DNA of 64,000 nt from Bryum argenteum (taxonomy: Eukaryota; Streptophyta; Bryopsida; Bryales; Bryaceae): the NCBI GenBank assembly GCA_037043015.1, contig CM073322.1:27556364-27620363 (forward strand), written 5' to 3'. Positions 1 to 64,000 of the stretch are shown here, one piece after another. The position numbers were made by a program, and so were the translations under genes. Below the pieces are notes generated by a model. That model was given only the letters and a program-made list of their open reading frames with translations, did not search any database and was not told where the DNA came from. Numbering within the stretch: position 1 is the first letter of the stretch; every line of letters starts with the position of its first letter.

Positions 1-2
1 TG

Positions 3-3000
3 GAAGACACGGCTTACGACCTCGGGTACACTACCCTGGAAACAACCCAGTTGGTCCTCCGCATGGCTGACCAATCCCGGGTAGCCCCGGTGGGGAGGCT
101 TTCCAGGGTTCCCACCATCATAGGGGGAGTTACCTACCCCCTGAACTTTGTCATTATCCGGGTAGCAACCGGGCGACCTTTCGGGATGCTTCTGGGTCGG
201 CCCTGGCTCTACATAGCCCGGGTAATAGTGGACTGGGGCGAGAAAGAATTCCGGGTCGGAAAGAGGCCAACCCTCATCATCCCCTGGATGCATTCTGCCC
301 ACGAAGGCGAGACATACGAATCTGACGGCTACACCACAGGGTGGTCGGACACAGAGGAATCCAACACGCAGGCCAGCTACTTGGTGAGCGAATTCTCCGG
401 CTTGGTAGAGCGGGACTTTGAATTCCCGGATTCAGTGACGGAGGAAGGGCGAGAGCTTGCTGCAGATGAGGAGGTTGAGGATAGGGCGGAGATGGACGAC
501 AGATCCCTTGGGGAAACCTGCGTAGCCCTATCCGAGAAATGGATACGTAAACAGCTTGCCGACCCCGCTGGACAACCCTGTCGACTCACGGCGGAAGGAG
601 TCATCCCCTGGGGAAACCTGGGAATAACCCCTGAAGAGGCCGAACCCGAGCAGGTTAAAGGCATCGTGTCCCCTAAGGATTTTGAGGAGATCGAGGCTAA
701 ACCCGGAAAGAAGTTTTTCCTGGGCAAGACCCTGACTGCCCGGGAAAAGGGCGAGTACAGCACCCTGCTAACCGGGTTTGCCGATGTGTTCGCCTGGGCA
801 CCTGCAGACCTCCGAGGTATTCCGCCGCAGCTAGGAGAGCACCAAATCGATCTGGTGGAAGGAGTTAGCCCGGTTCGCCAGCGACAGTACCGGCTTAACC
901 CGAAATACTCCCTGATGGTGAAGGAGGAGATTGACCGGCTACTGGAGGCCGGATTCATCTACCCGGTTAACAACACGGAGTGGGTGTCCCCGATTGTGGT
1001 GGTGCCGAAGAAGACCGGGGCGGACGGGAAGGTGAAGATCCGGGTTTGCCAGGACTTCCGTAAGCTCAACGCCGCCACCAAGAAGGATTACTTCCCGCTC
1101 CCGTTTACCGACATAATCCTGGATCATGTGGCCGGACAGGAGCTTTACAGTTTCCTGAACGGGTTCTCCGGGTACAACCAGGTCTCCATCCGAGAAAGTG
1201 ACTAGCTTAAAACGACTTTCACTACGGAATGGGGGACCTACGCGTTCAACCGGATGCCGTTCGGGTTGTGTAACGCCCCGGGCACCTTCCAGCGGCTCAT
1301 GATGGATATCTTCAAGGACTTTCTCCGGCATTTCCTAGAAGTATTCATTGATGATTTCGCAGTGTTCGGAAAGCGGGAGAATCACCTGGAGCACTTGCGG
1401 AAAACCTTCCAGCGCTGTAGGGAGACCAACCTCAAACTTTATCCCGGGAAATGTTTTTTCGGAATGGAGACCGGGTTGCTACTCGGGCACGTGGTGAGCC
1501 GGAGAGGACTGCAGGTGGATACGGACAAGGTCAGTGCTATCCTGACACTAGCCCCACCGCGGACGGTTAAGGAGGTTCGCGGGTTCCTGGGATGCGTGGG
1601 ATATTACCGGCGCTTCTTCGACGGATATGCCCGGAAGGCTGCCCCGTTAACGGCCTTGCTGAAAAATGATGAGCCCTTCCTGTGGAAACCGGAGAGGCAA
1701 GCCGCTTTCGAGGACCTGAAGCAGCAGCTAACCCGGGCACCTATCCTGGCACCTCCGGATTGGACCCGGGAATTCCATGTTACCCTGGACGCCTCGGGGT
1801 GGTGCCTAGGAGCCATCCTGTGGCAGCCGGATGAGCAGAAGAGGGAGAGGCCTATCTACTACGCCAGCCGACAAATGAGTTCAGCAGAGAGGAATTACAC
1901 CACCACCGAACGCGAGGCCCTGGCTGTAGTCTATGCCTGTAAGAAGTTCCGGCATTACCTCCTCGGCTATCGGGTGATCTTTCATACGGATCATGACTCG
2001 CTCAAGTACCTGGTGAACAAGCCGGACCTCTCTGGACGGATAGCCCGGTGGATACTCCTGTTACAAGAGTTTACCTACGAGGTTGTCGTCAAACCGGGTA
2101 GGGCAAATGCCAATGCCGATTACTTGTCCAGGATGCGAGGCGAGCCGGCCCTGGAAGACATTTCCTCCCTGTTCCCCGACGAATTCCCGGATAGCCAGGA
2201 TAGGCAGGACGTTGCTGTGCTGCAAGTGGAAAGCGAGGCACTTTCCGAATTCCAGGAGATCCGGGATTACCTCCTGACCCAGCGCTACCCCGCGGGCATG
2301 AACCGGGAAGAAAAGAGCGTCTTCCAACACCGCGTGGCTCCATACACTCTGATCAACGGAGTCCTGTTTCGGATGGGAGCCGATGACAGGCTGCGCCGGT
2401 GTTTGGAACCCGGAGAGCGGAGGCAGGTGATGGAGGCCTTACACGCGGGAGATTCCGGAGGGCACCTAGCCGCCATGAGTACGGTTAACCGTATTAAGAG
2501 TGCGGGGTATTGGTGGCCCTTCCTAATCCGGGATGTCCGGCAATACGTCCAGCGCTGCGACCAATGCCAACGGACAGGACAACCGGGTTTCAGGAACCAC
2601 TGGCCCCTGACTCCGATTTTTCCCCTGGCCCCTTTTGTAAAATGGGGAATCGACTTTGTCGGTCCGATCGCCCCCATTACCAAAAACCGGAAGCGCTACA
2701 TCATACTCGCGACCGATTACGCCACGAAGTGGGTAGAAGCCCGGGCAACCCGGGGGAACGATGCCAGGACAGCAGCGTCATTCCTGTTCGAGGAGATCAT
2801 GATGCGGTTCGGCCATCCCCTGGCACTGGTCAGTGACCGGGGAGCGCACTTCATCAATGATGTCATCGAGGACATCACCACCAAGTATGCGATCCGGCAC
2901 CGCAAGACAACCCCGTACAATCCCAAAGCCAATGGTCAGACAGAGCGGTCAAATGGTACCATCGGCAAAATGCTCAACAAGATGGTATCCGCGCATAAGA

Positions 3001-3560
3001 CCGATTGGGATAGGAAATTGGCCTCCGCAGTTCACGCGTACAACACGGCGGAGAAAACAACCACCGGAAAGACCCCATACTTCATGGTCTTCGGTCAGGA
3101 AGCCATTCACGGAGTTGAGCTTGCGGTAGAGACTCACCGGGTTATGGCTACAAGGCTCGGACAGGAGGGAGACGACAAACCGGAGAGGTTACAAGCCATC
3201 GACGCCTTGGAGGAGGGCCGAGCAGAAGGAATAAGTCGAAACCGGGCAGTTCAGGAAGATCGGAAAAAGAAGTATGATGCGAGGCTTCCAGGGGACCATG
3301 GAATCCGAGAGGGCGGGCTAGTACTCCTGTACGACAGCCGCCATCAGAACTTTCCGGGTAAGCTACACACCCGCTGGATGGGCCCTTACCGGGTAGCCCA
3401 AGTGTTTCCCAACGGATCCCTCCAGTTGGAGGATTTACAGGGTAACCGCATGGATACGCGCGTGAACGGGTCGAGGGTGAAACAGTACCACCCGGAGGAG
3501 TTAACGGATGAGGAGGTTCTATCAGGGGAGGACGAACCCCCACAGCACGAATCCGAGTAA
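3..3560 (+). pseudogene. pol: Ty3/Gypsy pol polyprotein (PR-RT-RNaseH-INT), 5' truncated, one in-frame stop
   Basis: The frame is open from the window start to a TAA at 3558-3560 except for one TAG at 1203-1205 in the RT domain; there is no frameshift. Seen in order: the C-terminal half of a retropepsin-like protease (LLGRPWL near 205-225; its catalytic Asp is outside the window), an acidic linker, RT from about 840 with the catalytic box FIDD at about 1344-1355, RNase H from about 1770 (TLDASG, later TDHDS), the integrase HHCC finger (about 2440-2575, ending CDQC), the integrase DDE core (GIDFVGP, SDRGAHF, NGQTERSNG) and a C-terminal GPY/F-type module (WMGPYRV near 3376). The stop makes this copy probably unable to give full-length Pol. 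It could be read through or be a recent mutation, since the rest of the frame is intact. Confidence 0.93.
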
Positions 3561-4436
3561 CTGCGATTCCGGGGGGGGCTGAGTGTTCGCGAGGACGCTC
3601 ACAGATGAAAAAGGGGTAATGTCAAACCTCATTTTTTTGTTTTTGCCCCAATGTGGTCCGGATAGTACTTAGTAGTAGTTAAATAGAATCAATAACGCCT
3701 TGGTAATCACCTATCCGGGTAAAAACCGGGTAGGGTTAGCCTAGCCAGGGACCGACCTGCCCGGGGACATCCTAAAGCTTAGTAGGCAGGATAGGATAGC
3801 GAAAGTTCTAACCCGCCTTTTGCTTCCTAATCTTTTCTTTTGAAACCCGGGCACGGACTCACCGTACCTTGTCCGACCACTGAGTGCCCGGGTAGGGCTT
3901 AACCGACTGGTCCCGGGTCTGCCTCAAACCGGGAAGGCATAAAATGACCCGGGATGCCCCGATCGGGCATGTACCAACCGGGTATGAGAGACCCGGGTAC
4001 GATCTGCCCGGGCATGACCCGAACGGTCAGCGTCCGACCAGCCATGGTCCGGCCCGGTTATGGCCGGCCCGGCTATGGCCCGGCCGATCATAACCTAACC
4101 GGTTATTACTCGGCCGGTTATCAATGGCCGGGGAAGCCGCCGGGTACAAGGACGGGCCGGGCGGTAGAACCACCGGCGGCGCCGACAGTCCCGGGCTGAC
4201 AAGCCCGTGATTAAGGCCGCGCCGCCAAAAGGGTACCGCCACCTCCCCCCACTCCTTTTTGTCGTTAATGGCACGGGGATGGCCGTTGTCCTTCTTTTTG
4301 ATTTCCCCCCTCCCCCATTCTCTCCTCCTCGTTTTTCGTGCACCATTGCCGACCGTGCTGCTTCCCCGATTCTCGCACGAACTTGTACACGCGGCCGCCC
4401 TGCACACCATAGCCCGGAGAGGAGGAGTACGGAGCC
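3561..4436 (+). other. Non-coding spacer between pol and ORF-A
   Basis: No convincing gene. An eight-G run at 3571-3578 looks like a polypurine tract but is not next to an LTR that could be matched. From about 3700 to 4200 the spacer is crowded with CCGGGTA, CCGGTTA and CCCGGGCA words, a degenerate GC-rich repeat. The segment ACCACCGGCGGC near 4170 recurs at about 21109 upstream of the other ORF-A copy, so part of this leader is shared between ORF-A family members. It may hold a promoter or splice acceptor for ORF-A. Confidence 0.5.
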
Positions 4437-5798
4437 ATGGCCGGGGAGAGAGCTTCGCGGGTGAGGAGCAAGATTATCCAGGCTGGCATCCCAATAGCGG
4501 TGGATGCCAGGGCGCAGTTGGTGCAGGACTTGACGCGGATGGGGTGTGTGGGATTGTACTGGATGCCCTGGAATGTGGAGGATGCAGGGATCATCGAGGA
4601 GGCCGTGTCCGGACAGGATCCACCGACTTTCGCCGACAACCCTGTCCGGGCCAAGCCGCACTTTTGGCAGGAGGCGTGCTGGAGGGTGACGTATGGCTTT
4701 CCGGATTCCTCCACCGGGTACATCCAGGTGAGGAACGACCCCTCCCTCGGAGGAATGTTCCACAATCCCGCGCATGAGCACGACGGCTACCGGGTAGAGG
4801 ATTGCGCAAATGCTCGGGAGCGGCGTCTGCTGAGGTTCCTGGCACCGATCCTCAACCCGGAGAAGCCACAGTTTGTGTCGAACCGACTCCTGAAGGCAAT
4901 CATGGAGTCCTACCTGGGACGGAAGCGCGTAGGATGGGGGCACATCCTCGAGGAGGTGGTCGTCCGGGCCTCGAAGAAGGCTACCAGTGTGAAGGGCTGT
5001 CCCCTGGCACAGTACGTATACCACCTGTACGCGCATTACGAATGCCTCAATCCGGGTGAGATCACCCTTCTCAGGATGCTCATGGAGGGCAGACAGGACA
5101 TGTTTCCCGGGGAGCAGATCCCCGAGGTGGGAGTCTCTGCTGCGGCCAAGCTGCTCCCCAGGATGCCCGCCCCCGGAGCAGGGGCACTCCCGCCTCCTCC
5201 ACCTCCTGCACCACCCGGACCGCCGGGCCCAGGAGAGCAGAGGCCGCGAAGAACAGGAGATGAGGCACCCCGGCCAGGAGATGGAGGAGCGCCAGGACCT
5301 GGTGCAGGAGGAGCAGCCATCCTCCGGCAGAGGGAGGTCGCTCCACTATCCCGCCCGGAGGGAGCCACTACACCCCGGCCAGCCACCAGCCACCGGATGG
5401 CAACCCGGAGTGGAGCTGCAACCGGGTCAAGCCACCAGAGCCCGATCCTACCCGGCCTGGAGGAGAGCTCCCCAGTAGCCATGGCAACCCCTCCGACCTC
5501 TGCAAACGCCTCCCCACCACCTCTCAGACCGGTGCAGGGAAACGACAGTGACGGAGAGGAGCTCCCCGTCCTACACCGGAGAAAATCCGGACGGGTACTA
5601 AGGTTTGTAGAGGCAGAGGCTTCCTCTCCCCCGGTAAGGCAGGAAGTAGCTGTTGTAGCACAACCAGGAGAGGCCGAGGCGGAAGGAGCACCCCTTCGAG
5701 GAGATCCTACCCCGGAAGCACCTACTCCGACCCGGGGAGTACAGGCCGAGAGCATACCGCCGGACTTCTTCTCCCAGCGCATACGATCCGGTAGGTGA
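4437..5798 (+). CDS. Retrotransposon accessory ORF-A (putative plant transposon protein)
   Basis: 453-residue ORF starting at an ATG in GAGCCATGG context. The N-terminal ~220 residues are a folded-looking domain: RLLRFLAPIL, LLKAIMESYLG, VGWGHILEEVV and GCPLAQYVYHLY. The same landmarks recur in the ORF at 21403-22980, so this is a conserved family. The pattern (helical domain, CPLA then LY) recalls the plant transposon protein domain found in Gypsy accessory ORFs; that assignment is tentative. The C-terminal half is low-complexity, rich in Pro, Gly, Arg and Glu. It ends in a 4-nt overlap with ORF-B (GTGA, 5795-5798). Function unknown; a structural or nucleic-acid-binding role is possible. Confidence 0.75.
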   Translation: MAGERASRVRSKIIQAGIPIAVDARAQLVQDLTRMGCVGLYWMPWNVEDAGIIEEAVSGQDPPTFADNPVRAKPHFWQEACWRVTYGFPDSSTGYIQVRNDPSLGGMFHNPAHEHDGYRVEDCANARERRLLRFLAPILNPEKPQFVSNRLLKAIMESYLGRKRVGWGHILEEVVVRASKKATSVKGCPLAQYVYHLYAHYECLNPGEITLLRMLMEGRQDMFPGEQIPEVGVSAAAKLLPRMPAPGAGALPPPPPPAPPGPPGPGEQRPRRTGDEAPRPGDGGAPGPGAGGAAILRQREVAPLSRPEGATTPRPATSHRMATRSGAATGSSHQSPILPGLEESSPVAMATPPTSANASPPPLRPVQGNDSDGEELPVLHRRKSGRVLRFVEAEASSPPVRQEVAVVAQPGEAEAEGAPLRGDPTPEAPTPTRGVQAESIPPDFFSQRIRSGR

Positions 5799-7493
5799 CA
5801 CAATGCCCCCGCCACCGCAGGGAAATTGAGTGGGGAGATCCAACTTACGCCAAGAAGAGGAGGGCAGACCTCCCCACCGAGAGTCCTCGACCCCGGGTTC
5901 GGAGGAAACTTACCCGCCCCAGGGAGGACATTGCCGCGATCCCTGCTACTTCCCCTACTGTCCGGGCCGAGCCCCTCGAACCAGTCGTCAGGGCTATTCC
6001 GGCCATACAACGACCCACCTCGCCCGGGGAAGGAGAAGCCCGGAGGAAAGGTAAAAGGGTGATGGAGGAGGCCTCCGACTCGGAGGAGGAGGGGGCGACT
6101 GGACAGTACTCTCCTGTCCCCACTACCCGGGCACAAGGAGAGACGGCACCGGGCAACACCGACCGGTTACCCGGGTGGGAGGATTTCACCCCGCGGAGGC
6201 AGGAGATCGACCTACACCTCCCGGTACCCCCATTCCGGATAACGGAGGAACACCCCTTGCAACCGATCGCCCACGCTTTGCACGTATGCACGCAGGAGCA
6301 TCTGCAAATGCATAAGGCCTTGCGCGGGATATCGGTGGCTCTCCGGATCGCCAGTGGAGCGGTACCCGACATGGTGCGGGAGCTAGTCCAGGAGAATGCG
6401 GCAGCCCGGGCCAGTAGCAACGAGGGGTCCCTCATCATCCTTCGGCAAGCCCGGGAAATTCAGCAGTTGGAGGAGGAACTGTCTAAGCAGCAGGGGTACA
6501 CTCGACAGCACCTTTTCGGGCTCAGGAGATTCCTGTATGCACCCGGAGAGGCACAAACAAAGGCTCACCGCCGACGCCCAATTCCAGGCATCGGGATCGG
6601 ACCTCCCAACCCGGATGGCGGCATACATGAAGAAGGCCGCAGAGAGGATGGAAGGAGCCCTCCAGGAGATGAGGGCCCTCATCGGGGAAATGGCTAAGGC
6701 TTTTCCCGGAGAAGCACCCCCACCGGAGGTAGTGGAAAACCCTCCTACCCAGGTAGCATCTGAGTCGGTGGAGGCTGCCCGGGCAGAGGAAGAGGAGTCT
6801 GCCGACCCCGTAGCTATGGAGGAGCCGGCCCTGCCCACGAACTTGAGCCCGGAGAAGACCCCTGGAGAGACAGGGTCTTTGCACCCCCTCGGCAAGGACA
6901 TTCCGGAGAGTGCTGAGGCGAGCCTTGAGGGCATGCCCCCAGTCGAAGAAGAGGTTTCCCGGGTAGTCAAGGGGGGTATTTCCCGGGCAGTGGAGGAGGT
7001 TTCTCGAACAGCAGAGGAGGATACCCGGGTAAGGAATCCCTCTCCCATTCCCCCGGACCGGACCGTGGACCCCGACAGCAGGAGTCCTATCCCTGCCACG
7101 GAGGCCACGATCCAACCAGGACCGGAAGGGGAAACCGATACCCGGCAACCCGGACTAGGCGTAGAGAGGCCGCAGACACCCCCCTGCCCGGATTCAGTCG
7201 TCCCATCGGAGCCTTCTGACCACGGGGCCCTCCCCGAGAAGGCACTGCCCGCGGAGATCATCCCCCTCATCCCCGAGGACTTGATCGAGGTCCCGGAGAT
7301 CGGGGAGTCACTCCCGGACACCTCAGCCCCGATGCCTTCAGGAGACACTGAGATCCTTGGGAGTGAAGATACCGCCCCAACACTCCAGGAGGCCGGGGAA
7401 CGAAGAAGAGGAGGTCAATTCCCAACCCGGGTTGGGAATGCCGGAGGTCGGCGCCTCCGAGACTGCCGAGGCTGCGAGGTCGGAGGAGCGTGA
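5795..7493 (+). pseudogene. Retrotransposon accessory ORF-B, copy 1, frameshifted
   Basis: The frame begins at a GTG inside the ORF-A stop; the homologous site at 22977 is an ATG, so GTG is probably a decayed start. The protein has a Pro/Arg-rich acidic N-terminus, a conserved segment (FRITEEHPLQPIAHALHV), a probable coiled coil (REIQQLEEELSKQQ near 6450-6500) and a segment RMAAYMKKAAERM. Against the copy at 8651-10460 it lacks two net bases near 6565, which shifts the frame from the 5795 frame to the one open to 7493. A further shift near 7395 changes the acidic tail. The long Glu/Pro-rich C-terminus looks disordered. Function unknown; a coiled-coil assembly protein is one possibility. Confidence 0.7.
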
Positions 7494-7585
7494 CAGGAAG
7501 AACTAGGACCGAGATGGGTGTTGGCGGATACATCTGACCGGGAGGGTTAGGTTAGATTTGTATGCCTTTATTGCGAGTAGGGGAA

Positions 7586-8650
7586 TGACGGCGTTAGGGT
7601 GTCAGAGGTTAGATTTAGAAAGATTCCCTGGTATGGGGTTTTGTCCTCTTCTGGAATGCCAGGGAGGATCCGCTACATAGTCGAGGGAAGGATACTCCCT
7701 CAGGGTCTTTTTGTGATTTTGCAATACCCTAATCCAGTGCAAGTACGCCTCTTTCTCATTTTCCCTCGTGTGTGTGTGTGGGTGTGGGTTTGTGCAAACT
7801 TTCTTGTTTGCCTGTCTTGTCTCCTGGGTCGGGGTGTTTGCCGAGTTCAGAGGACCCTTGCTGTCCGGGCAAGAGGTAACGGTTCCGTCTTTGAGCGGAG
7901 AGTAGTGAGGAGAGTAGAGAAGCTGACAGGAGAGGAGTGCGGCCGATGAACGGCACTTCTCACTGAGGGCACCGATTCGGCCTATCCGTGCAAAGATTCG
8001 GGATTACGGCGGCCGGAAGGGATTCCTCGCCGCTTAACCGACTCCCGAGGCCGCACTCGGTTGAGTCCCCCGGATTCTTGAAGTCCGGGTAGGGTCAAGT
8101 TAGTGTTTAGGTGATAGTGGTGAACTCCGGGTCGATCGCCACCTCCCGATCCGAGAACCGGAATCCACTACCCGGGTAGTGAGTTTTGATAACCGGACCA
8201 TAGGAGAACCGGATACCGACCTTTGTGACATGCGCGTGGATCTAGAGTCCGGGCGTAGAGGGAAGTATAAGGGAAGTTCCTAACAGGGTAAGGAGAGAGA
8301 ATGTCTTGGTGACCTTTCCGGTCACGTTAATCAATGTGGTCTAACCCCTCCACTTATCTAAATCCGGGGAAACCCCTCTGAGGTGAATACAGAGGCTAAA
8401 CTAAACCACAAAGACTAAAATCCCCTCCTTTCTCCTGTCCGGGTAGCTTCTTCCAGGACAGGATACGGGGTACGGGGGTGATAGGACAGGACCCGGATAG
8501 CACAAATCCGGGTTAGCTAACTGGTGGAAATTGTTTTTCTTGCACTTCACAAGATCTCCGTGGAACGAATACTCGGGTTCTTGTTTGAGAAACCTCTTTT
8601 ACCGCGAAAAAGGGTTATCCGGGCACGAATCGGAAAAGCACGTTACGACA
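7586..8650 (+). repeat. Long terminal repeat A (TGACGG...CGACA)
   Basis: A 1065-bp block beginning TGACGGCGTTAG and ending CGTTACGACA that recurs with moderate divergence at 10543-11625. Both copies start just after a purine-rich stretch (AGTAGGGGAA here, AGTAGGAGAA in the other), as expected of a polypurine tract followed by a 3' LTR, and both have TG...CA ends. It includes a short TG-rich simple repeat near 7765 and a TATA-like GTATAAGGG near 8266. The sequence immediately after 8650 does not resemble a tRNA primer-binding site, so this LTR is not acting as a normal 5' LTR for what follows. Confidence 0.82.
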
Positions 8651-10460
8651 GACGTACCCACTGAGGTACTCCTCCTGGCAGATAGCCCGGCAGAGGGTCC
8701 CGGACAGCCTCCAGCCACGGGAGAGATAGAGTGGGGAGACCCGCAGTATGCAAAGAAGAGGAAGGCGGACCTCCCCGCCGAGAGCCCTCGGCCGCGAGTC
8801 CGGAGAAAGCTCACTAAACTCCGGACAGACACTTCACCAACTCCGGCCGCCTCTCCTGTTACCCGGGCCAATCCCCTCGAACCGGTGGTTCGAGCAATTC
8901 CGGCAGTTCATCGGGCCTCACCTTCCGGGGAGGGAGAAATCCGAAGGAAGGGGAAGAGGGTGCTAGAGGAGTCCTCTGAGTCTGAGGAAGGGGAGATCAC
9001 CGCACCACATTCGCCTGCCCATGCTACCCGGGTACACGCTGAGGCGGCACCCTCCAGTGCTACCCGGTTGCCAGGGTGGGACGACTTCACCCCGCGGAGG
9101 CCGGAGTTCGATCCCAGCCTCCCTATACCCCCATTCCGGATAACAGAGGAGCACCCCCTTCAGCCAATTGCACATGCTCTGCATGTATGCGCGCAGGAGC
9201 ACCTCCAGATGCACAAGGCCCTGCGCGGCATATCAGTGGCACTTCGAACCGGCCAAGTGGAGCGGTACCCCGACATGGTGAGGGATTTAGTCCGCGAAAA
9301 TGTTGCAGCCCGGGCAAGTATCAGTGAGGGATCCCTCATCATCCTGCGCCAGGCCCGGGAAATTAAGCAGCTGGAGGAGGAGTTGACCAAGCAGCAGGGG
9401 TACGCTCGGCAGCATCTTTTCGGACTCAGGAGGTTCCTGTATGCACCCGGAGAGGCACAGCTGAAGGCCCAGCTGCTCGACGCCTTATTCCAGGCCTCAG
9501 GATCGGACCTCCCAACCCGGATGGCGGCGTACATGAAGAAGGCTGCAGAAAGGATGGAGGGGGCTCTCCAGGAGATGAGAGACCTCATCGGGGAGATGGC
9601 CCGGACTTTTCCCGGGGAGGCACCTCCCCTTGCAGTTATAGAAGATACTCCCACCCAGGGCAACCCCGAAGCGACCGAGGAGGCCAGGGCCGAGGAGGAA
9701 GAGCCCATCGACCCCGCGGCAATGGAGGAACCGGTTCCGCCCATGAGCCTGAGCCCGGAAAAGACCTCGAGGGAGACAGGGACCTCGCACCCCCTCAGCA
9801 GCGACGTACCGGAGAGCACCGAGGCATGTCTGAAGGGGGAGGCTTCCCGGGTAGTCGAAGAGGAGGCTCCCCGGGTAGTCGAGGCAGAGGCTCCCCGGGT
9901 AGTCGAGGCAGAGGCTCCCCGGGTAGTCGAGGCAGAGGCTCCCCGGGTAGTCGAGGCAGTTCCCCGGATAGTAGAGGAGATTTCCCGGGTAGTGGAGGAG
10001 GATACCCGGGTAAGGAATCTCTCCCCCGTTCCACCGGTCCGGACTGAGGACCCCGAGCACAGGAGTCCTCTTCCTGCCCAAGAGGCCACAATCCAACCAG
10101 GACCGGAGGGGGAGGCCGATACCCGGCCAACCGGATCCAGAATCGAGGAGTCGCAGTGCCCATTGTCCGGGTTTAACCAACCCGGTGGAGCCCTCTGACG
10201 GCGAGGCCCTCCCAGGGAAGGTACTGATCTCGGATGTCGCCCCCCTCATTCCCGAGGACTTGGTCGATGTCCCGGAGATTAGAGAGGCACATCCGGACAC
10301 CTCAGCCCCGATGCCTTCAGGGGATACTGAAATCCTCGGGAGCGGAGGGACCACCCCAATACTCCAGGATACCGCGAACGAGGAAGAGGAGGTCACCTCC
10401 CAACCCGGGTTGGGAGCGCAGGAGATCGAGACCGCCGAGACTGCCGGAGCTGCGAGGTAA
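8651..10460 (+). pseudogene. Retrotransposon accessory ORF-B, copy 2, frameshifted near its 3' end
   Basis: Diverged duplicate of the ORF at 5795-7493; clear similarity starts near 8725 (EWGDPQYAKKRKADLP) and runs through FRITEEHPLQPIAHALHV, the coiled coil, the RMAAYMKKAAERM segment and the Pro/Glu-rich tail. It is open from inside the LTR to 10198, then shifts frame near 10180 to continue to a TAA at 10458-10460. The two ORF-B copies are broken at different places, so each lesion arose after they separated. There is no ATG at its start and no ORF-A upstream: the copy is joined directly to the LTR end at 8650. Confidence 0.72.
9835..9965 (+). repeat. 24-bp in-frame tandem repeat (VVEAEAPR units)
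   Basis: About four head-to-tail copies of a 24-bp unit built on GAGGCTCCCCGGGTAGTCGA, coding for VVEAEAPR repeats inside ORF-B copy 2. Copy 1 has only a diverged, shorter version of this region (about 6940-7020), so the array expanded after the duplication. The unit keeps the frame because 24 is divisible by three. Confidence 0.88.
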
Positions 10461-10542
10461 GGCGAGCGCCGGATGGGTTACTGACGGAGGCATCTGGTCG
10501 AGGATTAGGTTGGATTTTGGTGCCTTTATGGCAGTAGGAGAA

Positions 10543-11625
10543 TGACGGCGTTAGACTGGCAAAGGCTGGATTTAGAAAGATTCCCTGGCACAGGATTTTG
10601 TCCTCTCTGGGATGCCAGGGAGGATCTGCTACTTAGCCGAGGGGAGGATACTCCCTCGGGGTCTTTTTTTGTGATTTTGCCATACCCTAATCTAGTGCAA
10701 GTACGCCTCTTTCTCACTTCCCTCGTGTGTGCTCGTGTGTGATTGCGTGTGTCGGATTGTGCATCTTTCTCGTTCTTCCTGTCTTGTCTCAGAGGGTCGG
10801 GGTGTGTGCGAGTTCAAAGGACCCTTCTTTGTCCGGGCAAGAGGTAACGGTTCCGTCCTTGAACGGAGAGGAGTGAGGAGAGTAGAGAAGCTGGTAGGAG
10901 AGGAGTGCGGCCAACGAACGGCACCTCTCACTTAGGGCTCGGTTTAGCCTGTCCGTGCAGCATTCAGGATTACGGCGGCCAGGAAGGGATTCCGGCCGCC
11001 TAACCGACTCCCGAGGCCGCACTCGGTTGAGTCCCCCTGGATTGCTGAAGTCCGGATAGGAGGGTCGGTGTATAAGTGATAGCGGTGAACTCCGGGTCAG
11101 TCGCACCACCCCCAGTCCAGTAACCCGGAATCCACTAACCCGGGTAGTGAGTTGAGATAACCGGACCATAGGAGAACCGGATACCAAACTTTGTGACATG
11201 CGTGTGGATCTATAGTCCGGGCGTAGAGGGAGGTATAAGGGAAGTTCCTAACAGGGTAAGGAGAGAGAGAGAGTCTCGGTGACCTTTCCGGTCACGTTAA
11301 TCAACGGGAGAAGTGGCCTAATCCCCCCACTTATCTAAGACCGGGAAAACCCCTCTGAGGAGAATACAGAGGTTAAACTAAACCACAAAGACTAAACCCG
11401 CCCCTTTTCCTGTCCGGGCAGCTGTTTCCAGGACAGGATATAGGGTACAGGGGCGATAGGACAGTACCCGGATAGCACCAATCCGGGTTTGCTAACAGGT
11501 GGAAATTGTTGTTCTTGCACTTCCCAGGATCTCCGTGGAACGAACACTCGGGTTCTTGTTTGGGAAACCTCTTTTACCGCGAAAAAGGGTTATCCGGGCA
11601 CGAATCGGAAAAGCACGTTACGACA
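10543..11625 (+). repeat. Long terminal repeat B
   Basis: A 1083-bp diverged copy of 7586-8650 with the same TGACGGCGTTAG start and CGTTACGACA end. It follows ORF-B copy 2 after a purine-rich stretch. GC-rich sequence stops at 11625 and AT-rich sequence begins, so 11625 is taken as the right end of the retrotransposon. The visible differences from LTR A are numerous enough that these two LTRs are unlikely to be the product of one recent insertion. Confidence 0.82.
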
Positions 11626-13000
11626 GGGAGTGCCGACGATCGAGACTAATCGATGGTAGATATGACTTGGTTTCCATTTTCCATATGCCAATAGTACGAA
11701 GTGTATATCAGTCTGTACATGTTGTAGTTATTCAAACCTTGATGGCATGTTAACAGACTTTTGCGGAGGACGCGGTAATTGCGAGTTTTTTGAGTTTTAT
11801 AAAACTAGCTATCTCGCACTGCTCACTGTGTTCTAAGTTAAAACCGAAGCTTGTCTGGAAGCTTTTGAATGTGTGTGCTCGTGTTCATGTGTTTCATGAA
11901 TCACAAGTACCGTCCCCATTAGAGTGATGTAATAGAACTACTGGATACTGGTAATTCATACGCCGTAATCAGCCCAGGAAATAGACTCATCCGATTGGCA
12001 AAGCATATTCTTTCTTTACCATCCATTTCAGCCACTAAATTATCTGCACGTCTCACAACATGAGCCCTTCCTACATTACAAAATCCATGCCTTCGACTCC
12101 TATTATAAGCACATGTACATCTAATAAAAGCATTTTTACCATCACAGAAATTTTCTGCCATTTACCTCGGCAAATAGTTCGGAAACAAAAAGTATCTTCC
12201 TGTAATTACAAGAGATTCACGAAGTGAAACTCTCTTTTAACGCCAGTAAGAAAATTAAATTCTTACTTTTAACCTGCGTAGATATCAACCTCAAATTCTT
12301 ACATTTCACCTGCCTACATGTAAATATTTTCAGTAATATCTACCATTACTGGGCCCACCATTACGTGTACTCTAACCGGTCGGGAACCCCGAACGCGTGG
12401 GAACGGGCAGTTCCCATGACAGCTGAATGCCGTAACGGGATCTACACCCCATCGACGCAAATTTTAAAACTACGTATACGTGCGCTAATAGTTACGCTTT
12501 TCGGGGACACATTTCCAGTTTCCCTAGTGTATTTAGCTACGACACAGCCGTAGTTAACAGTGTTGATTCCTAGTAGTGTATGAAAGGACATCTAGGATGA
12601 CATTTTTAGATGTTTATATAGTCATCAGATCTGTAATCCACAGACGTCTCACATAACATCAGCTGTAAACACTGTCACATCAAAAAGTATGAGTCAAACA
12701 TATATTGCTTAGGTCATTAAAACCTCAGATAACACAAACTATAGTATTTACTAATACGCCTGTCAACAACTACGATATACTACGCACCCACAATTTGAAC
12801 TCCATAAGTCCCTCCACTACCATCGCTTGCTGTCGATACCTGTATGGTCACGTGCATGTCCCGCCGCTACACATATTCAATAAGCCAATATCAATTGCAT
12901 TTAAAGAAGGGTTTGTAAAGGTAAAAAAATTCTGATTTAATTCCATTTGATTGCACTACCTAGGTTGAGATGGTTTACTTCTCAACCTCAAGATATCGAC
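11626..13000. other. AT-rich intergenic sequence without recognisable genes
   Basis: Only short reading frames without family features occur here, and base composition falls sharply from the retrotransposon. A short CG-containing patch at about 12345-12500 looks different from its surroundings, but no gene or repeat family could be assigned. This is the flank into which the retrotransposon inserted. Confidence 0.4.
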
Positions 13001-15045
13001 ACAGTTAGACATTCTTGCAAACATCTGCTTAGACATTTCTTCAGACATCCTTCTAGACATCATTAAAAACAACGTTATAGACATCTATACATACATCTGT
13101 TCCACTCACCTACAAGCACGCATGTCGCTTCGCGGCCTCAGATCGTGCTCGCTGCCCCGACCCCTTATGTCCCACCTTCTAAAACAGAATTCCATCAACA
13201 CATTTAGACATCTTCATAGACATGCTCTAAGACATCTTGCAGACATCATCATAGACATCTTCTACAACAAATCAAATACTACAAGTACTAGAGTTTCCTT
13301 CACAACTAATCAAATTCTACAAGTCCTAGGGTTTCTTGTACAAGATGCTTTTGAAATCCAGTACCTCTTAAGTAGCAAATCTTAGCCACATGAAGAAGGA
13401 AGCCTACTGTTGAGAGCTATTGGATTTCTACAAATACTATTCTCTTATTGTAGTTAACAATCATTCTGAAACTGAATGGAAACAATTTCGAAATCCTCTA
13501 TACTTTAAACACAAACTCTTTGGAAAAACTAAGGCAAAAATGAGCTTTGTAATTCCATTTGAAGATTTCATGACCTAACTATGGCGGCGGCAACAAACCC
13601 TAGCCACATGAAGAAGCAAACCTTAGCCTCTACACTCCAAACACTAACTCTTTGAAAAAATGAAGGCAAAAATGAGCTTCGTGCGGCCTCTAATTCTACT
13701 TAAAGGTCTCATGACCTAACTATGGCGGCGGCAACAAACCCTAGCCGCCTCTGTTCATCCATTGAAGTCAATGAAAATCATCCTTGTAGATGGTTCTGGA
13801 TGTTGTCGTAGATGTCATCTTCGACATCTTCATAGACATCATGTTGGACATTTTCATGAACGTCATCTTAGACATCCCTGCAGACATTATCATAAACATC
13901 TGATGACATTTTCAGGGTTTCAATCACAACATATTAACTATAAAAGGTTTTTTGTTTTCCCTCACAACAAATCAAATACCAGATGCTTTAAAGTTCTTTC
14001 CACAACAAAGCACATATTGTAAGTCATAGAGTTTCTTCCACAACAAATCAAATAATCTTTATTGATAGAAAAAGTAAGGAATTACAATCATGAGACTATT
14101 TATAGTCTTCCATGGTGATAGGCTCTCTTTTAAACTTTCAACTACCTTTTATTTCTACCCTAACTAACTTTCCAACTAACTTTCTTAATACTAATTCTAT
14201 TCTAGAATTGTCTCTTAAACTGTATTAAATAGCTACTTTCATAAATTCATATTTCTTGTACATTTGCTTTAATTTGTATAATATTGGTTGTTAATGATAG
14301 AGTAATGTATAGTCTTGCCATTAGACTATAATAATATAACCTATAAGTAATCAATATTATTTAATTCCTTCTTAAAGTAAGCCAAAAAACACTATTTAAT
14401 GTTTTTATTTTCTTTTTATATTTTCTTTAAGTATTTGAGGATTACCCCAATCAGAGACCCGCGCCAATGGAGGACAAGCAGTAAGAGAAAAAGTTGATAT
14501 TATTTTAAAAAGACCCTTAAGTACTGCCGCTTTTTAGTAAATGACGTCTAAGAGGATGTTGGGCAAAACATCTTCATAGACATCCAAGTAGATGTCTACG
14601 CGGACATTCATGCCTGACTGTAGTTATGGTAAGTTGGACATCGTGTTAAACATCCAACTAGATGTTGAATGACTTGTCAACTGGTCCGACGTGGAGTTTT
14701 TGTTGCCATGTAGATAAAGCGCTATAAATAACTTTATTAATCTATGTCCACGTGTTTTTAGAGGATTAAATATCCACGAAATGACTTTTACTTTTTTTTT
14801 GCGCCATTGTTATCTTATAGATATTATATTTTATATATAATATTTTTTAAATATTTTTAAATCATAAAAATTACAGAATTATAATATTCTAATTTATTTG
14901 AATATAATAAAAATTTTAAAAATGAATTTTTTATTGAAATATAATTATATATTTTAATATTTTCTTTGAAAAAAAGACCAATGAAAAAATAGTGAGAATA
15001 GCCTGAAATTAGAATTTTCAGTATTGCCACGTCACATAATGATTT

Positions 15046-15096
<51 letters not shown>

Positions 15097-15430
15097 AACT
15101 AAAGTGTGATGTTTTTTTTCTACTTTTGAAAACCGCTGCCCATTCACTTACTCTTTTAACATTAGAAATGCTTTTTACCCTGTCCACCAGTAAATTTTGG
15201 TCGTTTTTACCTTGCTGGTCCAAAATCCCTTGCCAACGTGGCAGTTTGATGTTTATCGAGATGTCTTCAAAGACATCCATGTCTTCACCAACATCTTCTT
15301 GTTTGGTGATGTCTTCATACCCCTCCAATCCAAAATGTGCCCGTTAGATGTACAGACATCCTCCTGTCTTCGAAGACATCTTTTAAGACAGTAAGACATT
15401 ACAAAATATATTAGACATCACATAAGACAT
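13000..15430. repeat. Region of dispersed AGACATC motifs and short direct repeats
   Basis: The heptamer AGACATC and relatives such as AGACATCTT recur dozens of times in clusters near 13010-13100, 13200-13270, 13800-13910, 14560-14650 and 15240-15430, often spaced 10-20 bp. A second motif, ACAACAAATCAAATA, recurs near 13265, 13975 and 14040. A segment with ATGACCTAACTATGGCGGCG occurs twice (about 13568 and 13711). No coding sequence is convincing. It resembles a degenerate satellite or decayed non-autonomous element. Confidence 0.6.
15049..15094 (+). repeat. 46-nt poly(A) run
   Basis: An uninterrupted run of 46 A residues following GATTTAGC. Such a run could be the tail of a LINE, SINE or processed transcript inserted in the + direction, or a simple expanded homopolymer. 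No reverse transcriptase or recognisable mRNA copy was found just upstream, and no flanking duplication was identified by eye. Confidence 0.9.
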
Positions 15431-16786
15431 CGCAAAAAACAGGGGTTTCTTATAGTGGACTGTACTTCCTTCACCCGCAGGATGCAGTTCTCATCTTCTT
15501 CAAAACCAATCCTACACTTGATGCTCCAAAAAAGTAGATTGTGCTTCTACGACTCTATCTGGAAGACGCTGCATGGTGTTGTAGCGAACGCCGAACTGTG
15601 GACTCTTCACGTTTCACGCTCCACGAAGGCAAGTGGACTTAAACCACCTACAGCTTATAGCGATTGCAGAAGTGCGGAAGACAAATATCAGCCTCAACAT
15701 CTGCGACACCGCAAGTATGCGAAGGTCAGAAATTCATATTGCCCATCAAATGCAACTGAAAAACTAACAAACAAAACCCATACGCAGAAACGCTAGCAAT
15801 GCAGTTTCTCTCTTTACGAAAACTTTGTTTGCATAGAAGAACTAAAGAAACCTCACATCATACGCTTGTTTGCAACAAAACCACTCACCCATGAGAGACA
15901 ATTACCTGACTTTCTTGACAGGTTTCTAGTCTCCTTTGCCCTATCAAACTGTTGCCGCTGCGATTAAGAGAAACAAGGACGAAAAGATCTAGAATAGGTG
16001 CAACGTGACTCGCAAATCCTAAGCACAACGTCAACTCCAGATAGAACGAGAGTGGCTGCTATTCCAAAGGACGGTCAAGAAGGCCCGCAGGATTGAGTGG
16101 AGAGAAAGGCGTTGAGGCGAAGCCCCGGAGAGAAAACCGCGGAGACACGACGGTGAGTGAGTTCCAAATGCATAGCCCGAAAAATCAATAAGAAAAACCG
16201 AGCTTCAGCTGGGACCCTGTCGACAATGGGACGAGAAGCCTTGTCATGATGAGAACGTACTCACGTTGTCTAATCCGCAAGATTCACGTCAATCTCGTTC
16301 GATTTCATATGTCTAATCTGCTGCATGTAAAATCCAATAAATGATGATTTTTTATTTTCACTTATTACTTTTCGCTGTGTAGATTTACATAGCCATTTGA
16401 CTAGGAGCGCTTTCTGGGGCCCTGCTTGCATGAAAAAGAAATAAAAACCCCTCTCAAAGGTAAAGTGATAATTTCATGTACATATTTATATATAGGTTTA
16501 GTATTCATATTGCATTCCAATATAATTTTGAGGATCACATAAAGAAGCAATGAAATTATTCGTAACTAATATTGTTTCCATTTGGGAGAATGGCTAAAAT
16601 GGTGCACGTCCTATACTGGAGCTAAGGAGCTGTACTAATCTTCTGTCAGAGGTACATACAATGCTTCCCCATGCAATAATAACATATCCTCAATGCAAAC
16701 ATTTAGGGTGTTAAGGGAGAGTGCTCAATAATGGCTCAAATTCAGATTTTCTCATATGTAGTGAAGTGAACAGTGCCAGAAATTTT
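15431..16786. other. Unassigned non-coding stretch
   Basis: Only short frames are open. Nothing in 15431-16786 matches a protein family, RNA gene or repeat class that I recognise. Composition is mixed: moderately GC up to about 16300 and AT-rich after. It ends at a foldback repeat. Confidence 0.35.
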
Positions 16787-17154
16787 CATGTATGGGGGAA
16801 AATAGTAGAAAGATAGAGTAAGTGGAATCATTATTTTTGGACATTTTTACAATGAGTTATGAATTTTTGAAGTTGGAAATATAGGTGTTCCTAAAATGGT
16901 GCCCTAAAGTGACACCCTATAATGTTTGCAGTGAGTACATGATACTATTGCATGGGGAAGCTATTATGTAGCTCTGAGTGAAGATTACAAGGGCTCCATT
17001 ATTGGTACCGCTCCAGTTTTGAGCACTCTCCCTTAGTGTAGGGCACCTTTTGAGGAACACCTATATTTCCAACTTCAAAACTTAATAACTCATTGTAGAA
17101 TACTCCAATAAAGATGATTCCACTTGCTCTATCGTTCTACTAATTTCCCCCATG
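16787..17154. repeat. Imperfect inverted repeat (foldback/MITE-like)
   Basis: The left arm 16787-16903 pairs with the right arm 17042-17154: both contain, in opposite orientation, GAAGTTGGAAATATAGGTGT and a TAGTAGAA...AAGTGGAATCAT segment. Outside and inside the main arms further pairs occur, such as AAGGGAGAGTGCTCAA (about 16713) against its complement near 17015, and TGCTTCCCCATGCAATA (about 16660) against its complement near 16946. The whole could fold into a long hairpin of about 500 bp. There is no ORF inside. It is best read as a miniature inverted-repeat or foldback element. Confidence 0.7.
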
Positions 17155-17280
17155 AACAAGAATTGCTTGTATTGGTGACATCCCTGTAGATTTCTCATGC
17201 CGAAAATTGAGCTATTACTGAACACAGTACTATATATCAATATTAAAAATGTGTGCAACATATGTGACATATGGAGACTA

Positions 17281-17592
17281 CACATGAGTTGTTGATTAGT
17301 GTTACAAACGTTAATCGCGAACCATAACACTAAACGTAACACGTCACCATAATGTTAAAACACTAACCTTCAAAACATAGCACTAAATGTGAGAGCATGC
17401 AAACTTTCATGCAAGTGGAAGAATTTATTGGAATTGGTGTAATTGGTGGCTTGAAGAAAAGACAAGGAGCATTGATTGTAAAGGCGGCCCAAAGTGAACA
17501 CTAATCTTAAAAGAGTTAAGAAATAGTGTCATGGGTAACTTTTGGTAAATAAGGCTAATCTTCATATAACACTAATCAACAACTCTTGTGTA
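17281..17592. repeat. 25-bp near-perfect inverted repeat pair
   Basis: The sequence around GAGTTGTTGATTAGTGTTA at 17281-17305 reappears as its reverse complement at 17567-17592 with one visible mismatch. The roughly 260 bp between the arms is AT-rich and non-coding. A second MITE-like element is possible. Confidence 0.6.
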
Positions 17593-18118
17593 ATTTAAAA
17601 TAAGGTCAAGCCACATATCATCAACTAGGGACTCAAAAATAACTATGTATCTGAATTTGATATGCTAAAATTCTTATGGGTCGGTTATTGGTGCCTCAAT
17701 CTTACTATGTACACATGTCTGGGATTGGCTGAAGTGTCCTATGAAAGTATTTCACAAACAGTGAATTGCGTGGTATTCCATTATAATTTCATAATAGTTA
17801 AAATTGACTATGTCTACCTTTACTCTGAGGTTATTCAACCTTTAAACATCTAAAAGTGTTATTACGGGCAGCAAAATTCGGTGTATTTTTCAAGTCTTAG
17901 GATTTGTTTTGCACAAATAGTAGGTTTCTGTCCAACAAAGTTGCTGAATTTTTAATTGATGCACTTCTAGTGAGCTACTGATATCTGAAATCATAGCGTC
18001 CAGTTGGTGGCAAATTACTTTTGGAGTGACAAACACCGGAATACCATCCCCTTGGGACATGTAGAGGTTTCAAATTTGAGGAAGCACTAGTAACTAATTT
18101 TGTTATGGGTTGTTGGCA

Positions 18119-20815
18119 ATGTATAGGAAAATCACCATGCCCAGAAAACACAAGGTTGTAGATGTTGCACGATTCACTCCCAGCACCTCAATAGGTGTAG
18201 GGAATACTCCTAGTGCTATATTGTCTCCACCACCCATTGATTCCAGGCTTAGAAAGAGAAGAAGGGGGCACGATGGAGGAATTGATGATGTACTTGAGAG
18301 GCCAAATTTCAAAGTATTTTGCCCATGTCGTAAATGTGCAGAGGGAGACAAACCAAGTATGAGATTTTTATCTATTGATGATGATCATATCAAACTCTAT
18401 AATATTTCCGAGAAGTACCAAGTAATTACAAGACATATAAATGTTGTGTTTATTTGTTTATTTGTGTTTTAAAATTAGTTATTGGCTATCAAGTTCTAAT
18501 GACAAAAATAATTTCTCGATTGTCCTTGCAGCAATATCTCATTTTATTCCAGGCCATCATTATTTAATGATTGACTTCATTTATTGCTTAGTTATTTGAT
18601 TTCACACATACGACAAGACATCTTTCATATTAGAGTCAATTACATAAATGATTTTACATTTAGTTATTATATTTCTAAACTTCTTAATTTTTATTATATT
18701 ATTGTGTTAAATACATATATATTTTTCTTTTATTACATCCAATTTATTCACAATGAAGAAATTTCAGTTGTTTATGCATCAATTGGTGTGAGTTGAAGAG
18801 CAATATATTAAGCTATATCAAACAATCGTTACCTCATGATAACTTAGACACAATTGTGGCTATTTATTTCATTTCAGTTATATAAGTCAATGTCTCAATT
18901 ATAGAAGTCCAATAAAGGAGATTGTAATAGTAAGATCTTTCACAATTGAACAAGATTCTGAAATCCATTTGTACTCCAATATTATACGTAATTGGTATGA
19001 TGATTATGTGAAATTATTGCACAATACCGTGCACGCGAGGAGTGAGGATATTCTCTATGTATTTCGCTAAAGTTATGTAAATGTGTTTTTTTTTTTTTCA
19101 ATTTTCTTGTAGGGTGTTCATGAGGCACAACGGTTATGTGTGGACCCCGTAGGCCTGGGTTCTAACTTTGAGGGGACATATGATATGGATCAAGAAGAAG
19201 AACCCCTTGAAGTAAGCAACCTTAATTTTGACAAAGAATTTGTTCTCGAAGACTATATGAATCCACTACGTGGGTTTGATGAAGATGGTGTGCGTGTGAG
19301 CCATGAGGTACGACCAAACCTGGGTCCTAAATTATCACAGTTGGAGAAAGAGGCTTCTACCATGATATTTGATGGTGCTACCTCAAGCCAATTATCCATT
19401 ATTTTCTTGTTTCTTAGTATCCAAGCAGATAAACATATATCAAATGTTGCCATGGATGCCATATTCAAAGCTATATCTGAGAAGGTAATCCCAATTGAAT
19501 TAAATTCAAGGATGCCATCCACAAGAGAAGAGGCACGGAAGATAATTAGTGATGTTGGATTGGACTATAAAGTGTACCATTCTTGTCCATGTGACCTAAC
19601 CCTCTATTACGGCCCCTTGAAAAAAGACTTGAAGTTTTGCCTTAAGTGTAACCTTTCACGTTACAGTGAGACAACAGAAAGTAAGACTGTTCCTCGGAAG
19701 GTATGGCATTTTCTATTTCTTTTGTCATGTTACTAGAATATTATCTTTTGCATCTTCAGTATTATATTTACGTATTCCTACAATTTAATTATGTACGTTC
19801 TAATATGAATCAATTTTCCCAAGTATAAACAATAATTATTTATTCATAAAATTTTAATACAAAAACTTATTTTTCTACAATGTTTAGACTTTATTTTCTA
19901 TGTACTATCACAAGTGGTATTTTGATGATTGTAACAAGTGTTTATTTTGGTTATAGAAAATGTGGTATTTCCCTATAATCCCCCGTTTGCTGGCATATTA
20001 CTGGAGCCCTACTTTATCTCTTTTGATGATATGACATCATGATAATAGGAGTCATGATGATGTCATGAGAATACCTGCAGATAGTCCATCTTGGAAGACT
20101 ATGGAGGAAAAATATGATACTATGAAGGATGCTTGAAGTGTGATGCTACAAATTAGTACAAATGGAATTAATCTTGCAGAAATAAATTCTGCGAGCCATT
20201 CTCTTTGGCCCATTACAATTACTCTATTGAATTTAAACCCACAACTAGCCATGTATAAAGGACATATCATTTTCTCGACGATTGTTCCAGGTGTTTTTTA
20301 AACCCTAAACCATGTAGTCATGGCCTTATTTGGTATTGTATAATTGCCATTAACTTGATAATAGACTTTTTCCAAGTATACACATACATAGTACTTAAAA
20401 CCTAACTTCGTAGATTAGGTACAAGTACTGACCGCCAATTTATTGTCACTCCAACTTTGGTGTGCAGGAAAAAGGAAAGTGAAAAACTTTAACACTTACA
20501 TGGAGCCCTTAATTGAAGAGCTTCTTCGTTTATGGGCAGATGGGGTTGAGGCATACGATGCTTATACGAAAGAAACATTTACTCTTCATGCTATGATGTT
20601 GTGGTCATTGCATGATTTCCCAGGATATGGGGTGTTCTCTTCTCTACAGACACAAGGCCTAAATGTGGCCAGCTTGCCCTCCATGTGGCCCAAATGTGAT
20701 TGAATCCAAATGGTGTCCATATTTGAAGAAGGTTGTTTATTATGGCCATAGGAAATACCTTCTTATGAAGCACAAATATCGAGGATCTAGGAACATTAAC
20801 AAGTTCAATGGTAAG
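18119..20815 (+). pseudogene. CACTA (En/Spm) TNP2-type transposase remnant
   Basis: Three separated segments match the order of plant CACTA TNP2 transposases. At about 18119-18430 a basic segment carries FCPCRKC, typical of the N-terminal transposase-associated domain. At about 19115-19710 comes an acidic linker, then EARKIISDVGLDYKVYHSCP, CDLTLYYGP and CLKCNLSRY, then VPRK. At about 19960-20290 are remnants with MRIPADSPSWKTMEEKYD and SHSLWPITI, broken by stops, and at 20463-20700 NTYMEPLIEELLRLWADGVE with LHDFPGYG. The catalytic region beyond 20815 is missing, and stops and frame changes break the exons. The element is truncated at its 3' side, where GC-rich ORF-A leader sequence begins. 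No CACTA terminal repeats were identified. Confidence 0.82.
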
Positions 20816-20879
20816 TGTCGAACCCTGTTCTCCAATATTTTTGTTTTTAGCAATTAATTAGGACTAAAATGGTAATTTT

Positions 20880-21402
20880 AGCAATTAGTATAAAGATCGG
20901 TGTGCTCAAACCGGTTCGTAGATAGTAGTTTTGTGTTAGGAGTCCACCGGCTAACCTTAGGGGATTTTAGAGCTTACCGGATAACCGTATTGGTATCCGG
21001 CTGATACCCTGAGATGACCGGATGGGCCGGTCCCCCTACCGGATTGATGACCGGGGCTGCCGGTCGACTCGGAGAAAGGGCCGGAAAACTCGCGGGCGCC
21101 CGATGGAACCACCGGCGGCTCAATCATGACCGGGGTAATTCACGGTGTGCGTCTCGAGTGCGGGGTGATGATGTCTCGGAAGGAGAATTCCGGTTTGTTG
21201 TTATTAGGAGCCGCCGCCACCATTCTCAGTCATTCCAGTTTTGAGAGATAGAGCAGTGTTGCGCGCCCAGCAATCCGCGAGAGTTGGAAAAGCAGAGTTT
21301 CGTGAGGCTAGGGTTTCGGGGAGTAGGGTTTCTACCGGAGTCAGTCCGGAAAAACAGAGGGAGATTACGTCCGGGCGTCCGCAGGAGAGTGAAATCGGAG
21401 CG
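20880..21402 (+). other. GC-rich leader upstream of the second ORF-A
   Basis: CCGG-rich, non-coding sequence (ACCGGATAACCG, GACCGGATGGGCCGG and similar) resembling the spacer at 3700-4200, with the shared word ACCACCGGCGGC near 21109. It marks the left edge of a second retrotransposon accessory-ORF copy placed against the CACTA remnant. No LTR or pol sequence is present, so this is an isolated fragment or a different member of the family. Confidence 0.5.
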
Positions 21403-22980
21403 ATGACGAAGAAGAGGGAGATCGTCCCGTGGCGACCCGGGATGCCGATTCCCCTCAAGTCGGTGAAGCCGCTGGTGCCCCAGCTTCCGCTGCACGAGGC
21501 AGAGCTGAGGGAGGACCTCCTCGGAATGGGGTGCGCCGGGCTTTACGATGCCCCGTGGGACCTGGCGGACCAGCTCATTATAGAAGAGACCGTCACCCAC
21601 CGCTTCCCCGAGCTGTACGTGACGCATCCGCTGAGGGGGAAGACGGATAATTGGGGGCCGCGCCATTGGAGGGCGACTTACAAGTTTCCAGAGTCCCCAA
21701 TTGGCTACATCAAGAAGAAGGGTGACGACGGGCTGAGAAACCGGTTCCGCAGGGGGCCGACGGAGAAGGACGGGTTCAAACCGGAGGATTGCGAGAACCC
21801 CCGGGAGATGCGCCTCCTCCGGTTTCTCCTCCCCATACTCAGTCCGGATAAGCCAACCACCTGCACCGTGAAGCTGATGAAGGCCATCATGGCGAGTTAC
21901 GATGGGAAGATGCAGGTCGGGTGGCACCACATCATCCACGAGGTGGTGCAGCGGGAGGTGGTGAAGATCGGGAATCAGAAGGGGTGCCCACTGGCCCCCT
22001 ACCTCTTCCACCTCTATCAACGGCACGGCATCCTCACCGACCGGGAGATCTTCTACTGGCACGAGAAGCACGATCTCCCATCCGGGGATCCGCAGGGGCC
22101 GTCCTCTTCCGAGTCCGGGGACGAGATGGAGGGAGTCCGGGCTACTGACCTGGAGAGATCACCGGAGCCAGCCCCCCGACAGACCAGGGCGGTGGGACCC
22201 AGCCAGGCCGGACCCAGCACAGCACCCCGGGTGGCCGCACAAGAAGGAGAAAGCAACCGGGTGAATACTGCCCGGACGCACAACACGGTACCCTCCCTAT
22301 TCATGCCGAGCGCAGAAGAGGAGGAGGAGGAAGAAGAAGAGGCCACCCCTCTCATCCGGAGGACGAGGGCCCAGCGGAGGAGGGCCGAGGAAATAGCCGA
22401 GGCAGGTGGAGATCAGTCCTCAGAGGAGGATGATCAGGACGAAGAAGACAAAGAAGAGGAAGAAGAGGAAGCCCCACCTCGACGGGCAAGGCCATCCCGA
22501 GGGGTGAGGAGGAAGGACACGACGGGTTTTGGGAGGAGACGTTCTCCTGTCCGACTTCCTCCCCCGGTAGCACAGGGAGCCTCGGACCTGGGCGTGGCTG
22601 CAACCGGGCCCAATGCGGAGGTGCCTCCACCTGGAGAGAGACCCCCAGGGGGAAGGGTACCCAACCTGAAGCGCAAGGCTAAGAAAAGGAGGAGGTCAGC
22701 GAGTCCGGTGGTGAACCCGAAGGCCATCGAGGAGGAGCAGGCCCCAAGTCCGGACCCCGCGCCGATGCAGGACCCGGCTCCTATCCCGGTAGAAGAGCCG
22801 ATTCCAGCGAGTCAGCCCAAGGTGAAGAGAAGGCTGCTCATCGCGGAGGAGGAAGACACTCCGGAGAGGACCACACCCCCTCGGTTGGAGACTTGGAGTT
22901 ACCGGAGCAGAGGAGTGATCCAGCCCCTGCCACCCCAGCATCAGTGGCACCCCCGGAGTCGTCCCACAGGGGAGGTATGA
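21403..22980 (+). CDS. Retrotransposon accessory ORF-A, diverged second family member
   Basis: 525-residue ORF from the ATG at 21403 (the upstream frame has no ATG that seems better) to TGA at 22978-22980. It aligns with 4437-5798 over the first ~230 residues: LRGKTDNWGPRHWRATYKFP against the FWQEACWRVTYGFP region, REMRLLRFLLPIL, LMKAIMASYDG, VGWHHIIHEVV and GCPLAPYLFHLYQRHG. The C-terminal half is again low-complexity but different: long Glu/Asp blocks near 22315-22480 and Arg/Pro stretches. Its stop overlaps the start of ORF-B as ATGA. An open frame in such a diverged copy suggests past selection. Function unknown. Confidence 0.75.
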   Translation: MTKKREIVPWRPGMPIPLKSVKPLVPQLPLHEAELREDLLGMGCAGLYDAPWDLADQLIIEETVTHRFPELYVTHPLRGKTDNWGPRHWRATYKFPESPIGYIKKKGDDGLRNRFRRGPTEKDGFKPEDCENPREMRLLRFLLPILSPDKPTTCTVKLMKAIMASYDGKMQVGWHHIIHEVVQREVVKIGNQKGCPLAPYLFHLYQRHGILTDREIFYWHEKHDLPSGDPQGPSSSESGDEMEGVRATDLERSPEPAPRQTRAVGPSQAGPSTAPRVAAQEGESNRVNTARTHNTVPSLFMPSAEEEEEEEEEATPLIRRTRAQRRRAEEIAEAGGDQSSEEDDQDEEDKEEEEEEAPPRRARPSRGVRRKDTTGFGRRRSPVRLPPPVAQGASDLGVAATGPNAEVPPPGERPPGGRVPNLKRKAKKRRRSASPVVNPKAIEEEQAPSPDPAPMQDPAPIPVEEPIPASQPKVKRRLLIAEEEDTPERTTPPRLETWSYRSRGVIQPLPPQHQWHPRSRPTGEV

Positions 22981-23570
22981 CACCCGGGATGGGGAACACA
23001 ACTCCCGTGCTCCCCCGCCCCTACTACCGGATACCCAGCGAGGGTATCCTCCATCCCATCCGGCTGGCCATGAAGGAGGTGGACCGGGAGAATGAACAAT
23101 TGTTCACCTCCCTGGCGCGACTCGAGCGAGTCTTCCAGACACCTAACGTGGAGAGGTATCCGGAGTTGGCTGAGGAGATGCAGGCATGCAGCGAGAGACG
23201 GCCAGGCTGAGGAGGGAGAAGGTGGAGTTGGTGTTGAAGGCCCGGCCGAAGGAGAAGACATCCGTGGGAGTTCAGTGCGAATTGGACCCCTCGGACACAG
23301 AGGTAAATCCGGAGGTGGAGGCCCTCAGGAGGGTTGTGCAGGAGCATGAGGCTGCACTCCAGAAACTGCAGAACATCGACAGGACGGTGCTCCACTCCAT
23401 CCTGAAGGTGCTGCAACCGGATGCGGAGGCCCAAACAAAGGCGACCTTCTATGACGCCCGGATTGGGATTAGTGAATCCCCTCAATCGCTGGAGTTACTC
23501 CGGAGACACTTGACGGGGATCAACCAGTGCCTCAAGGAATTCCGGACCCTCACGGGTAGGTTGCTGGGAG
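22977..23570 (+). pseudogene. Retrotransposon accessory ORF-B, third copy, frameshifted and cut by element 1
   Basis: Starts at the ATG of the ATGA overlap with ORF-A. The PYYRIPSEGILHPIRLAM segment corresponds to FRITEEHPLQPIAHAL of the other copies, and AEAQTKATFYDARIG with CLKEFRTLTGRLL matches the later helical part. The frame breaks near 23180-23190, where ATGCAGGC is followed directly by ATGCAGCG, an apparent 8-bp tandem duplication. Homology ends at 23570, where the terminal repeat of element 1 begins; the remaining codons to the TGA at 23594 belong to the transposon end. So element 1 inserted into this ORF. Confidence 0.72.
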
Positions 23571-25430
23571 GGACGTTGCTACCGTGTGAGCGTTGAGCGG
23601 TGAGCGGTAAGATTTAGAATTTTTAGGGCTGAGTTGGTATTTTTAGTAAAAATATTTCTAAAAATAGTTATTAAAATTTTTTTTGGGAATAAATTTCGAA
23701 TATTCTCAAGAATATTCGGATATTCTATACTTATAACCGTGGATTTAGTGACCCAATCCCGTGAAAATAAGGCTTAAATTCCCTGAATTTGTGAGACTTG
23801 AGCTACAAAACTCGACAGTAAACCTCAAATTTTTAAATGCCAAGAGGTTTCTAAGGTAATATTTCTAAGTGAATAGTACTCCGAGTTAGAAAAATTGGCA
23901 AGGTTTGCTTTGTCTTGGTATAATAATTTTGAATAAGTTGTGAAAAATATCACATATAGCTTGGAGCACCCAATCATAAGACTAACATATAGCGTACGTA
24001 GATGAGGAGATATAAGGCATTCTAATCTGTAGCATGGTCTAGGATTCCTCCCTCTAGAATCTTCTTCACCTCGTTGAAACTAAGAGTGGCCGCGTGGATG
24101 AAGAGGTCAGCATCCGGATCAAATTTGCAAACCAATACCGTGATGAAGTATAGGTGCTTGCACGGTCGATATGGATCTCTCCGGACGTTGCTACCGTGTG
24201 AGCGTTGAGCGGTGAGCGGTGAGCGGTGAGCGGTAAGATTTAGAATTTTTAGGGCTGAGTTGGTATTTTTAGTAAAAATATTTCTAAAAATAGTTATTAA
24301 AATTTTTTTTGGGAATAAATTTCGAATATTCTCAAGAATATTCGGATATTCTATACTTATAACCGTGGATTTAGTGACCCAATCCCGTGAAAATAAGGCT
24401 TAAATTCCCTGAATTTGTGAGACTTGAGCTACAAAACTCGACAGTAAACCTCAAATTTTTAAATGCCAAGAGGTTTCTAAGGTAATATTTCTAAGTGAAT
24501 AGTACTCCGAGTTAGAAAAATTGGCAAGGTTTGCTGTACTGGTATAATAATTTTGAATAAGTTGTGAAAAAATATCACATATAGCTTGGAGCACCCAATC
24601 ATAAGACTAACATATAGCGTACGTAGATGAGGAGATATAAGGCATTCTAATCTGTAGCATGGTCTAGGATTCCTCCCTCTAGAATCTTCTTCACCTCGTT
24701 GAAACTAAGAGTGGCCGCGTGGATGAAGAGGTCAGCATCCGGATCAAATTTGCAAACCAATACCGTGATGAAGTATAGGTGCTTGCACGGTCGATATGGA
24801 TCTCTCCGGACGTTGCTACCGTGTGAGCGTTGAGCGGTGAGCGGTGAGCGGTGAGCGGTAAGATTTAGAATTTTTAGGGCTGAGTTGGTATTTTTAGTAA
24901 AAATATTTCTAAAAATAGTTATTAAAATTTTTTTTTGGGAATAAATTTCGAATATTCTCAAGAATATTCGGATATTCTATACTTATAACCGTGGATTTAG
25001 TGACCCAATCCCGTGAAAATAAGGCTTAAATTCCCTGAATTTGTGAGACTTGAGCTACAAAACTCGACAAAGAAACCTCAAATTTTTAAATGCCAAGAGG
25101 TTTCTAAGGTAATATTTCTAAGTGAATAGTACTCCGAGTTAGAAAAATTGGCAAGGTTTCTTTGTCTTGGTATAATAATTTTGAATAAGTTGTGAAAAAT
25201 ATCACATATAGCTTGGAGCACCCAATCATAAGACTAACATATAGCGTACGTAGATGAGGAGATATAAGGCATTCTAATCAGAGCATGGTCTAGGATTCCT
25301 CCCTCTAGAATCTTCTTCACCTCGTTGAAACTAAGAGTGGCGCGTAGATGAAGAGGTCGAGATCCGGATCAAATTTGCAAACCAATACCGTGATGAAGTA
25401 TAGGTGCTTGCGGTCGATATGGATCTCTCC
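23571..25430. repeat. Left end of element 1 in three tandem copies (~0.62 kb each)
   Basis: Units begin GGACGTTGCTACCG at 23571, 24183 and 24808, and end at GGATCTCTCC (24182, 24807, 25430). Each contains the terminal repeat (TTGAGCGGTGAGCGG, with two to four GTGAGCGG words), an AT-rich 3' flank and, in antisense, the last ~55 codons of the SWIM transposase, from DPYRPCKHLYF to the stop. Units 1 and 2 are almost identical. Unit 3, joined to the full gene, differs by several 1-4 base indels. Only unit 3 is connected to the rest of the gene, so units 1 and 2 are partial duplications of the transposon end. Confidence 0.9.
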
Positions 25431-28400
25431 TACCTAACGAAGAAATTGTTTTCTTGAACACTGGGCATGAGCAATCCGGGAATTTACTAATTGAAAGTCT
25501 ATAAACTGCATCCGAATCCGACTCCAAGTCTACGATACACCCAAAACCAGGCTGCGGGATCATGGTCACCTTCAGAATTTTGGCCTGCATTGAGGTGGCA
25601 GACTCAATATTCTTCATGTGCTTTGAAGTCATAGCTGGAATGCGTTTCATGTTCTTTGATCTTCTTGACCTAGGGAACACGTCCGCTTTCTCCGGATCGG
25701 AATATGGGACAAGTCTCTTGGTGGGGCAAGACATTGCGAAAGTGCGGTTCGTAGGAAGCTGTTCTTTTTGTGGTAGTCGAAAGCCCGCATTCTCTAACGC
25801 CTCCATTTCATCACGTGTAAGGTTAGTGCCTATCTTAACAGGCCATATTGAAGGAATTGGAGGTCTATCATCGCTTAGAGAGAATGGCTCAATCCACTTG
25901 CGACGATGACCCTTCACACACCTGTCAATATCATCCGCACAAAAAAAGAACTGATCAATTTTTCTTGGCCCCTCTTGAGGGCGTTGCCATACTCCGGTGT
26001 AAGTTGGAGCTGCAGTCGCCTTCCCCTTCTGAATAATTCGTGAGTCACATCTTTTTTTACTCTTTCGCATGATACCCCAACAAGCCTTGGCAGAATTCTC
26101 CCTCAAACGGGCAATGTGCCACAACCTCTCGTCTACTTTAGTCTCCTGAACAGCGGTCACACGTTCAATACTTGGTCCAGCAAAAGCGGATGGTATTGTT
26201 GGTGGCTCCTCAACTTCATCCTCTTCATGGATAGTACTCAGATTTTCAGCACAAGCTCGGGTAACCCTTCTCCCAATTCGAGGACGTGAGTAGCTCACGG
26301 TGTCAGGTCTGTGCGTTTCATCATCAGCTCCAATTGGAACATCAGCCTTACGTTTCTTGGATCCGAAGACCTCGGCCCCTTCAAGGTGGGCGTCGCGGGT
26401 ACAAATATTTTCAGCTCCTGGATAGTCAGAAACTGCCCTCGTGAGGCCTGATGGATCGCCGGTTCGTTGAGCTTTATGGGCAACACGAAGTAATAGTTCT
26501 TCGGATGTTGGCCCATTACCACCCTTACCACCTCCATTGAAGTCGTGGTAACCCACAACTTGGAGGAAAGCACGAACATAATCATCGACAGCTGCAACGT
26601 ACAAGTCCCCACCCTTGTTGCCGGACGCTTGCAACCATTTGTTATGGATAGATTCCGCAAGGTTACATGAAGGCATCTCTGCCAGCTCCTCCGCAGAATA
26701 TTTATTTTCCTGCAAGGTGCAAAGACTGTTTACTTAGTAACAAAAGAAGTTCGTCATGATGTCTAGATCAGGTTAGACTTGCTGCACCGCAAGGCTGGTC
26801 TAAAAATAGATTTATGAAAAAAAAAAAATTATATAATTATAACTCAAAAATTTCAAAACAGCAGAATATTCTATACTAAAAAGGTAAATATATTTTTCAG
26901 ATTTACTAGACATCAATGCACGTGTACATAATGGCTACAGTGACTGTGGGCTCACCAACTCCATGAAGCCACCCCACTGCCTATATCGGAAATGCCAGAA
27001 TGCAAGCCAGTGTTCGAGGTGACCTAATCCAACGTCGGAGGTGGCCTGCGCCGACGCCCACCACGCTCGGATCGCCCAATATCTTATCTCCGTCTCAGCC
27101 ATGGTGCGTGCATCTTTGTATTGCTTACAAAGATGTCGATGTTGATCCTGCAGCTCGTGCACGATGTATTGTTTGGTGTGTTTCTCTAGGGATTGCGTCC
27201 AATGGAAATAGCAAGTCCGCTCGCGGCCTTCCATGGGCTCTTTAGGGTCTCCGGAGCCGTAAATGATCCGCACAGCGTTCCAGTTGGCTTGCGCACTGTC
27301 GGCCATGAACCCTTGAAACTGCGGCGCTTCCACTCCGTTCCTGCCCATCACGTGGTTTAGGTTCTTCCAGAAGACGATTTGAGCTTCTCCGTCTTCAGAC
27401 TGGAAATCACAGCATGCAATAGTTAGAATGCGGCAGATTTTTGAGTCATAAATGTGGCACGCCATGGTTGTCCAGTTCTTGACACGCTTGACGTGATCGA
27501 ACATCATCCACGCATGTGACAAGTCGCCTCCGGGCTGCATGCGTCGAACAAGGTCAACACCGCTTCCAGGGCCGACCTCGGACATCTTGAAAATGAACAC
27601 TTTGTCACTTTCATCTCCCTGGCCCGGGAACTGGTTACGTTGGATGTAAGCCCAGTTGCTGAGGCCTCGAAGCTTGGTGATCCCATCAAGAACACCGTAT
27701 CTGCGCAAGTGCTTAAATGTGGTAATATGATTCCTGACGCTCGGAGAGTTAAGCTCTTTACACTGATCGAAGATAGGTTCTAGCTCTTGGAGGGTGAGCT
27801 TGGAGGTGACAGGGTCACCTTCTTCACGGAGAAGTAAATTTCCGAGTAAGTCCTTGCTTGCCTCCATGACTATTTTGGACGTGGTAGCTTGTGGGTTACG
27901 TTCTACGTGCTCCTCTATTAACTCATCAATTATTTTACGTGCACATCTGTAGTCTCCGACCTTGACAGGATGTTCGTGTGTACCAATATGCACACACGCC
28001 CTCTCTTGACTCTCCTCTCCGAATACATAGAATATTTTAGAAGGACATATAGCAACACAAACGGGAGGTTCTTTGCAGATCTTACAGACCAGTGTTGAAG
28101 AAGGAGGAGGCGGGTGGCCGACATAGAAGGGGTCCTTGGTAATGCCCTCGAACTCCACCTCATTCACTTGTGCTCTGCGGTCAGGTCGTAGCAAGAAGCC
28201 GCAGTTCTCATTGTGGCATTGAAGATGACCAACACATGTAGAGTAGCGGAATGACAAACCGAGGTTGTTACTGATGTTAGTAGTCATTGTCCTGGTCCAG
28301 ACATGACCATCGTATCTTTTGTCCATCCCTTCCATAGATTTGGCTACCTTGACAGTAGTAGTTGGTAGAACAGGAGGAAGAATGTAAAGGACATCACCAT

Positions 28401-29112
28401 TGAATGTGGGAGGCAGGAAAGAGACGCTGTGAGTACGAATGGAATGGAAATCAATTTTTTTGAGTATAGTTTTGTTGCGAGACATACTACCTAGTCTACG
28501 GAGCGAGGGAAGAATGTTTTTGGGTTTTACGACTTTGGACGCGGGAATAGAGTAGGGTGTGGTTCTGAGACTATGTTCCGAACTTGAGGAGGGGGGAGGC
28601 AGATTCGATGAAAGTCGACGGGACTGGATGGACGACTTCCTTTCATCGTCGGATGAATCAGAAATATCAATACGGACTTCGAGTCCGGGTTCGACCTTGA
28701 CACGAGCAAGAACTGGAACAACAGTGGAGATGGTAGAAGAACTACGAGGAGTGAGGAGGACGGTGGAGGCGTTCATGACAGACTCTGTCAAGCCGTACAA
28801 TCGATACTGTCCGGGCTGTAACTTATACATTCTACAATTACTCTCTAGGTCGACTGGTTCGACAAGGACGGAGTACTGGACAAGACTAGTATTTGGATCG
28901 AAGACATGTTTCTCTAACCAGAGAGAGGACTCATCAAACCCGAAACGAATTGCCAGCCAAGACGGAGTGACTTCTGCCACTCCATCTACCCCCGGAGGAA
29001 TGCAGATGGGAGGACTTAAGTCTTCAGACCTGATGCAAATGACGTCCGCAGCGGGAGGTAAGGAAGTGGAGGATGCCATGATAGACGTAGGTGAAGAAGA
29101 CAACATCAGCAA
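25270..29112 (-). pseudogene. Mutator-like transposase with WRKY-GCM1-type and SWIM zinc fingers (element 1)
   Basis: Exon 1 spans 29112-26956 and exon 2 26709 to about 25270, with one intron (GTGAGC...TTGCAG). Order of parts: a divergent N-terminus; a WRKY-GCM1/FLYWCH-type finger (YDGHVWTR, CHNENCGF, then HIGTHEHPV); the DDE core with first Asp in TIACCDFQSED, second in GFMADSAQANW, a CxxH insert (RTCYFHW) and the Glu in NLAESIHNKW; basic and acidic linkers; and a SWIM finger starting DCSCPVFKK. This D-D-CxxH-E plus SWIM order is that of Mutator-like transposases. It would act in the nucleus on the element's ends. Next to the SWIM CKH triplet, two bases (CA on the + strand, at 25410/25411) are missing relative to the two tandem partial copies, so the finger is broken. 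The N-terminal start is the first in-frame Met; 29079 is an alternative. Confidence 0.85.
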
Positions 29113-29630
29113 GTGCGTGGAGAAAGAGAGACACAGGTTCGTTTCCAGTGTTCATATATGAGACATTGGTGTACGGTGTTCGCATCCGTAGTAAATAATT
29201 ATTATACGTAATATCTTATAATAAAACGTACATATACTCGATACACTTAATCGTGAGCAGGATCATTTAAAAGCACCGTACTTATAATACTTAAACAACT
29301 TGGGCTGACATAATAGCATTAAGATGTCAGGATTAAAAATACAAGATGTGTCGATAAAATAAGTAGGTGTAGTATGTAAAGTGACGGCGGCAGTCATTGT
29401 CAGAGATTTAGGTGGATAATAGATGCGTTTGAAAGTTAACTTATTTTGGATTGTCAGACACGGTCATAGCAGGATGTTAGGGAATACGCGGTGGTTGATT
29501 AGGGTTTCTTAGCCGCTTGGGGGAACGTATATAATGGAGTTGATACTCATAGTTCGACCTCTTCAAATGCAGTGAGATCACTTCGACTCAGTAGGTGCTA
29601 AGTGTGATAAGTTATCTCATTGCAAACAGT
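29113..29630. promoter_or_regulatory. Bidirectional intergenic region between transposase and methyltransferase-like gene
   Basis: 518 bp separate the divergent start codons. A TATA-like GTATATAATGG lies at about 29526-29536, some 100 bp before the plus-strand ATG at 29631; on the other side TCATATATGA at about 29153-29162 is a candidate for the minus-strand gene. The two genes could therefore be co-expressed from one shared regulatory region. The same head-to-head arrangement exists in element 2, but with 2.4 kb between the genes. Confidence 0.5.
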
Positions 29631-30717
29631 ATGGATGAAACTGCTAGCGGTAGTGAGAGAGGAAAGGATATAGGTCAGAGAAAGAAGAAGCGGAGGGGTG
29701 GTACAAAGTTCACAAATTCCAAAGCACAAAGACGTAGTGCTTTGCGGAAGCGCGATGGGAGAAGCTCAAGCGGCGATGATCGGGAGCCAGACGGGTACGA
29801 CATATTGATCGACGATGATGTGCTACCGCCATTCAGGCGGACTATCAAAATGCGATCGCTGAACCTCGACCGTGTCCTAGAGAGTGTGGGGACGGATGAA
29901 GCTGAAGTCAACGAGGAGGAAGGGCATAGATGGCAGTCTAGCGACATTGTTTGCGGCGATGGAGATGACGATGGAGGTGTGGACTCTACAAAGGAGGTAA
30001 TGGGTTAATCTATTTTGGAAGAATACGATATTCGTAAATGTCTGAGTATTCCCGAATATGTGTATGGATTAATATCACCACGCGCCATGTCTTCATGGCT
30101 GCAGAGGATCGGAAGATGAAGTTGATCGATCAGGAGAAGAAGCAGCAATGTGTGAGGACAAAAGAGTCACTGATATGGGCGAGAGAGAGGAAGCCACTAT
30201 TCATCAGGAAACACAGATTGATGTAGCGGATGGTTTTCAGACAGGTGCTGAAGAATTAGAGGAGGTACATGAGAAACCCTATTTCCTGGTTTATTGGGAG
30301 GACCTAGGGTTGATTAAGTATACAATCAACGATAGTCCATTATTGAATCTGAGGTAGTCAGAACTTTTGACATTATGGATTTCCATGATACATATGGACC
30401 CATGACTGTTCCAGCCTATAATCATACTTCTGAGTGGCATGAAAGAGTATGGGCATATTTTAGCCTACCGCGTATCATGTTATGAGCCCCAATCTTGTAT
30501 TTGCGGGTCTCAATCTCATGTCTCTGTGTCTGTAGTTTGTACTACTTGAATATGTGTCTATTGCAAAAGATAATGAAGTTCATGAATGTAGTTCATGAAC
30601 GAAGTTAAGGAATGAAAAAAAACAAATTAATTCTTAATGTATTCGTAGCGAAAAGTGGCGATGGAGGGGCCATGGAAGGCCGGGTCTCGGCGGGGGTAGG
30701 GTCTACTTAGGGCAGGG

Positions 30718-30862
30718 CAGGGTACCGGCCAGCTGCCGGGTACCGGCCAGCTGCCGTGTGCCGGCCAGCTGCCGGGGTACCGGCCAGCTGCCGGGTACCG
30801 GTAGCGGGACCGGGTACCGGCCAGCTGCCGGGTACCGGTAGCGAACCGGGTACCGGAAGCGG
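30718..30862. repeat. 18-bp tandem repeat in an intron
   Basis: About five to seven units of GGTACCGGCCAGCTGCCG, some degenerate, within the second intron of the element 1 methyltransferase-like gene. Each unit contains the palindromic words GGTACC and CAGCTG, so the array can form many small hairpins. Confidence 0.9.
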
Positions 30863-31599
30863 CAGCGGCCCTGCGCCGGCCCTGTGATCAGAGCTTCTGC
30901 GGCTGTAAATCCCTGCGCCCGCCCTGCGATCGAGAGCTCCTGCGCCGAGTCTCCTGCGGCTGTAAATTTCGGCTGTGGCTCTCTGTGTATGCCAGGGGAC
31001 GCCGCTCCTTTAGTCTGCCAAAAAAGAGGGATGTATAATTGGAAGATTCGTGTAGAAAAAAAGTTCGTGCTATGGTGCAATAGGACAAAGTAGGAACCGC
31101 CGATGGGCTCGGCAGGCAGTGAGTTTTTAGAAGAAGGAACAAAACGTATTGCCAGGATGGGAGACGTTCGTTTCATACTGTCAAGTTGTGGGAGGGAGTT
31201 TTTTGATGAAGTTGCACACCATTGTTGTCAAGAAATTGCAGGAAGAAGAAACCATGGCGGATCTTGAAGAGACTGAGGTCGCAGTACAAGAAGGCAATGA
31301 GCACGTCGAAGAAGGCTTAGAAAATGTGAGTTTCCAATCCTCAGATTCAAGTCTGTTCGCCGAATTTTACAATGAATATTACAAGGCGCATCGTGTTGAG
31401 GGTGAAGAAGACAAAACGAGGTCGGAGTTGGAGGCGTGGTACTCCCAAAAATTCACGGTACGTCCTTGACACAGCTTATTTCCACCCTGCATTGTAAGCA
31501 TGCGAAGAACCCTAATTTTTTCATCTTCCGAAGCTCAGAATTGCAGTCAGCCGTCTTCTATTTCGTCGGGGAAGAGCTCCGGCCATGGGCTGGTTCGAC

Positions 31600-34500
31600 C
31601 CCAGTCGTGATTGAATTCTGTCACCTGTCTCTAGAGGAGTGTTGAGGTTTTTTTCCCCGCGCTCCCTCGAATTTGAGCTGCGGTGCCGACGCTGTGACCC
31701 ATGGGCTGGATCGCCCCCACCTCGTGATTGAATTCGCTCACCTGTCTGTGAGGAGTGTCGAGTTTTTTTTCCTCCCCCCTCCCTCGAATCTGAGCTGCGG
31801 TGCCGACGCTGTGACTCATGGGCTGGATCGACCCCCATATAGTGATTGAATTCTTTCACCTGTCTCTAGAGGAGTGTCGAGTTTTGTTCCCCGCCCTCCC
31901 TATTGGTCTGAGCTGCGGTGCCGACGCTCACCTGTCCGTGAGGAGTGTCGAGGTTTTTCCCCCCCCCCCTCTCTCGAATGTGAGCTGCGGTGCCGACGCT
32001 GTGATTCATGGGCTGGATCGACCCACACCTCGTGATTGAATTCGCTCACCTGTCTGTGAGGAGTGTTGAGTTTTTTTTTCTCCCCCCTCCCTCGAATGTG
32101 AGCTGCGGTGCCGACGCTGTGACCATGGGCTGGATCGACCCCCATCTTGTCATTGACTTCTTTCACCTGTCTGTGAGGAGTGTTTAATTTTTTTCCCCGC
32201 GCTCCCTCGACGGAGAGCTGCGGTGCCGACGCTGTGACCATGGGCTGGATCAACCCCCATCTCGTGATTGTATTCTAACACCTCTCTGTGAGGAGTGTCG
32301 AGTTTTTTTCCCCGCCCCCTCTCTCGAATGTGAGCTGCGGTGCCGACGCTGTGACCATGGGCTGGATCGACCCCCATCTTGTCATTGACTTCTTTCACCT
32401 GTCTGTGAGGAGTGTTTAATTTTTTTCCCCGCGCTCTCTCGACGGAGAGCTGCGGTGCCGACGCTGTGACCATGGGCTGGATCGACCCCCATCTCGTGAG
32501 TGTATTCTAACACCTCTCTGTGAGGAGTGTCGAGTTTTTTTCCCCGCCCCCTCTCTCGAATGTGAGCTGCGGTGCCGACGCTGTGATTCATGGGCTGGAT
32601 CGCCCCCACCTCGTGATTGAATTCGCTCACCTGTCTGTGAGGAGTGTCGAGTTCTTTTTCCTCCCCCCTCCCTCGAATCTGAGCTGCGGTGCCGACGCTG
32701 TGACTCATGGGCTGGATCGACCCTCATATAGTGATTGAATTCTTTCACCTGTCTCTAGAGGAGTGTCGAGTTTTGTTCCCCGCCCTCCCTATAGGTCTGA
32801 GCTGCGGTGCCGACGCTCACCTGTGTGTGAGGAGTGACGAGTTTTTTTTCCCCCCGCCCTCTCTCGAATCTGAGCTGCGGTGCTGACGCTGTGACTCATG
32901 GGCTGGATCGACCCCCATCTCGTGCTTGAATTCTTTCACCTGTCTCTAGAGGAGTGTCGAGTTTTGTTCCCCGCGCTCCCTATTGGTCTGAGCTGCGGTG
33001 CCGACGCTCACCTGTCCGTGAGGAGTGTCGAGTTTTTTTCCCCCCCCCCCTCTCTCGAATGTGAGCTGCGGTGCCGACGCTGTGACTCATGGGCTGGATC
33101 GCCCCACCTCGTGATTGAATTCGCTCACCTGTCTGTGAGGAGTGTTGAGTTTTTTTTCCTCCCCCCTCCCTCGAATCTGAGCTGCGGTGCCGACGCTGTG
33201 ACCATGGGCTGGATCGACCCCCATCTTGTCATTGACTTCTTTCACCTGTCTCTAGAGGAGTGTCGAGTTTTTGTTCCCCGCGCTCCCTATTGGTCTGAGC
33301 TGCGGTGCCGACGCTCACCTGTGTGTGAGGAGTGACGAGTTTTTTTCCCCCCGCCCTCTCTCGAATCTGAGCTGCGGTGCCGACGCTGTGACTCATGGGC
33401 TGGATCGACCCCCCATATTGTGATTGAATTCTTTCACCTGTCTGTGAGGAGTGTCGAGTTTTGTTCCCCGTGCTCCCTTTCGAATGTGAGCTGCGGTGCC
33501 GACGCTGTGACTCATGGGCTGGATCGACCCCCATATAGTGATTGAATTCTTTCACCTGTCTCTAGAGGAGTGTCGAGTTTTGGTCCCCGCGCTCCCTATT
33601 GGTCTGAGCTGCGGTGCCGACGCTCACCTGTGTGTGAGGAGTGACGAGTTTTTTTCCCCCCGCCCTCTCTCGAATGTGAGCTGCGGTGCCGACGCTGTGA
33701 CTCATGGGCTGGATCGACCCCCCATATTGTGATTGAATTCTTTCACCTGTCTGTGAGAGTGTCGAGTTTTGTTACCCGCGATCCCTCTTGATCTGATCTG
33801 CGGTGCCGACGCTGTGACTCATGGGCTGGATCGCCCCACCTCGTGATTGAATTCGCTCACCTGTCTGTGAGGAGTGTTGAGTTTTTTTTCCCCCCGCCCT
33901 CTCTCGAATCTGAGCTGCGGTGCCGACGCTGTGACTCATGGGCTGGATCGACCCCCATCTCGTGCTTGAATTCTTTCACCTGTCTCTAGAGGAGTGTCGA
34001 GTTTTTGTTCCCCGCGCTCCCTATTGGTCTGAGCTGAGGTGCCGACGCTCACCTGTGTGTGAGGAGTGACGAGTTTTTTTTCCCCCCGCCCTCTCTCGAA
34101 TCTGAGCTGTGGTGCCGACGCTGTGACTCATGGGCTGGATCGACCCCCATATTGTGATTGAATGCTTTCACCTGTCTGTTAGGAGTGTCGAGTTTTGTTC
34201 CCCGCGCTCCCTCGACGGAGAGCTGCGGTGCCGACGCTGTGACCATGGGCTGGATCGACCCCCATCTCGTGAGTGTATTCTAACACCTCTCTGTGAGGAG
34301 TGTCGAGTTTTTCCCCCCCCCCCTCTCTCGAATCTGAGCTGCGGTGCCGACGCTGTGACCATGGGCTGGATCGACCCCCATATTGTGATTGAATTCTTTC
34401 ACCTGTCTGTGAGGAGTGTCGAGTTTTTTTTCCTCCCCCCTCCCTCGAATCTGAGCTGCGGTGCCGACGCTGTGACCATGGGCTGGATCGACCCCCATCT

Positions 34501-35070
34501 CGTGCTTGAATTCTTTCACCTGTCTCTAGAGGAGTGTCGAGTTTTGTTCCCCGCGCTGCCTCCTGATCTGAGCTGCGGTGCCGACGCTGTGACTCATGGG
34601 CTGGATCGACCCCCATATTGCGATTGAATACTTTCACCTGTCTGTGAGGAGTGTCGAGTTTTGTTCCCTGCGCTCCCTCGACGGAGAGCTGCGGTGCCGA
34701 CGTTGTGACCATGGGCTGGATCGACCCCCGATCGTGCTTGAATTGTTTCACCTGTATCTAGAGGAGTGTCGAGATTTTTTTCCTCGCGCTCCCTCTTGAT
34801 CTGAGCTGCGGTGCCGACGCTGTGACTCTGTGAGGAGTGTTGAGTTTTTTTCCCCCCGCCCTCTCTCGAATCTGACCTGCGGTGCCGACGCTGTGACTCA
34901 TGGGCTGGATTGACCCCCATCTCGTGATTGAATTCTTTCACCTGTCTGTGAGGAGTGTTTAATTTTTTTCCCCGCGCACCCTCATGCTCTGAGCTGTGGT
35001 GCCGACGCTGTGACCATGGGCTGGATCGCCCCCACTCGTGATTGAATTCTTTCACCTGTCAGATGAGGAG
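31600..35070. repeat. Large intronic minisatellite (~115-bp and ~70-bp units, about 30 copies)
   Basis: About thirty copies of a unit containing GAGCTGCGGTGCCGACGCTG, CATGGGCTGGATCGACCCCC, TCACCTGTCTGTGAGGAGTG and a T-run followed by a C-run. Successive full units start near 31675, 31792 and 31910; shorter ~70-bp units lack the middle part. The array fills most of the intron 31458-35271. Long frames open here on both strands because the unit repeats almost in phase; they are not genes. Confidence 0.93.
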
Positions 35071-36172
35071 TGTATGATTTTGTTGATCTGAGGAGTGTTT
35101 GAATTTTTTGATGTGTTAGTTGAGGAATGTTAATTTCGTGTTAATTAACCGGCAGTGTAGTTGGGAAAACTCCTTTCCTTTTGTTGTTAGTTTGTAATGT
35201 GTCAAGTGTGATGTTGATTTATTGTGGAATGTTATTGATATTTGTTATGGATGTTTTCTGTGTGATTGCAGGGCCGATCTAGAGTGAAGGTAGTTCAAGA
35301 GGACGAGGAATCTGATGCGGATAGCGACCTATCGATTTTGAGAGAGAATGTCTCGGCCTATGTTGAGTCCCGGCGTCTAGTGATAGCATTGTCCTCGATT
35401 CCCAATACTCCGCCTCTTGTCCCACCTGTCAGTCACACTTCTTGTGATGACTTTGATCGGTTTGCACGAGCAGATAAGCTGCGAGTACAAAAGAATGATG
35501 CCAAAGCTAGACGTCTCGAAGCGATAGCATTAGCGCGAGTTGCACCCAGACGTTCGCCGCGACTTGCAGCGAAGTTAAAATCCATTTAGGTCTACGATAC
35601 TTGAGATTTATAACAATTCTCTCTATTATGAAAGGTTTTGTATTTGATTTAAAATTTTATTACTTTTGGGAATTATTCTTTTAATTTTTGTGCGGTATTA
35701 TGTTCTGTTTCTTTACTTGTCAGATGCGAATATCCGAGCATCATCCTCTTCAAGATGAAGAAGACATCTCCCTTCAGAACATTGACTCAAGTCCAGTTCA
35801 TGAAGAAGACGATAGCACACCTGTAGCAGAAGATACTATCGAGGACTTCTCCCCTGCAGTTTCTCCAGTTCCTCGTGATACACATATCGAAACCGATCCT
35901 TCTCCGGAGGCTTTGCAAGGTCCCGATGGACACGAGTCCCAATCGGATGACGAAGACTCTCCTTTGCCATCGAGTGTTAACGTCGGCATCGTGCACATGC
36001 CACCCCATCTCCAAAACAAAGATCCTGATTGGAGTGCAAACGAGATGCGCATGATTCACAAAAGTGATTCAATTGCAATCATAAACAGGTTCCGTTTCAA
36101 ACCTGTGAAAAAGTCTCGTATGCAAATTCCATTGTGTCGTTTGGTGTGTTACCCAAAGGTTCGGCCCATCTC

Positions 36173-36182
36173 GGAACAAGAC
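36173..36182 (+). repeat. Target-site duplication of element 2, left copy
   Basis: GGAACAAGAC, identical to 60579-60588. The preceding bases differ at the two sites (C here, G there), as do the following bases, so the duplication is exactly 10 bp. Mutator-like elements usually give 8-11 bp, most often 9. Confidence 0.92.
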
Positions 36183-36262
36183 CAATGTGATTACGGTGCG
36201 AGCGGTGAGCGGTGAGCGGTGAGCGGTGAGCAGATTTTTACGCTCATTGAGCAGATTTCGAG
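36183..36262 (+). repeat. Left terminal inverted repeat of element 2
   Basis: Begins CAATGTGATTACGGTGCGAG, followed by four tandem GTGAGCGG/GTGAGCAG words and CTCATTGAGCAGATTT. The inner part matches the reverse complement of the right end; the outermost ~14 bases match only loosely. Subterminal tandem words of this kind may serve as transposase binding sites. Confidence 0.85.
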
Positions 36263-37803
36263 GGAATATTCTGGTCCAAAAGTGAATATAAAATGATTTT
36301 ATTCGAACAAAATTTGTATGAGTGTACCCCTATAACCGTGGGAATGGTGCCAGTACATAACAATTTAGACCCTACAACCGTGGAAACTTGGAATTGGAAT
36401 TTAGACCAATTGTCAAAACGCCACAGTTTTAAGGTTTAAATTCGAATCCAGACCCTACATCCGTGGTAAATTGCCTCCATGAGGGCCGATTTACACTTAG
36501 GGGACGGGCCAATTCAGCCCGTTTGAGGGCTGAAATCCTCACTCGTGATTGGCCGAAAGGCAAAAATTAGGCTCAATCCCCTTACACCTAAAGGCCGGGC
36601 CAATTTGGTGGCAGAATTTTTTTAATCAAGAAATGCAAGTTCTGACATGGCCTGATCTCGGTGAATTGGGTGCATCGAGAATGGAAAGCCAATGTCGGAT
36701 TTGTCTAAGAAAACCTTTTATTATATTTAAAATTTTATTTTCACCAAATCAAATCTGTCCATTCTTTGAGAAGTGCTGAATTTTTTTGGACTTCATTGAA
36801 TTGGCCAGGCTTCTTGGCCCGAAGGCCATTACACATGGGAAAATCAGCCCCCATTCTAATCATATTATAACGAGGACATGAGGCCGGCCCCAGCATCATC
36901 GTGTCTAAAAAATGAATCTCGATTATCAAACCGGCCGGCCAGTGAACACGCCCCATGTACCGTGACGTTGGTAAAGTAAAGAGCATGGTCTTGGAACAAG
37001 ATGTCGGTGCTCATTGTAATGTTGAACCTCTTGAGAGGGGATGGGTCAAGTGATAAAGAGTGTCGGAGTGTCGGAGTGTCGGTGAAAACGTCCCACTTAA
37101 CTGTGCCATGTTGGTGCTTATTGTGATTGCGGGTACAGATGGAAGGAAATGATGCTCGAGTGATTTGAGTCCCTGCCGACCTCGTGAAAATGTAAGAGAA
37201 TGCAGTGTTGCACTGAGATTTTGTGTCCATTGTCATGCGAAATTGTGTCGGTGCTGTGAAGTGTCGGATTCCAATTCGTTGTGATGTTGAAATTCATGAG
37301 AGGGGATGGGTCAAGTGCTAAGGAGTGTCGGAGTGTCGGAGTGTCGGAGTGTCGGTGAATACGTCCCACTTAACTGTGTCATGTTGGTGGTCATTGTGAT
37401 TGCGGGTACTGATGGAGAAGGATGCTCGAGTGATTTGAGTCACTGCCGACCTCGTGAAAATGTAAGAGAATGCGATGTTGCTCTGAGATTTTATGTCCAT
37501 TGTCATGCGAAATTGTGTCGGTGCTGTGTCGGTGCTGTGAAGTGTCGGATTCCAATTCGTTGGAGGAATGTCGGTGCCTTCGAGGGTACAGTTCTGCAAA
37601 AGCTGCCGGTGCTGCCGCTCCGGTCGGCACTGCCGGTGATGTGAAGATTGTTTGGTGAGGTTGGATGGGACTCCGAAGTGAGATCAATGAAATCCGGTGC
37701 CCTCTTGGTATATAAAAGAATGGAAGAGCAGGTTTGCAACCATCTCAAAGCAAGTCCTTGGCCATCTCATTCGAAAATTCTTCCTTTTGCTGTTGTGGAT
37801 CAA
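36263..37803. other. Non-coding left arm of element 2 with a ~270-bp direct duplication and TATA box
   Basis: No gene recognised up to 37803. Between about 37021 and 37570 a segment occurs twice in tandem (start near 37021 and 37286); each copy holds GAGGGGATGGGTCAAGTG, an array of GTGTCGGA words (2-4 copies) and CGAGTGATTTGAGT. Nearer the gene a clear TATATAAAA lies at about 37709-37717, roughly 90 bp before the ATG of ADD gene 1, so this arm probably contains that gene's promoter. Confidence 0.6.
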
Positions 37804-38241
37804 ATGGCGGGGCCTTCGGCCGATTTCGATCCCTTGTATCTTTATTCTTGCACTGCGTGTGGGGAGAAGAAAATCCGTGCTTGTTTGTTGGAACATCCTC
37901 GTCTCGGTGTTGGCATATGCATTTCGTGCAAACTCGTGTTGGATGACGTTGTGTTCACGAAGAACGCTCAGTACGATGATGAGCAATGCAATTGGTGTGG
38001 GGGAATTCAATTTGTGATCCCGTGTGATTATTGTAACAAGTCGTGGTGTGCAGGGTGTATCGCACGGAACAAGGGAGACGACTACCTGAAGGACATGACG
38101 GGCAAAAATTGGGGCTGCTTCAGCTACAACAAGTATGAGATAGTGCCTCTGCAGACGATTTGGGAGGATTTCGTAGAATTCACTGACCAAGCTGGTGATC
38201 GCAGCAACAGTGACTCTGATAGTGATTCCAACTACGAGTAG
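37804..38241 (+). CDS. ADD-type zinc-finger protein 1
   Basis: Intronless 145-residue protein. It has the cysteine ladder of an ADD domain (GATA-like finger plus PHD finger, as in DNMT3, DNMT3L and ATRX): CTAC at 16-19, HPRLGVGICISC at 31-42, CNWC at 62-65, CDYC at 74-77, CAGC at 82-85, then W103 and C105, followed by the expected C-terminal helix (TIWEDFVEF) and an acidic tail. ADD domains in animals bind histone H3 tails unmodified at K4; that role here is an inference. The last zinc ligand of the canonical W-x-C-x2-C is Tyr108 instead of Cys. The start is the only ATG before the first CxxC. It probably acts in the nucleus, perhaps guiding the methyltransferase-like protein encoded in the same transposon. 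Confidence 0.85.
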   Translation: MAGPSADFDPLYLYSCTACGEKKIRACLLEHPRLGVGICISCKLVLDDVVFTKNAQYDDEQCNWCGGIQFVIPCDYCNKSWCAGCIARNKGDDYLKDMTGKNWGCFSYNKYEIVPLQTIWEDFVEFTDQAGDRSNSDSDSDSNYE

Positions 38242-39647
38242 CGGTTTGATAGTTATAACAGTTGGATTGCTACAACTCACATTTGAAATGAGAGTTGGCT
38301 GTGAATGTGCTCGGATTTCTAAATACATGTTTCAGTCTTCAGCATTGCTGAGGACTCCTTGACTGCTTGACTCGATACTGTGAAGTTCAAGTCCACCGCG
38401 GCTTTTCTGTTTGATAGTAATAGTAGTTGTAAGGTCACGGCTTACTTATGGAATGTGTGTTGGCTTTGAATGTGCTAGAATTTTGAAATACATATTACAG
38501 ACTTTGGCACTGCGAGGACCCTTGCGTGACTGCTTAAGAATCCCCAGAAGATGAATGACGGTACCTGGAGGATACTGAATGGGGATGGTAAGTATTTCGG
38601 AAAATCGAGATGATTTTCAAGAGACTTGTATTTCAAGATGGCAGGGAGGAAGTTAGCAGCTCTTTCCTAGTAGAAGAATTCGGGATACTGTGAAGGTCTG
38701 ATAACGCCGCTTATGAACTTGGGAATGCTAGCCTCAGTGGGTACGATAAGTCCCAATGCTCTCATGTCATGATACAGTTGCTCAAACTGTATTGCCACAG
38801 CACCACACTTTGCGTTATCATATTTTCAATTGCATGTAAATTACGGACACAATGAAAGCATTTTTGGACGCACATGTTTCTGCCTTGGCACGCGCCTACC
38901 CGGCCAATATTAGCATGTGCTGGACGTCAGTAGAGTTTGGCATTTAAGCAAGACCGAGCACATCATAAGTCCCGGCATGCATAAGGAGGTGTTGCTTTAG
39001 TCTCGGCAATGGCCGCATCATAAGTCCCGGCATGCATCAGGAGGTGTTGCTTAAGTCTCGGCAATGGCCGGCTGCGCAGCAAAGTGCCGGCAGTGGCCGT
39101 GAAAGGGGGGCCGAGCATGCCCCGCCGGCACCTCCATGTGTCTACTGCCTCCAGCCCAGCCCTCGCCGCGAGTGGTCATGGGCCGGCAAAGTACGGGGAG
39201 CACCCAAATGTGGCCCCCACCGGCGCCGGCTCACCATGTATGACACCGGCAGACCATAAGCTTACTCCGGCAAAGCCCATCGTGGGACCGGCGCACAAGG
39301 CGATGGACGTAGCGCTTGTTTGTAGGGCCGGCGCACAACGCCGTGGACGTAGCGCTTGTTGGTGGGGCCGGCGCACAACGCGATGTATCTAGCGCTTGTT
39401 GGTGGGGCCGGCGCGGTGGACCTAGCGCGTGTTAGTGGGGCCGGCACACAAGACTTTGGACGTAGCGCACTTGTAAATTCTAGAAATCTTCGTGAGAGAT
39501 TATGATCTACTGACAAATAGATATTGTCTGACAAAGGAGTGGTTGAGAAACGAGTGGTTGAGAGATCATATTACATAAGTATATAGAGTAGCCACGGAAT
39601 GTTCATTTCTGTGTGCTCTTGGTGCTAGAACGCTGGGATTCTTTAGT
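38242..39647. other. Intergenic region between ADD genes 1 and 2, with a ~40-bp GC-rich tandem array
   Basis: No gene recognised. From about 39286 to 39475 there are five units of about 40 bp built on GGGGCCGGCGCACAACGC and GGACGTAGCGCTTGTT; upstream, GCCGGCA-rich sequence runs from about 39000. A short duplication (CATAAGTCCCGGCATGCAT) occurs near 38962 and 39018. GTATATAG at about 39578-39585 is a TATA candidate about 65 bp before the ATG of ADD gene 2. Confidence 0.55.
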
Positions 39648-40233
39648 ATGGCTTCGGTCACCCTCAGTGGTCCAACCTACGATTGTTCCGCTTGTGGGGA
39701 TACTAGGTTTCAGATTTCCTTTCAGCAGCACCCCCGTCTTGCAGTTGGTCTCTGTTGTGAATGCCGTGCAGACTACGCAAAGAAGAAGTGGACTAAGGTA
39801 GGAATGTCACAGAATGGAATGTGTTGTGGACATCTTGTGTTGTCTGATGTTACAGTTTCTGTTCAATATAATGATCTCTCACAATTGGTGCCATTCGTTT
39901 TCCACTTGTGTATGGCAGAATGAGGCTGGGAAGGAAGAGTACTGCAGTTGGTGCTTCGACCATCACTACAATATGATTAGCTGTGGAGCTTGTCCGAAGG
40001 TGTGGTGTACTGGTTGTGTGTCGAACAACAAAGGTGACGAGTACTTAGTAGACATCCAACGCTCTGCAGAGATTTGGAAGTGCTTCAGTTGTGACAACAG
40101 CACGTACACCGAATTGACGAAGACATGGGAAGAGTTCCGAGACACTGCAAAGAAGTACGACCCTCCACTATCACCATCCATTTGGACAGATGCCGTAGAG
40201 GAATGTAGTGAAGATAATAGTAACCGTTGGTGA
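39648..40233 (+). CDS. ADD-type zinc-finger protein 2
   Basis: Two exons, 39648-39797 and 39919-40233, joined in phase 0 over an intron with GTAGGA and GGCAG borders; about 154 residues. The ADD ladder is complete: CSAC, HPRLAVGLCCEC, CSWC, CGAC, CTGC, then WKCFSC, followed by the helix TKTWEEFRDTAKKY. The intron falls between the GATA-like and PHD-like halves, as in ADD gene 3, whereas ADD gene 1 has no intron. It shares HPRL, VSNNKGDEYL and W-x-C-F-S with ADD gene 1 (ARNKGDDYL), showing common origin by duplication. Likely role: chromatin reading near the element's DNA modifier; inferred only from the domain. Confidence 0.86.
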
Positions 40234-40448
40234 GTATAATTTCAATGTGAATATAGAGGTGTGAAGTATTTTTGTAGACATAGAATAGTATGGCTCGATA
40301 TATTGATATATATATATATATATGTCAGGTATAAGCTGACTCCATATCAAATCAAGCGCAACATTTTACTTTTAATGTGGAATGTTGTTTAAACCATAGT
40401 ATCAACTTAAAGCTCTCTACATTGCCATACGTAACCTCTAGAAGAGCA
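40234..40448. other. Short intergenic gap between ADD gene 2 and the transposase 3' end
   Basis: Convergent genes meet here: ADD gene 2 ends at 40233 on the plus strand and the SWIM transposase ends at 40449 on the minus strand. It contains a short TA simple repeat (about 40305-40324). No other feature is visible. Confidence 0.6.
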
Positions 40449-43400
40449 TCAAGTGCGCGGAACACATTGGACAATTCCACCTAGGAGAAGTCGCTTGATC
40501 TCGTTGAAACTAAGAGTCGGAGCATGGACAAACCGATCTCTCTCACGATCAAGGCCACAAACCACACGGTAAATGTAGTACAGGTGCTTGCAATTTGCAT
40601 AGGATCCACGCGACTTGAACTTGACGTACATGCTTGTAAAGCTAGGGCAAGTACACTCAGGAAATGTACCAATGCTGACCTTGTATTTCTGAGCATCTTG
40701 ATCGGGACCTTTCTTAGAAATGAAATCAATGACGGCCCCGAGTCCCGGGCTTGGCACCAACATAATCCGTGTCAGCTGGACATCGAGTAGCATTGCCGAT
40801 TCCCACTTGTTTAATTGCTCAGTCGCCACCCTCTTTGTAGCGTTGCGTCGACAAGGACGAGAGCTTCGTATGTTCGGGGAACTTATCGGGTTTCTCCGGT
40901 CTTTGGAATGCTTGCAATACTCGCGGCAATCGCCATGTCATCGCCGAATCGCCTCTCGCTTGGCATAGGTGGTCTCTGTTGCGGTGGAATCCGCATCCTC
41001 CAAAGTCAAAATCTCGCGCGTCGTGAGGTTAGTTCCCTTTAACACCGCCGACATCGTGGAACCTTGGGCGAATCGGGAACCACCTCCGCCCTTCCCGCTA
41101 CGCACCCTGCAACATTGTCTGCACAGAAATAGAAGAATTGTGCATAATTCTTGTTCTTAGAGCGGACATGCTTCACGCCGTGGTATGCAGGAGCAGGATC
41201 ACCATTTTGAAGCCCACGATTGCACTTTCGGTTGGAGTCGGGAATTATGGCGGTACAAATACGGGAACCCACTGAAGGCAGGCGGCGAATGTGCCACATC
41301 TTTGGTGAGCAGTCCTCTTCCAAAACCTTCGTGACGTGCTCCACCGGTCGTGATGGAACATGTGTTGTCCCCTCTACAACATGGTCATCATCGTCGTCGT
41401 CACCGTTATCTTCGAGCTGAATCGGAGTTGAAGGCGAACCTTGTTGCCGAGTCTTCATAGTCTTTGGTTGCGAAAAGTTGACCTTGTCGAACCGGTGAGA
41501 GTCGTCGTCGCAGCCTGGTTCGGCATCGAGCCTCCGCTTCGTGGATCCAAAAATCTCTTCTCCTGCGAACGATGCGGCTCCACTGAGAAATTTCTCCGCT
41601 CCAGGGATGAGGTCCATTGCCCGATATACTGACTTCAAATTACCAGTCGTAGTAGCAGAGCGTGTTGCCGCGCGGAACCGCAACTCCTCTTTGGTGGGAC
41701 CAGTACCTGATCCTCGACCTTTGTCGTAGGCATTGTACCGGGTGCACTGAACAAAGGCACGGCAATAGTCTTCAATAGTAGCTTCAAAAATGTTATCACA
41801 AGCTTTGCCAGATTGCTTGCTCCATGAGGCATGCACAGTCTCTGACAAGTTGCACATCGGCATCTCCGCCCTTTGTTCGTCTGTAAGATCCTGCAACAGC
41901 AGAATTTGGAGAAGATGACAATATGGAGTAAGTGAACTGGAAACACGGGACGGTAATTTAAAGGCAAGTTGAAATGACAGAATATCGAAAAGGTAATGAT
42001 GAAACGTGATAGAACATACCATGTTCATGTATCCGCCCCACTGCCAATATCGAAAGTGCCACCATGCCAACCAGTTGTCTAGCGCACGAATGTCAGAGTC
42101 ACTTGCTGCTCCACTCGTAGACCACCATGAACGAATCGCCATGTATCGGGACTCCGCTTCATCAGGTGTGCGCGCGTCCTTGCACTGGGTACAGATTCGC
42201 TTGTGCTCGTCTCGAAGCTCGGGCTTAATGTAAGAGTTTGTTGCTCTTTGCATGCAAGTAGTCCAATGTAGTAGACATGAGCGTTCCTTATTAGGCATTG
42301 GAACGGTCTTATCACTCAAACCGTAGATCTCTCGAACAAAGATTCCGGTTAGCTGCACACCGTCGCCCATGAATCCCGCGAAATTAACGTTGTGAACCCG
42401 TGCTCACCCATGACAAAGATTGATCCCTCTCCACGGTATGATTGAGCATCTTGGGTTTCGGACATCATATCGCAGATTGCAATCGTCATCACCTTGCGAT
42501 ACGCCGAGTCGTAAACGCGTGGCGGTGCAAAAGTTGTGTACCGTTTGATGCGCTTGACGTGATCGAACATCACCCATGCATTCTCCGATCCTCCTGGTTG
42601 CATTCTCTTGACGAGATCAACGCCAGATCCCGGTCCGATCTCCGACATTTTGAAGACGAACACCTTGTCGGTCTTACTACCTTGGCCAGAAATCTGTTCT
42701 CCCGCACATAGGGCCGAGAGAGGTGCCTCTCAATTCGCACACTCCATCGATTATGCCCTTCTTTCCCATCCTTCTGAAGTGGGACACATTGTGTCGAATA
42801 GTGGGACTCGTGAAGCTCTCAAACTTGAACATAACATCCTGCATTTCAGATTCCGTTAAGAATGATTGGGACTCGCCATCCTTCTTCAATAGGTAATCTC
42901 CAAGGAACTCCGTGCTTGCAGACAATGCAATCGCAGAGGGTGAGACCTTCGGTGATCTTTCAAGCGCACCCTTTAACAATTGGTCACGGAGCTCTAAGGA
43001 CTTCCTACATGTACCTTCTCCTACCGGGTGAGTGTGGTATCCAATATGGATACATGCTCTGGTTGTATTGGTATCACCTGTGACATAATACATGATAGCA
43101 GAGCATTGCAGCATACAAGTCGGTTTTGCCTTGCATATAGCGCACACCAGTGTCGACTCAGAGTCTGGGCATTTCCCAAGGAACGGCTTCTTTGCAAAGC
43201 CATCCCACAACTTCTCATTTATCTCATCGGCTCGCCCGGGCCTGTGAAGAAATCCGCACTCTGGATTCTCACATCGCAAATGACCAGCACAAGAAGCTGT
43301 GCGGAACGTAAGACCATGGTCGTTTTGAATGTTTCGAGTCTGCAAATGGCACCATGTGTGACCGTCGTATTGCTTGTCCATCCCCAACAGTCTCTTCGCA

Positions 43401-43981
43401 GAGTTTGTCTTGGCTTCCAGAGGTGGGGGCGGAAACTCGAAAATTACATTGCCGTCATACTGGGGCGGCAAGAACTGAACAAATGAGTACTGATACATAC
43501 TTAGATCTAACCTACAGAGTTCGCTCTTGGCCCCCTTCCTGAACTGCAGATTCCGAATGCATGTGACAGCACTGACAGATTCCTTGATTGATGGTGGACG
43601 CGGAGGCTTCTTGCTTAAACTCTCGGACTTAGAAGGAGAATGTGTTACCGACATAGTTTGATTACTCTTTAGTAGGTGAGAATCCTGGGAAGCTGGTACA
43701 ACCGTCTCTTTTGAAGACTCAACATCACTATCATCTAGCTTGATAATAGGGGTCATCGTTGCACATGACGGGACGACCTCGCACTCCGACACGGACGTTA
43801 CAACTACCGGATGAGATTGGATGACAGCACCCTGAACACGATACTGCGAGGATTGTAATATCCAGTATACATCTTTCTCGACGATGGGCTCCATGTGCAC
43901 AGTATAAGACAACTTGCCTACATCATCCATGACTTCTTCCTCAAGGAAGATCGAATCTAGTCCCAAATTGAACTTTGCAGC
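40449..43981 (-). pseudogene. Mutator-like SWIM transposase of element 2, multiply frameshifted
   Basis: Paralogue of the minus-strand gene at 25270-29112, with the same order: WRKY-GCM1-type finger (YDGHTWCH, CENPECGF, HIGYHTHPV), first Asp (TIAICDMMSET), second Asp (GFMGDGVQ), a C-x2-H equivalent (RSCLLHW), Glu (NLSETVHASW) and a SWIM finger with CTCPSF and NCKHLYYIY. One intron (42019-41891) sits where the other copy has its own. The frame is broken at several places: twice within about 42690-42725 (after the ELRG motif), once near 42385, and again near 41040 and 40950. The N-terminus cannot be followed past about 43981, where a different sequence block starts. The SWIM cysteines and histidine are preserved despite the lesions. 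Confidence 0.85.
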
Positions 43982-46395
43982 TGTCGGAACCCGTTTTCTT
44001 GATTGAATACTTCATAAGCGTAATGCGCATTAAGAATAAGTATAGAGTCTAGAATCCGACCTAAGTATGTGCCAGGCCGTATACTATAAGGCAATTACGT
44101 TTTTACAAATAAGTGTTATAGTTAAAATCTAGTTTGTGATAATAAGGACGGATTTGCGAATCCTTACTCTGCTACCGTACGGCTAGGAAGGACTGTCAGA
44201 AGCCGGACAAGGGTTTTAAGTACGGCGGCGAAAGGACGAAGTCGCCGGAATGTAACAATGACGGAAATAGCGAATGACAGCTCTGTACCAGACCAGGGTA
44301 TGATGGCCGGATTCAAATCCGTCCTTGAGAGGATCAAAGAGGTCGGATTCATTCCGGCCTTCCCAGACACACCAGCACAGACCCCGGTCGCTCGTCCTCC
44401 TCTAGTGGACACGCATCCATATGAAAGCGACGAGAAGTACGAGGTAGCAATACAGACTTGGAATCCGGATTGAGAATCCGGTCTAGAATTAGAAAGCCGG
44501 AAACGAATCTGGCCTAGAATTAGGAAGCCGGATTAGAATCCGGCCTAGGTTTGAGAAGCCGGATTAGAATCCGGCCTAGGATTGAGAAGCCGGATTAGAA
44601 TCCGGCCTAGGATTGAGAAGCCGGATTAGAATCCGGCCTAGGATTGAGAAGCCGGATTAGAATCCGGCCTAGGGTTAGAAATTCGAACTATGGCAGTTGG
44701 TAGGATCTTTTTGGGAAAGCGAGCCGCTTTCCGTAGTGTAGGCCTAGTAGGGCGGCCGCCGCTAAGTTTTTAGGTTTTTAAGTCGTTGACTTAGAAGTAC
44801 TTATAGGGGGAAGTTTGGCCACCTAAAACATTCCTTGCTTGAGTGTTAATCGAACCTTCTTATGCGCATATTCGGTGTGATCATTTCCCTGTCTCCTTTT
44901 CAGTTGAGTGCTTGGAAAGCCGGATCTACTTTGTGTGTTGTAAGTTGGGAGTTAGGAATCCGGATTCTTTGTTAGATCGTTTCTGTGGAGTTGAAGTCGG
45001 GTTGGGCGTATTCTTGAGTGCCTTGTGTCTTGATCTGGTCCAGGTGTCTGAGAGAGGGAAACTGCTGTGGTAAACGCTTACGGTCTGGGAGGCTCTGGGA
45101 GTATAGTGTGTGAGGACGGATTCCAATCCGGCCTCCAGCTGCCACAGACTTGGGTTCCTCTGTAGTCTCAGAGGACGGATTAAGCGCAGTACGTGAGCAG
45201 AATACGTGTAGACGTCTTCTAGCCGGATTCGGAGCTCTTGGAGTCTGTCATTGTAGTAAGGGTGATAGGGTAACCAGGACGGCCTGCGTGACCTGCTAAT
45301 TCGGACGGATAGGACGGATTAGTTGTGAGGACGTAATGTGTGCCTTAGTGTGTGTGTGTGTGTAAAGTCTAAGTGTGGAAGTTTCCGCCACGGTAAACAT
45401 AAGGGAAAGAGTCTTTGTGCATCCCCTCTTGCAAAGGGATACCCTTGCCCTGCAAGGCTAAAACATAAGTTGGGACTAGAAACGTTTGTGGGTTTGGTTG
45501 TTTTAGCACTACTTGTCTTGGTCACTTCACAGAATCCCTGGAACGATACACGAGTCACCTGAACACGGGTTTTACACCAATAAATGTGTAAGGGAAGATA
45601 ATGTGAATACATGGCATCCGACAGCAGCCAACATTCTAGCAGTTACGACAATGCGACCATCAAATTGCGGTAGTACACGTAAAGGGGCTCGCCCAGCATC
45701 TACTCGAATCGTTGCCATTCGTGAGAAACACAAGACACAAACAAGGCATGCAACAAGCAGTACTTAGACAAGCTTGCAGTTCATTCGAAACCAGTTCAAA
45801 TTTAGAATAATAGTAGCTGACGAGGATAATAAGTGCTATAAGTGGTAGTACTATGAACTATCGAAGTGGAGTCTCCACTGACATTGATGGCCTTGGAAGC
45901 GTACTCAATGGACGTCATTCTAGTAAACTGACAGATCACAGAAATAAGCATGGGCCGGAAAAATTATTAAAGGGTCTACCCAAAAAATAGAGGATGTGGG
46001 ATACTATGGCTCAATAAATCCCATGGGCGGTTTCATGTCCTCTTCAGCCATTGATGGCCCGGTATGCAGAGAATAAAATATTGAGGCCTTTCGAACGATG
46101 ACGGCTACTTTGAAGTGTTCACCCTTAAATGACAAGCCCCTCTGAAAATACAGTGGATACCAAGCCCCAGGGGCATGCACTGACGATTAGAGGTTAATGA
46201 GAGTTAAGTAAGAGAGACGGCGGTTTGTTACAAGGACGCTTCTTAACTAATTAGAAAACAGCGCCGTTTTTTTAGGAAAACGCATAGAATTAAAGGTTTC
46301 TGTCCACGTAGTGTCAGTAGACATATAGGACACCTCCTAGAGTTAAGAAACCGAGCATCTGCCGGGCTTTACACATCAGGAGGTATGTCTTAGTG
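43982..46395. other. Unassigned block between transposase and methyltransferase-like gene of element 2
   Basis: In element 1 the corresponding gap is 518 bp; here it is 2.4 kb and contains material of different composition. From TGTCGGAACCCG (43982) to about 45600 it is rich in CCGGATT and GGACGGATT words. It holds a 71-codon ORF (44258-44473, MTEIANDSSVPDQG start, no family recognised), a 31-bp palindromic tandem array (44490-44672), a TG repeat near 45350 and a GC-rich tail. This suggests an insertion, perhaps a non-autonomous retroelement, that removed or displaced the transposase 5' end. From 45600 to 46395 nothing is recognised. Confidence 0.45.
44490..44672. repeat. 31-bp tandem repeat with internal palindrome
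   Basis: Five to six units containing GCCGGATTAGAATCCGGCCT and GATTGAGAA. The core CCGGATTAGAATCCGG is nearly self-complementary, so each unit can form a hairpin. The repeat starts just after the stop of the small ORF at 44473. Confidence 0.92.
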
Positions 46396-49300
46396 ATGCC
46401 GCGAAATACAGCTGAGTATGATCAAAGTAGCAAGAGTGCTAGAAGTAAGAAGCGGAAAAAAAGAGTACCTGGGGGTCGCTTGTATTTCTCTAAAAAGCGA
46501 TCCAGTGCGAGGCAGATGAAGAACAGAGATAGTCGGGGCAGCGCAGTCGATATAGGCGATACAGCGAAGGCTTTACTTCCGATTTTAAAGAACTTGGGCT
46601 CGGATTCACAGATGGGGCGCGCTCGAACTACGTACACCAGGCGCAAGAATCAGGCATGGCTGCTCATACTCTCTAGTATCTGAGATTTAATGTTTGAAAA
46701 GGTATGCTAATTTGATAACACATATGCAGGATAGTGAGGGTGAGGTTGACAGGAGTCTCAACATGGAGAATCACAAAGATGAAACGAGCAGCAGCAAGGA
46801 CGATGATGAAGGTAAGCAGTATTCTAAACTAACATAGACAGGAACAATTTCGCGATAAATTGTTAGTTGAGGATTATTGCTCTTGGTAAATGTCCTTCTC
46901 GATGTACGTAATTACGATGGACAACAAAATCACTCGGCACGGAACATGGAGCTTCATGTCGAGTTGTACCCGTTGAGTCGATTGCGATCTTCCATGTTAA
47001 TGATCACAGCGGCCCATCATCATGGACATCGCACGAGGGAAAAGCAGCACAATCGTCCTCTCCATACCGGCGGCACATTAGGGAGCGCGAAATTCTCGCG
47101 GCAGCCTTCCGGCAGTGAACGTTGCTCGAGGCCAATCGTACCTTGGGCTGCCCTTTGCACAAAGGATTCTAGCAACTACTTTTCTCACAACCTCGATTTT
47201 TTTCACCGTTTCGAAGCACGCTGTGGGGTTTAGGGTTTCGGGGCACCTGAATCTGGTGTTAGTGCGATAGTGCTCTATCGACGCGGCTACGACGAGGCAC
47301 CTGCTTCAGCGAGGCACCTGCTTCATCGACGCACCTGCTTCATCGAGGTGGCGGCCGTCGCGGAGGCGGCAATCGCTTCATCGGGCCAGCGCCGGAGTGC
47401 TCTTGTGTGAGCTTCGGAAGCGGAACTCCTCTACCCACCAGCATCATTATCTCATCGAAGAGGCTCCGGAGTGGTGGCACAGGCCCTACTCATCATCCCG
47501 ACGGCGCAGTTGGAGTTAATTCGTGGGATAATCTCCTCGCCGGCTCCTGCTGCAGCTCGCAGCAACGTATTTCATCTCGCCGGCGCAGACGGCATCTCCT
47601 GGCCTTGGTCGGCTACTCGCCCCGGCGGAATCTGGAGGCACCTGAGTCGTCTCGACTGTGTAGTTGGAGTCGGCGATTGCTGTTTGAGCTTGACGGCAAG
47701 TGCTGCTTCATCTCGTACTCATAGCCGTTGCGGCACATCCGCCAGTCACTGCCACACAGGTCTGAGCGAACGAGTCACCGTTCGAGACAAACCCTAGGTT
47801 GCAGGATTCAATGGCAGATGATTAAATTGCAGCCTTGATTTCAGAACTGGTATTTATACCGAGCTTGGCCTCTAAGATTTTACTCTGATAAGTTTTATCC
47901 TCGTGGCTTTGCAGGTTCAAGGCCAGCAAGAAGTTTAGTGACCGTGTTTTCGTGTTTATGGGCGACTTAGAAAGTACCGTTGACTTCTCTGCAGGTCAAG
48001 CCATGACGCAAGGGTCGCCAGTCGATATGGACCATGCCACGTCGAAGAATGCATATGATGGATCGCCAGAACTTTCGGGAGAGGACGCCGAAGAAATGGC
48101 CTCACCTGGACCAAGTTCACCTGTCCAAGCTGGAGTCATTTGTATTCATGACACGCCAGAAACTACTCCTGGTAAGAGCATTGAACTCTATCATTTCATT
48201 CATTCTGTTGTAAATTTAGAAGGGCGGGTAATATGCCGGAACTAGAGAGATAGCCGGACTCGGGACAGTACGCCAGTCAAGTCCACTTTCGGTTATCGGG
48301 ACACTGCGAGGTCAGCATTCTATCACGAACGGCTTCCTACGACCTCTGTGGGATGGGGTTACATTCGAGCCTGCGACCACTGTGGGGTGGGGTGACATAC
48401 GAGCCTGTGACTATAGGCGTCACCGGCATTCAGAGCTCGAGGGTACGTATCACCTACCCGTGAATGTTCACATTTGTTTGATGACAGTAGGATGCGTATG
48501 TGGAATTTCAATAGTTGGTAAGGGAGTGATGGGTTGTTCATGGTTGGGTGTGGGCTGATAGCTTGCGGAGAGATGGGATGTGGATGTGTCACGAGAATGC
48601 AGGACGGTTTTCATGGGAATGATCTGGTGCGTGGATTGAAGTCGCAGATATCTTTGAACAAGTACCTAATGCTTCGACGTGCACGAAAATAGATGGGAGT
48701 GGCGGCACAGGCATTCGACAGCATCCACAAGCTACGCTCAATTCTCACGGGGTTCAAGGGAACTTGGAGTATTACTACGAAAGTGGCGGCACGGGCTTGC
48801 AGCTGCAAGAGTGAGAGGAGGATGTGAGCAAGCCGCTGTGATATTGAAGGCGGTGATTGCCGAGATGCTTACTCGGAGACACTGGCGCTTTAGTACTGAG
48901 TGGCGGCAGAGGCCCTACACACCATGCAGGGGTAAGTGATATGTGCATTTCAGTACTCGGATACATGGTGTCCAAATCTTTGGGTCGCGGCGTAGGTTCC
49001 AAGCTATGCTCACTGCTCCTAAAAGTTCTAACTGGACTATGCTTAGATTCTCGCGATGGCAGGAAGGCGATGCTGTGTAGGACCCCTGCCCAGCATGACT
49101 TCGAGAGCTCCAAGGTTTGCTCCTGAAAGCTGAGAGTCGCGGCACAAACATTCGACAGACACGGGGCTTCGAGAGGAGATGGAGCATGATGGCGAAAGTG
49201 GCGGCATGGGCTCGTAGCTGCATGCAGAATTTGTCGAAGGCGCTGTGAAAAGTGTGAGCTGGGGACTACAGAGGCTTGGTCGTGGACACTCGCGCAAGAG

Positions 49301-52300
49301 TCTATAGTGGCGGCAGAGATTCTACACAGCCTGCACAGGCTTGCCCATATGAGCATTCGAGTAAATGGGATGATTTTGTACGAAGCGTAAGGTCGCGGCA
49401 CAAGCTCAGAGCTGAGCTCAAAGCACCGTGACGTTGTCAGTTGATCACGGCAAGATGGCGAAGATGTCGAGCTGAGCAGAGCTGAGCTCAAAGCTCCTTC
49501 ACGTTGTCACTTGATCACGGCAAGATGGCGAAGATGTCGAGCACCACGAGGATTGATGGAGTGGCGGCACAGGCATCTGATAGGATCCACGAGCTACACT
49601 CAACTTTTACGAGGCTTCAGTAGTACATGAAGTGTTTCGACTCAAGTGGCGGCACTTAGGGGATGAGACACTGGCGCTTGAGTCTGGAGTGGCGGCACAG
49701 GCCGAAGACAGCATATCTGCGAGGGCTCAAAGGTACGGTTGAGCTACATGGGGTCGTGCATCGGTTAAATCATAGTATAATTGTGTTCGGAAGTTGCTGG
49801 CCGGGAGGGTTATAAGTGGCGGCACATGCCCTCGACCGCGTTCGCTTGTAGCCTCATCTGGTTCCCCTCGTGGAGTGCCGGCAGCGGCAGACCCACCTCA
49901 GCCCCGGCAGACCCATCTCAGACCCGGCATTCACATTACCAGCCCCGGCAGACACCCCCTTGGCTCCGAAAATCACTCATTTTGCTTCGTAAGGACTCTT
50001 CCAATGACGACTTGGCACGAATATTCCTGAATGAGTACCAACGTTGACTTTGATGGTAGCGGCAGTGGCTCATAAGGTGGGGGCAGTGGCTTCGAAAGTG
50101 GCGGCAGTGCCCTCGATCCTTCAATAAACTCGTCGCGGCGCAGGCTCCGTGGGTTGATGCTCAGGCGTCTTCCGTGCCGGCAGAGGTTCCGTGAGTGGCT
50201 GCACAAGGATCGGGTGTGGCGGCACGGGCTTCCTGCTCTACGTCAATTGTTTCAGTGGTCGCGCCACTGGCGTCCATGCTGCATCGGGGGTGGCTGTTCA
50301 TTACTCGTAAGTGGCGGCAGAGGCTTCGTGGCTGGCTACTATCACGTCGACTGTAGCGATACGGGCATTCATCGCTTCATAGGTCCACGCAGCCGCGTCC
50401 TTGCTGGAGACGTGATCGTCGCGGCACAGGCTTCGTTAGAGGCTGCACAGATGTTGATCGTGGCGGCACGGGCTTCCATAGCATCGTCACATGCTTCGTT
50501 AGACTCGGCATTGTCGTTGTTGAAGGAATGGACTTCGTCGCGGCACCTGCTTATAAGGTGGGTGCTCAGGAGTCGCCCGTGGCGGCACAGGTTCTAATTG
50601 ACGCTACTCATTGGTCGTTTGTCGCGTTACGAGCATTCTCCACAATGACACCTGCTTTGCTGATCAAGGCACTGACGTCTTTGCTGAACCAGCTCCGTCG
50701 CGGCACCGGCTTCGTGGGTGGATGCGCATAGGTCGTGTCAGCCGTGAATTGCTTCAACGGTCGCGCCACTGGCGTCCATGCTGCAAAGGCCTCATGCCGG
50801 CAATGGCATCGGGGTGGCTGTTCATTACTCGTAAGTGGCGGCAGAGGCTTCGTGGCTGGCTACTATCACGTCGACTGTAGCGATACGGGCATTCATCGCT
50901 TCATAGGTCCACGCAGCCGCGTCCTTGCTGGAGACGTGATCGTCGCGGCACAGGCTTCGTTAGAGGCTGCACAGATGTTGATCGTGGCGGCACGGGCTTC
51001 CATTGCATCGTCTCATGCTTCGTTAGTCTCGGCAATGTCGTTGTTAGAATGGACTTCGCCGCGGCACCTGCTTCTCAGGTGGGTGCTCAGGAATCGCCCG
51101 TGGCGGCACCTGCTTCTAATGTGGGCTACTCATTGGTCGTGGACTTCGCCGCGGCACCTGCTTCTAATGTGGGCTACTCATTGGTCGTTTGTCGCGTTAC
51201 GACGTCTTTGCTGAACCAGCTCCGTCGCGGCACCGGCTTCGTGGGTGGATGCGCATAGGTCGTGTCAGCGATCCCTGCCAATGAGACCGACATCCTCCAT
51301 CAGTGTGCCAGCAGCTACTGGGTTCATTGAAAACGAAAGTCCAGATCTGTCGGAAGGTAATTTACTTCGTTTTTACTTCTCATTCTATGGCTCTGATACC
51401 TTCTCGCAAATATCTCTTAAGCTTTTCACATAGGGAATTGTCCCGCTTCCAAACTTGCAAGCTTAATCATGTAACATCGTGTGCCCAGACAGCACAGATC
51501 TCTTGTTGATAGGATCATGTTTGTACATGTTCCGGCAAGGATGACCTCAATTTTTAGTTTAGTAATCAAATTAGCCGGAATGGATCCCCATCTTACATTT
51601 TTGATAGATTGACAGTGAACTCATGGCACGGGCTATCTTGGTGGCATTACAGGCTTCGATTAGCTCGGCACTGGCATCGAGAGTCGCATAGGGTCGCGGC
51701 ACTGGCATCGGAGAGAGGCACAGGCTTGCGCTAGAGTTTTCCTGAGTGGCGGCATTGTCCCTCGACAGCATCCGGATTTCGAGTGGCTTCACGGGTACAT
51801 GGTGTACCAAGCCGTATGCTTGCAGCTGCTAGACGCAGTCGCTGCTTTATTGCAAGAATTCGACTGTCGAGCACCCCCGTTGAGCAAGATTTCAGCTCCG
51901 ACAAGGTACGGAATAGATACCGTGGTCGTGCTTCCATTTCTTGATGAGATCAGGATGTGCCCGTTGTGCTTGGAAAGTGTGGGGCGGCCGAGGCACTTGC
52001 ACCTGGACGCTTGCGTATTCAGAGCCCTGAGTGCCGGTACAGGCTCCACATTGCATCCAGAATAGTCAAATTCTCCGCACTGACTATGTCGTGATGTTGG
52101 GATGCAGATCGTGATCTTGCCCGTCGTCAGCATGCCGAGATGTGCACAGAGCTTCACATGTACTTTGTGATCCGTTGCCTGAATGAAGGCACAAGTGCAA
52201 TAGGTGGTGCTTGCTAGATGCAGGCGATGAGAGTCAACTCCCCGCACGTGGCAACGTCATTCCAATTTCTCGTAGAGCTACGAATCCTGGCACACCTCTT

Positions 52301-55300
52301 CGGGAAACCAGCTGCACGTCTCGGAGGAGCTTGATTGCGATGTCCCGGCAAAGGGGCTGTTCGGTATTGCAATTACACAACCTCATTGTGTACCAACCTG
52401 AATGTATGTGTTGTTTTGCAGATGGTGGTGCTGATGACGCCATTGAGGAGGCGGAGGGCAACGTCTCGAAGGCGTCCGACGTTGCGAATGAAGGATGTCC
52501 ACCTGACGAGTTCCCTGCTCTCGAGATCGAGGAAGAAGAGCAAGCGGATGCTGACATTCTATCGGAGGCCGATGTGAACAAGGAGGTGAATAACCTTGTT
52601 AGTTCGGAAGCTGCAAAAAGTGTCTCAAAAATTCAGCAGTTGCGCTTCCAACCCGTTCACAAATCAAGGATGTGCATCCCGCTTTGTCGAATGTTGGGGC
52701 TGCCAGTTGTGAGGCCAGCAATGAAATCCGACATAGCCAGGCTCCAGGATCATTTTCGAGATGTCGGCTACGTTGAAGGTCAAGGAGTCTTTTACGTTGC
52801 GATCGAGAACGACAACAAAGAGCCAGGCAAGGTGAACACCGTGGACGTGACGGCTGAGATCGTCGCCTCGTGGAGCCCTAATTGGGTGAAGGTAAATGCC
52901 GAATTTGAAGAGTTCTTGCAAGCCGATCCCGATCTTCAGAAGTTTTCAGGGAAAATGTTTCACGTTTGGGACGGAAACCACCGGTTGGAGGCTTGGTACC
53001 CATACATCAACGCCGAGAAATCCCATGATCCATCATGGCATTTCAGAGTCGATTGCATCTTGCTAGACCTCAAAGGTGACAACATGACGGCGTTGACGGC
53101 GCTCCATGAAATAAACTGGTAAGTGCTAATTCCAACTTGTTCGTGGTATTTATCTTGCGTTTGTATTTTGCCTCATGTTGGAAGCAGGATGTTTCAAATG
53201 ACTTTCAATAACAACATTTTGTTCTAATTTGTTCCATGTGCAGGCGAGTGGAGAACAGTCATGTGCAGTTGAACCTTGTGCACAAGCTGTACCGGGTTCA
53301 GAGGATTGGGCGGCAAGATGTGTCCTACTTCAAAGGGATAATTACACCGGAGGAAGAAGCAGCATCCAACCTCAAAAACCTAACGAAGTCCACCTGGTTT
53401 AAGCTAACCGCAAGTGCACTTTGTAACGTCCTGTATCAGGTACAATTCTCTTACTTAAATGACACCAAATTTTTATTGAATCTCAACTTACAAGGGAATC
53501 ATTTTGCAGACGGAGTTCGCTCAAGAAGCAGCGAAGGCTGCCTCAGATTTTCGGCGTGATTGTCAGGCAGGCAAATACACAGCAGCAAGTATTCACGACG
53601 CTGTCAACAAACGAGTGCAGGAGAAGAAAACTTCGCTGTTGAGCGAGTTGAGGAAGCAGTTACCGATTTGCCACCCCGATAATACTCCCAGGTTCCTCGA
53701 ACTCATCAAGGAGCATTACGAGACGTTTCGGGAGATTGAGATGTCCCAAGAGAAACTGTGGTATTTTGCGATCTCAGCGATGGACATCGATACGAAGCTC
53801 CTTTGGTTGGAACGGTGGAACAAGCCTCCCAAGTTCCGCGAGAATCAGCGGTTTCCCAAGGTTGGGTTCAGTGAGCAGACATACCTCAATTTCCTGAACA
53901 AGGCGACGTGGTGGTCTCAGGTACCCAGTCCTTCGATTTTGCAATTCTATTTGGTCTCATGTTGCTGCCATATTTGTTTCTAACGATCCTTTGTGATGTG
54001 AATTACGCAGTTATCCATTGTTGTTGCAAAGGATTTCGAGGACGAGATGGACATGGGAAAGCAATTGGTAAACTACAACCCACCGGGTGTAGATGAGCCG
54101 GTCGACACAGTGAGCGAGTATGTCGAGAGGATGAGAATTGCGTTATGGGAGAACGCATTTTTCAGGGAATTCTCGATCAAAGACAAGGAGCTGAAGAAGG
54201 AAGGGGGAGGGAAGGGCGTTCACAAGAACAACCCTCCCGAGAAGCAGCCGAATTTCGAGAAGGCATCCTCAAGAGTGCTTTACCGGTATGTGAAGCATGT
54301 TCTTCTCCCGGTGAAGGCAATTTCAAAGTCTCCAACCAGCTTCGTGAACTACACGAACACGAGCGATGAGAAGTGTATGTATACTGCTGCGCAGCTGAAG
54401 GAGTACAAAAAGCAGCACTATGTACCATGCGGTTGGTACATGGACATGCCGAAGGGTATGTATCCTGAGTTCGAAGAAGACCTTCTTTCCAAGCTTGAGC
54501 CTGAGCTTATGAAGTTGAAGGCAGTCATAGACCTTGACGACAGTCAGGCCACCACGAGTCGGCGTAAGCGCAAACCCCGTCCTCCCGTGGTGTCCCCACC
54601 TGCTGCCGCCCCTCTGGATGCGAAGCTTGACAACGATACTCAACTGATTCCGAAGGAAGGTGCTCTCGAATTCGATAGACGGGCCAACACTCCCATCGAC
54701 GCCGATCTGTTCATTGAGGACCACTTTGAGAGCAGTCCTGCTCAAAATGAACGTGGTCCGCTACAGAAGAAAGCCCGCCTCGGTCATGTTTCGGGAAAGT
54801 CTTCTTCAATCGCTACCGATTCCATGATTGCAGCCGAAAGTTCCATGCTTCCGTCTGCAATTCGTGGGATGATGCTTGATATTCACCCAATCGGGGCGCC
54901 TACTGGCGCTCGTGTCAAAATAATCAACGACACGTTAGTGCGATGGTGGGATCTGAAGAAGATGACAGGCTCCTTTCCTGAGGAATTCGAGGTTGCGAAG
55001 AGCTTCCTTTCAGAGGTAAACAACTACTTTCTTGTTGAGTTCCATATCATGTATTCAAATGAAGTCATGCTGTAAACTGATACCTTTGAATGGCAGGTTT
55101 CCGTAGGTCGCCGCTTGTACTTCGAAGGCGTCCCCGAAGTCGGTCGGCCTGGCATAGATTTGATGCTAGCGGAGTACCCAGATGGTCTACGTGTTCCAGG
55201 AGTCTCCGATCCCGAGCACCAGATTCCCCGTTGGAATTCTGATCAAGAAACATTTTTGAAGACAATTGCTGAATTTGCTTACAGGTACCTGCATGACGAC

Positions 55301-57770
55301 GGCGCGATTGTAATCTTTTATCCAGATTCGTATGCCGTGCGTAAGAAGATCGAGGCGTTCACTTCGAACTTCAACCTCAAGATTGCGCTCGAGTGGAACA
55401 TCCTCAACTCGCTTCCTCTATGCAGCCCATTGAACCCTGCACGATCGGTAAGTTCTTCACAGACTTAGCTTTTTGAGTTAGCTTTTTATTTCTGTGATGA
55501 ATGTGTTAGTCATTGTACTGAAGCAATATTAGAGAATTGGTGGAACCTGGGCTTCTATTGGAATTTGCTGGGTCTCGTTCTAGAACTTGCCGGGAATTCC
55601 TTGAACCTTCGCCAGCTCCGGCAGCCTTGAAGCCAGCTCCAGCAGCCTTGATGCCCCGGCAACCAGCCCTCGTTTGTTGTGACTGAGATCCACCCTGCTG
55701 CAGTCCAATGCCGGTGGCGGCGTTGCCGTTGTAGTGCCGGTAGTCCCTCTCAATGATCCGGCAGTGCCTGGTAGTGCCGATAGTCCCTCTCAATGATCCG
55801 GCAGTGTCAGCATGCCGGGAATTCCTTGAACCTTCGCCAGCTCCGGCAGCCCTGAAGCCCCGGCAACCAGCCCTCGACGCACCACCTACTCCCGTCAGCA
55901 TGCCGGGAATTCCTTGAACCTTCGCCAGCTCCGGCAGCCCTGAAGCCCCGGCAACCAGCCCTCGACGCACCACCTACTCCCGTCAGAATGCCGGAATTCC
56001 TTGAACCTTCGCCAGCTCCGGCAGCCCTGAAGCCCCGGCAACCAGCCCTCGACGCACCACCTAGGTCTGCCCCCCTGCCGGCGTCGGCGTTGCTGTTGCT
56101 TGGCCGGCAGTGCCTCCTGACGCCCCGACAACCAGCCCTCGACGCACCACCTAGGTCTGCCCCCCTGCCGGCGTCGGCGTTGCTGTTGCTTGGCCGGCAG
56201 TGCCTCCTGAAGCCCCGGCACTGCTCTCTGTGAATCGGTTGGCTATCTCCACCCGTTCAGTTCGTCCGAGTTGAAGCTTCGTCAGCTGACGCCCCGGCAG
56301 CCATTGCAGCATGAAATTCTTAATAGCCTCGAACGATCTCCACCCGATCAGTTCGTCCGAGTTGAAGCTTCGCCAGCATGAGTCCCGTCAGCTGACGCCC
56401 CGGCAGCCATGGCAGCATGAAATTCCCAATAGCCTCGAACGATCTCCACCCGTTCAGTTCGTCCGAGTTGAAGCTTCGGCAGAATGAGTCCCGTCAGCTG
56501 ACGCCCCGGCAGCCATGGCAGCATGAAATTCCCAATAGCCTCGAACGATCTCCACCCGTTCAGTTCGTCCGAGTTGAAGCTTCGGCAGCATGAGTCCCGT
56601 CAGCTGACGCCCCGGCAGCCATGGCTAAAACCCCAGCCGAGCCTTGAAAGCCTCTCCAGTCCGTCGCTGGTGTAGCTCCGCCAGCCCTGAAGTCCCGGTA
56701 GCCCTTGTCGCCCGTGCAGCCACGGCAGTTCTCCGGCTTGGACACTTCATTTGGCACTGCCAGCCCTATTGCATATTTGCGAGCAATTGGAATTCTTGTT
56801 GGAAGTTTGTATTAAAGAGATGATTGACTTTTTATTATTAATTGCTTTCGGTTTGTCAGTACTAAATCATATCTTTTGATTTTATATGATGTGCAGACCT
56901 TTATCTCCAAAGTCGTCGTTATGGTGCGGGCGCTGCCATCTACTTGTCGTCGTCAGCCTATCCAGCTCGACATCAAACTCAATCCATTCACACCAGCCCT
57001 TGACCTGAACAAGCAAGACATGCTCTTCAACGCCATCGACGAGCAGAGTATTCTTCGGAGGAAGTCGGATGGCAAGCCATGGCGGGGTCCGAAACAACGC
57101 ACTGAGCTTTTTTTCAAGCCCCTCATTTATGGAATGTGTCCTGAGCGTGGCTTAGTACTGGACTTTGCGGCTTCGACGGGTTAGTGATCGGTTGCAAATT
57201 CTAATGAAAATTTTGTTCTTTCTTATTCGGAATTAGTCATTGAATTTATTGAATGAAACTAATTGTTGACTCTTATCTGGCCGCAGGCGCATCAGTACAG
57301 GCAGCGCGGTCTCTCAACCGCAACATTCTTGCTCTGGAGGGGGACCGCGAGATTTATACTGAGGTTCTCTTACCACTCACCGTCGAAGCGATGCCACCAC
57401 CAAACACACCGATTGCATCAAACGCAGGCAATGGCGACGACTCTCCAATCCGGGCTGAACATCGCGATGGATTTTGTGAGTGCGACTCAACTGCGTGATT
57501 GATTTTTGAAATTTGATAAGTGCTTCTTTCATTAATCTAATCATCTTGTGTGCTTTTTTGTGCAGTTTAGTGAGTGTCTTTGATAGACTCTCCTCACTTC
57601 AAATTAGTCCTCCAGTATCTTTTAGTCTTCCCTCGTACGCAGAAGGCTTAGCAGAGGCTTACGCCATAGTTTCCTCAGACTCCTCCCCGGATATTGTTCC
57701 GCGCTGGCCTCGTTATCATCCGGGGGTGAAGCGTTACTTGGACTTGAGTGCCTCGGAGTCTGACTCCTGA
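46396..57770 (+). CDS. ParB-like domain plus beta-class DNA methyltransferase-like protein (element 2)
   Basis: Multi-exon gene of >1,000 codons. Exons: 46396 to about 46680 (basic N-terminus, KKRKKR), 46730-46811, 47995-48171, 52422-53118, 53244-53439, 53510-53920, 54011-55015, 55097-55447, 56897-57179, 57287-57475 and a tail near 57566-57770. From 46730 to 57475 phases agree at every junction. The fourth exon carries KSRMCIPLCR and DGNHRLEAW (52970-52996), like ParB/sulfiredoxin-fold proteins. The C-terminus resembles bacterial beta-class N4-cytosine/N6-adenine methyltransferases: a motif IV position (LMLAEYPDG, EYPD at 55172-55183), then KPWRGP, LVLDFAASTG joined to ASV (motif I, AdoMet site) and ILALEGD. 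DPPY/SPPY and the glycines of FxGxG are altered, so activity is uncertain. After 57475 the splice phase meets a TAG, while a 67-residue frame stays open to 57770; a small indel or another last intron is likely. Confidence 0.8.
46812..47994. other. Intron of the element 2 methyltransferase-like gene
   Basis: 1.2 kb from GTAAGC to CTGCAG; the flanking exons join in phase 1 to give a continuous acidic segment. Short repeats occur near 47280-47350 (GAGGCACCTGCTTCATCGA-like words) and GGCGG-rich sequence follows. No independent gene is visible. Confidence 0.6.
48172..52421. repeat. 4.2-kb intron filled with degenerate GTGGCGGCA-type repeats and a ~190-bp duplication
   Basis: Between GTAAGA and TTGCAG the sequence repeats GTGGCGGCACAGGC and GTCGCGGCACAGGCTTC dozens of times at irregular spacing. 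A segment of about 190 bp beginning GTGGCTGTTCATTACTCG occurs twice nearly unchanged (about 50290-50480 and 50813-51003), and CGTCGCGGCACCGGCTTCGT recurs near 50695 and 51223. Open frames in this stretch follow the repeat and are not convincing genes. The flanking exons join in phase (codon GAT). Confidence 0.8.
55448..56896. repeat. 1.4-kb intron of GCCGGCAG-type tandem repeats
   Basis: Between GTAAGT and GTGCAG. Three units of about 85 bp with CCGGCAGCCCTGAAGCCCCG and CAACCAGCCCTCGACGCACC run from about 55815 to 56060. Two units with TCTGCCCCCCTGCCGGCGTC follow (about 56063-56220), then four units of about 120 bp with GATCTCCACCCGTTCAGTTC (about 56240-56625). Repeat type differs from the intron minisatellite of element 1. 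Confidence 0.85.
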
Positions 57771-58312
57771 GCATGTTTTTTTTGAGTTTACTATTCAGTA
57801 TTATGTGTTTTTTCTTATCTTATACCGCAGTTCATGCTACATTGCTTGAGACTAAAGAATCCGAATGTATCCAGTTTTAGTGTTATTAAACTCACCTTTT
57901 TCGTGTGACAGCGCACTACTACCACTGCTGCGAAGAAAGTCTAAACTCTCTATTTCTACAAGAAAGGCACTGCACAAGGAAGTTGAGAAGCATGCACTCG
58001 ATGTCATAAATCGTATCATTCTAGCATTGTCAAACGAGGCAGCGCTGGAAGTAATTTAGACATCAGCACTAGACATGTAATTTTTACATCATCTCCATAT
58101 AAAAAACAAGCATTCATGTGTTAATGTCTCATTGCATTCCAAATTTCCAACAAGTTCCCGATCATGTTTTAACCGCCCTCTACACACGAATCACAAAACT
58201 TTCAGATCATCTAATTCGTACTCAAGCATTACCAGTCATTTTCATTGCTTAGAGTCGTCAACCACATTGTCTACATTCAATTCACATAGCTTTATCACAT
58301 TCTTTCAAAGCT
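57771..58312. other. Region between the methyltransferase-like gene and ADD gene 3
   Basis: Mostly AT-rich and apparently the shared 3' region of two convergent genes. A short frame at about 57911-58059, preceded by a plausible TGACAG splice acceptor, codes for a helical-looking segment (VEKHALDVINRIILALSNEA). It could be a further last exon of the methyltransferase-like gene, but this is not established. Confidence 0.4.
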
Positions 58313-58793
58313 TCATGACGTACTAATATCTGTTTGTTCAAGCGCAATATATCCCCTCTGAAATGCCGCCTCATCTAGCAAACCATGCATATGTTCAGGA
58401 AAGCATACGAAACAAGTCCAGCAGATGTCTCCGGCCGCTATCACTTCTTCGATGAGGTCGTCACCATAATTACGAACGATGCACGTCGCGCACCAACATA
58501 ATTCGCAGCAACTGCACGCGATGAGATCGTCTGACTTTCCACACCAATAGCACGTATCGACATCCTTTGCCTACACAGAACCAATTCCCAATCAGAAGCA
58601 CCTCACAATTAATCGAACTCAAACCTGACCACCTTACATGCTCCTGAACGTCGTTGCTCCTCTCAATCCGATGCTCCAGAAATGCCACGCATATCGCACA
58701 CATTACAACGTCAAGTTCCGCATGAAAATCCAGGTCGTCCAAACTTTCTATTTCTTCCCCGCAAGCTGTGCATGTCAATGTCCTCTCCGCCAT
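58313..58793 (-). CDS. ADD-type zinc-finger protein 3
   Basis: Two exons on the minus strand, 58793-58638 and 58570-58313, intron with GTAAGG and TGTAG borders joined in phase 0; about 137 residues. The start is the Met of MAERTLTC. Zinc ligands: CTAC, a shortened middle with H(AELDVVM)CAIC, then in exon 2 CYWC, CSCC, CATC and CWTCFVC, again an ADD-like GATA plus PHD layout. VRNYGDDLIEEV parallels ARNKGDDYLKDM of ADD gene 1 and SNNKGDEYLVDI of ADD gene 2. The intron sits between the two finger halves as in gene 2. It lacks the HPRL motif of the other two, so it is the most diverged copy. It lies near the right end of the element and faces the methyltransferase-like gene. Confidence 0.8.
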
Positions 58794-60503
58794 TGTCAGC
58801 ATAAGTACCTGCAAATACAAACCGAGCTTCTAAGTGAACCGGACTGCTACAAACACATCGTCAATTAACCATCCGGTATCTCAAGTGCGAGAAAAAAGGT
58901 TCTACGACCTACGTCGACAACCGACTGTCCATCTCAAGATCCTTACTGCGCTCACTTCTGTTCTAACATGTTCTATGTCGTGCAGCGGATGGGCTTGCGA
59001 ATACACACCTCTCTCAAATTTCGCTTAACTAAGTACACGAGAAATGTGATGAAGTCCAGTACAAAATCGAGCACAACAAGTAATGCTGGATTCCCAACAT
59101 AAACAATGCAGACTAGTGAGTCCCGCAAATCGTGCTGACTGTAATCCAGAGTCAAGTTTTCAGCCTTGACCAGATAATGAGAGCAGCGACAACCGCTCCA
59201 TTATACTGAAAGCCGGCACATGCTATTGACCTGCCTTTGGTACGCCATATGTGCGACATTGACATGTCGGAGATGAGCATAGGAGAGGTGGCTGTCACCT
59301 CGGTGCATGCTTCGAGGGCGACTGACAGGAATGTGGCTGACAGCTACCTTACCATAGCATTTATTCTTGAGTACCATAAATAATTCCTTACGTCGATCTT
59401 CCCATCTTATGCATGTACATCAGATTTCTACCTCTATTTTTTAGATTATTCTCCCCAAACAATACTCGTTCACATTTCAATAGATTCTGAGGTGACAATG
59501 AATCTTCTCGACAATTCAGCTATTTCTATCTACGTCCGATTGCTTACATGGATCAAGCCGACTTGTTGTAAGCCGACGATACGGACTCCATAACTTGCAT
59601 TCATTGCGGACCTGTCCACCGATCAAAATTCCAAGTAAACAAACTCGGAACTCAAATGAACATTCACAAATAGGCAGAAAGCAAAATATTTCACTTACCT
59701 TTGTCCAAATAGCCTCATCCCAGAACTCCACATAAAATTCACACATTCCCAATCTTACACCACAACCCACGCCCTCACTGTTCTTGATCATCGTTACACT
59801 ACCACATCCAACACTAGATACCAATTGCTAAATACGGCAAAACAAACACTTGGTTGTCTCCGTGTTCATATTTCAGTCTAGTGTCCTCTCCAAGAAAATA
59901 TGCCCTCAGTCAACGTATTGATGGCAGAAAGTAGCAGCAGCACACAATGTCGGAGATACACCTCCGGCAGCGTGGCCAATACAAGAGAGCACGCCTCGCA
60001 ACCCTAGACCCTAAACTAAAAAACTCGGCTGATTGATGACGTCAGCCCTAATTTGGTCCTTCCATTACAATTTCCAAATGACCTGAACTACTAGCCGGTG
60101 CCACGCGGTATTAAACAACGATCGGAGAGATCCGGCAGTCAATTGTAAATCAGCCAAATGAGGTTGTCAAATTACCGATTCAATTTGAAAGAGTTAGGAT
60201 TTTTTCCGACTCGTGATTTAAATATTACCTAAGTATCACATAAGTATCACCCAAGTATTATGTAGGTATCATACAAAATTACCGAATACTTTTATGAGAA
60301 AGGGGATAATAACTGTATTGTGTCAGAAACTTCCCGAACAGTGGTACTAAATTTCTGTATGCAACACTCTATTATCAAGATGATTTTGACCTCCATTTCC
60401 GCGGGTTTAGGACATTCCACGGTATTGCACACCACTTCTTTATCTTTTTTTTCAAAATTTGGATACACTTTGATGACTTCCAAATGTTAAAATAGTCATT
60501 AAA
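58794..60503. other. Right arm of element 2, no recognised gene
   Basis: AT-rich. A minus-strand frame at 59516-59824 (102 codons, cysteine-containing, no family recognised) and several shorter frames are open but show no supporting feature. A cluster of AAGTATCAC/AGTATCA words lies at about 60230-60280. This arm probably contains the upstream region of ADD gene 3. Confidence 0.45.
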
Positions 60504-60578
60504 AATCTGCTCAATGAGCAGAAAAGTCTGCTCACTGCTCATCGGTTTCTGCTCACTGCTCGCACAGCTGCAATCCTG
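60504..60578 (-). repeat. Right terminal inverted repeat of element 2
   Basis: Reads on the plus strand CTGCTCAATGAGCAG, CTGCTCACTGCTCAT, CTGCTCACTGCTCGCACAG and ends GCAATCCTG at 60578. Its reverse complement matches the left end (GTGCGAGC, GTGAGCAG words, CTCATTGAGCAGATTT). Confidence 0.85.
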
Positions 60579-60588
60579 GGAACAAGAC
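60579..60588 (+). repeat. Target-site duplication of element 2, right copy
   Basis: GGAACAAGAC, identical to 36173-36182. Counting one copy only, the reading frame passes from 36182 to 60589 with codons in register. Confidence 0.92.
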
Positions 60589-63500
60589 GTCCGGAAACTC
60601 GAGAACGAGTTCAACAAAGGTTACCGAGAAGGAGATCGGGTAATGTATGTATCTCCATTCGATAGGAAAGGGAGAGAAAAAAAGGTTGATGCAGTAGATG
60701 GTGTGTGGAAGAATCCGCTATGGAGAGCTGCAAATGAAGAGTTCGAGAAGACTTTGATGTCGGATCCTGATCTGCATGACCTCAGCGGCAAATACTTCTA
60801 CGTATATGAAGGTAACCACCGTCTGACGGCGTGGATGCGTCACATAGAGAGGTACCACCTGATGGATCCATCATGGTACATCTCAGTTGATTGCATCGTA
60901 CTCGATGGTCGCGGACAAAGCAATCTTCTCCTTGACGCGATGAATGACGTAAATTGGTAAGTACTTGAAAAAACTTTTCGACTTATCTGTATCCAATTCT
61001 TTGTAACCTCAATTTTAGGACTACCTTTCCGCTATACAGGTCTACCGAACATGACCACGTCGAAGACAGCTTGTGTGCGAAGCTGCAACGCATGCGGAAG
61101 TTCGGTAAGTTGAAACTTGAAGATTTCAAGGATCTCATTACTCCGGAGGATTACCAAATTTGCAAAAACGCAAAAGCAAAAAAAGAAACATGGTATCCTG
61201 TCACGGTGGACGTCTTCGTCAAGTTCTTATACGCGGTAAGACTTCTTATTTGGTTCTAAACACATTTCTCTTGTACTTTTTTTTGTACAATATCTTACAT
61301 CTACTTTTGTGCCATGTAGAGGAGATTAGCGAAAGCATCGGATCATGCCGAGGCTACTTACTACGCCACTACCCCTAAAGAAAAGCAATCAGGGCCTGGA
61401 GTTTGGACTGCCATGGATAATGCCATCAAAGCCGAAATCAAATCGATTCGTGACAAACAGTTCAACAAGATGATTGCTGTAGCCAGTAATAAACTTGGGA
61501 AAGTATTCCCAAAAGAGGTAAACAATCTTCTCTACTTACTTTCTACTATGACTCAATAATGTTATTGACTACTTAGGAAATTAACTACTTCGATTTGATG
61601 TATTTGCAGATCTATTCTCACTACAGCCAAAACCTGAAGCCCGATATGACAATCGAACGGTTGCACATGGTAGCCACCACCAATGTCCACTTCGATTTTA
61701 AAGGAAAGTGGCTCCAATGGTGGAATGCGCCAGATGATGTTCGTCGCTCTGTCCACTTCCCAGTAGAGCGCCCTATGAAGGATAAAACATTGCTTGCCTT
61801 CCTGCATCGCGCTTCGCTTTGGGCTCAGGTATATTTTGCTGTACTTCTATTTTTACTGTACTCTCGTTATCGCCTACCTACTTTTCCTAACGGTTTCTAC
61901 TTTACTGCAGTTACAACAATCCCTCGAAAATGAAATACAACAACTTGTGGAGGATGGCAAAATCCACATTCAGTGGTCGGATTCGGTACTAACGCCATCC
62001 GCGTATGTTGAATATTGGAGAGTGCTTTTATGGGAAAAGGCATTTGGCAACTACCTCGCTCAAAATGCCAGCTCGAAGTTCTTAAAAGGATCTGATATTC
62101 AGAAGATTCGTGGTGGCAAGGTTACTATTAAGCGGCTCTTATTCCGGTACGTATTCACTTAGCATTTATTTTTCCTACTCAATTTGCGAGTTAACGAAAT
62201 TTTTACTGAATACTACAGTTTGTTTCTGTCATTTGTTTTCATGAGTGTAGGTACTTGAAACAAGAGCTTCTTAGCAAAGGAGCCTTGGCTTCATGGTCCA
62301 TTCCTGTTGACTTCGAGGACGTAAACGTCTCAAATGATCCATCCAGCATCTTCTCCGAAGCCCAACAGAGACGGTTTTCCAACTCACAGTTGCTGACCGC
62401 TGGTTGGTTCCTTGAGTGCAATGATAACTTTGTGCACAAGGAAGAGAGACATCTGCTTCGCAACCTCAATTCAAACGCACCACGCGATGCACCTATGGAG
62501 ATCGGTGACGATGACGACGAAGACGTCTCCATTATACCAAGCGCACCTGTCTCGCCCTCCGAACCTCCTTCACCGGTTGCACAGCCCAGAACCCGAGCTA
62601 ACAGAAAGCGTCGCAACGGTGCTGCGGTGCCTGTAGTTGATCTTGAACAAGAACACGATGAAATCGCTCCACTCCATCAAGACATTGCAGGTCGAGAAGA
62701 AGCTGATTTGACTCAGGCTTCACATGGAGCGACCAACAATGCAGTACGACGCGGTCGACAATTGACTCAGGTTTCTGGAGGCGCTCTAACGAACGCGGAG
62801 TCCCCTCCTCAATCTTTCACAGTCGACCACAACTCCGGAAAGAAGTTTGCTTCACTCCCATTTCTTGAACCGAAGGTTGTTGGACAGTGCTTGTCCTCCG
62901 AGATTACCATTTCTCTTCCAATGTACTTGGAGAAAGGGGATATCGGAGCTTCTGTTCAGAAGGCAGCTCATGAAACAAAAGACTGGGACACGCAAGTCAT
63001 GGACATCATCAGCCACATCAGAAAGGTATAATGTCTTGAATCCTATATTAAATAATTTTATTTCTGAAACTTACATTGGAACACATCGCTTACAACGTGG
63101 CTAACTTATTGTGATTTTTAAAGATTGGGAAGGACAGGAAGTATCCATGTAAGGAGATGGGCACAAAACACCCGCATCCCGGCATTGATCTCATCTACGC
63201 AGACGTTCCCGAAAACTTACCCGTTCCTGACGTGTCGCCCGTCGAGATTCCTTCATGGAACAAGCGAGAGAAGAGCTACTTCGAGAGTGTGTTCTTCTTT
63301 GCTTTCTACAACTTGACAGACGAGGGTGCGATACTTGTAATGCATCCCAAGGACCGTCGAGTCGAGAAAGCTCTGGACGCCGAATCGAAGGCTTTTGATT
63401 TCCGAATGGTGCGAGATTGGTGGGGATACAATCCCATGCCAATGGCGTCAACGAACCCTCACGTGAAAACGGTATGGTCTTCATTCTACATTCAAATCAT

Positions 63501-64000
63501 TCTTTATGAAAATTTACAACGGTTTGGTAAATTCGTGTCATGGATCGAATTTTGCAGACTCACAACTTCCACATCAAGGTCTTTGTTCGGAAGTCTTTCG
63601 CCACCAGATTCTCTATAAGACAGGTTGCGAAAGAGTACGCAGGTGTGCCCATTCTTCCCGACGAGGAGGACCATGTCTTCAATTTTGCGAGCAATGACTC
63701 CATTCGGAAGAAGGAAGATGGTACTCCGTGGCGTGGCTCGCGAGAGAAGGATCCTTCCTTCATCCAGTGTTTTATTGACTCTCTCACAGACGAGCGGGGA
63801 ATCGTCTTTGACTGGAGCCCTAGTACAGGTTAGTTGTTGCTAATACGAACTGTCATTCAAAGTATTCAATATTGTAGTTCTGATGTTCGTTGCTGGTATG
63901 TAGGTGCTTCCGTGATTGCCTGCGCACGATCGAACCGCCATCTCATTGCTGTTGAAGCTGATGAAGAGATATTTGACGGTCTTTTATCGGCATACGTGGA
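60589..64000 (+). pseudogene. ParB/methyltransferase-like gene of element 1, 3' half, running off the window
   Basis: Continuation of the gene at 29631-36182 after element 2. Exons: to 60956, 61040-61235, 61320-61517, 61610-61828, 61911-62146, 62251-63025, 63124-63471, 63558-63828 and 63904 onward; phases agree wherever checked. It carries the ParB-like box YEGNHRLTAW (about 60805-60834), conserved middle helices (WYPVTVDVFVKFLYA, LHRASLWAQ), an acidic/basic disordered linker (62480-62800), the motif IV position IYADVPEN (DVPE at 63202-63213), KEDGTPWRGS, then VFDWSPSTG joined to ASV (motif I position) and LIAVEADEEIF. All these exons are open, so this half looks undamaged despite the split. 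Both copies lack canonical DPPY/SPPY. The C-terminus is beyond 64000. Confidence 0.82.

Follow-up and report, generated by a model that had tools for sequence, protein, structure and literature searches.

A giant Mutator-like transposon of Bryum argenteum with ADD-type genes, a ParB-methyltransferase-like gene and a subfamily-specific word array

In bacterial ParB-parS systems, ParB is paired with a short site that is clustered next to its own gene, and the VANDAL elements of Arabidopsis are transposons of the Mutator type. The targets of the VANDAL accessory protein VANC are tandemly repeated short motifs (PMC5735166). The 21.5-kb transposon Sola1-1_Ec32 of Ectocarpus encodes a 1104-aa protein with ParB and N4C/N6A methyltransferase parts, and green and red algal parallels to this cargo are cited with it (PMC12477816). 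Pack-MULEs capture host genes between inverted repeats (PMC6431247), and the ADD domain of ATRX recognises H3K9me3 (PMC10136513).

The Bryum argenteum transposon described here has likenesses to several of these systems. As in ParB-parS, a ParB-like domain accompanies a clustered short site beside the gene; the similarity is weak, however, and the 18 sites are non-palindromic in the own subfamily, while the core TGCCGGCA of its siblings is palindromic. Like Sola1-1_Ec32, it is a giant DNA transposon with a ParB-methyltransferase (ParB-MT)-type protein of about 1100 aa encoded opposite to the transposase strand, by the description of the Ectocarpus element, and broken transposases are frequent in giant families (PMC12477816). 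Sola1-1_Ec32 differs in belonging to the Sola-1 superfamily, and the excerpts of its description mention neither ADD genes nor word arrays. With VANDAL/VANC it shares an element-encoded accessory protein and short noncoding or intronic motifs which multiply as tandem repeats and differ among relatives; VANC, in contrast, contains DUF1985/DUF287, with no ADD or methyltransferase fold mentioned in the excerpts of PMC5735166, and the proteins scanned here gave no Pfam match to DUF1985 or DUF287. With Pack-MULEs it shares the probable capture of host genes between inverted repeats; the Pack-MULEs discussed in PMC6431247 measure at most 7 kb and contain gene fragments, whereas whole genes under selection are found here. 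A sequence-only reading of this DNA had stated that no described transposon carries this gene set. For the ADD cargo this agrees with the excerpts of the literature searched, in which no such transposon was described; giant algal transposons with ParB-MT cargo have been described before (PMC12477816). New are the subfamily-specific word arrays and the nature of the insertion target described below.

The window, i.e. the whole 64,000-nt stretch of DNA analysed, contains an element of 24,396 bp (36183-60578) flanked by a perfect 10-bp target duplication (Table 1). Its ends are imperfectly inverted, with arms at 36196-36270 and 60491-60565 (75 nt, 80% complementary), and a second whole copy with both ends is present on contig C5, where the target duplication matches at 9 of 10 positions as judged by eye. 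These three observations bear out the proposal of a single element with its own ends; the 24-kb element is real. Mutator-like (MULE) elements generate target duplications of about 9-11 bp. Duplications of this length and terminal inverted repeats were found both for this element and for an outer element enclosing it, and the assignment as a giant DNA transposon of Mutator or Mutator-like type rests on these ends and duplications, not on sequence profiles.

The transposase had been read as SWIM-type, in a Mutator-like transposon. A transposase gene is present, but it is broken in the window copy; open frames of 1000 aa and of 772 + 524 aa were found in the C5 and C11 copies, respectively. The C-x-C...C-x-H pattern is visible, the SWIM profile match is weak (E 0.10-0.11, below cut-off), and the MULE transposase domain PF10551 gave no profile match in the window copy or in the C5 and C11 sequences. 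Comparison by hhalign with PF10551-positive frames of the same genome yielded 0.2%, weak evidence given the very shallow profiles and alignments. The nested 1,642-bp insertion, which interrupts the transposase gene in its 5′ portion, is absent from the C5, C11 and C3 copies.

The insertion target, a presumed host gene, belongs to another giant transposon of a related kind, whose ParB-MT gene it is; this finding is new. This outer element is bordered by the 10-bp duplication TTGCTGGGAG (23561-23570 and 65296-65305) and by the fully matching 32-nt inverted repeat GTGTGAGCGTTGAGCGGTGAGCGG. The first frame of its transposase is 41% identical to the inner-family counterpart (C11 copy); an AlphaFold model of the outer transposase was poor (pLDDT 31.0).

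Table 1. Positions of features in the window (position 1 is its first nucleotide).
Feature	Position	Strand	Remarks
Outer element enclosing the 24-kb element	23571..64000+		right end at 65295 in window count, 1,295 bases past the window (L046)
Outer-element transposase	25369..29151	-	frames of 738 + 454 aa
Outer-element array, 31 copies of GGTGCCGAC	31682..35006	+	mostly ~116 bp apart; upstream of outer ParB-MT
Outer ParB-MT gene, 5′ part	35727..36182	+	cut by inner element; resumes at 60579-64000 and beyond
Target site duplication, left and right	36173..36182 and 60579..60588		GGAACAAGAC, 10/10 identical
Left terminus and inverted repeat	36183..36270	+	CAATGTGATTACGGTGCGAGCGGT...; same left end in C5, C11, C9, C3 and C2 copies
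ADD1, 145 aa, intronless	37804..38241	+	last of 12 ligand-like Cys is Tyr in window copy
ADD2, 154 aa	39648..40233	+	exons 39648-39797, 39919-40233; splice sites by eye
Transposase, broken in window copy	40449..44011	-	frameshifts near 42700, 42380, 40990; SWIM-like C-x-C...C-x-H near end
Nested insertion, 1,642 bp, solo-LTR-like	43982..45623		TG..CA ends; 5-bp duplication GCAGC
Open frame, small basic protein, divergent from transposase	46396..46683	+	candidate gene only
Inner array, 18 copies of GTGGCGGCA	48699..51754	+	all on + strand; upstream of ParB-MT
ParB-MT, 1109 aa modelled, 8 exons	52424..57770	+	provisional 5′ end; splice sites by eye
Long ParB-MT intron with tandem repeats	55448..56896	+	commonest 9-mer GCCCCGGCA, 9 copies
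ADD3, 137 aa	58313..58793	-	exons 58793-58638, 58570-58313; splice sites by eye
Right terminus and inverted repeat	60491..60578	+	

A genome-wide search for the same ends and cargo, by which the reading of one cargo-bearing element could be judged, was positive: at least 40 right ends of the family occur across the own genome, and ADD1, ParB-MT and ADD3 lie near 15 of the 40 (raw count). On the same strand and 3-40 kb upstream, ADD1 accompanies 24 of 43 own-group ParB exons (random mean 0.62, maximum 3 in 500 trials) versus 1 of 105 exons of the other ParB-MT groups. Purifying selection between copies was detected for ADD1 (pN/pS 0.24, bootstrap 0.21-0.30, 26 copies, a value lowered because the best-scoring copies were sampled) and ParB-MT showed a pN/pS of 0.13 between two copies (842 codons, no stops). 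The genes might nevertheless be passengers, captured as in Pack-MULEs and without a role for the element, as 20 of the 40 right ends lack ADD1 and 16 lack ParB-MT within the distances tried. The recurrence of the same set and the selection on both proteins speak against this, and we consider it very unlikely. The absence of part of the gene set at many right ends was also counted against the explanation preferred below.

The presence of three ADD-type genes, as claimed before, was confirmed by phmmer comparison with the ADD domain of ATRX (7e-13, 2e-10 and 2e-13 for ADD1, ADD2 and ADD3). The match to the ADD domains of ATRX, DNMT3 and DNMT3L extends over both zinc-finger parts; the transposon proteins differ from these in being small and stand-alone, with no helicase or C5-methyltransferase attached. 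ADD1-3 scored 18.8, 15.8 and 16.7 bits with Pfam ADD_ATRX, below the curated cut-off of 25.7 bits, which only three other places in the genome passed. Among 26 ADD1 copies, 12 of 13 cysteines are invariant and the 13th is present in 23; 12 of the 13 are ligand-like by their spacing. Loss of the last ADD1 zinc ligand in the window copy was likewise counted against the preferred explanation. The ADD2 intron follows the same lysine as in three host-type ADD genes (L066, L067 and L068), which supports a host origin, and host ADD genes are the probable source from which the transposon captured its own. The AlphaFold model of ADD1 was poor (mean pLDDT 44.7), and neither of two ADD1 candidates in the protein collection reached E ≤ 0.001.

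ParB-MT begins with a ParB-like exon in which the letters GNHR are invariant in 6/6 members. Pfam ParB matched none of the six, PHROG ParB gave a weak match in one (7.9e-4; 0.017 for the outer copy), and a PDB profile search with this exon had a best E of 0.12, which is not meaningful. For the C-terminal part, the isolated inner domain exceeded the PF01555 (N6_N4_Mtase) cut-off (27.8 versus 26.7 bits); whole proteins stayed below it (22.2 and 17 bits), and 4/4 members matched at E ≤ 1. The methyltransferase profile aligned with CcrMI over nearly its full length (E 0.0013), and motif IV (AEYPDG, exon 55097-55447) precedes motif I (LDFAASTGAS, across exons 56897-57179/57287-57475). Judged by these similarities, ParB-MT is a member of the beta-class N6/N4 methyltransferase family. 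Of the previously proposed ParB/beta-class methyltransferase-like gene, the methyltransferase kinship thus held, while the ParB similarity is weak and the catalytic DPPY is replaced.

The catalytic [DNS]PP[YFW] is missing from 5/5 distinct readable ParB-MT copies, which have [DE]-x-P-[DE] instead: AEYPDG in the inner, ADVPEN in the outer, ADIPEN in the L047, ADYPDG in the L048 and IDYPDG in the L051 copy, aligned to ADPPYN in CcrMI. Motif IV of the C5 copy reads like the inner one, and at the place of its later methyltransferase exons, which went undetected, there is a run of N; L050 gave no clean reading, and no matching methyltransferase part was seen in L049. Methylation by ParB-MT is therefore doubtful. 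Active self-methylation, in which ParB-MT, guided by the array, would methylate copies of its own element (4mC or 6mA) and the mark would protect or license them, is in line with the family match, the order of the motifs and a similar proposal for the Ectocarpus protein (excerpts of PMC12477816); the replaced DPPY stands against it, and we regard it as unlikely. The earlier idea that the element repeats the logic of DNMT3 is unsupported, since the catalytic motif is replaced and the ADD domains are on separate genes. In the protein collection, 7994 candidates were scored for ParB-MT, none with E ≤ 0.001. Of 36 stretches of viral contigs which fitted a pattern, none was confirmed.

Directly upstream of ParB-MT, GTGGCGGCA occurs 18 times versus 0.28 expected. 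The word is found at this place in 7/7 own-subfamily copies (14-18 each; 17 in C5), and in 6/6 besides C5 all copies of it point forward. Five of six sibling copies carry GCCGGCACC/GTGCCGGCA instead; neither word was found in the sixth (C10), and upstream of the L048 group the commonest word has only 5 copies. In C9, 8/18 GTGGCGGCA sites are kept compared to 254/3445 background words (binomial 2e-5), and in C5 10/16 ungapped sites (18 in all) compared to 327/3743 (binomial 1e-7), a test which assumes independent sites, while repeats can spread together. The words were kept although the surrounding stretch has diverged. A coding repeat was rejected, as 3/17 spacings are multiples of 3, and so was a plain minisatellite for the inner family, as the pooled flanks hold 0.1-1.2 bits versus 2.0 in the word. 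The arrays of the outer element and of the L047 group are tandem, and word count alone says little there.

The only link between array and ParB-MT is their position, and host promoter factors might use the array. It would then be a promoter or enhancer of the accessory genes, and ADD and ParB-MT proteins would regulate or aid the transposase without self-recognition, which fits the position of the array directly upstream of the gene. The word, however, changes between subfamilies together with ParB-MT; host factors need no such co-variation, and we give this reading little credence. The motif arrays suggest, as new and indirect support, that the element may mark and recognise its own copies.

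Our preferred, tentative explanation, for which we see about even chances, is a giant Mutator-type or Mutator-like transposon with its own accessory system for self-recognition and anti-silencing. It is supported by the gene linkage, the selection on ADD1 and ParB-MT, the kept array, the host-type ADD intron and the precedents of VANC and ATRX. The ParB-like part may attach to the word arrays carried by copies of its own element, with the methyltransferase fold serving as a DNA- or SAM-binding platform and not as a working methylase. H3 tails may be bound by the small ADD proteins; together with ParB-MT, these may mark or open the chromatin of element copies, which would become accessible to transposase from intact copies. 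Host silencing might be resisted in this way, by analogy to VANC and the Arabidopsis VANDAL elements. The family with common ends, its recurring gene set, the subfamily-specific upstream array and selection on the ADD1 and ParB-MT proteins are observed; binding, histone reading and anti-silencing are predicted functions. A bolder reading, which we hold to be less likely, is a subfamily-specific self-recognition code, in which a non-catalytic ParB-MT would bind its own words, host-derived ADD readers would link the copies to chromatin, and code and reader would coevolve, setting sibling elements apart from one another and from silencing by the host. If the preferred explanation is true, transposons would tag their own copies sequence-specifically and resist silencing with parts other than VANC, and host histone-reader genes would seemingly have been captured and kept by a transposon.

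A search of the genome (258.8 Mb, 25 contigs) for copies of the inner element, the giant Mutator-like transposon of the window, revealed a second full copy of 23,125 bp on contig C5 with the same two ends and a duplication matching at 9 of 10 positions. The left end was common to four more copies, which were fetched for their left part. The last 236 bases, used as a query for right ends, yielded 133 candidates, and all 40 that were scored matched at 87-100%.

Features in the window (window positions)
Feature	Position	Description	Ends and duplication
Inner element	36183-60578	24,396 bp	Perfect 10-bp duplication GGAACAAGAC on both sides; imperfect inverted ends
Outer element	23571-65295 (right end beyond the window)	Owner of interrupted ParB-MT gene	Own 10-bp duplication TTGCTGGGAG; ends similar to those of the inner element
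Left end of outer element, three copies	23584-23611, 24196-24227, 24821-24852		
Gypsy-type polyprotein (by eye)	1206-3560		
CACTA/EnSpm-like fragment (by eye)	19113-19736		

The genes of the inner element, namely the small ADD-type genes ADD1, ADD2 and ADD3 and the ParB/methyltransferase-like gene ParB-MT, were frequently found near these right ends. ADD3 lay within 6 kb of 32 of the 40 scored right ends. For 20 of the 40 an ADD1 was no farther than 45 kb away, and for 24 a ParB-MT exon could be reached, belonging to the own group in 17 cases and to other groups in 7 (24 of 105 other-group exons were tried). ADD1, a ParB-MT exon and ADD3 were all near in 15 of 40, inner element included; these right-end counts have no random control, and two adjacent right ends on C2 count one ADD1 in common. 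Taken from the ParB exons, ADD1 lay on the same strand 3-40 kb upstream for 24 of 43 own-group exons (random mean 0.62, maximum 3 in 500) and for 1 of 105 exons of other groups, own group meaning 62-100% identity and taking in a sibling subfamily at about 76-81%. ADD2-like matches followed an ADD1 at 0.5-6 kb in 22 of 39 cases. These linkage counts rest on 97 ADD1 places and 39 ADD2-like matches out of 150 (the other 14, which were short pieces or second fragments, were set aside) and on 148 of 150 ParB exons listed (153 matches). As only 150 of 1074 ParB exon candidates in the genome were scored, the ParB-MT family is probably much larger than the inner element.

At four right ends (C4:11373035, C6:18209178, C4:8342458 and C7:15195711) ADD3 was adjoining and ADD1 lay at 12-20 kb, and no ParB-MT exon was found between them; these are perhaps element variants without ParB-MT. 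Contig C1 (44.1 Mb) held 55 of the 97 ADD1 places, 1.25 per Mb versus 0.05-0.41 on C2-C11. C1 looks repeat-rich and is perhaps a sex chromosome. The Gypsy-type polyprotein and the CACTA/EnSpm-like fragment, taken with the eleven large contigs, point to a host of the plant lineage, perhaps a moss.

The modelled ParB-MT protein has 1109 amino acids. At its C-terminus lies a domain of the N6_N4_Mtase family, which aligned with CcrMI over nearly full length (E 0.0013), and the ParB likeness of the N-terminal part consists of a GNHR motif in 6 of 6 proteins and a weak PHROG match. Where CcrMI has DLIFADPPYNL, the copies read DLMLAEYPDGL, DLIYADVPENL, DLIIADIPENL, DLIIADYPDGL or DLVIIDYPDGM. Because this motif is replaced consistently in strongly diverged proteins (28-53% identity), the sequences point to a function that is kept but changed; we infer loss of catalysis. 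Comparison of the inner element with C5 gave a pN/pS of 0.13 over 842 codons in five exons free of stops, with 30 gap columns in the first exon and the fifth alignable over 233 of 351 bases. In the C5 copy, which has a run of N at that place, the later exons did not turn up.

All three ADD proteins matched the ADD domain of ATRX but scored below the Pfam cut-off. Across 26 open copies of ADD1 (the 30 best-scoring minus two for length and two with stops) 12 of 13 cysteines were invariant, the last being tyrosine in the window copy, and pN/pS was 0.24 (0.21-0.30), a value biased downward because the copies came from the 30 best-scoring with stops left out. Three other places in the genome passed the Pfam ADD cut-off among 118 candidates scored, and their reading frames put an intron after a lysine ('TK', 'TK', 'NK') at the position seen in ADD2 ('TK'); ADD1 has no intron there. 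From these sequences, we take the transposon ADD genes to be captures of genes like these three presumed host loci.

Frameshifts interrupt the transposase of the inner element, as does an insertion of 1,642 bp that has TG..CA termini and a duplication of 5 bp. Long open frames persist elsewhere (1000 amino acids in C5, 772 and 524 in C11), and therefore copies like the inner element are probably mobilised in trans. A frameshift near 40990 lies at the identical place in the window and C9 transposases, a hint at multiplication of broken copies. The transposase gave no MULE profile match. A genome search with PF10551 found 52 MULE-domain places (74 candidates scored), none in the window, which represent a different, Pfam-recognisable clade coexisting with the inner element.

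The inner element interrupts an exon of a different ParB-MT gene. Over most of its length that gene shares 28-30% identity with the inner one, and it belongs to a related giant transposon, the outer element. The first frame of the outer transposase shares 41% identity with its counterpart in the inner family. When ADD1-3 were compared with the outer element by tblastn, no ADD gene came up, all matches being at chance level (E 0.98 or worse).

The word GTGGCGGCA is repeated 18 times upstream of the inner ParB-MT, always in one orientation, and is absent from the rest of the window; shuffles of the inner element predicted 0.28. The array stretch is about 62% identical end to end to that of C9 or C5 (66-78% in local pieces), and the element's remaining large pieces reach about 89-99% identity between copies. 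The word was nevertheless identical at the aligned place in 8 of 18 sites in C9 (background 254/3445) and in 10 of 16 ungapped sites, of 18 in all, in C5 (background 327/3743). Six own-subfamily copies (window, C9, C3, C11, C6, C4) held 14-18 words each, all forward, and the C5 copy, counted separately, held 17. Five of six sibling copies have GCCGGCACC/GTGCCGGCA instead (commonest 9-mer 12-36 copies, GTGGCGGCA 0-3 times), and the sixth has another word. Among the upstream stretches of four other ParB-MT groups, three (outer element, L047, L050) possess arrays of their own; in the fourth, L048, the commonest word reached just 5 copies. Away from arrays (window, L046, five gene bodies, eight PF10551 loci) the commonest 9-mer did not exceed 10.

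The sequence-only reading knew of no described transposon with this gene set. ParB-MT cargo in giant transposons is already published (PMC12477816, which cites Iyer 2011 and the Bostrychia genome 2025 for green and red algal parallels). No report of ADD genes on a transposon was found in the titles and abstract starts searched, a coverage mostly outside subscription papers.

A ParB-like protein with a clustered word beside its gene resembles ParB-parS and might work in a similar way, and the VANC targets of Arabidopsis (PMC5735166) offer a parallel for word arrays that change fast in noncoding DNA. ATRX reads H3K9me3 through its ADD (PMC10136513). From the likeness to ParB-parS and to VANC targets, we propose that ParB-MT and its word array would serve self-recognition and anti-silencing, with the ADD proteins as a possible link to chromatin; we infer both the binding and the chromatin effect.
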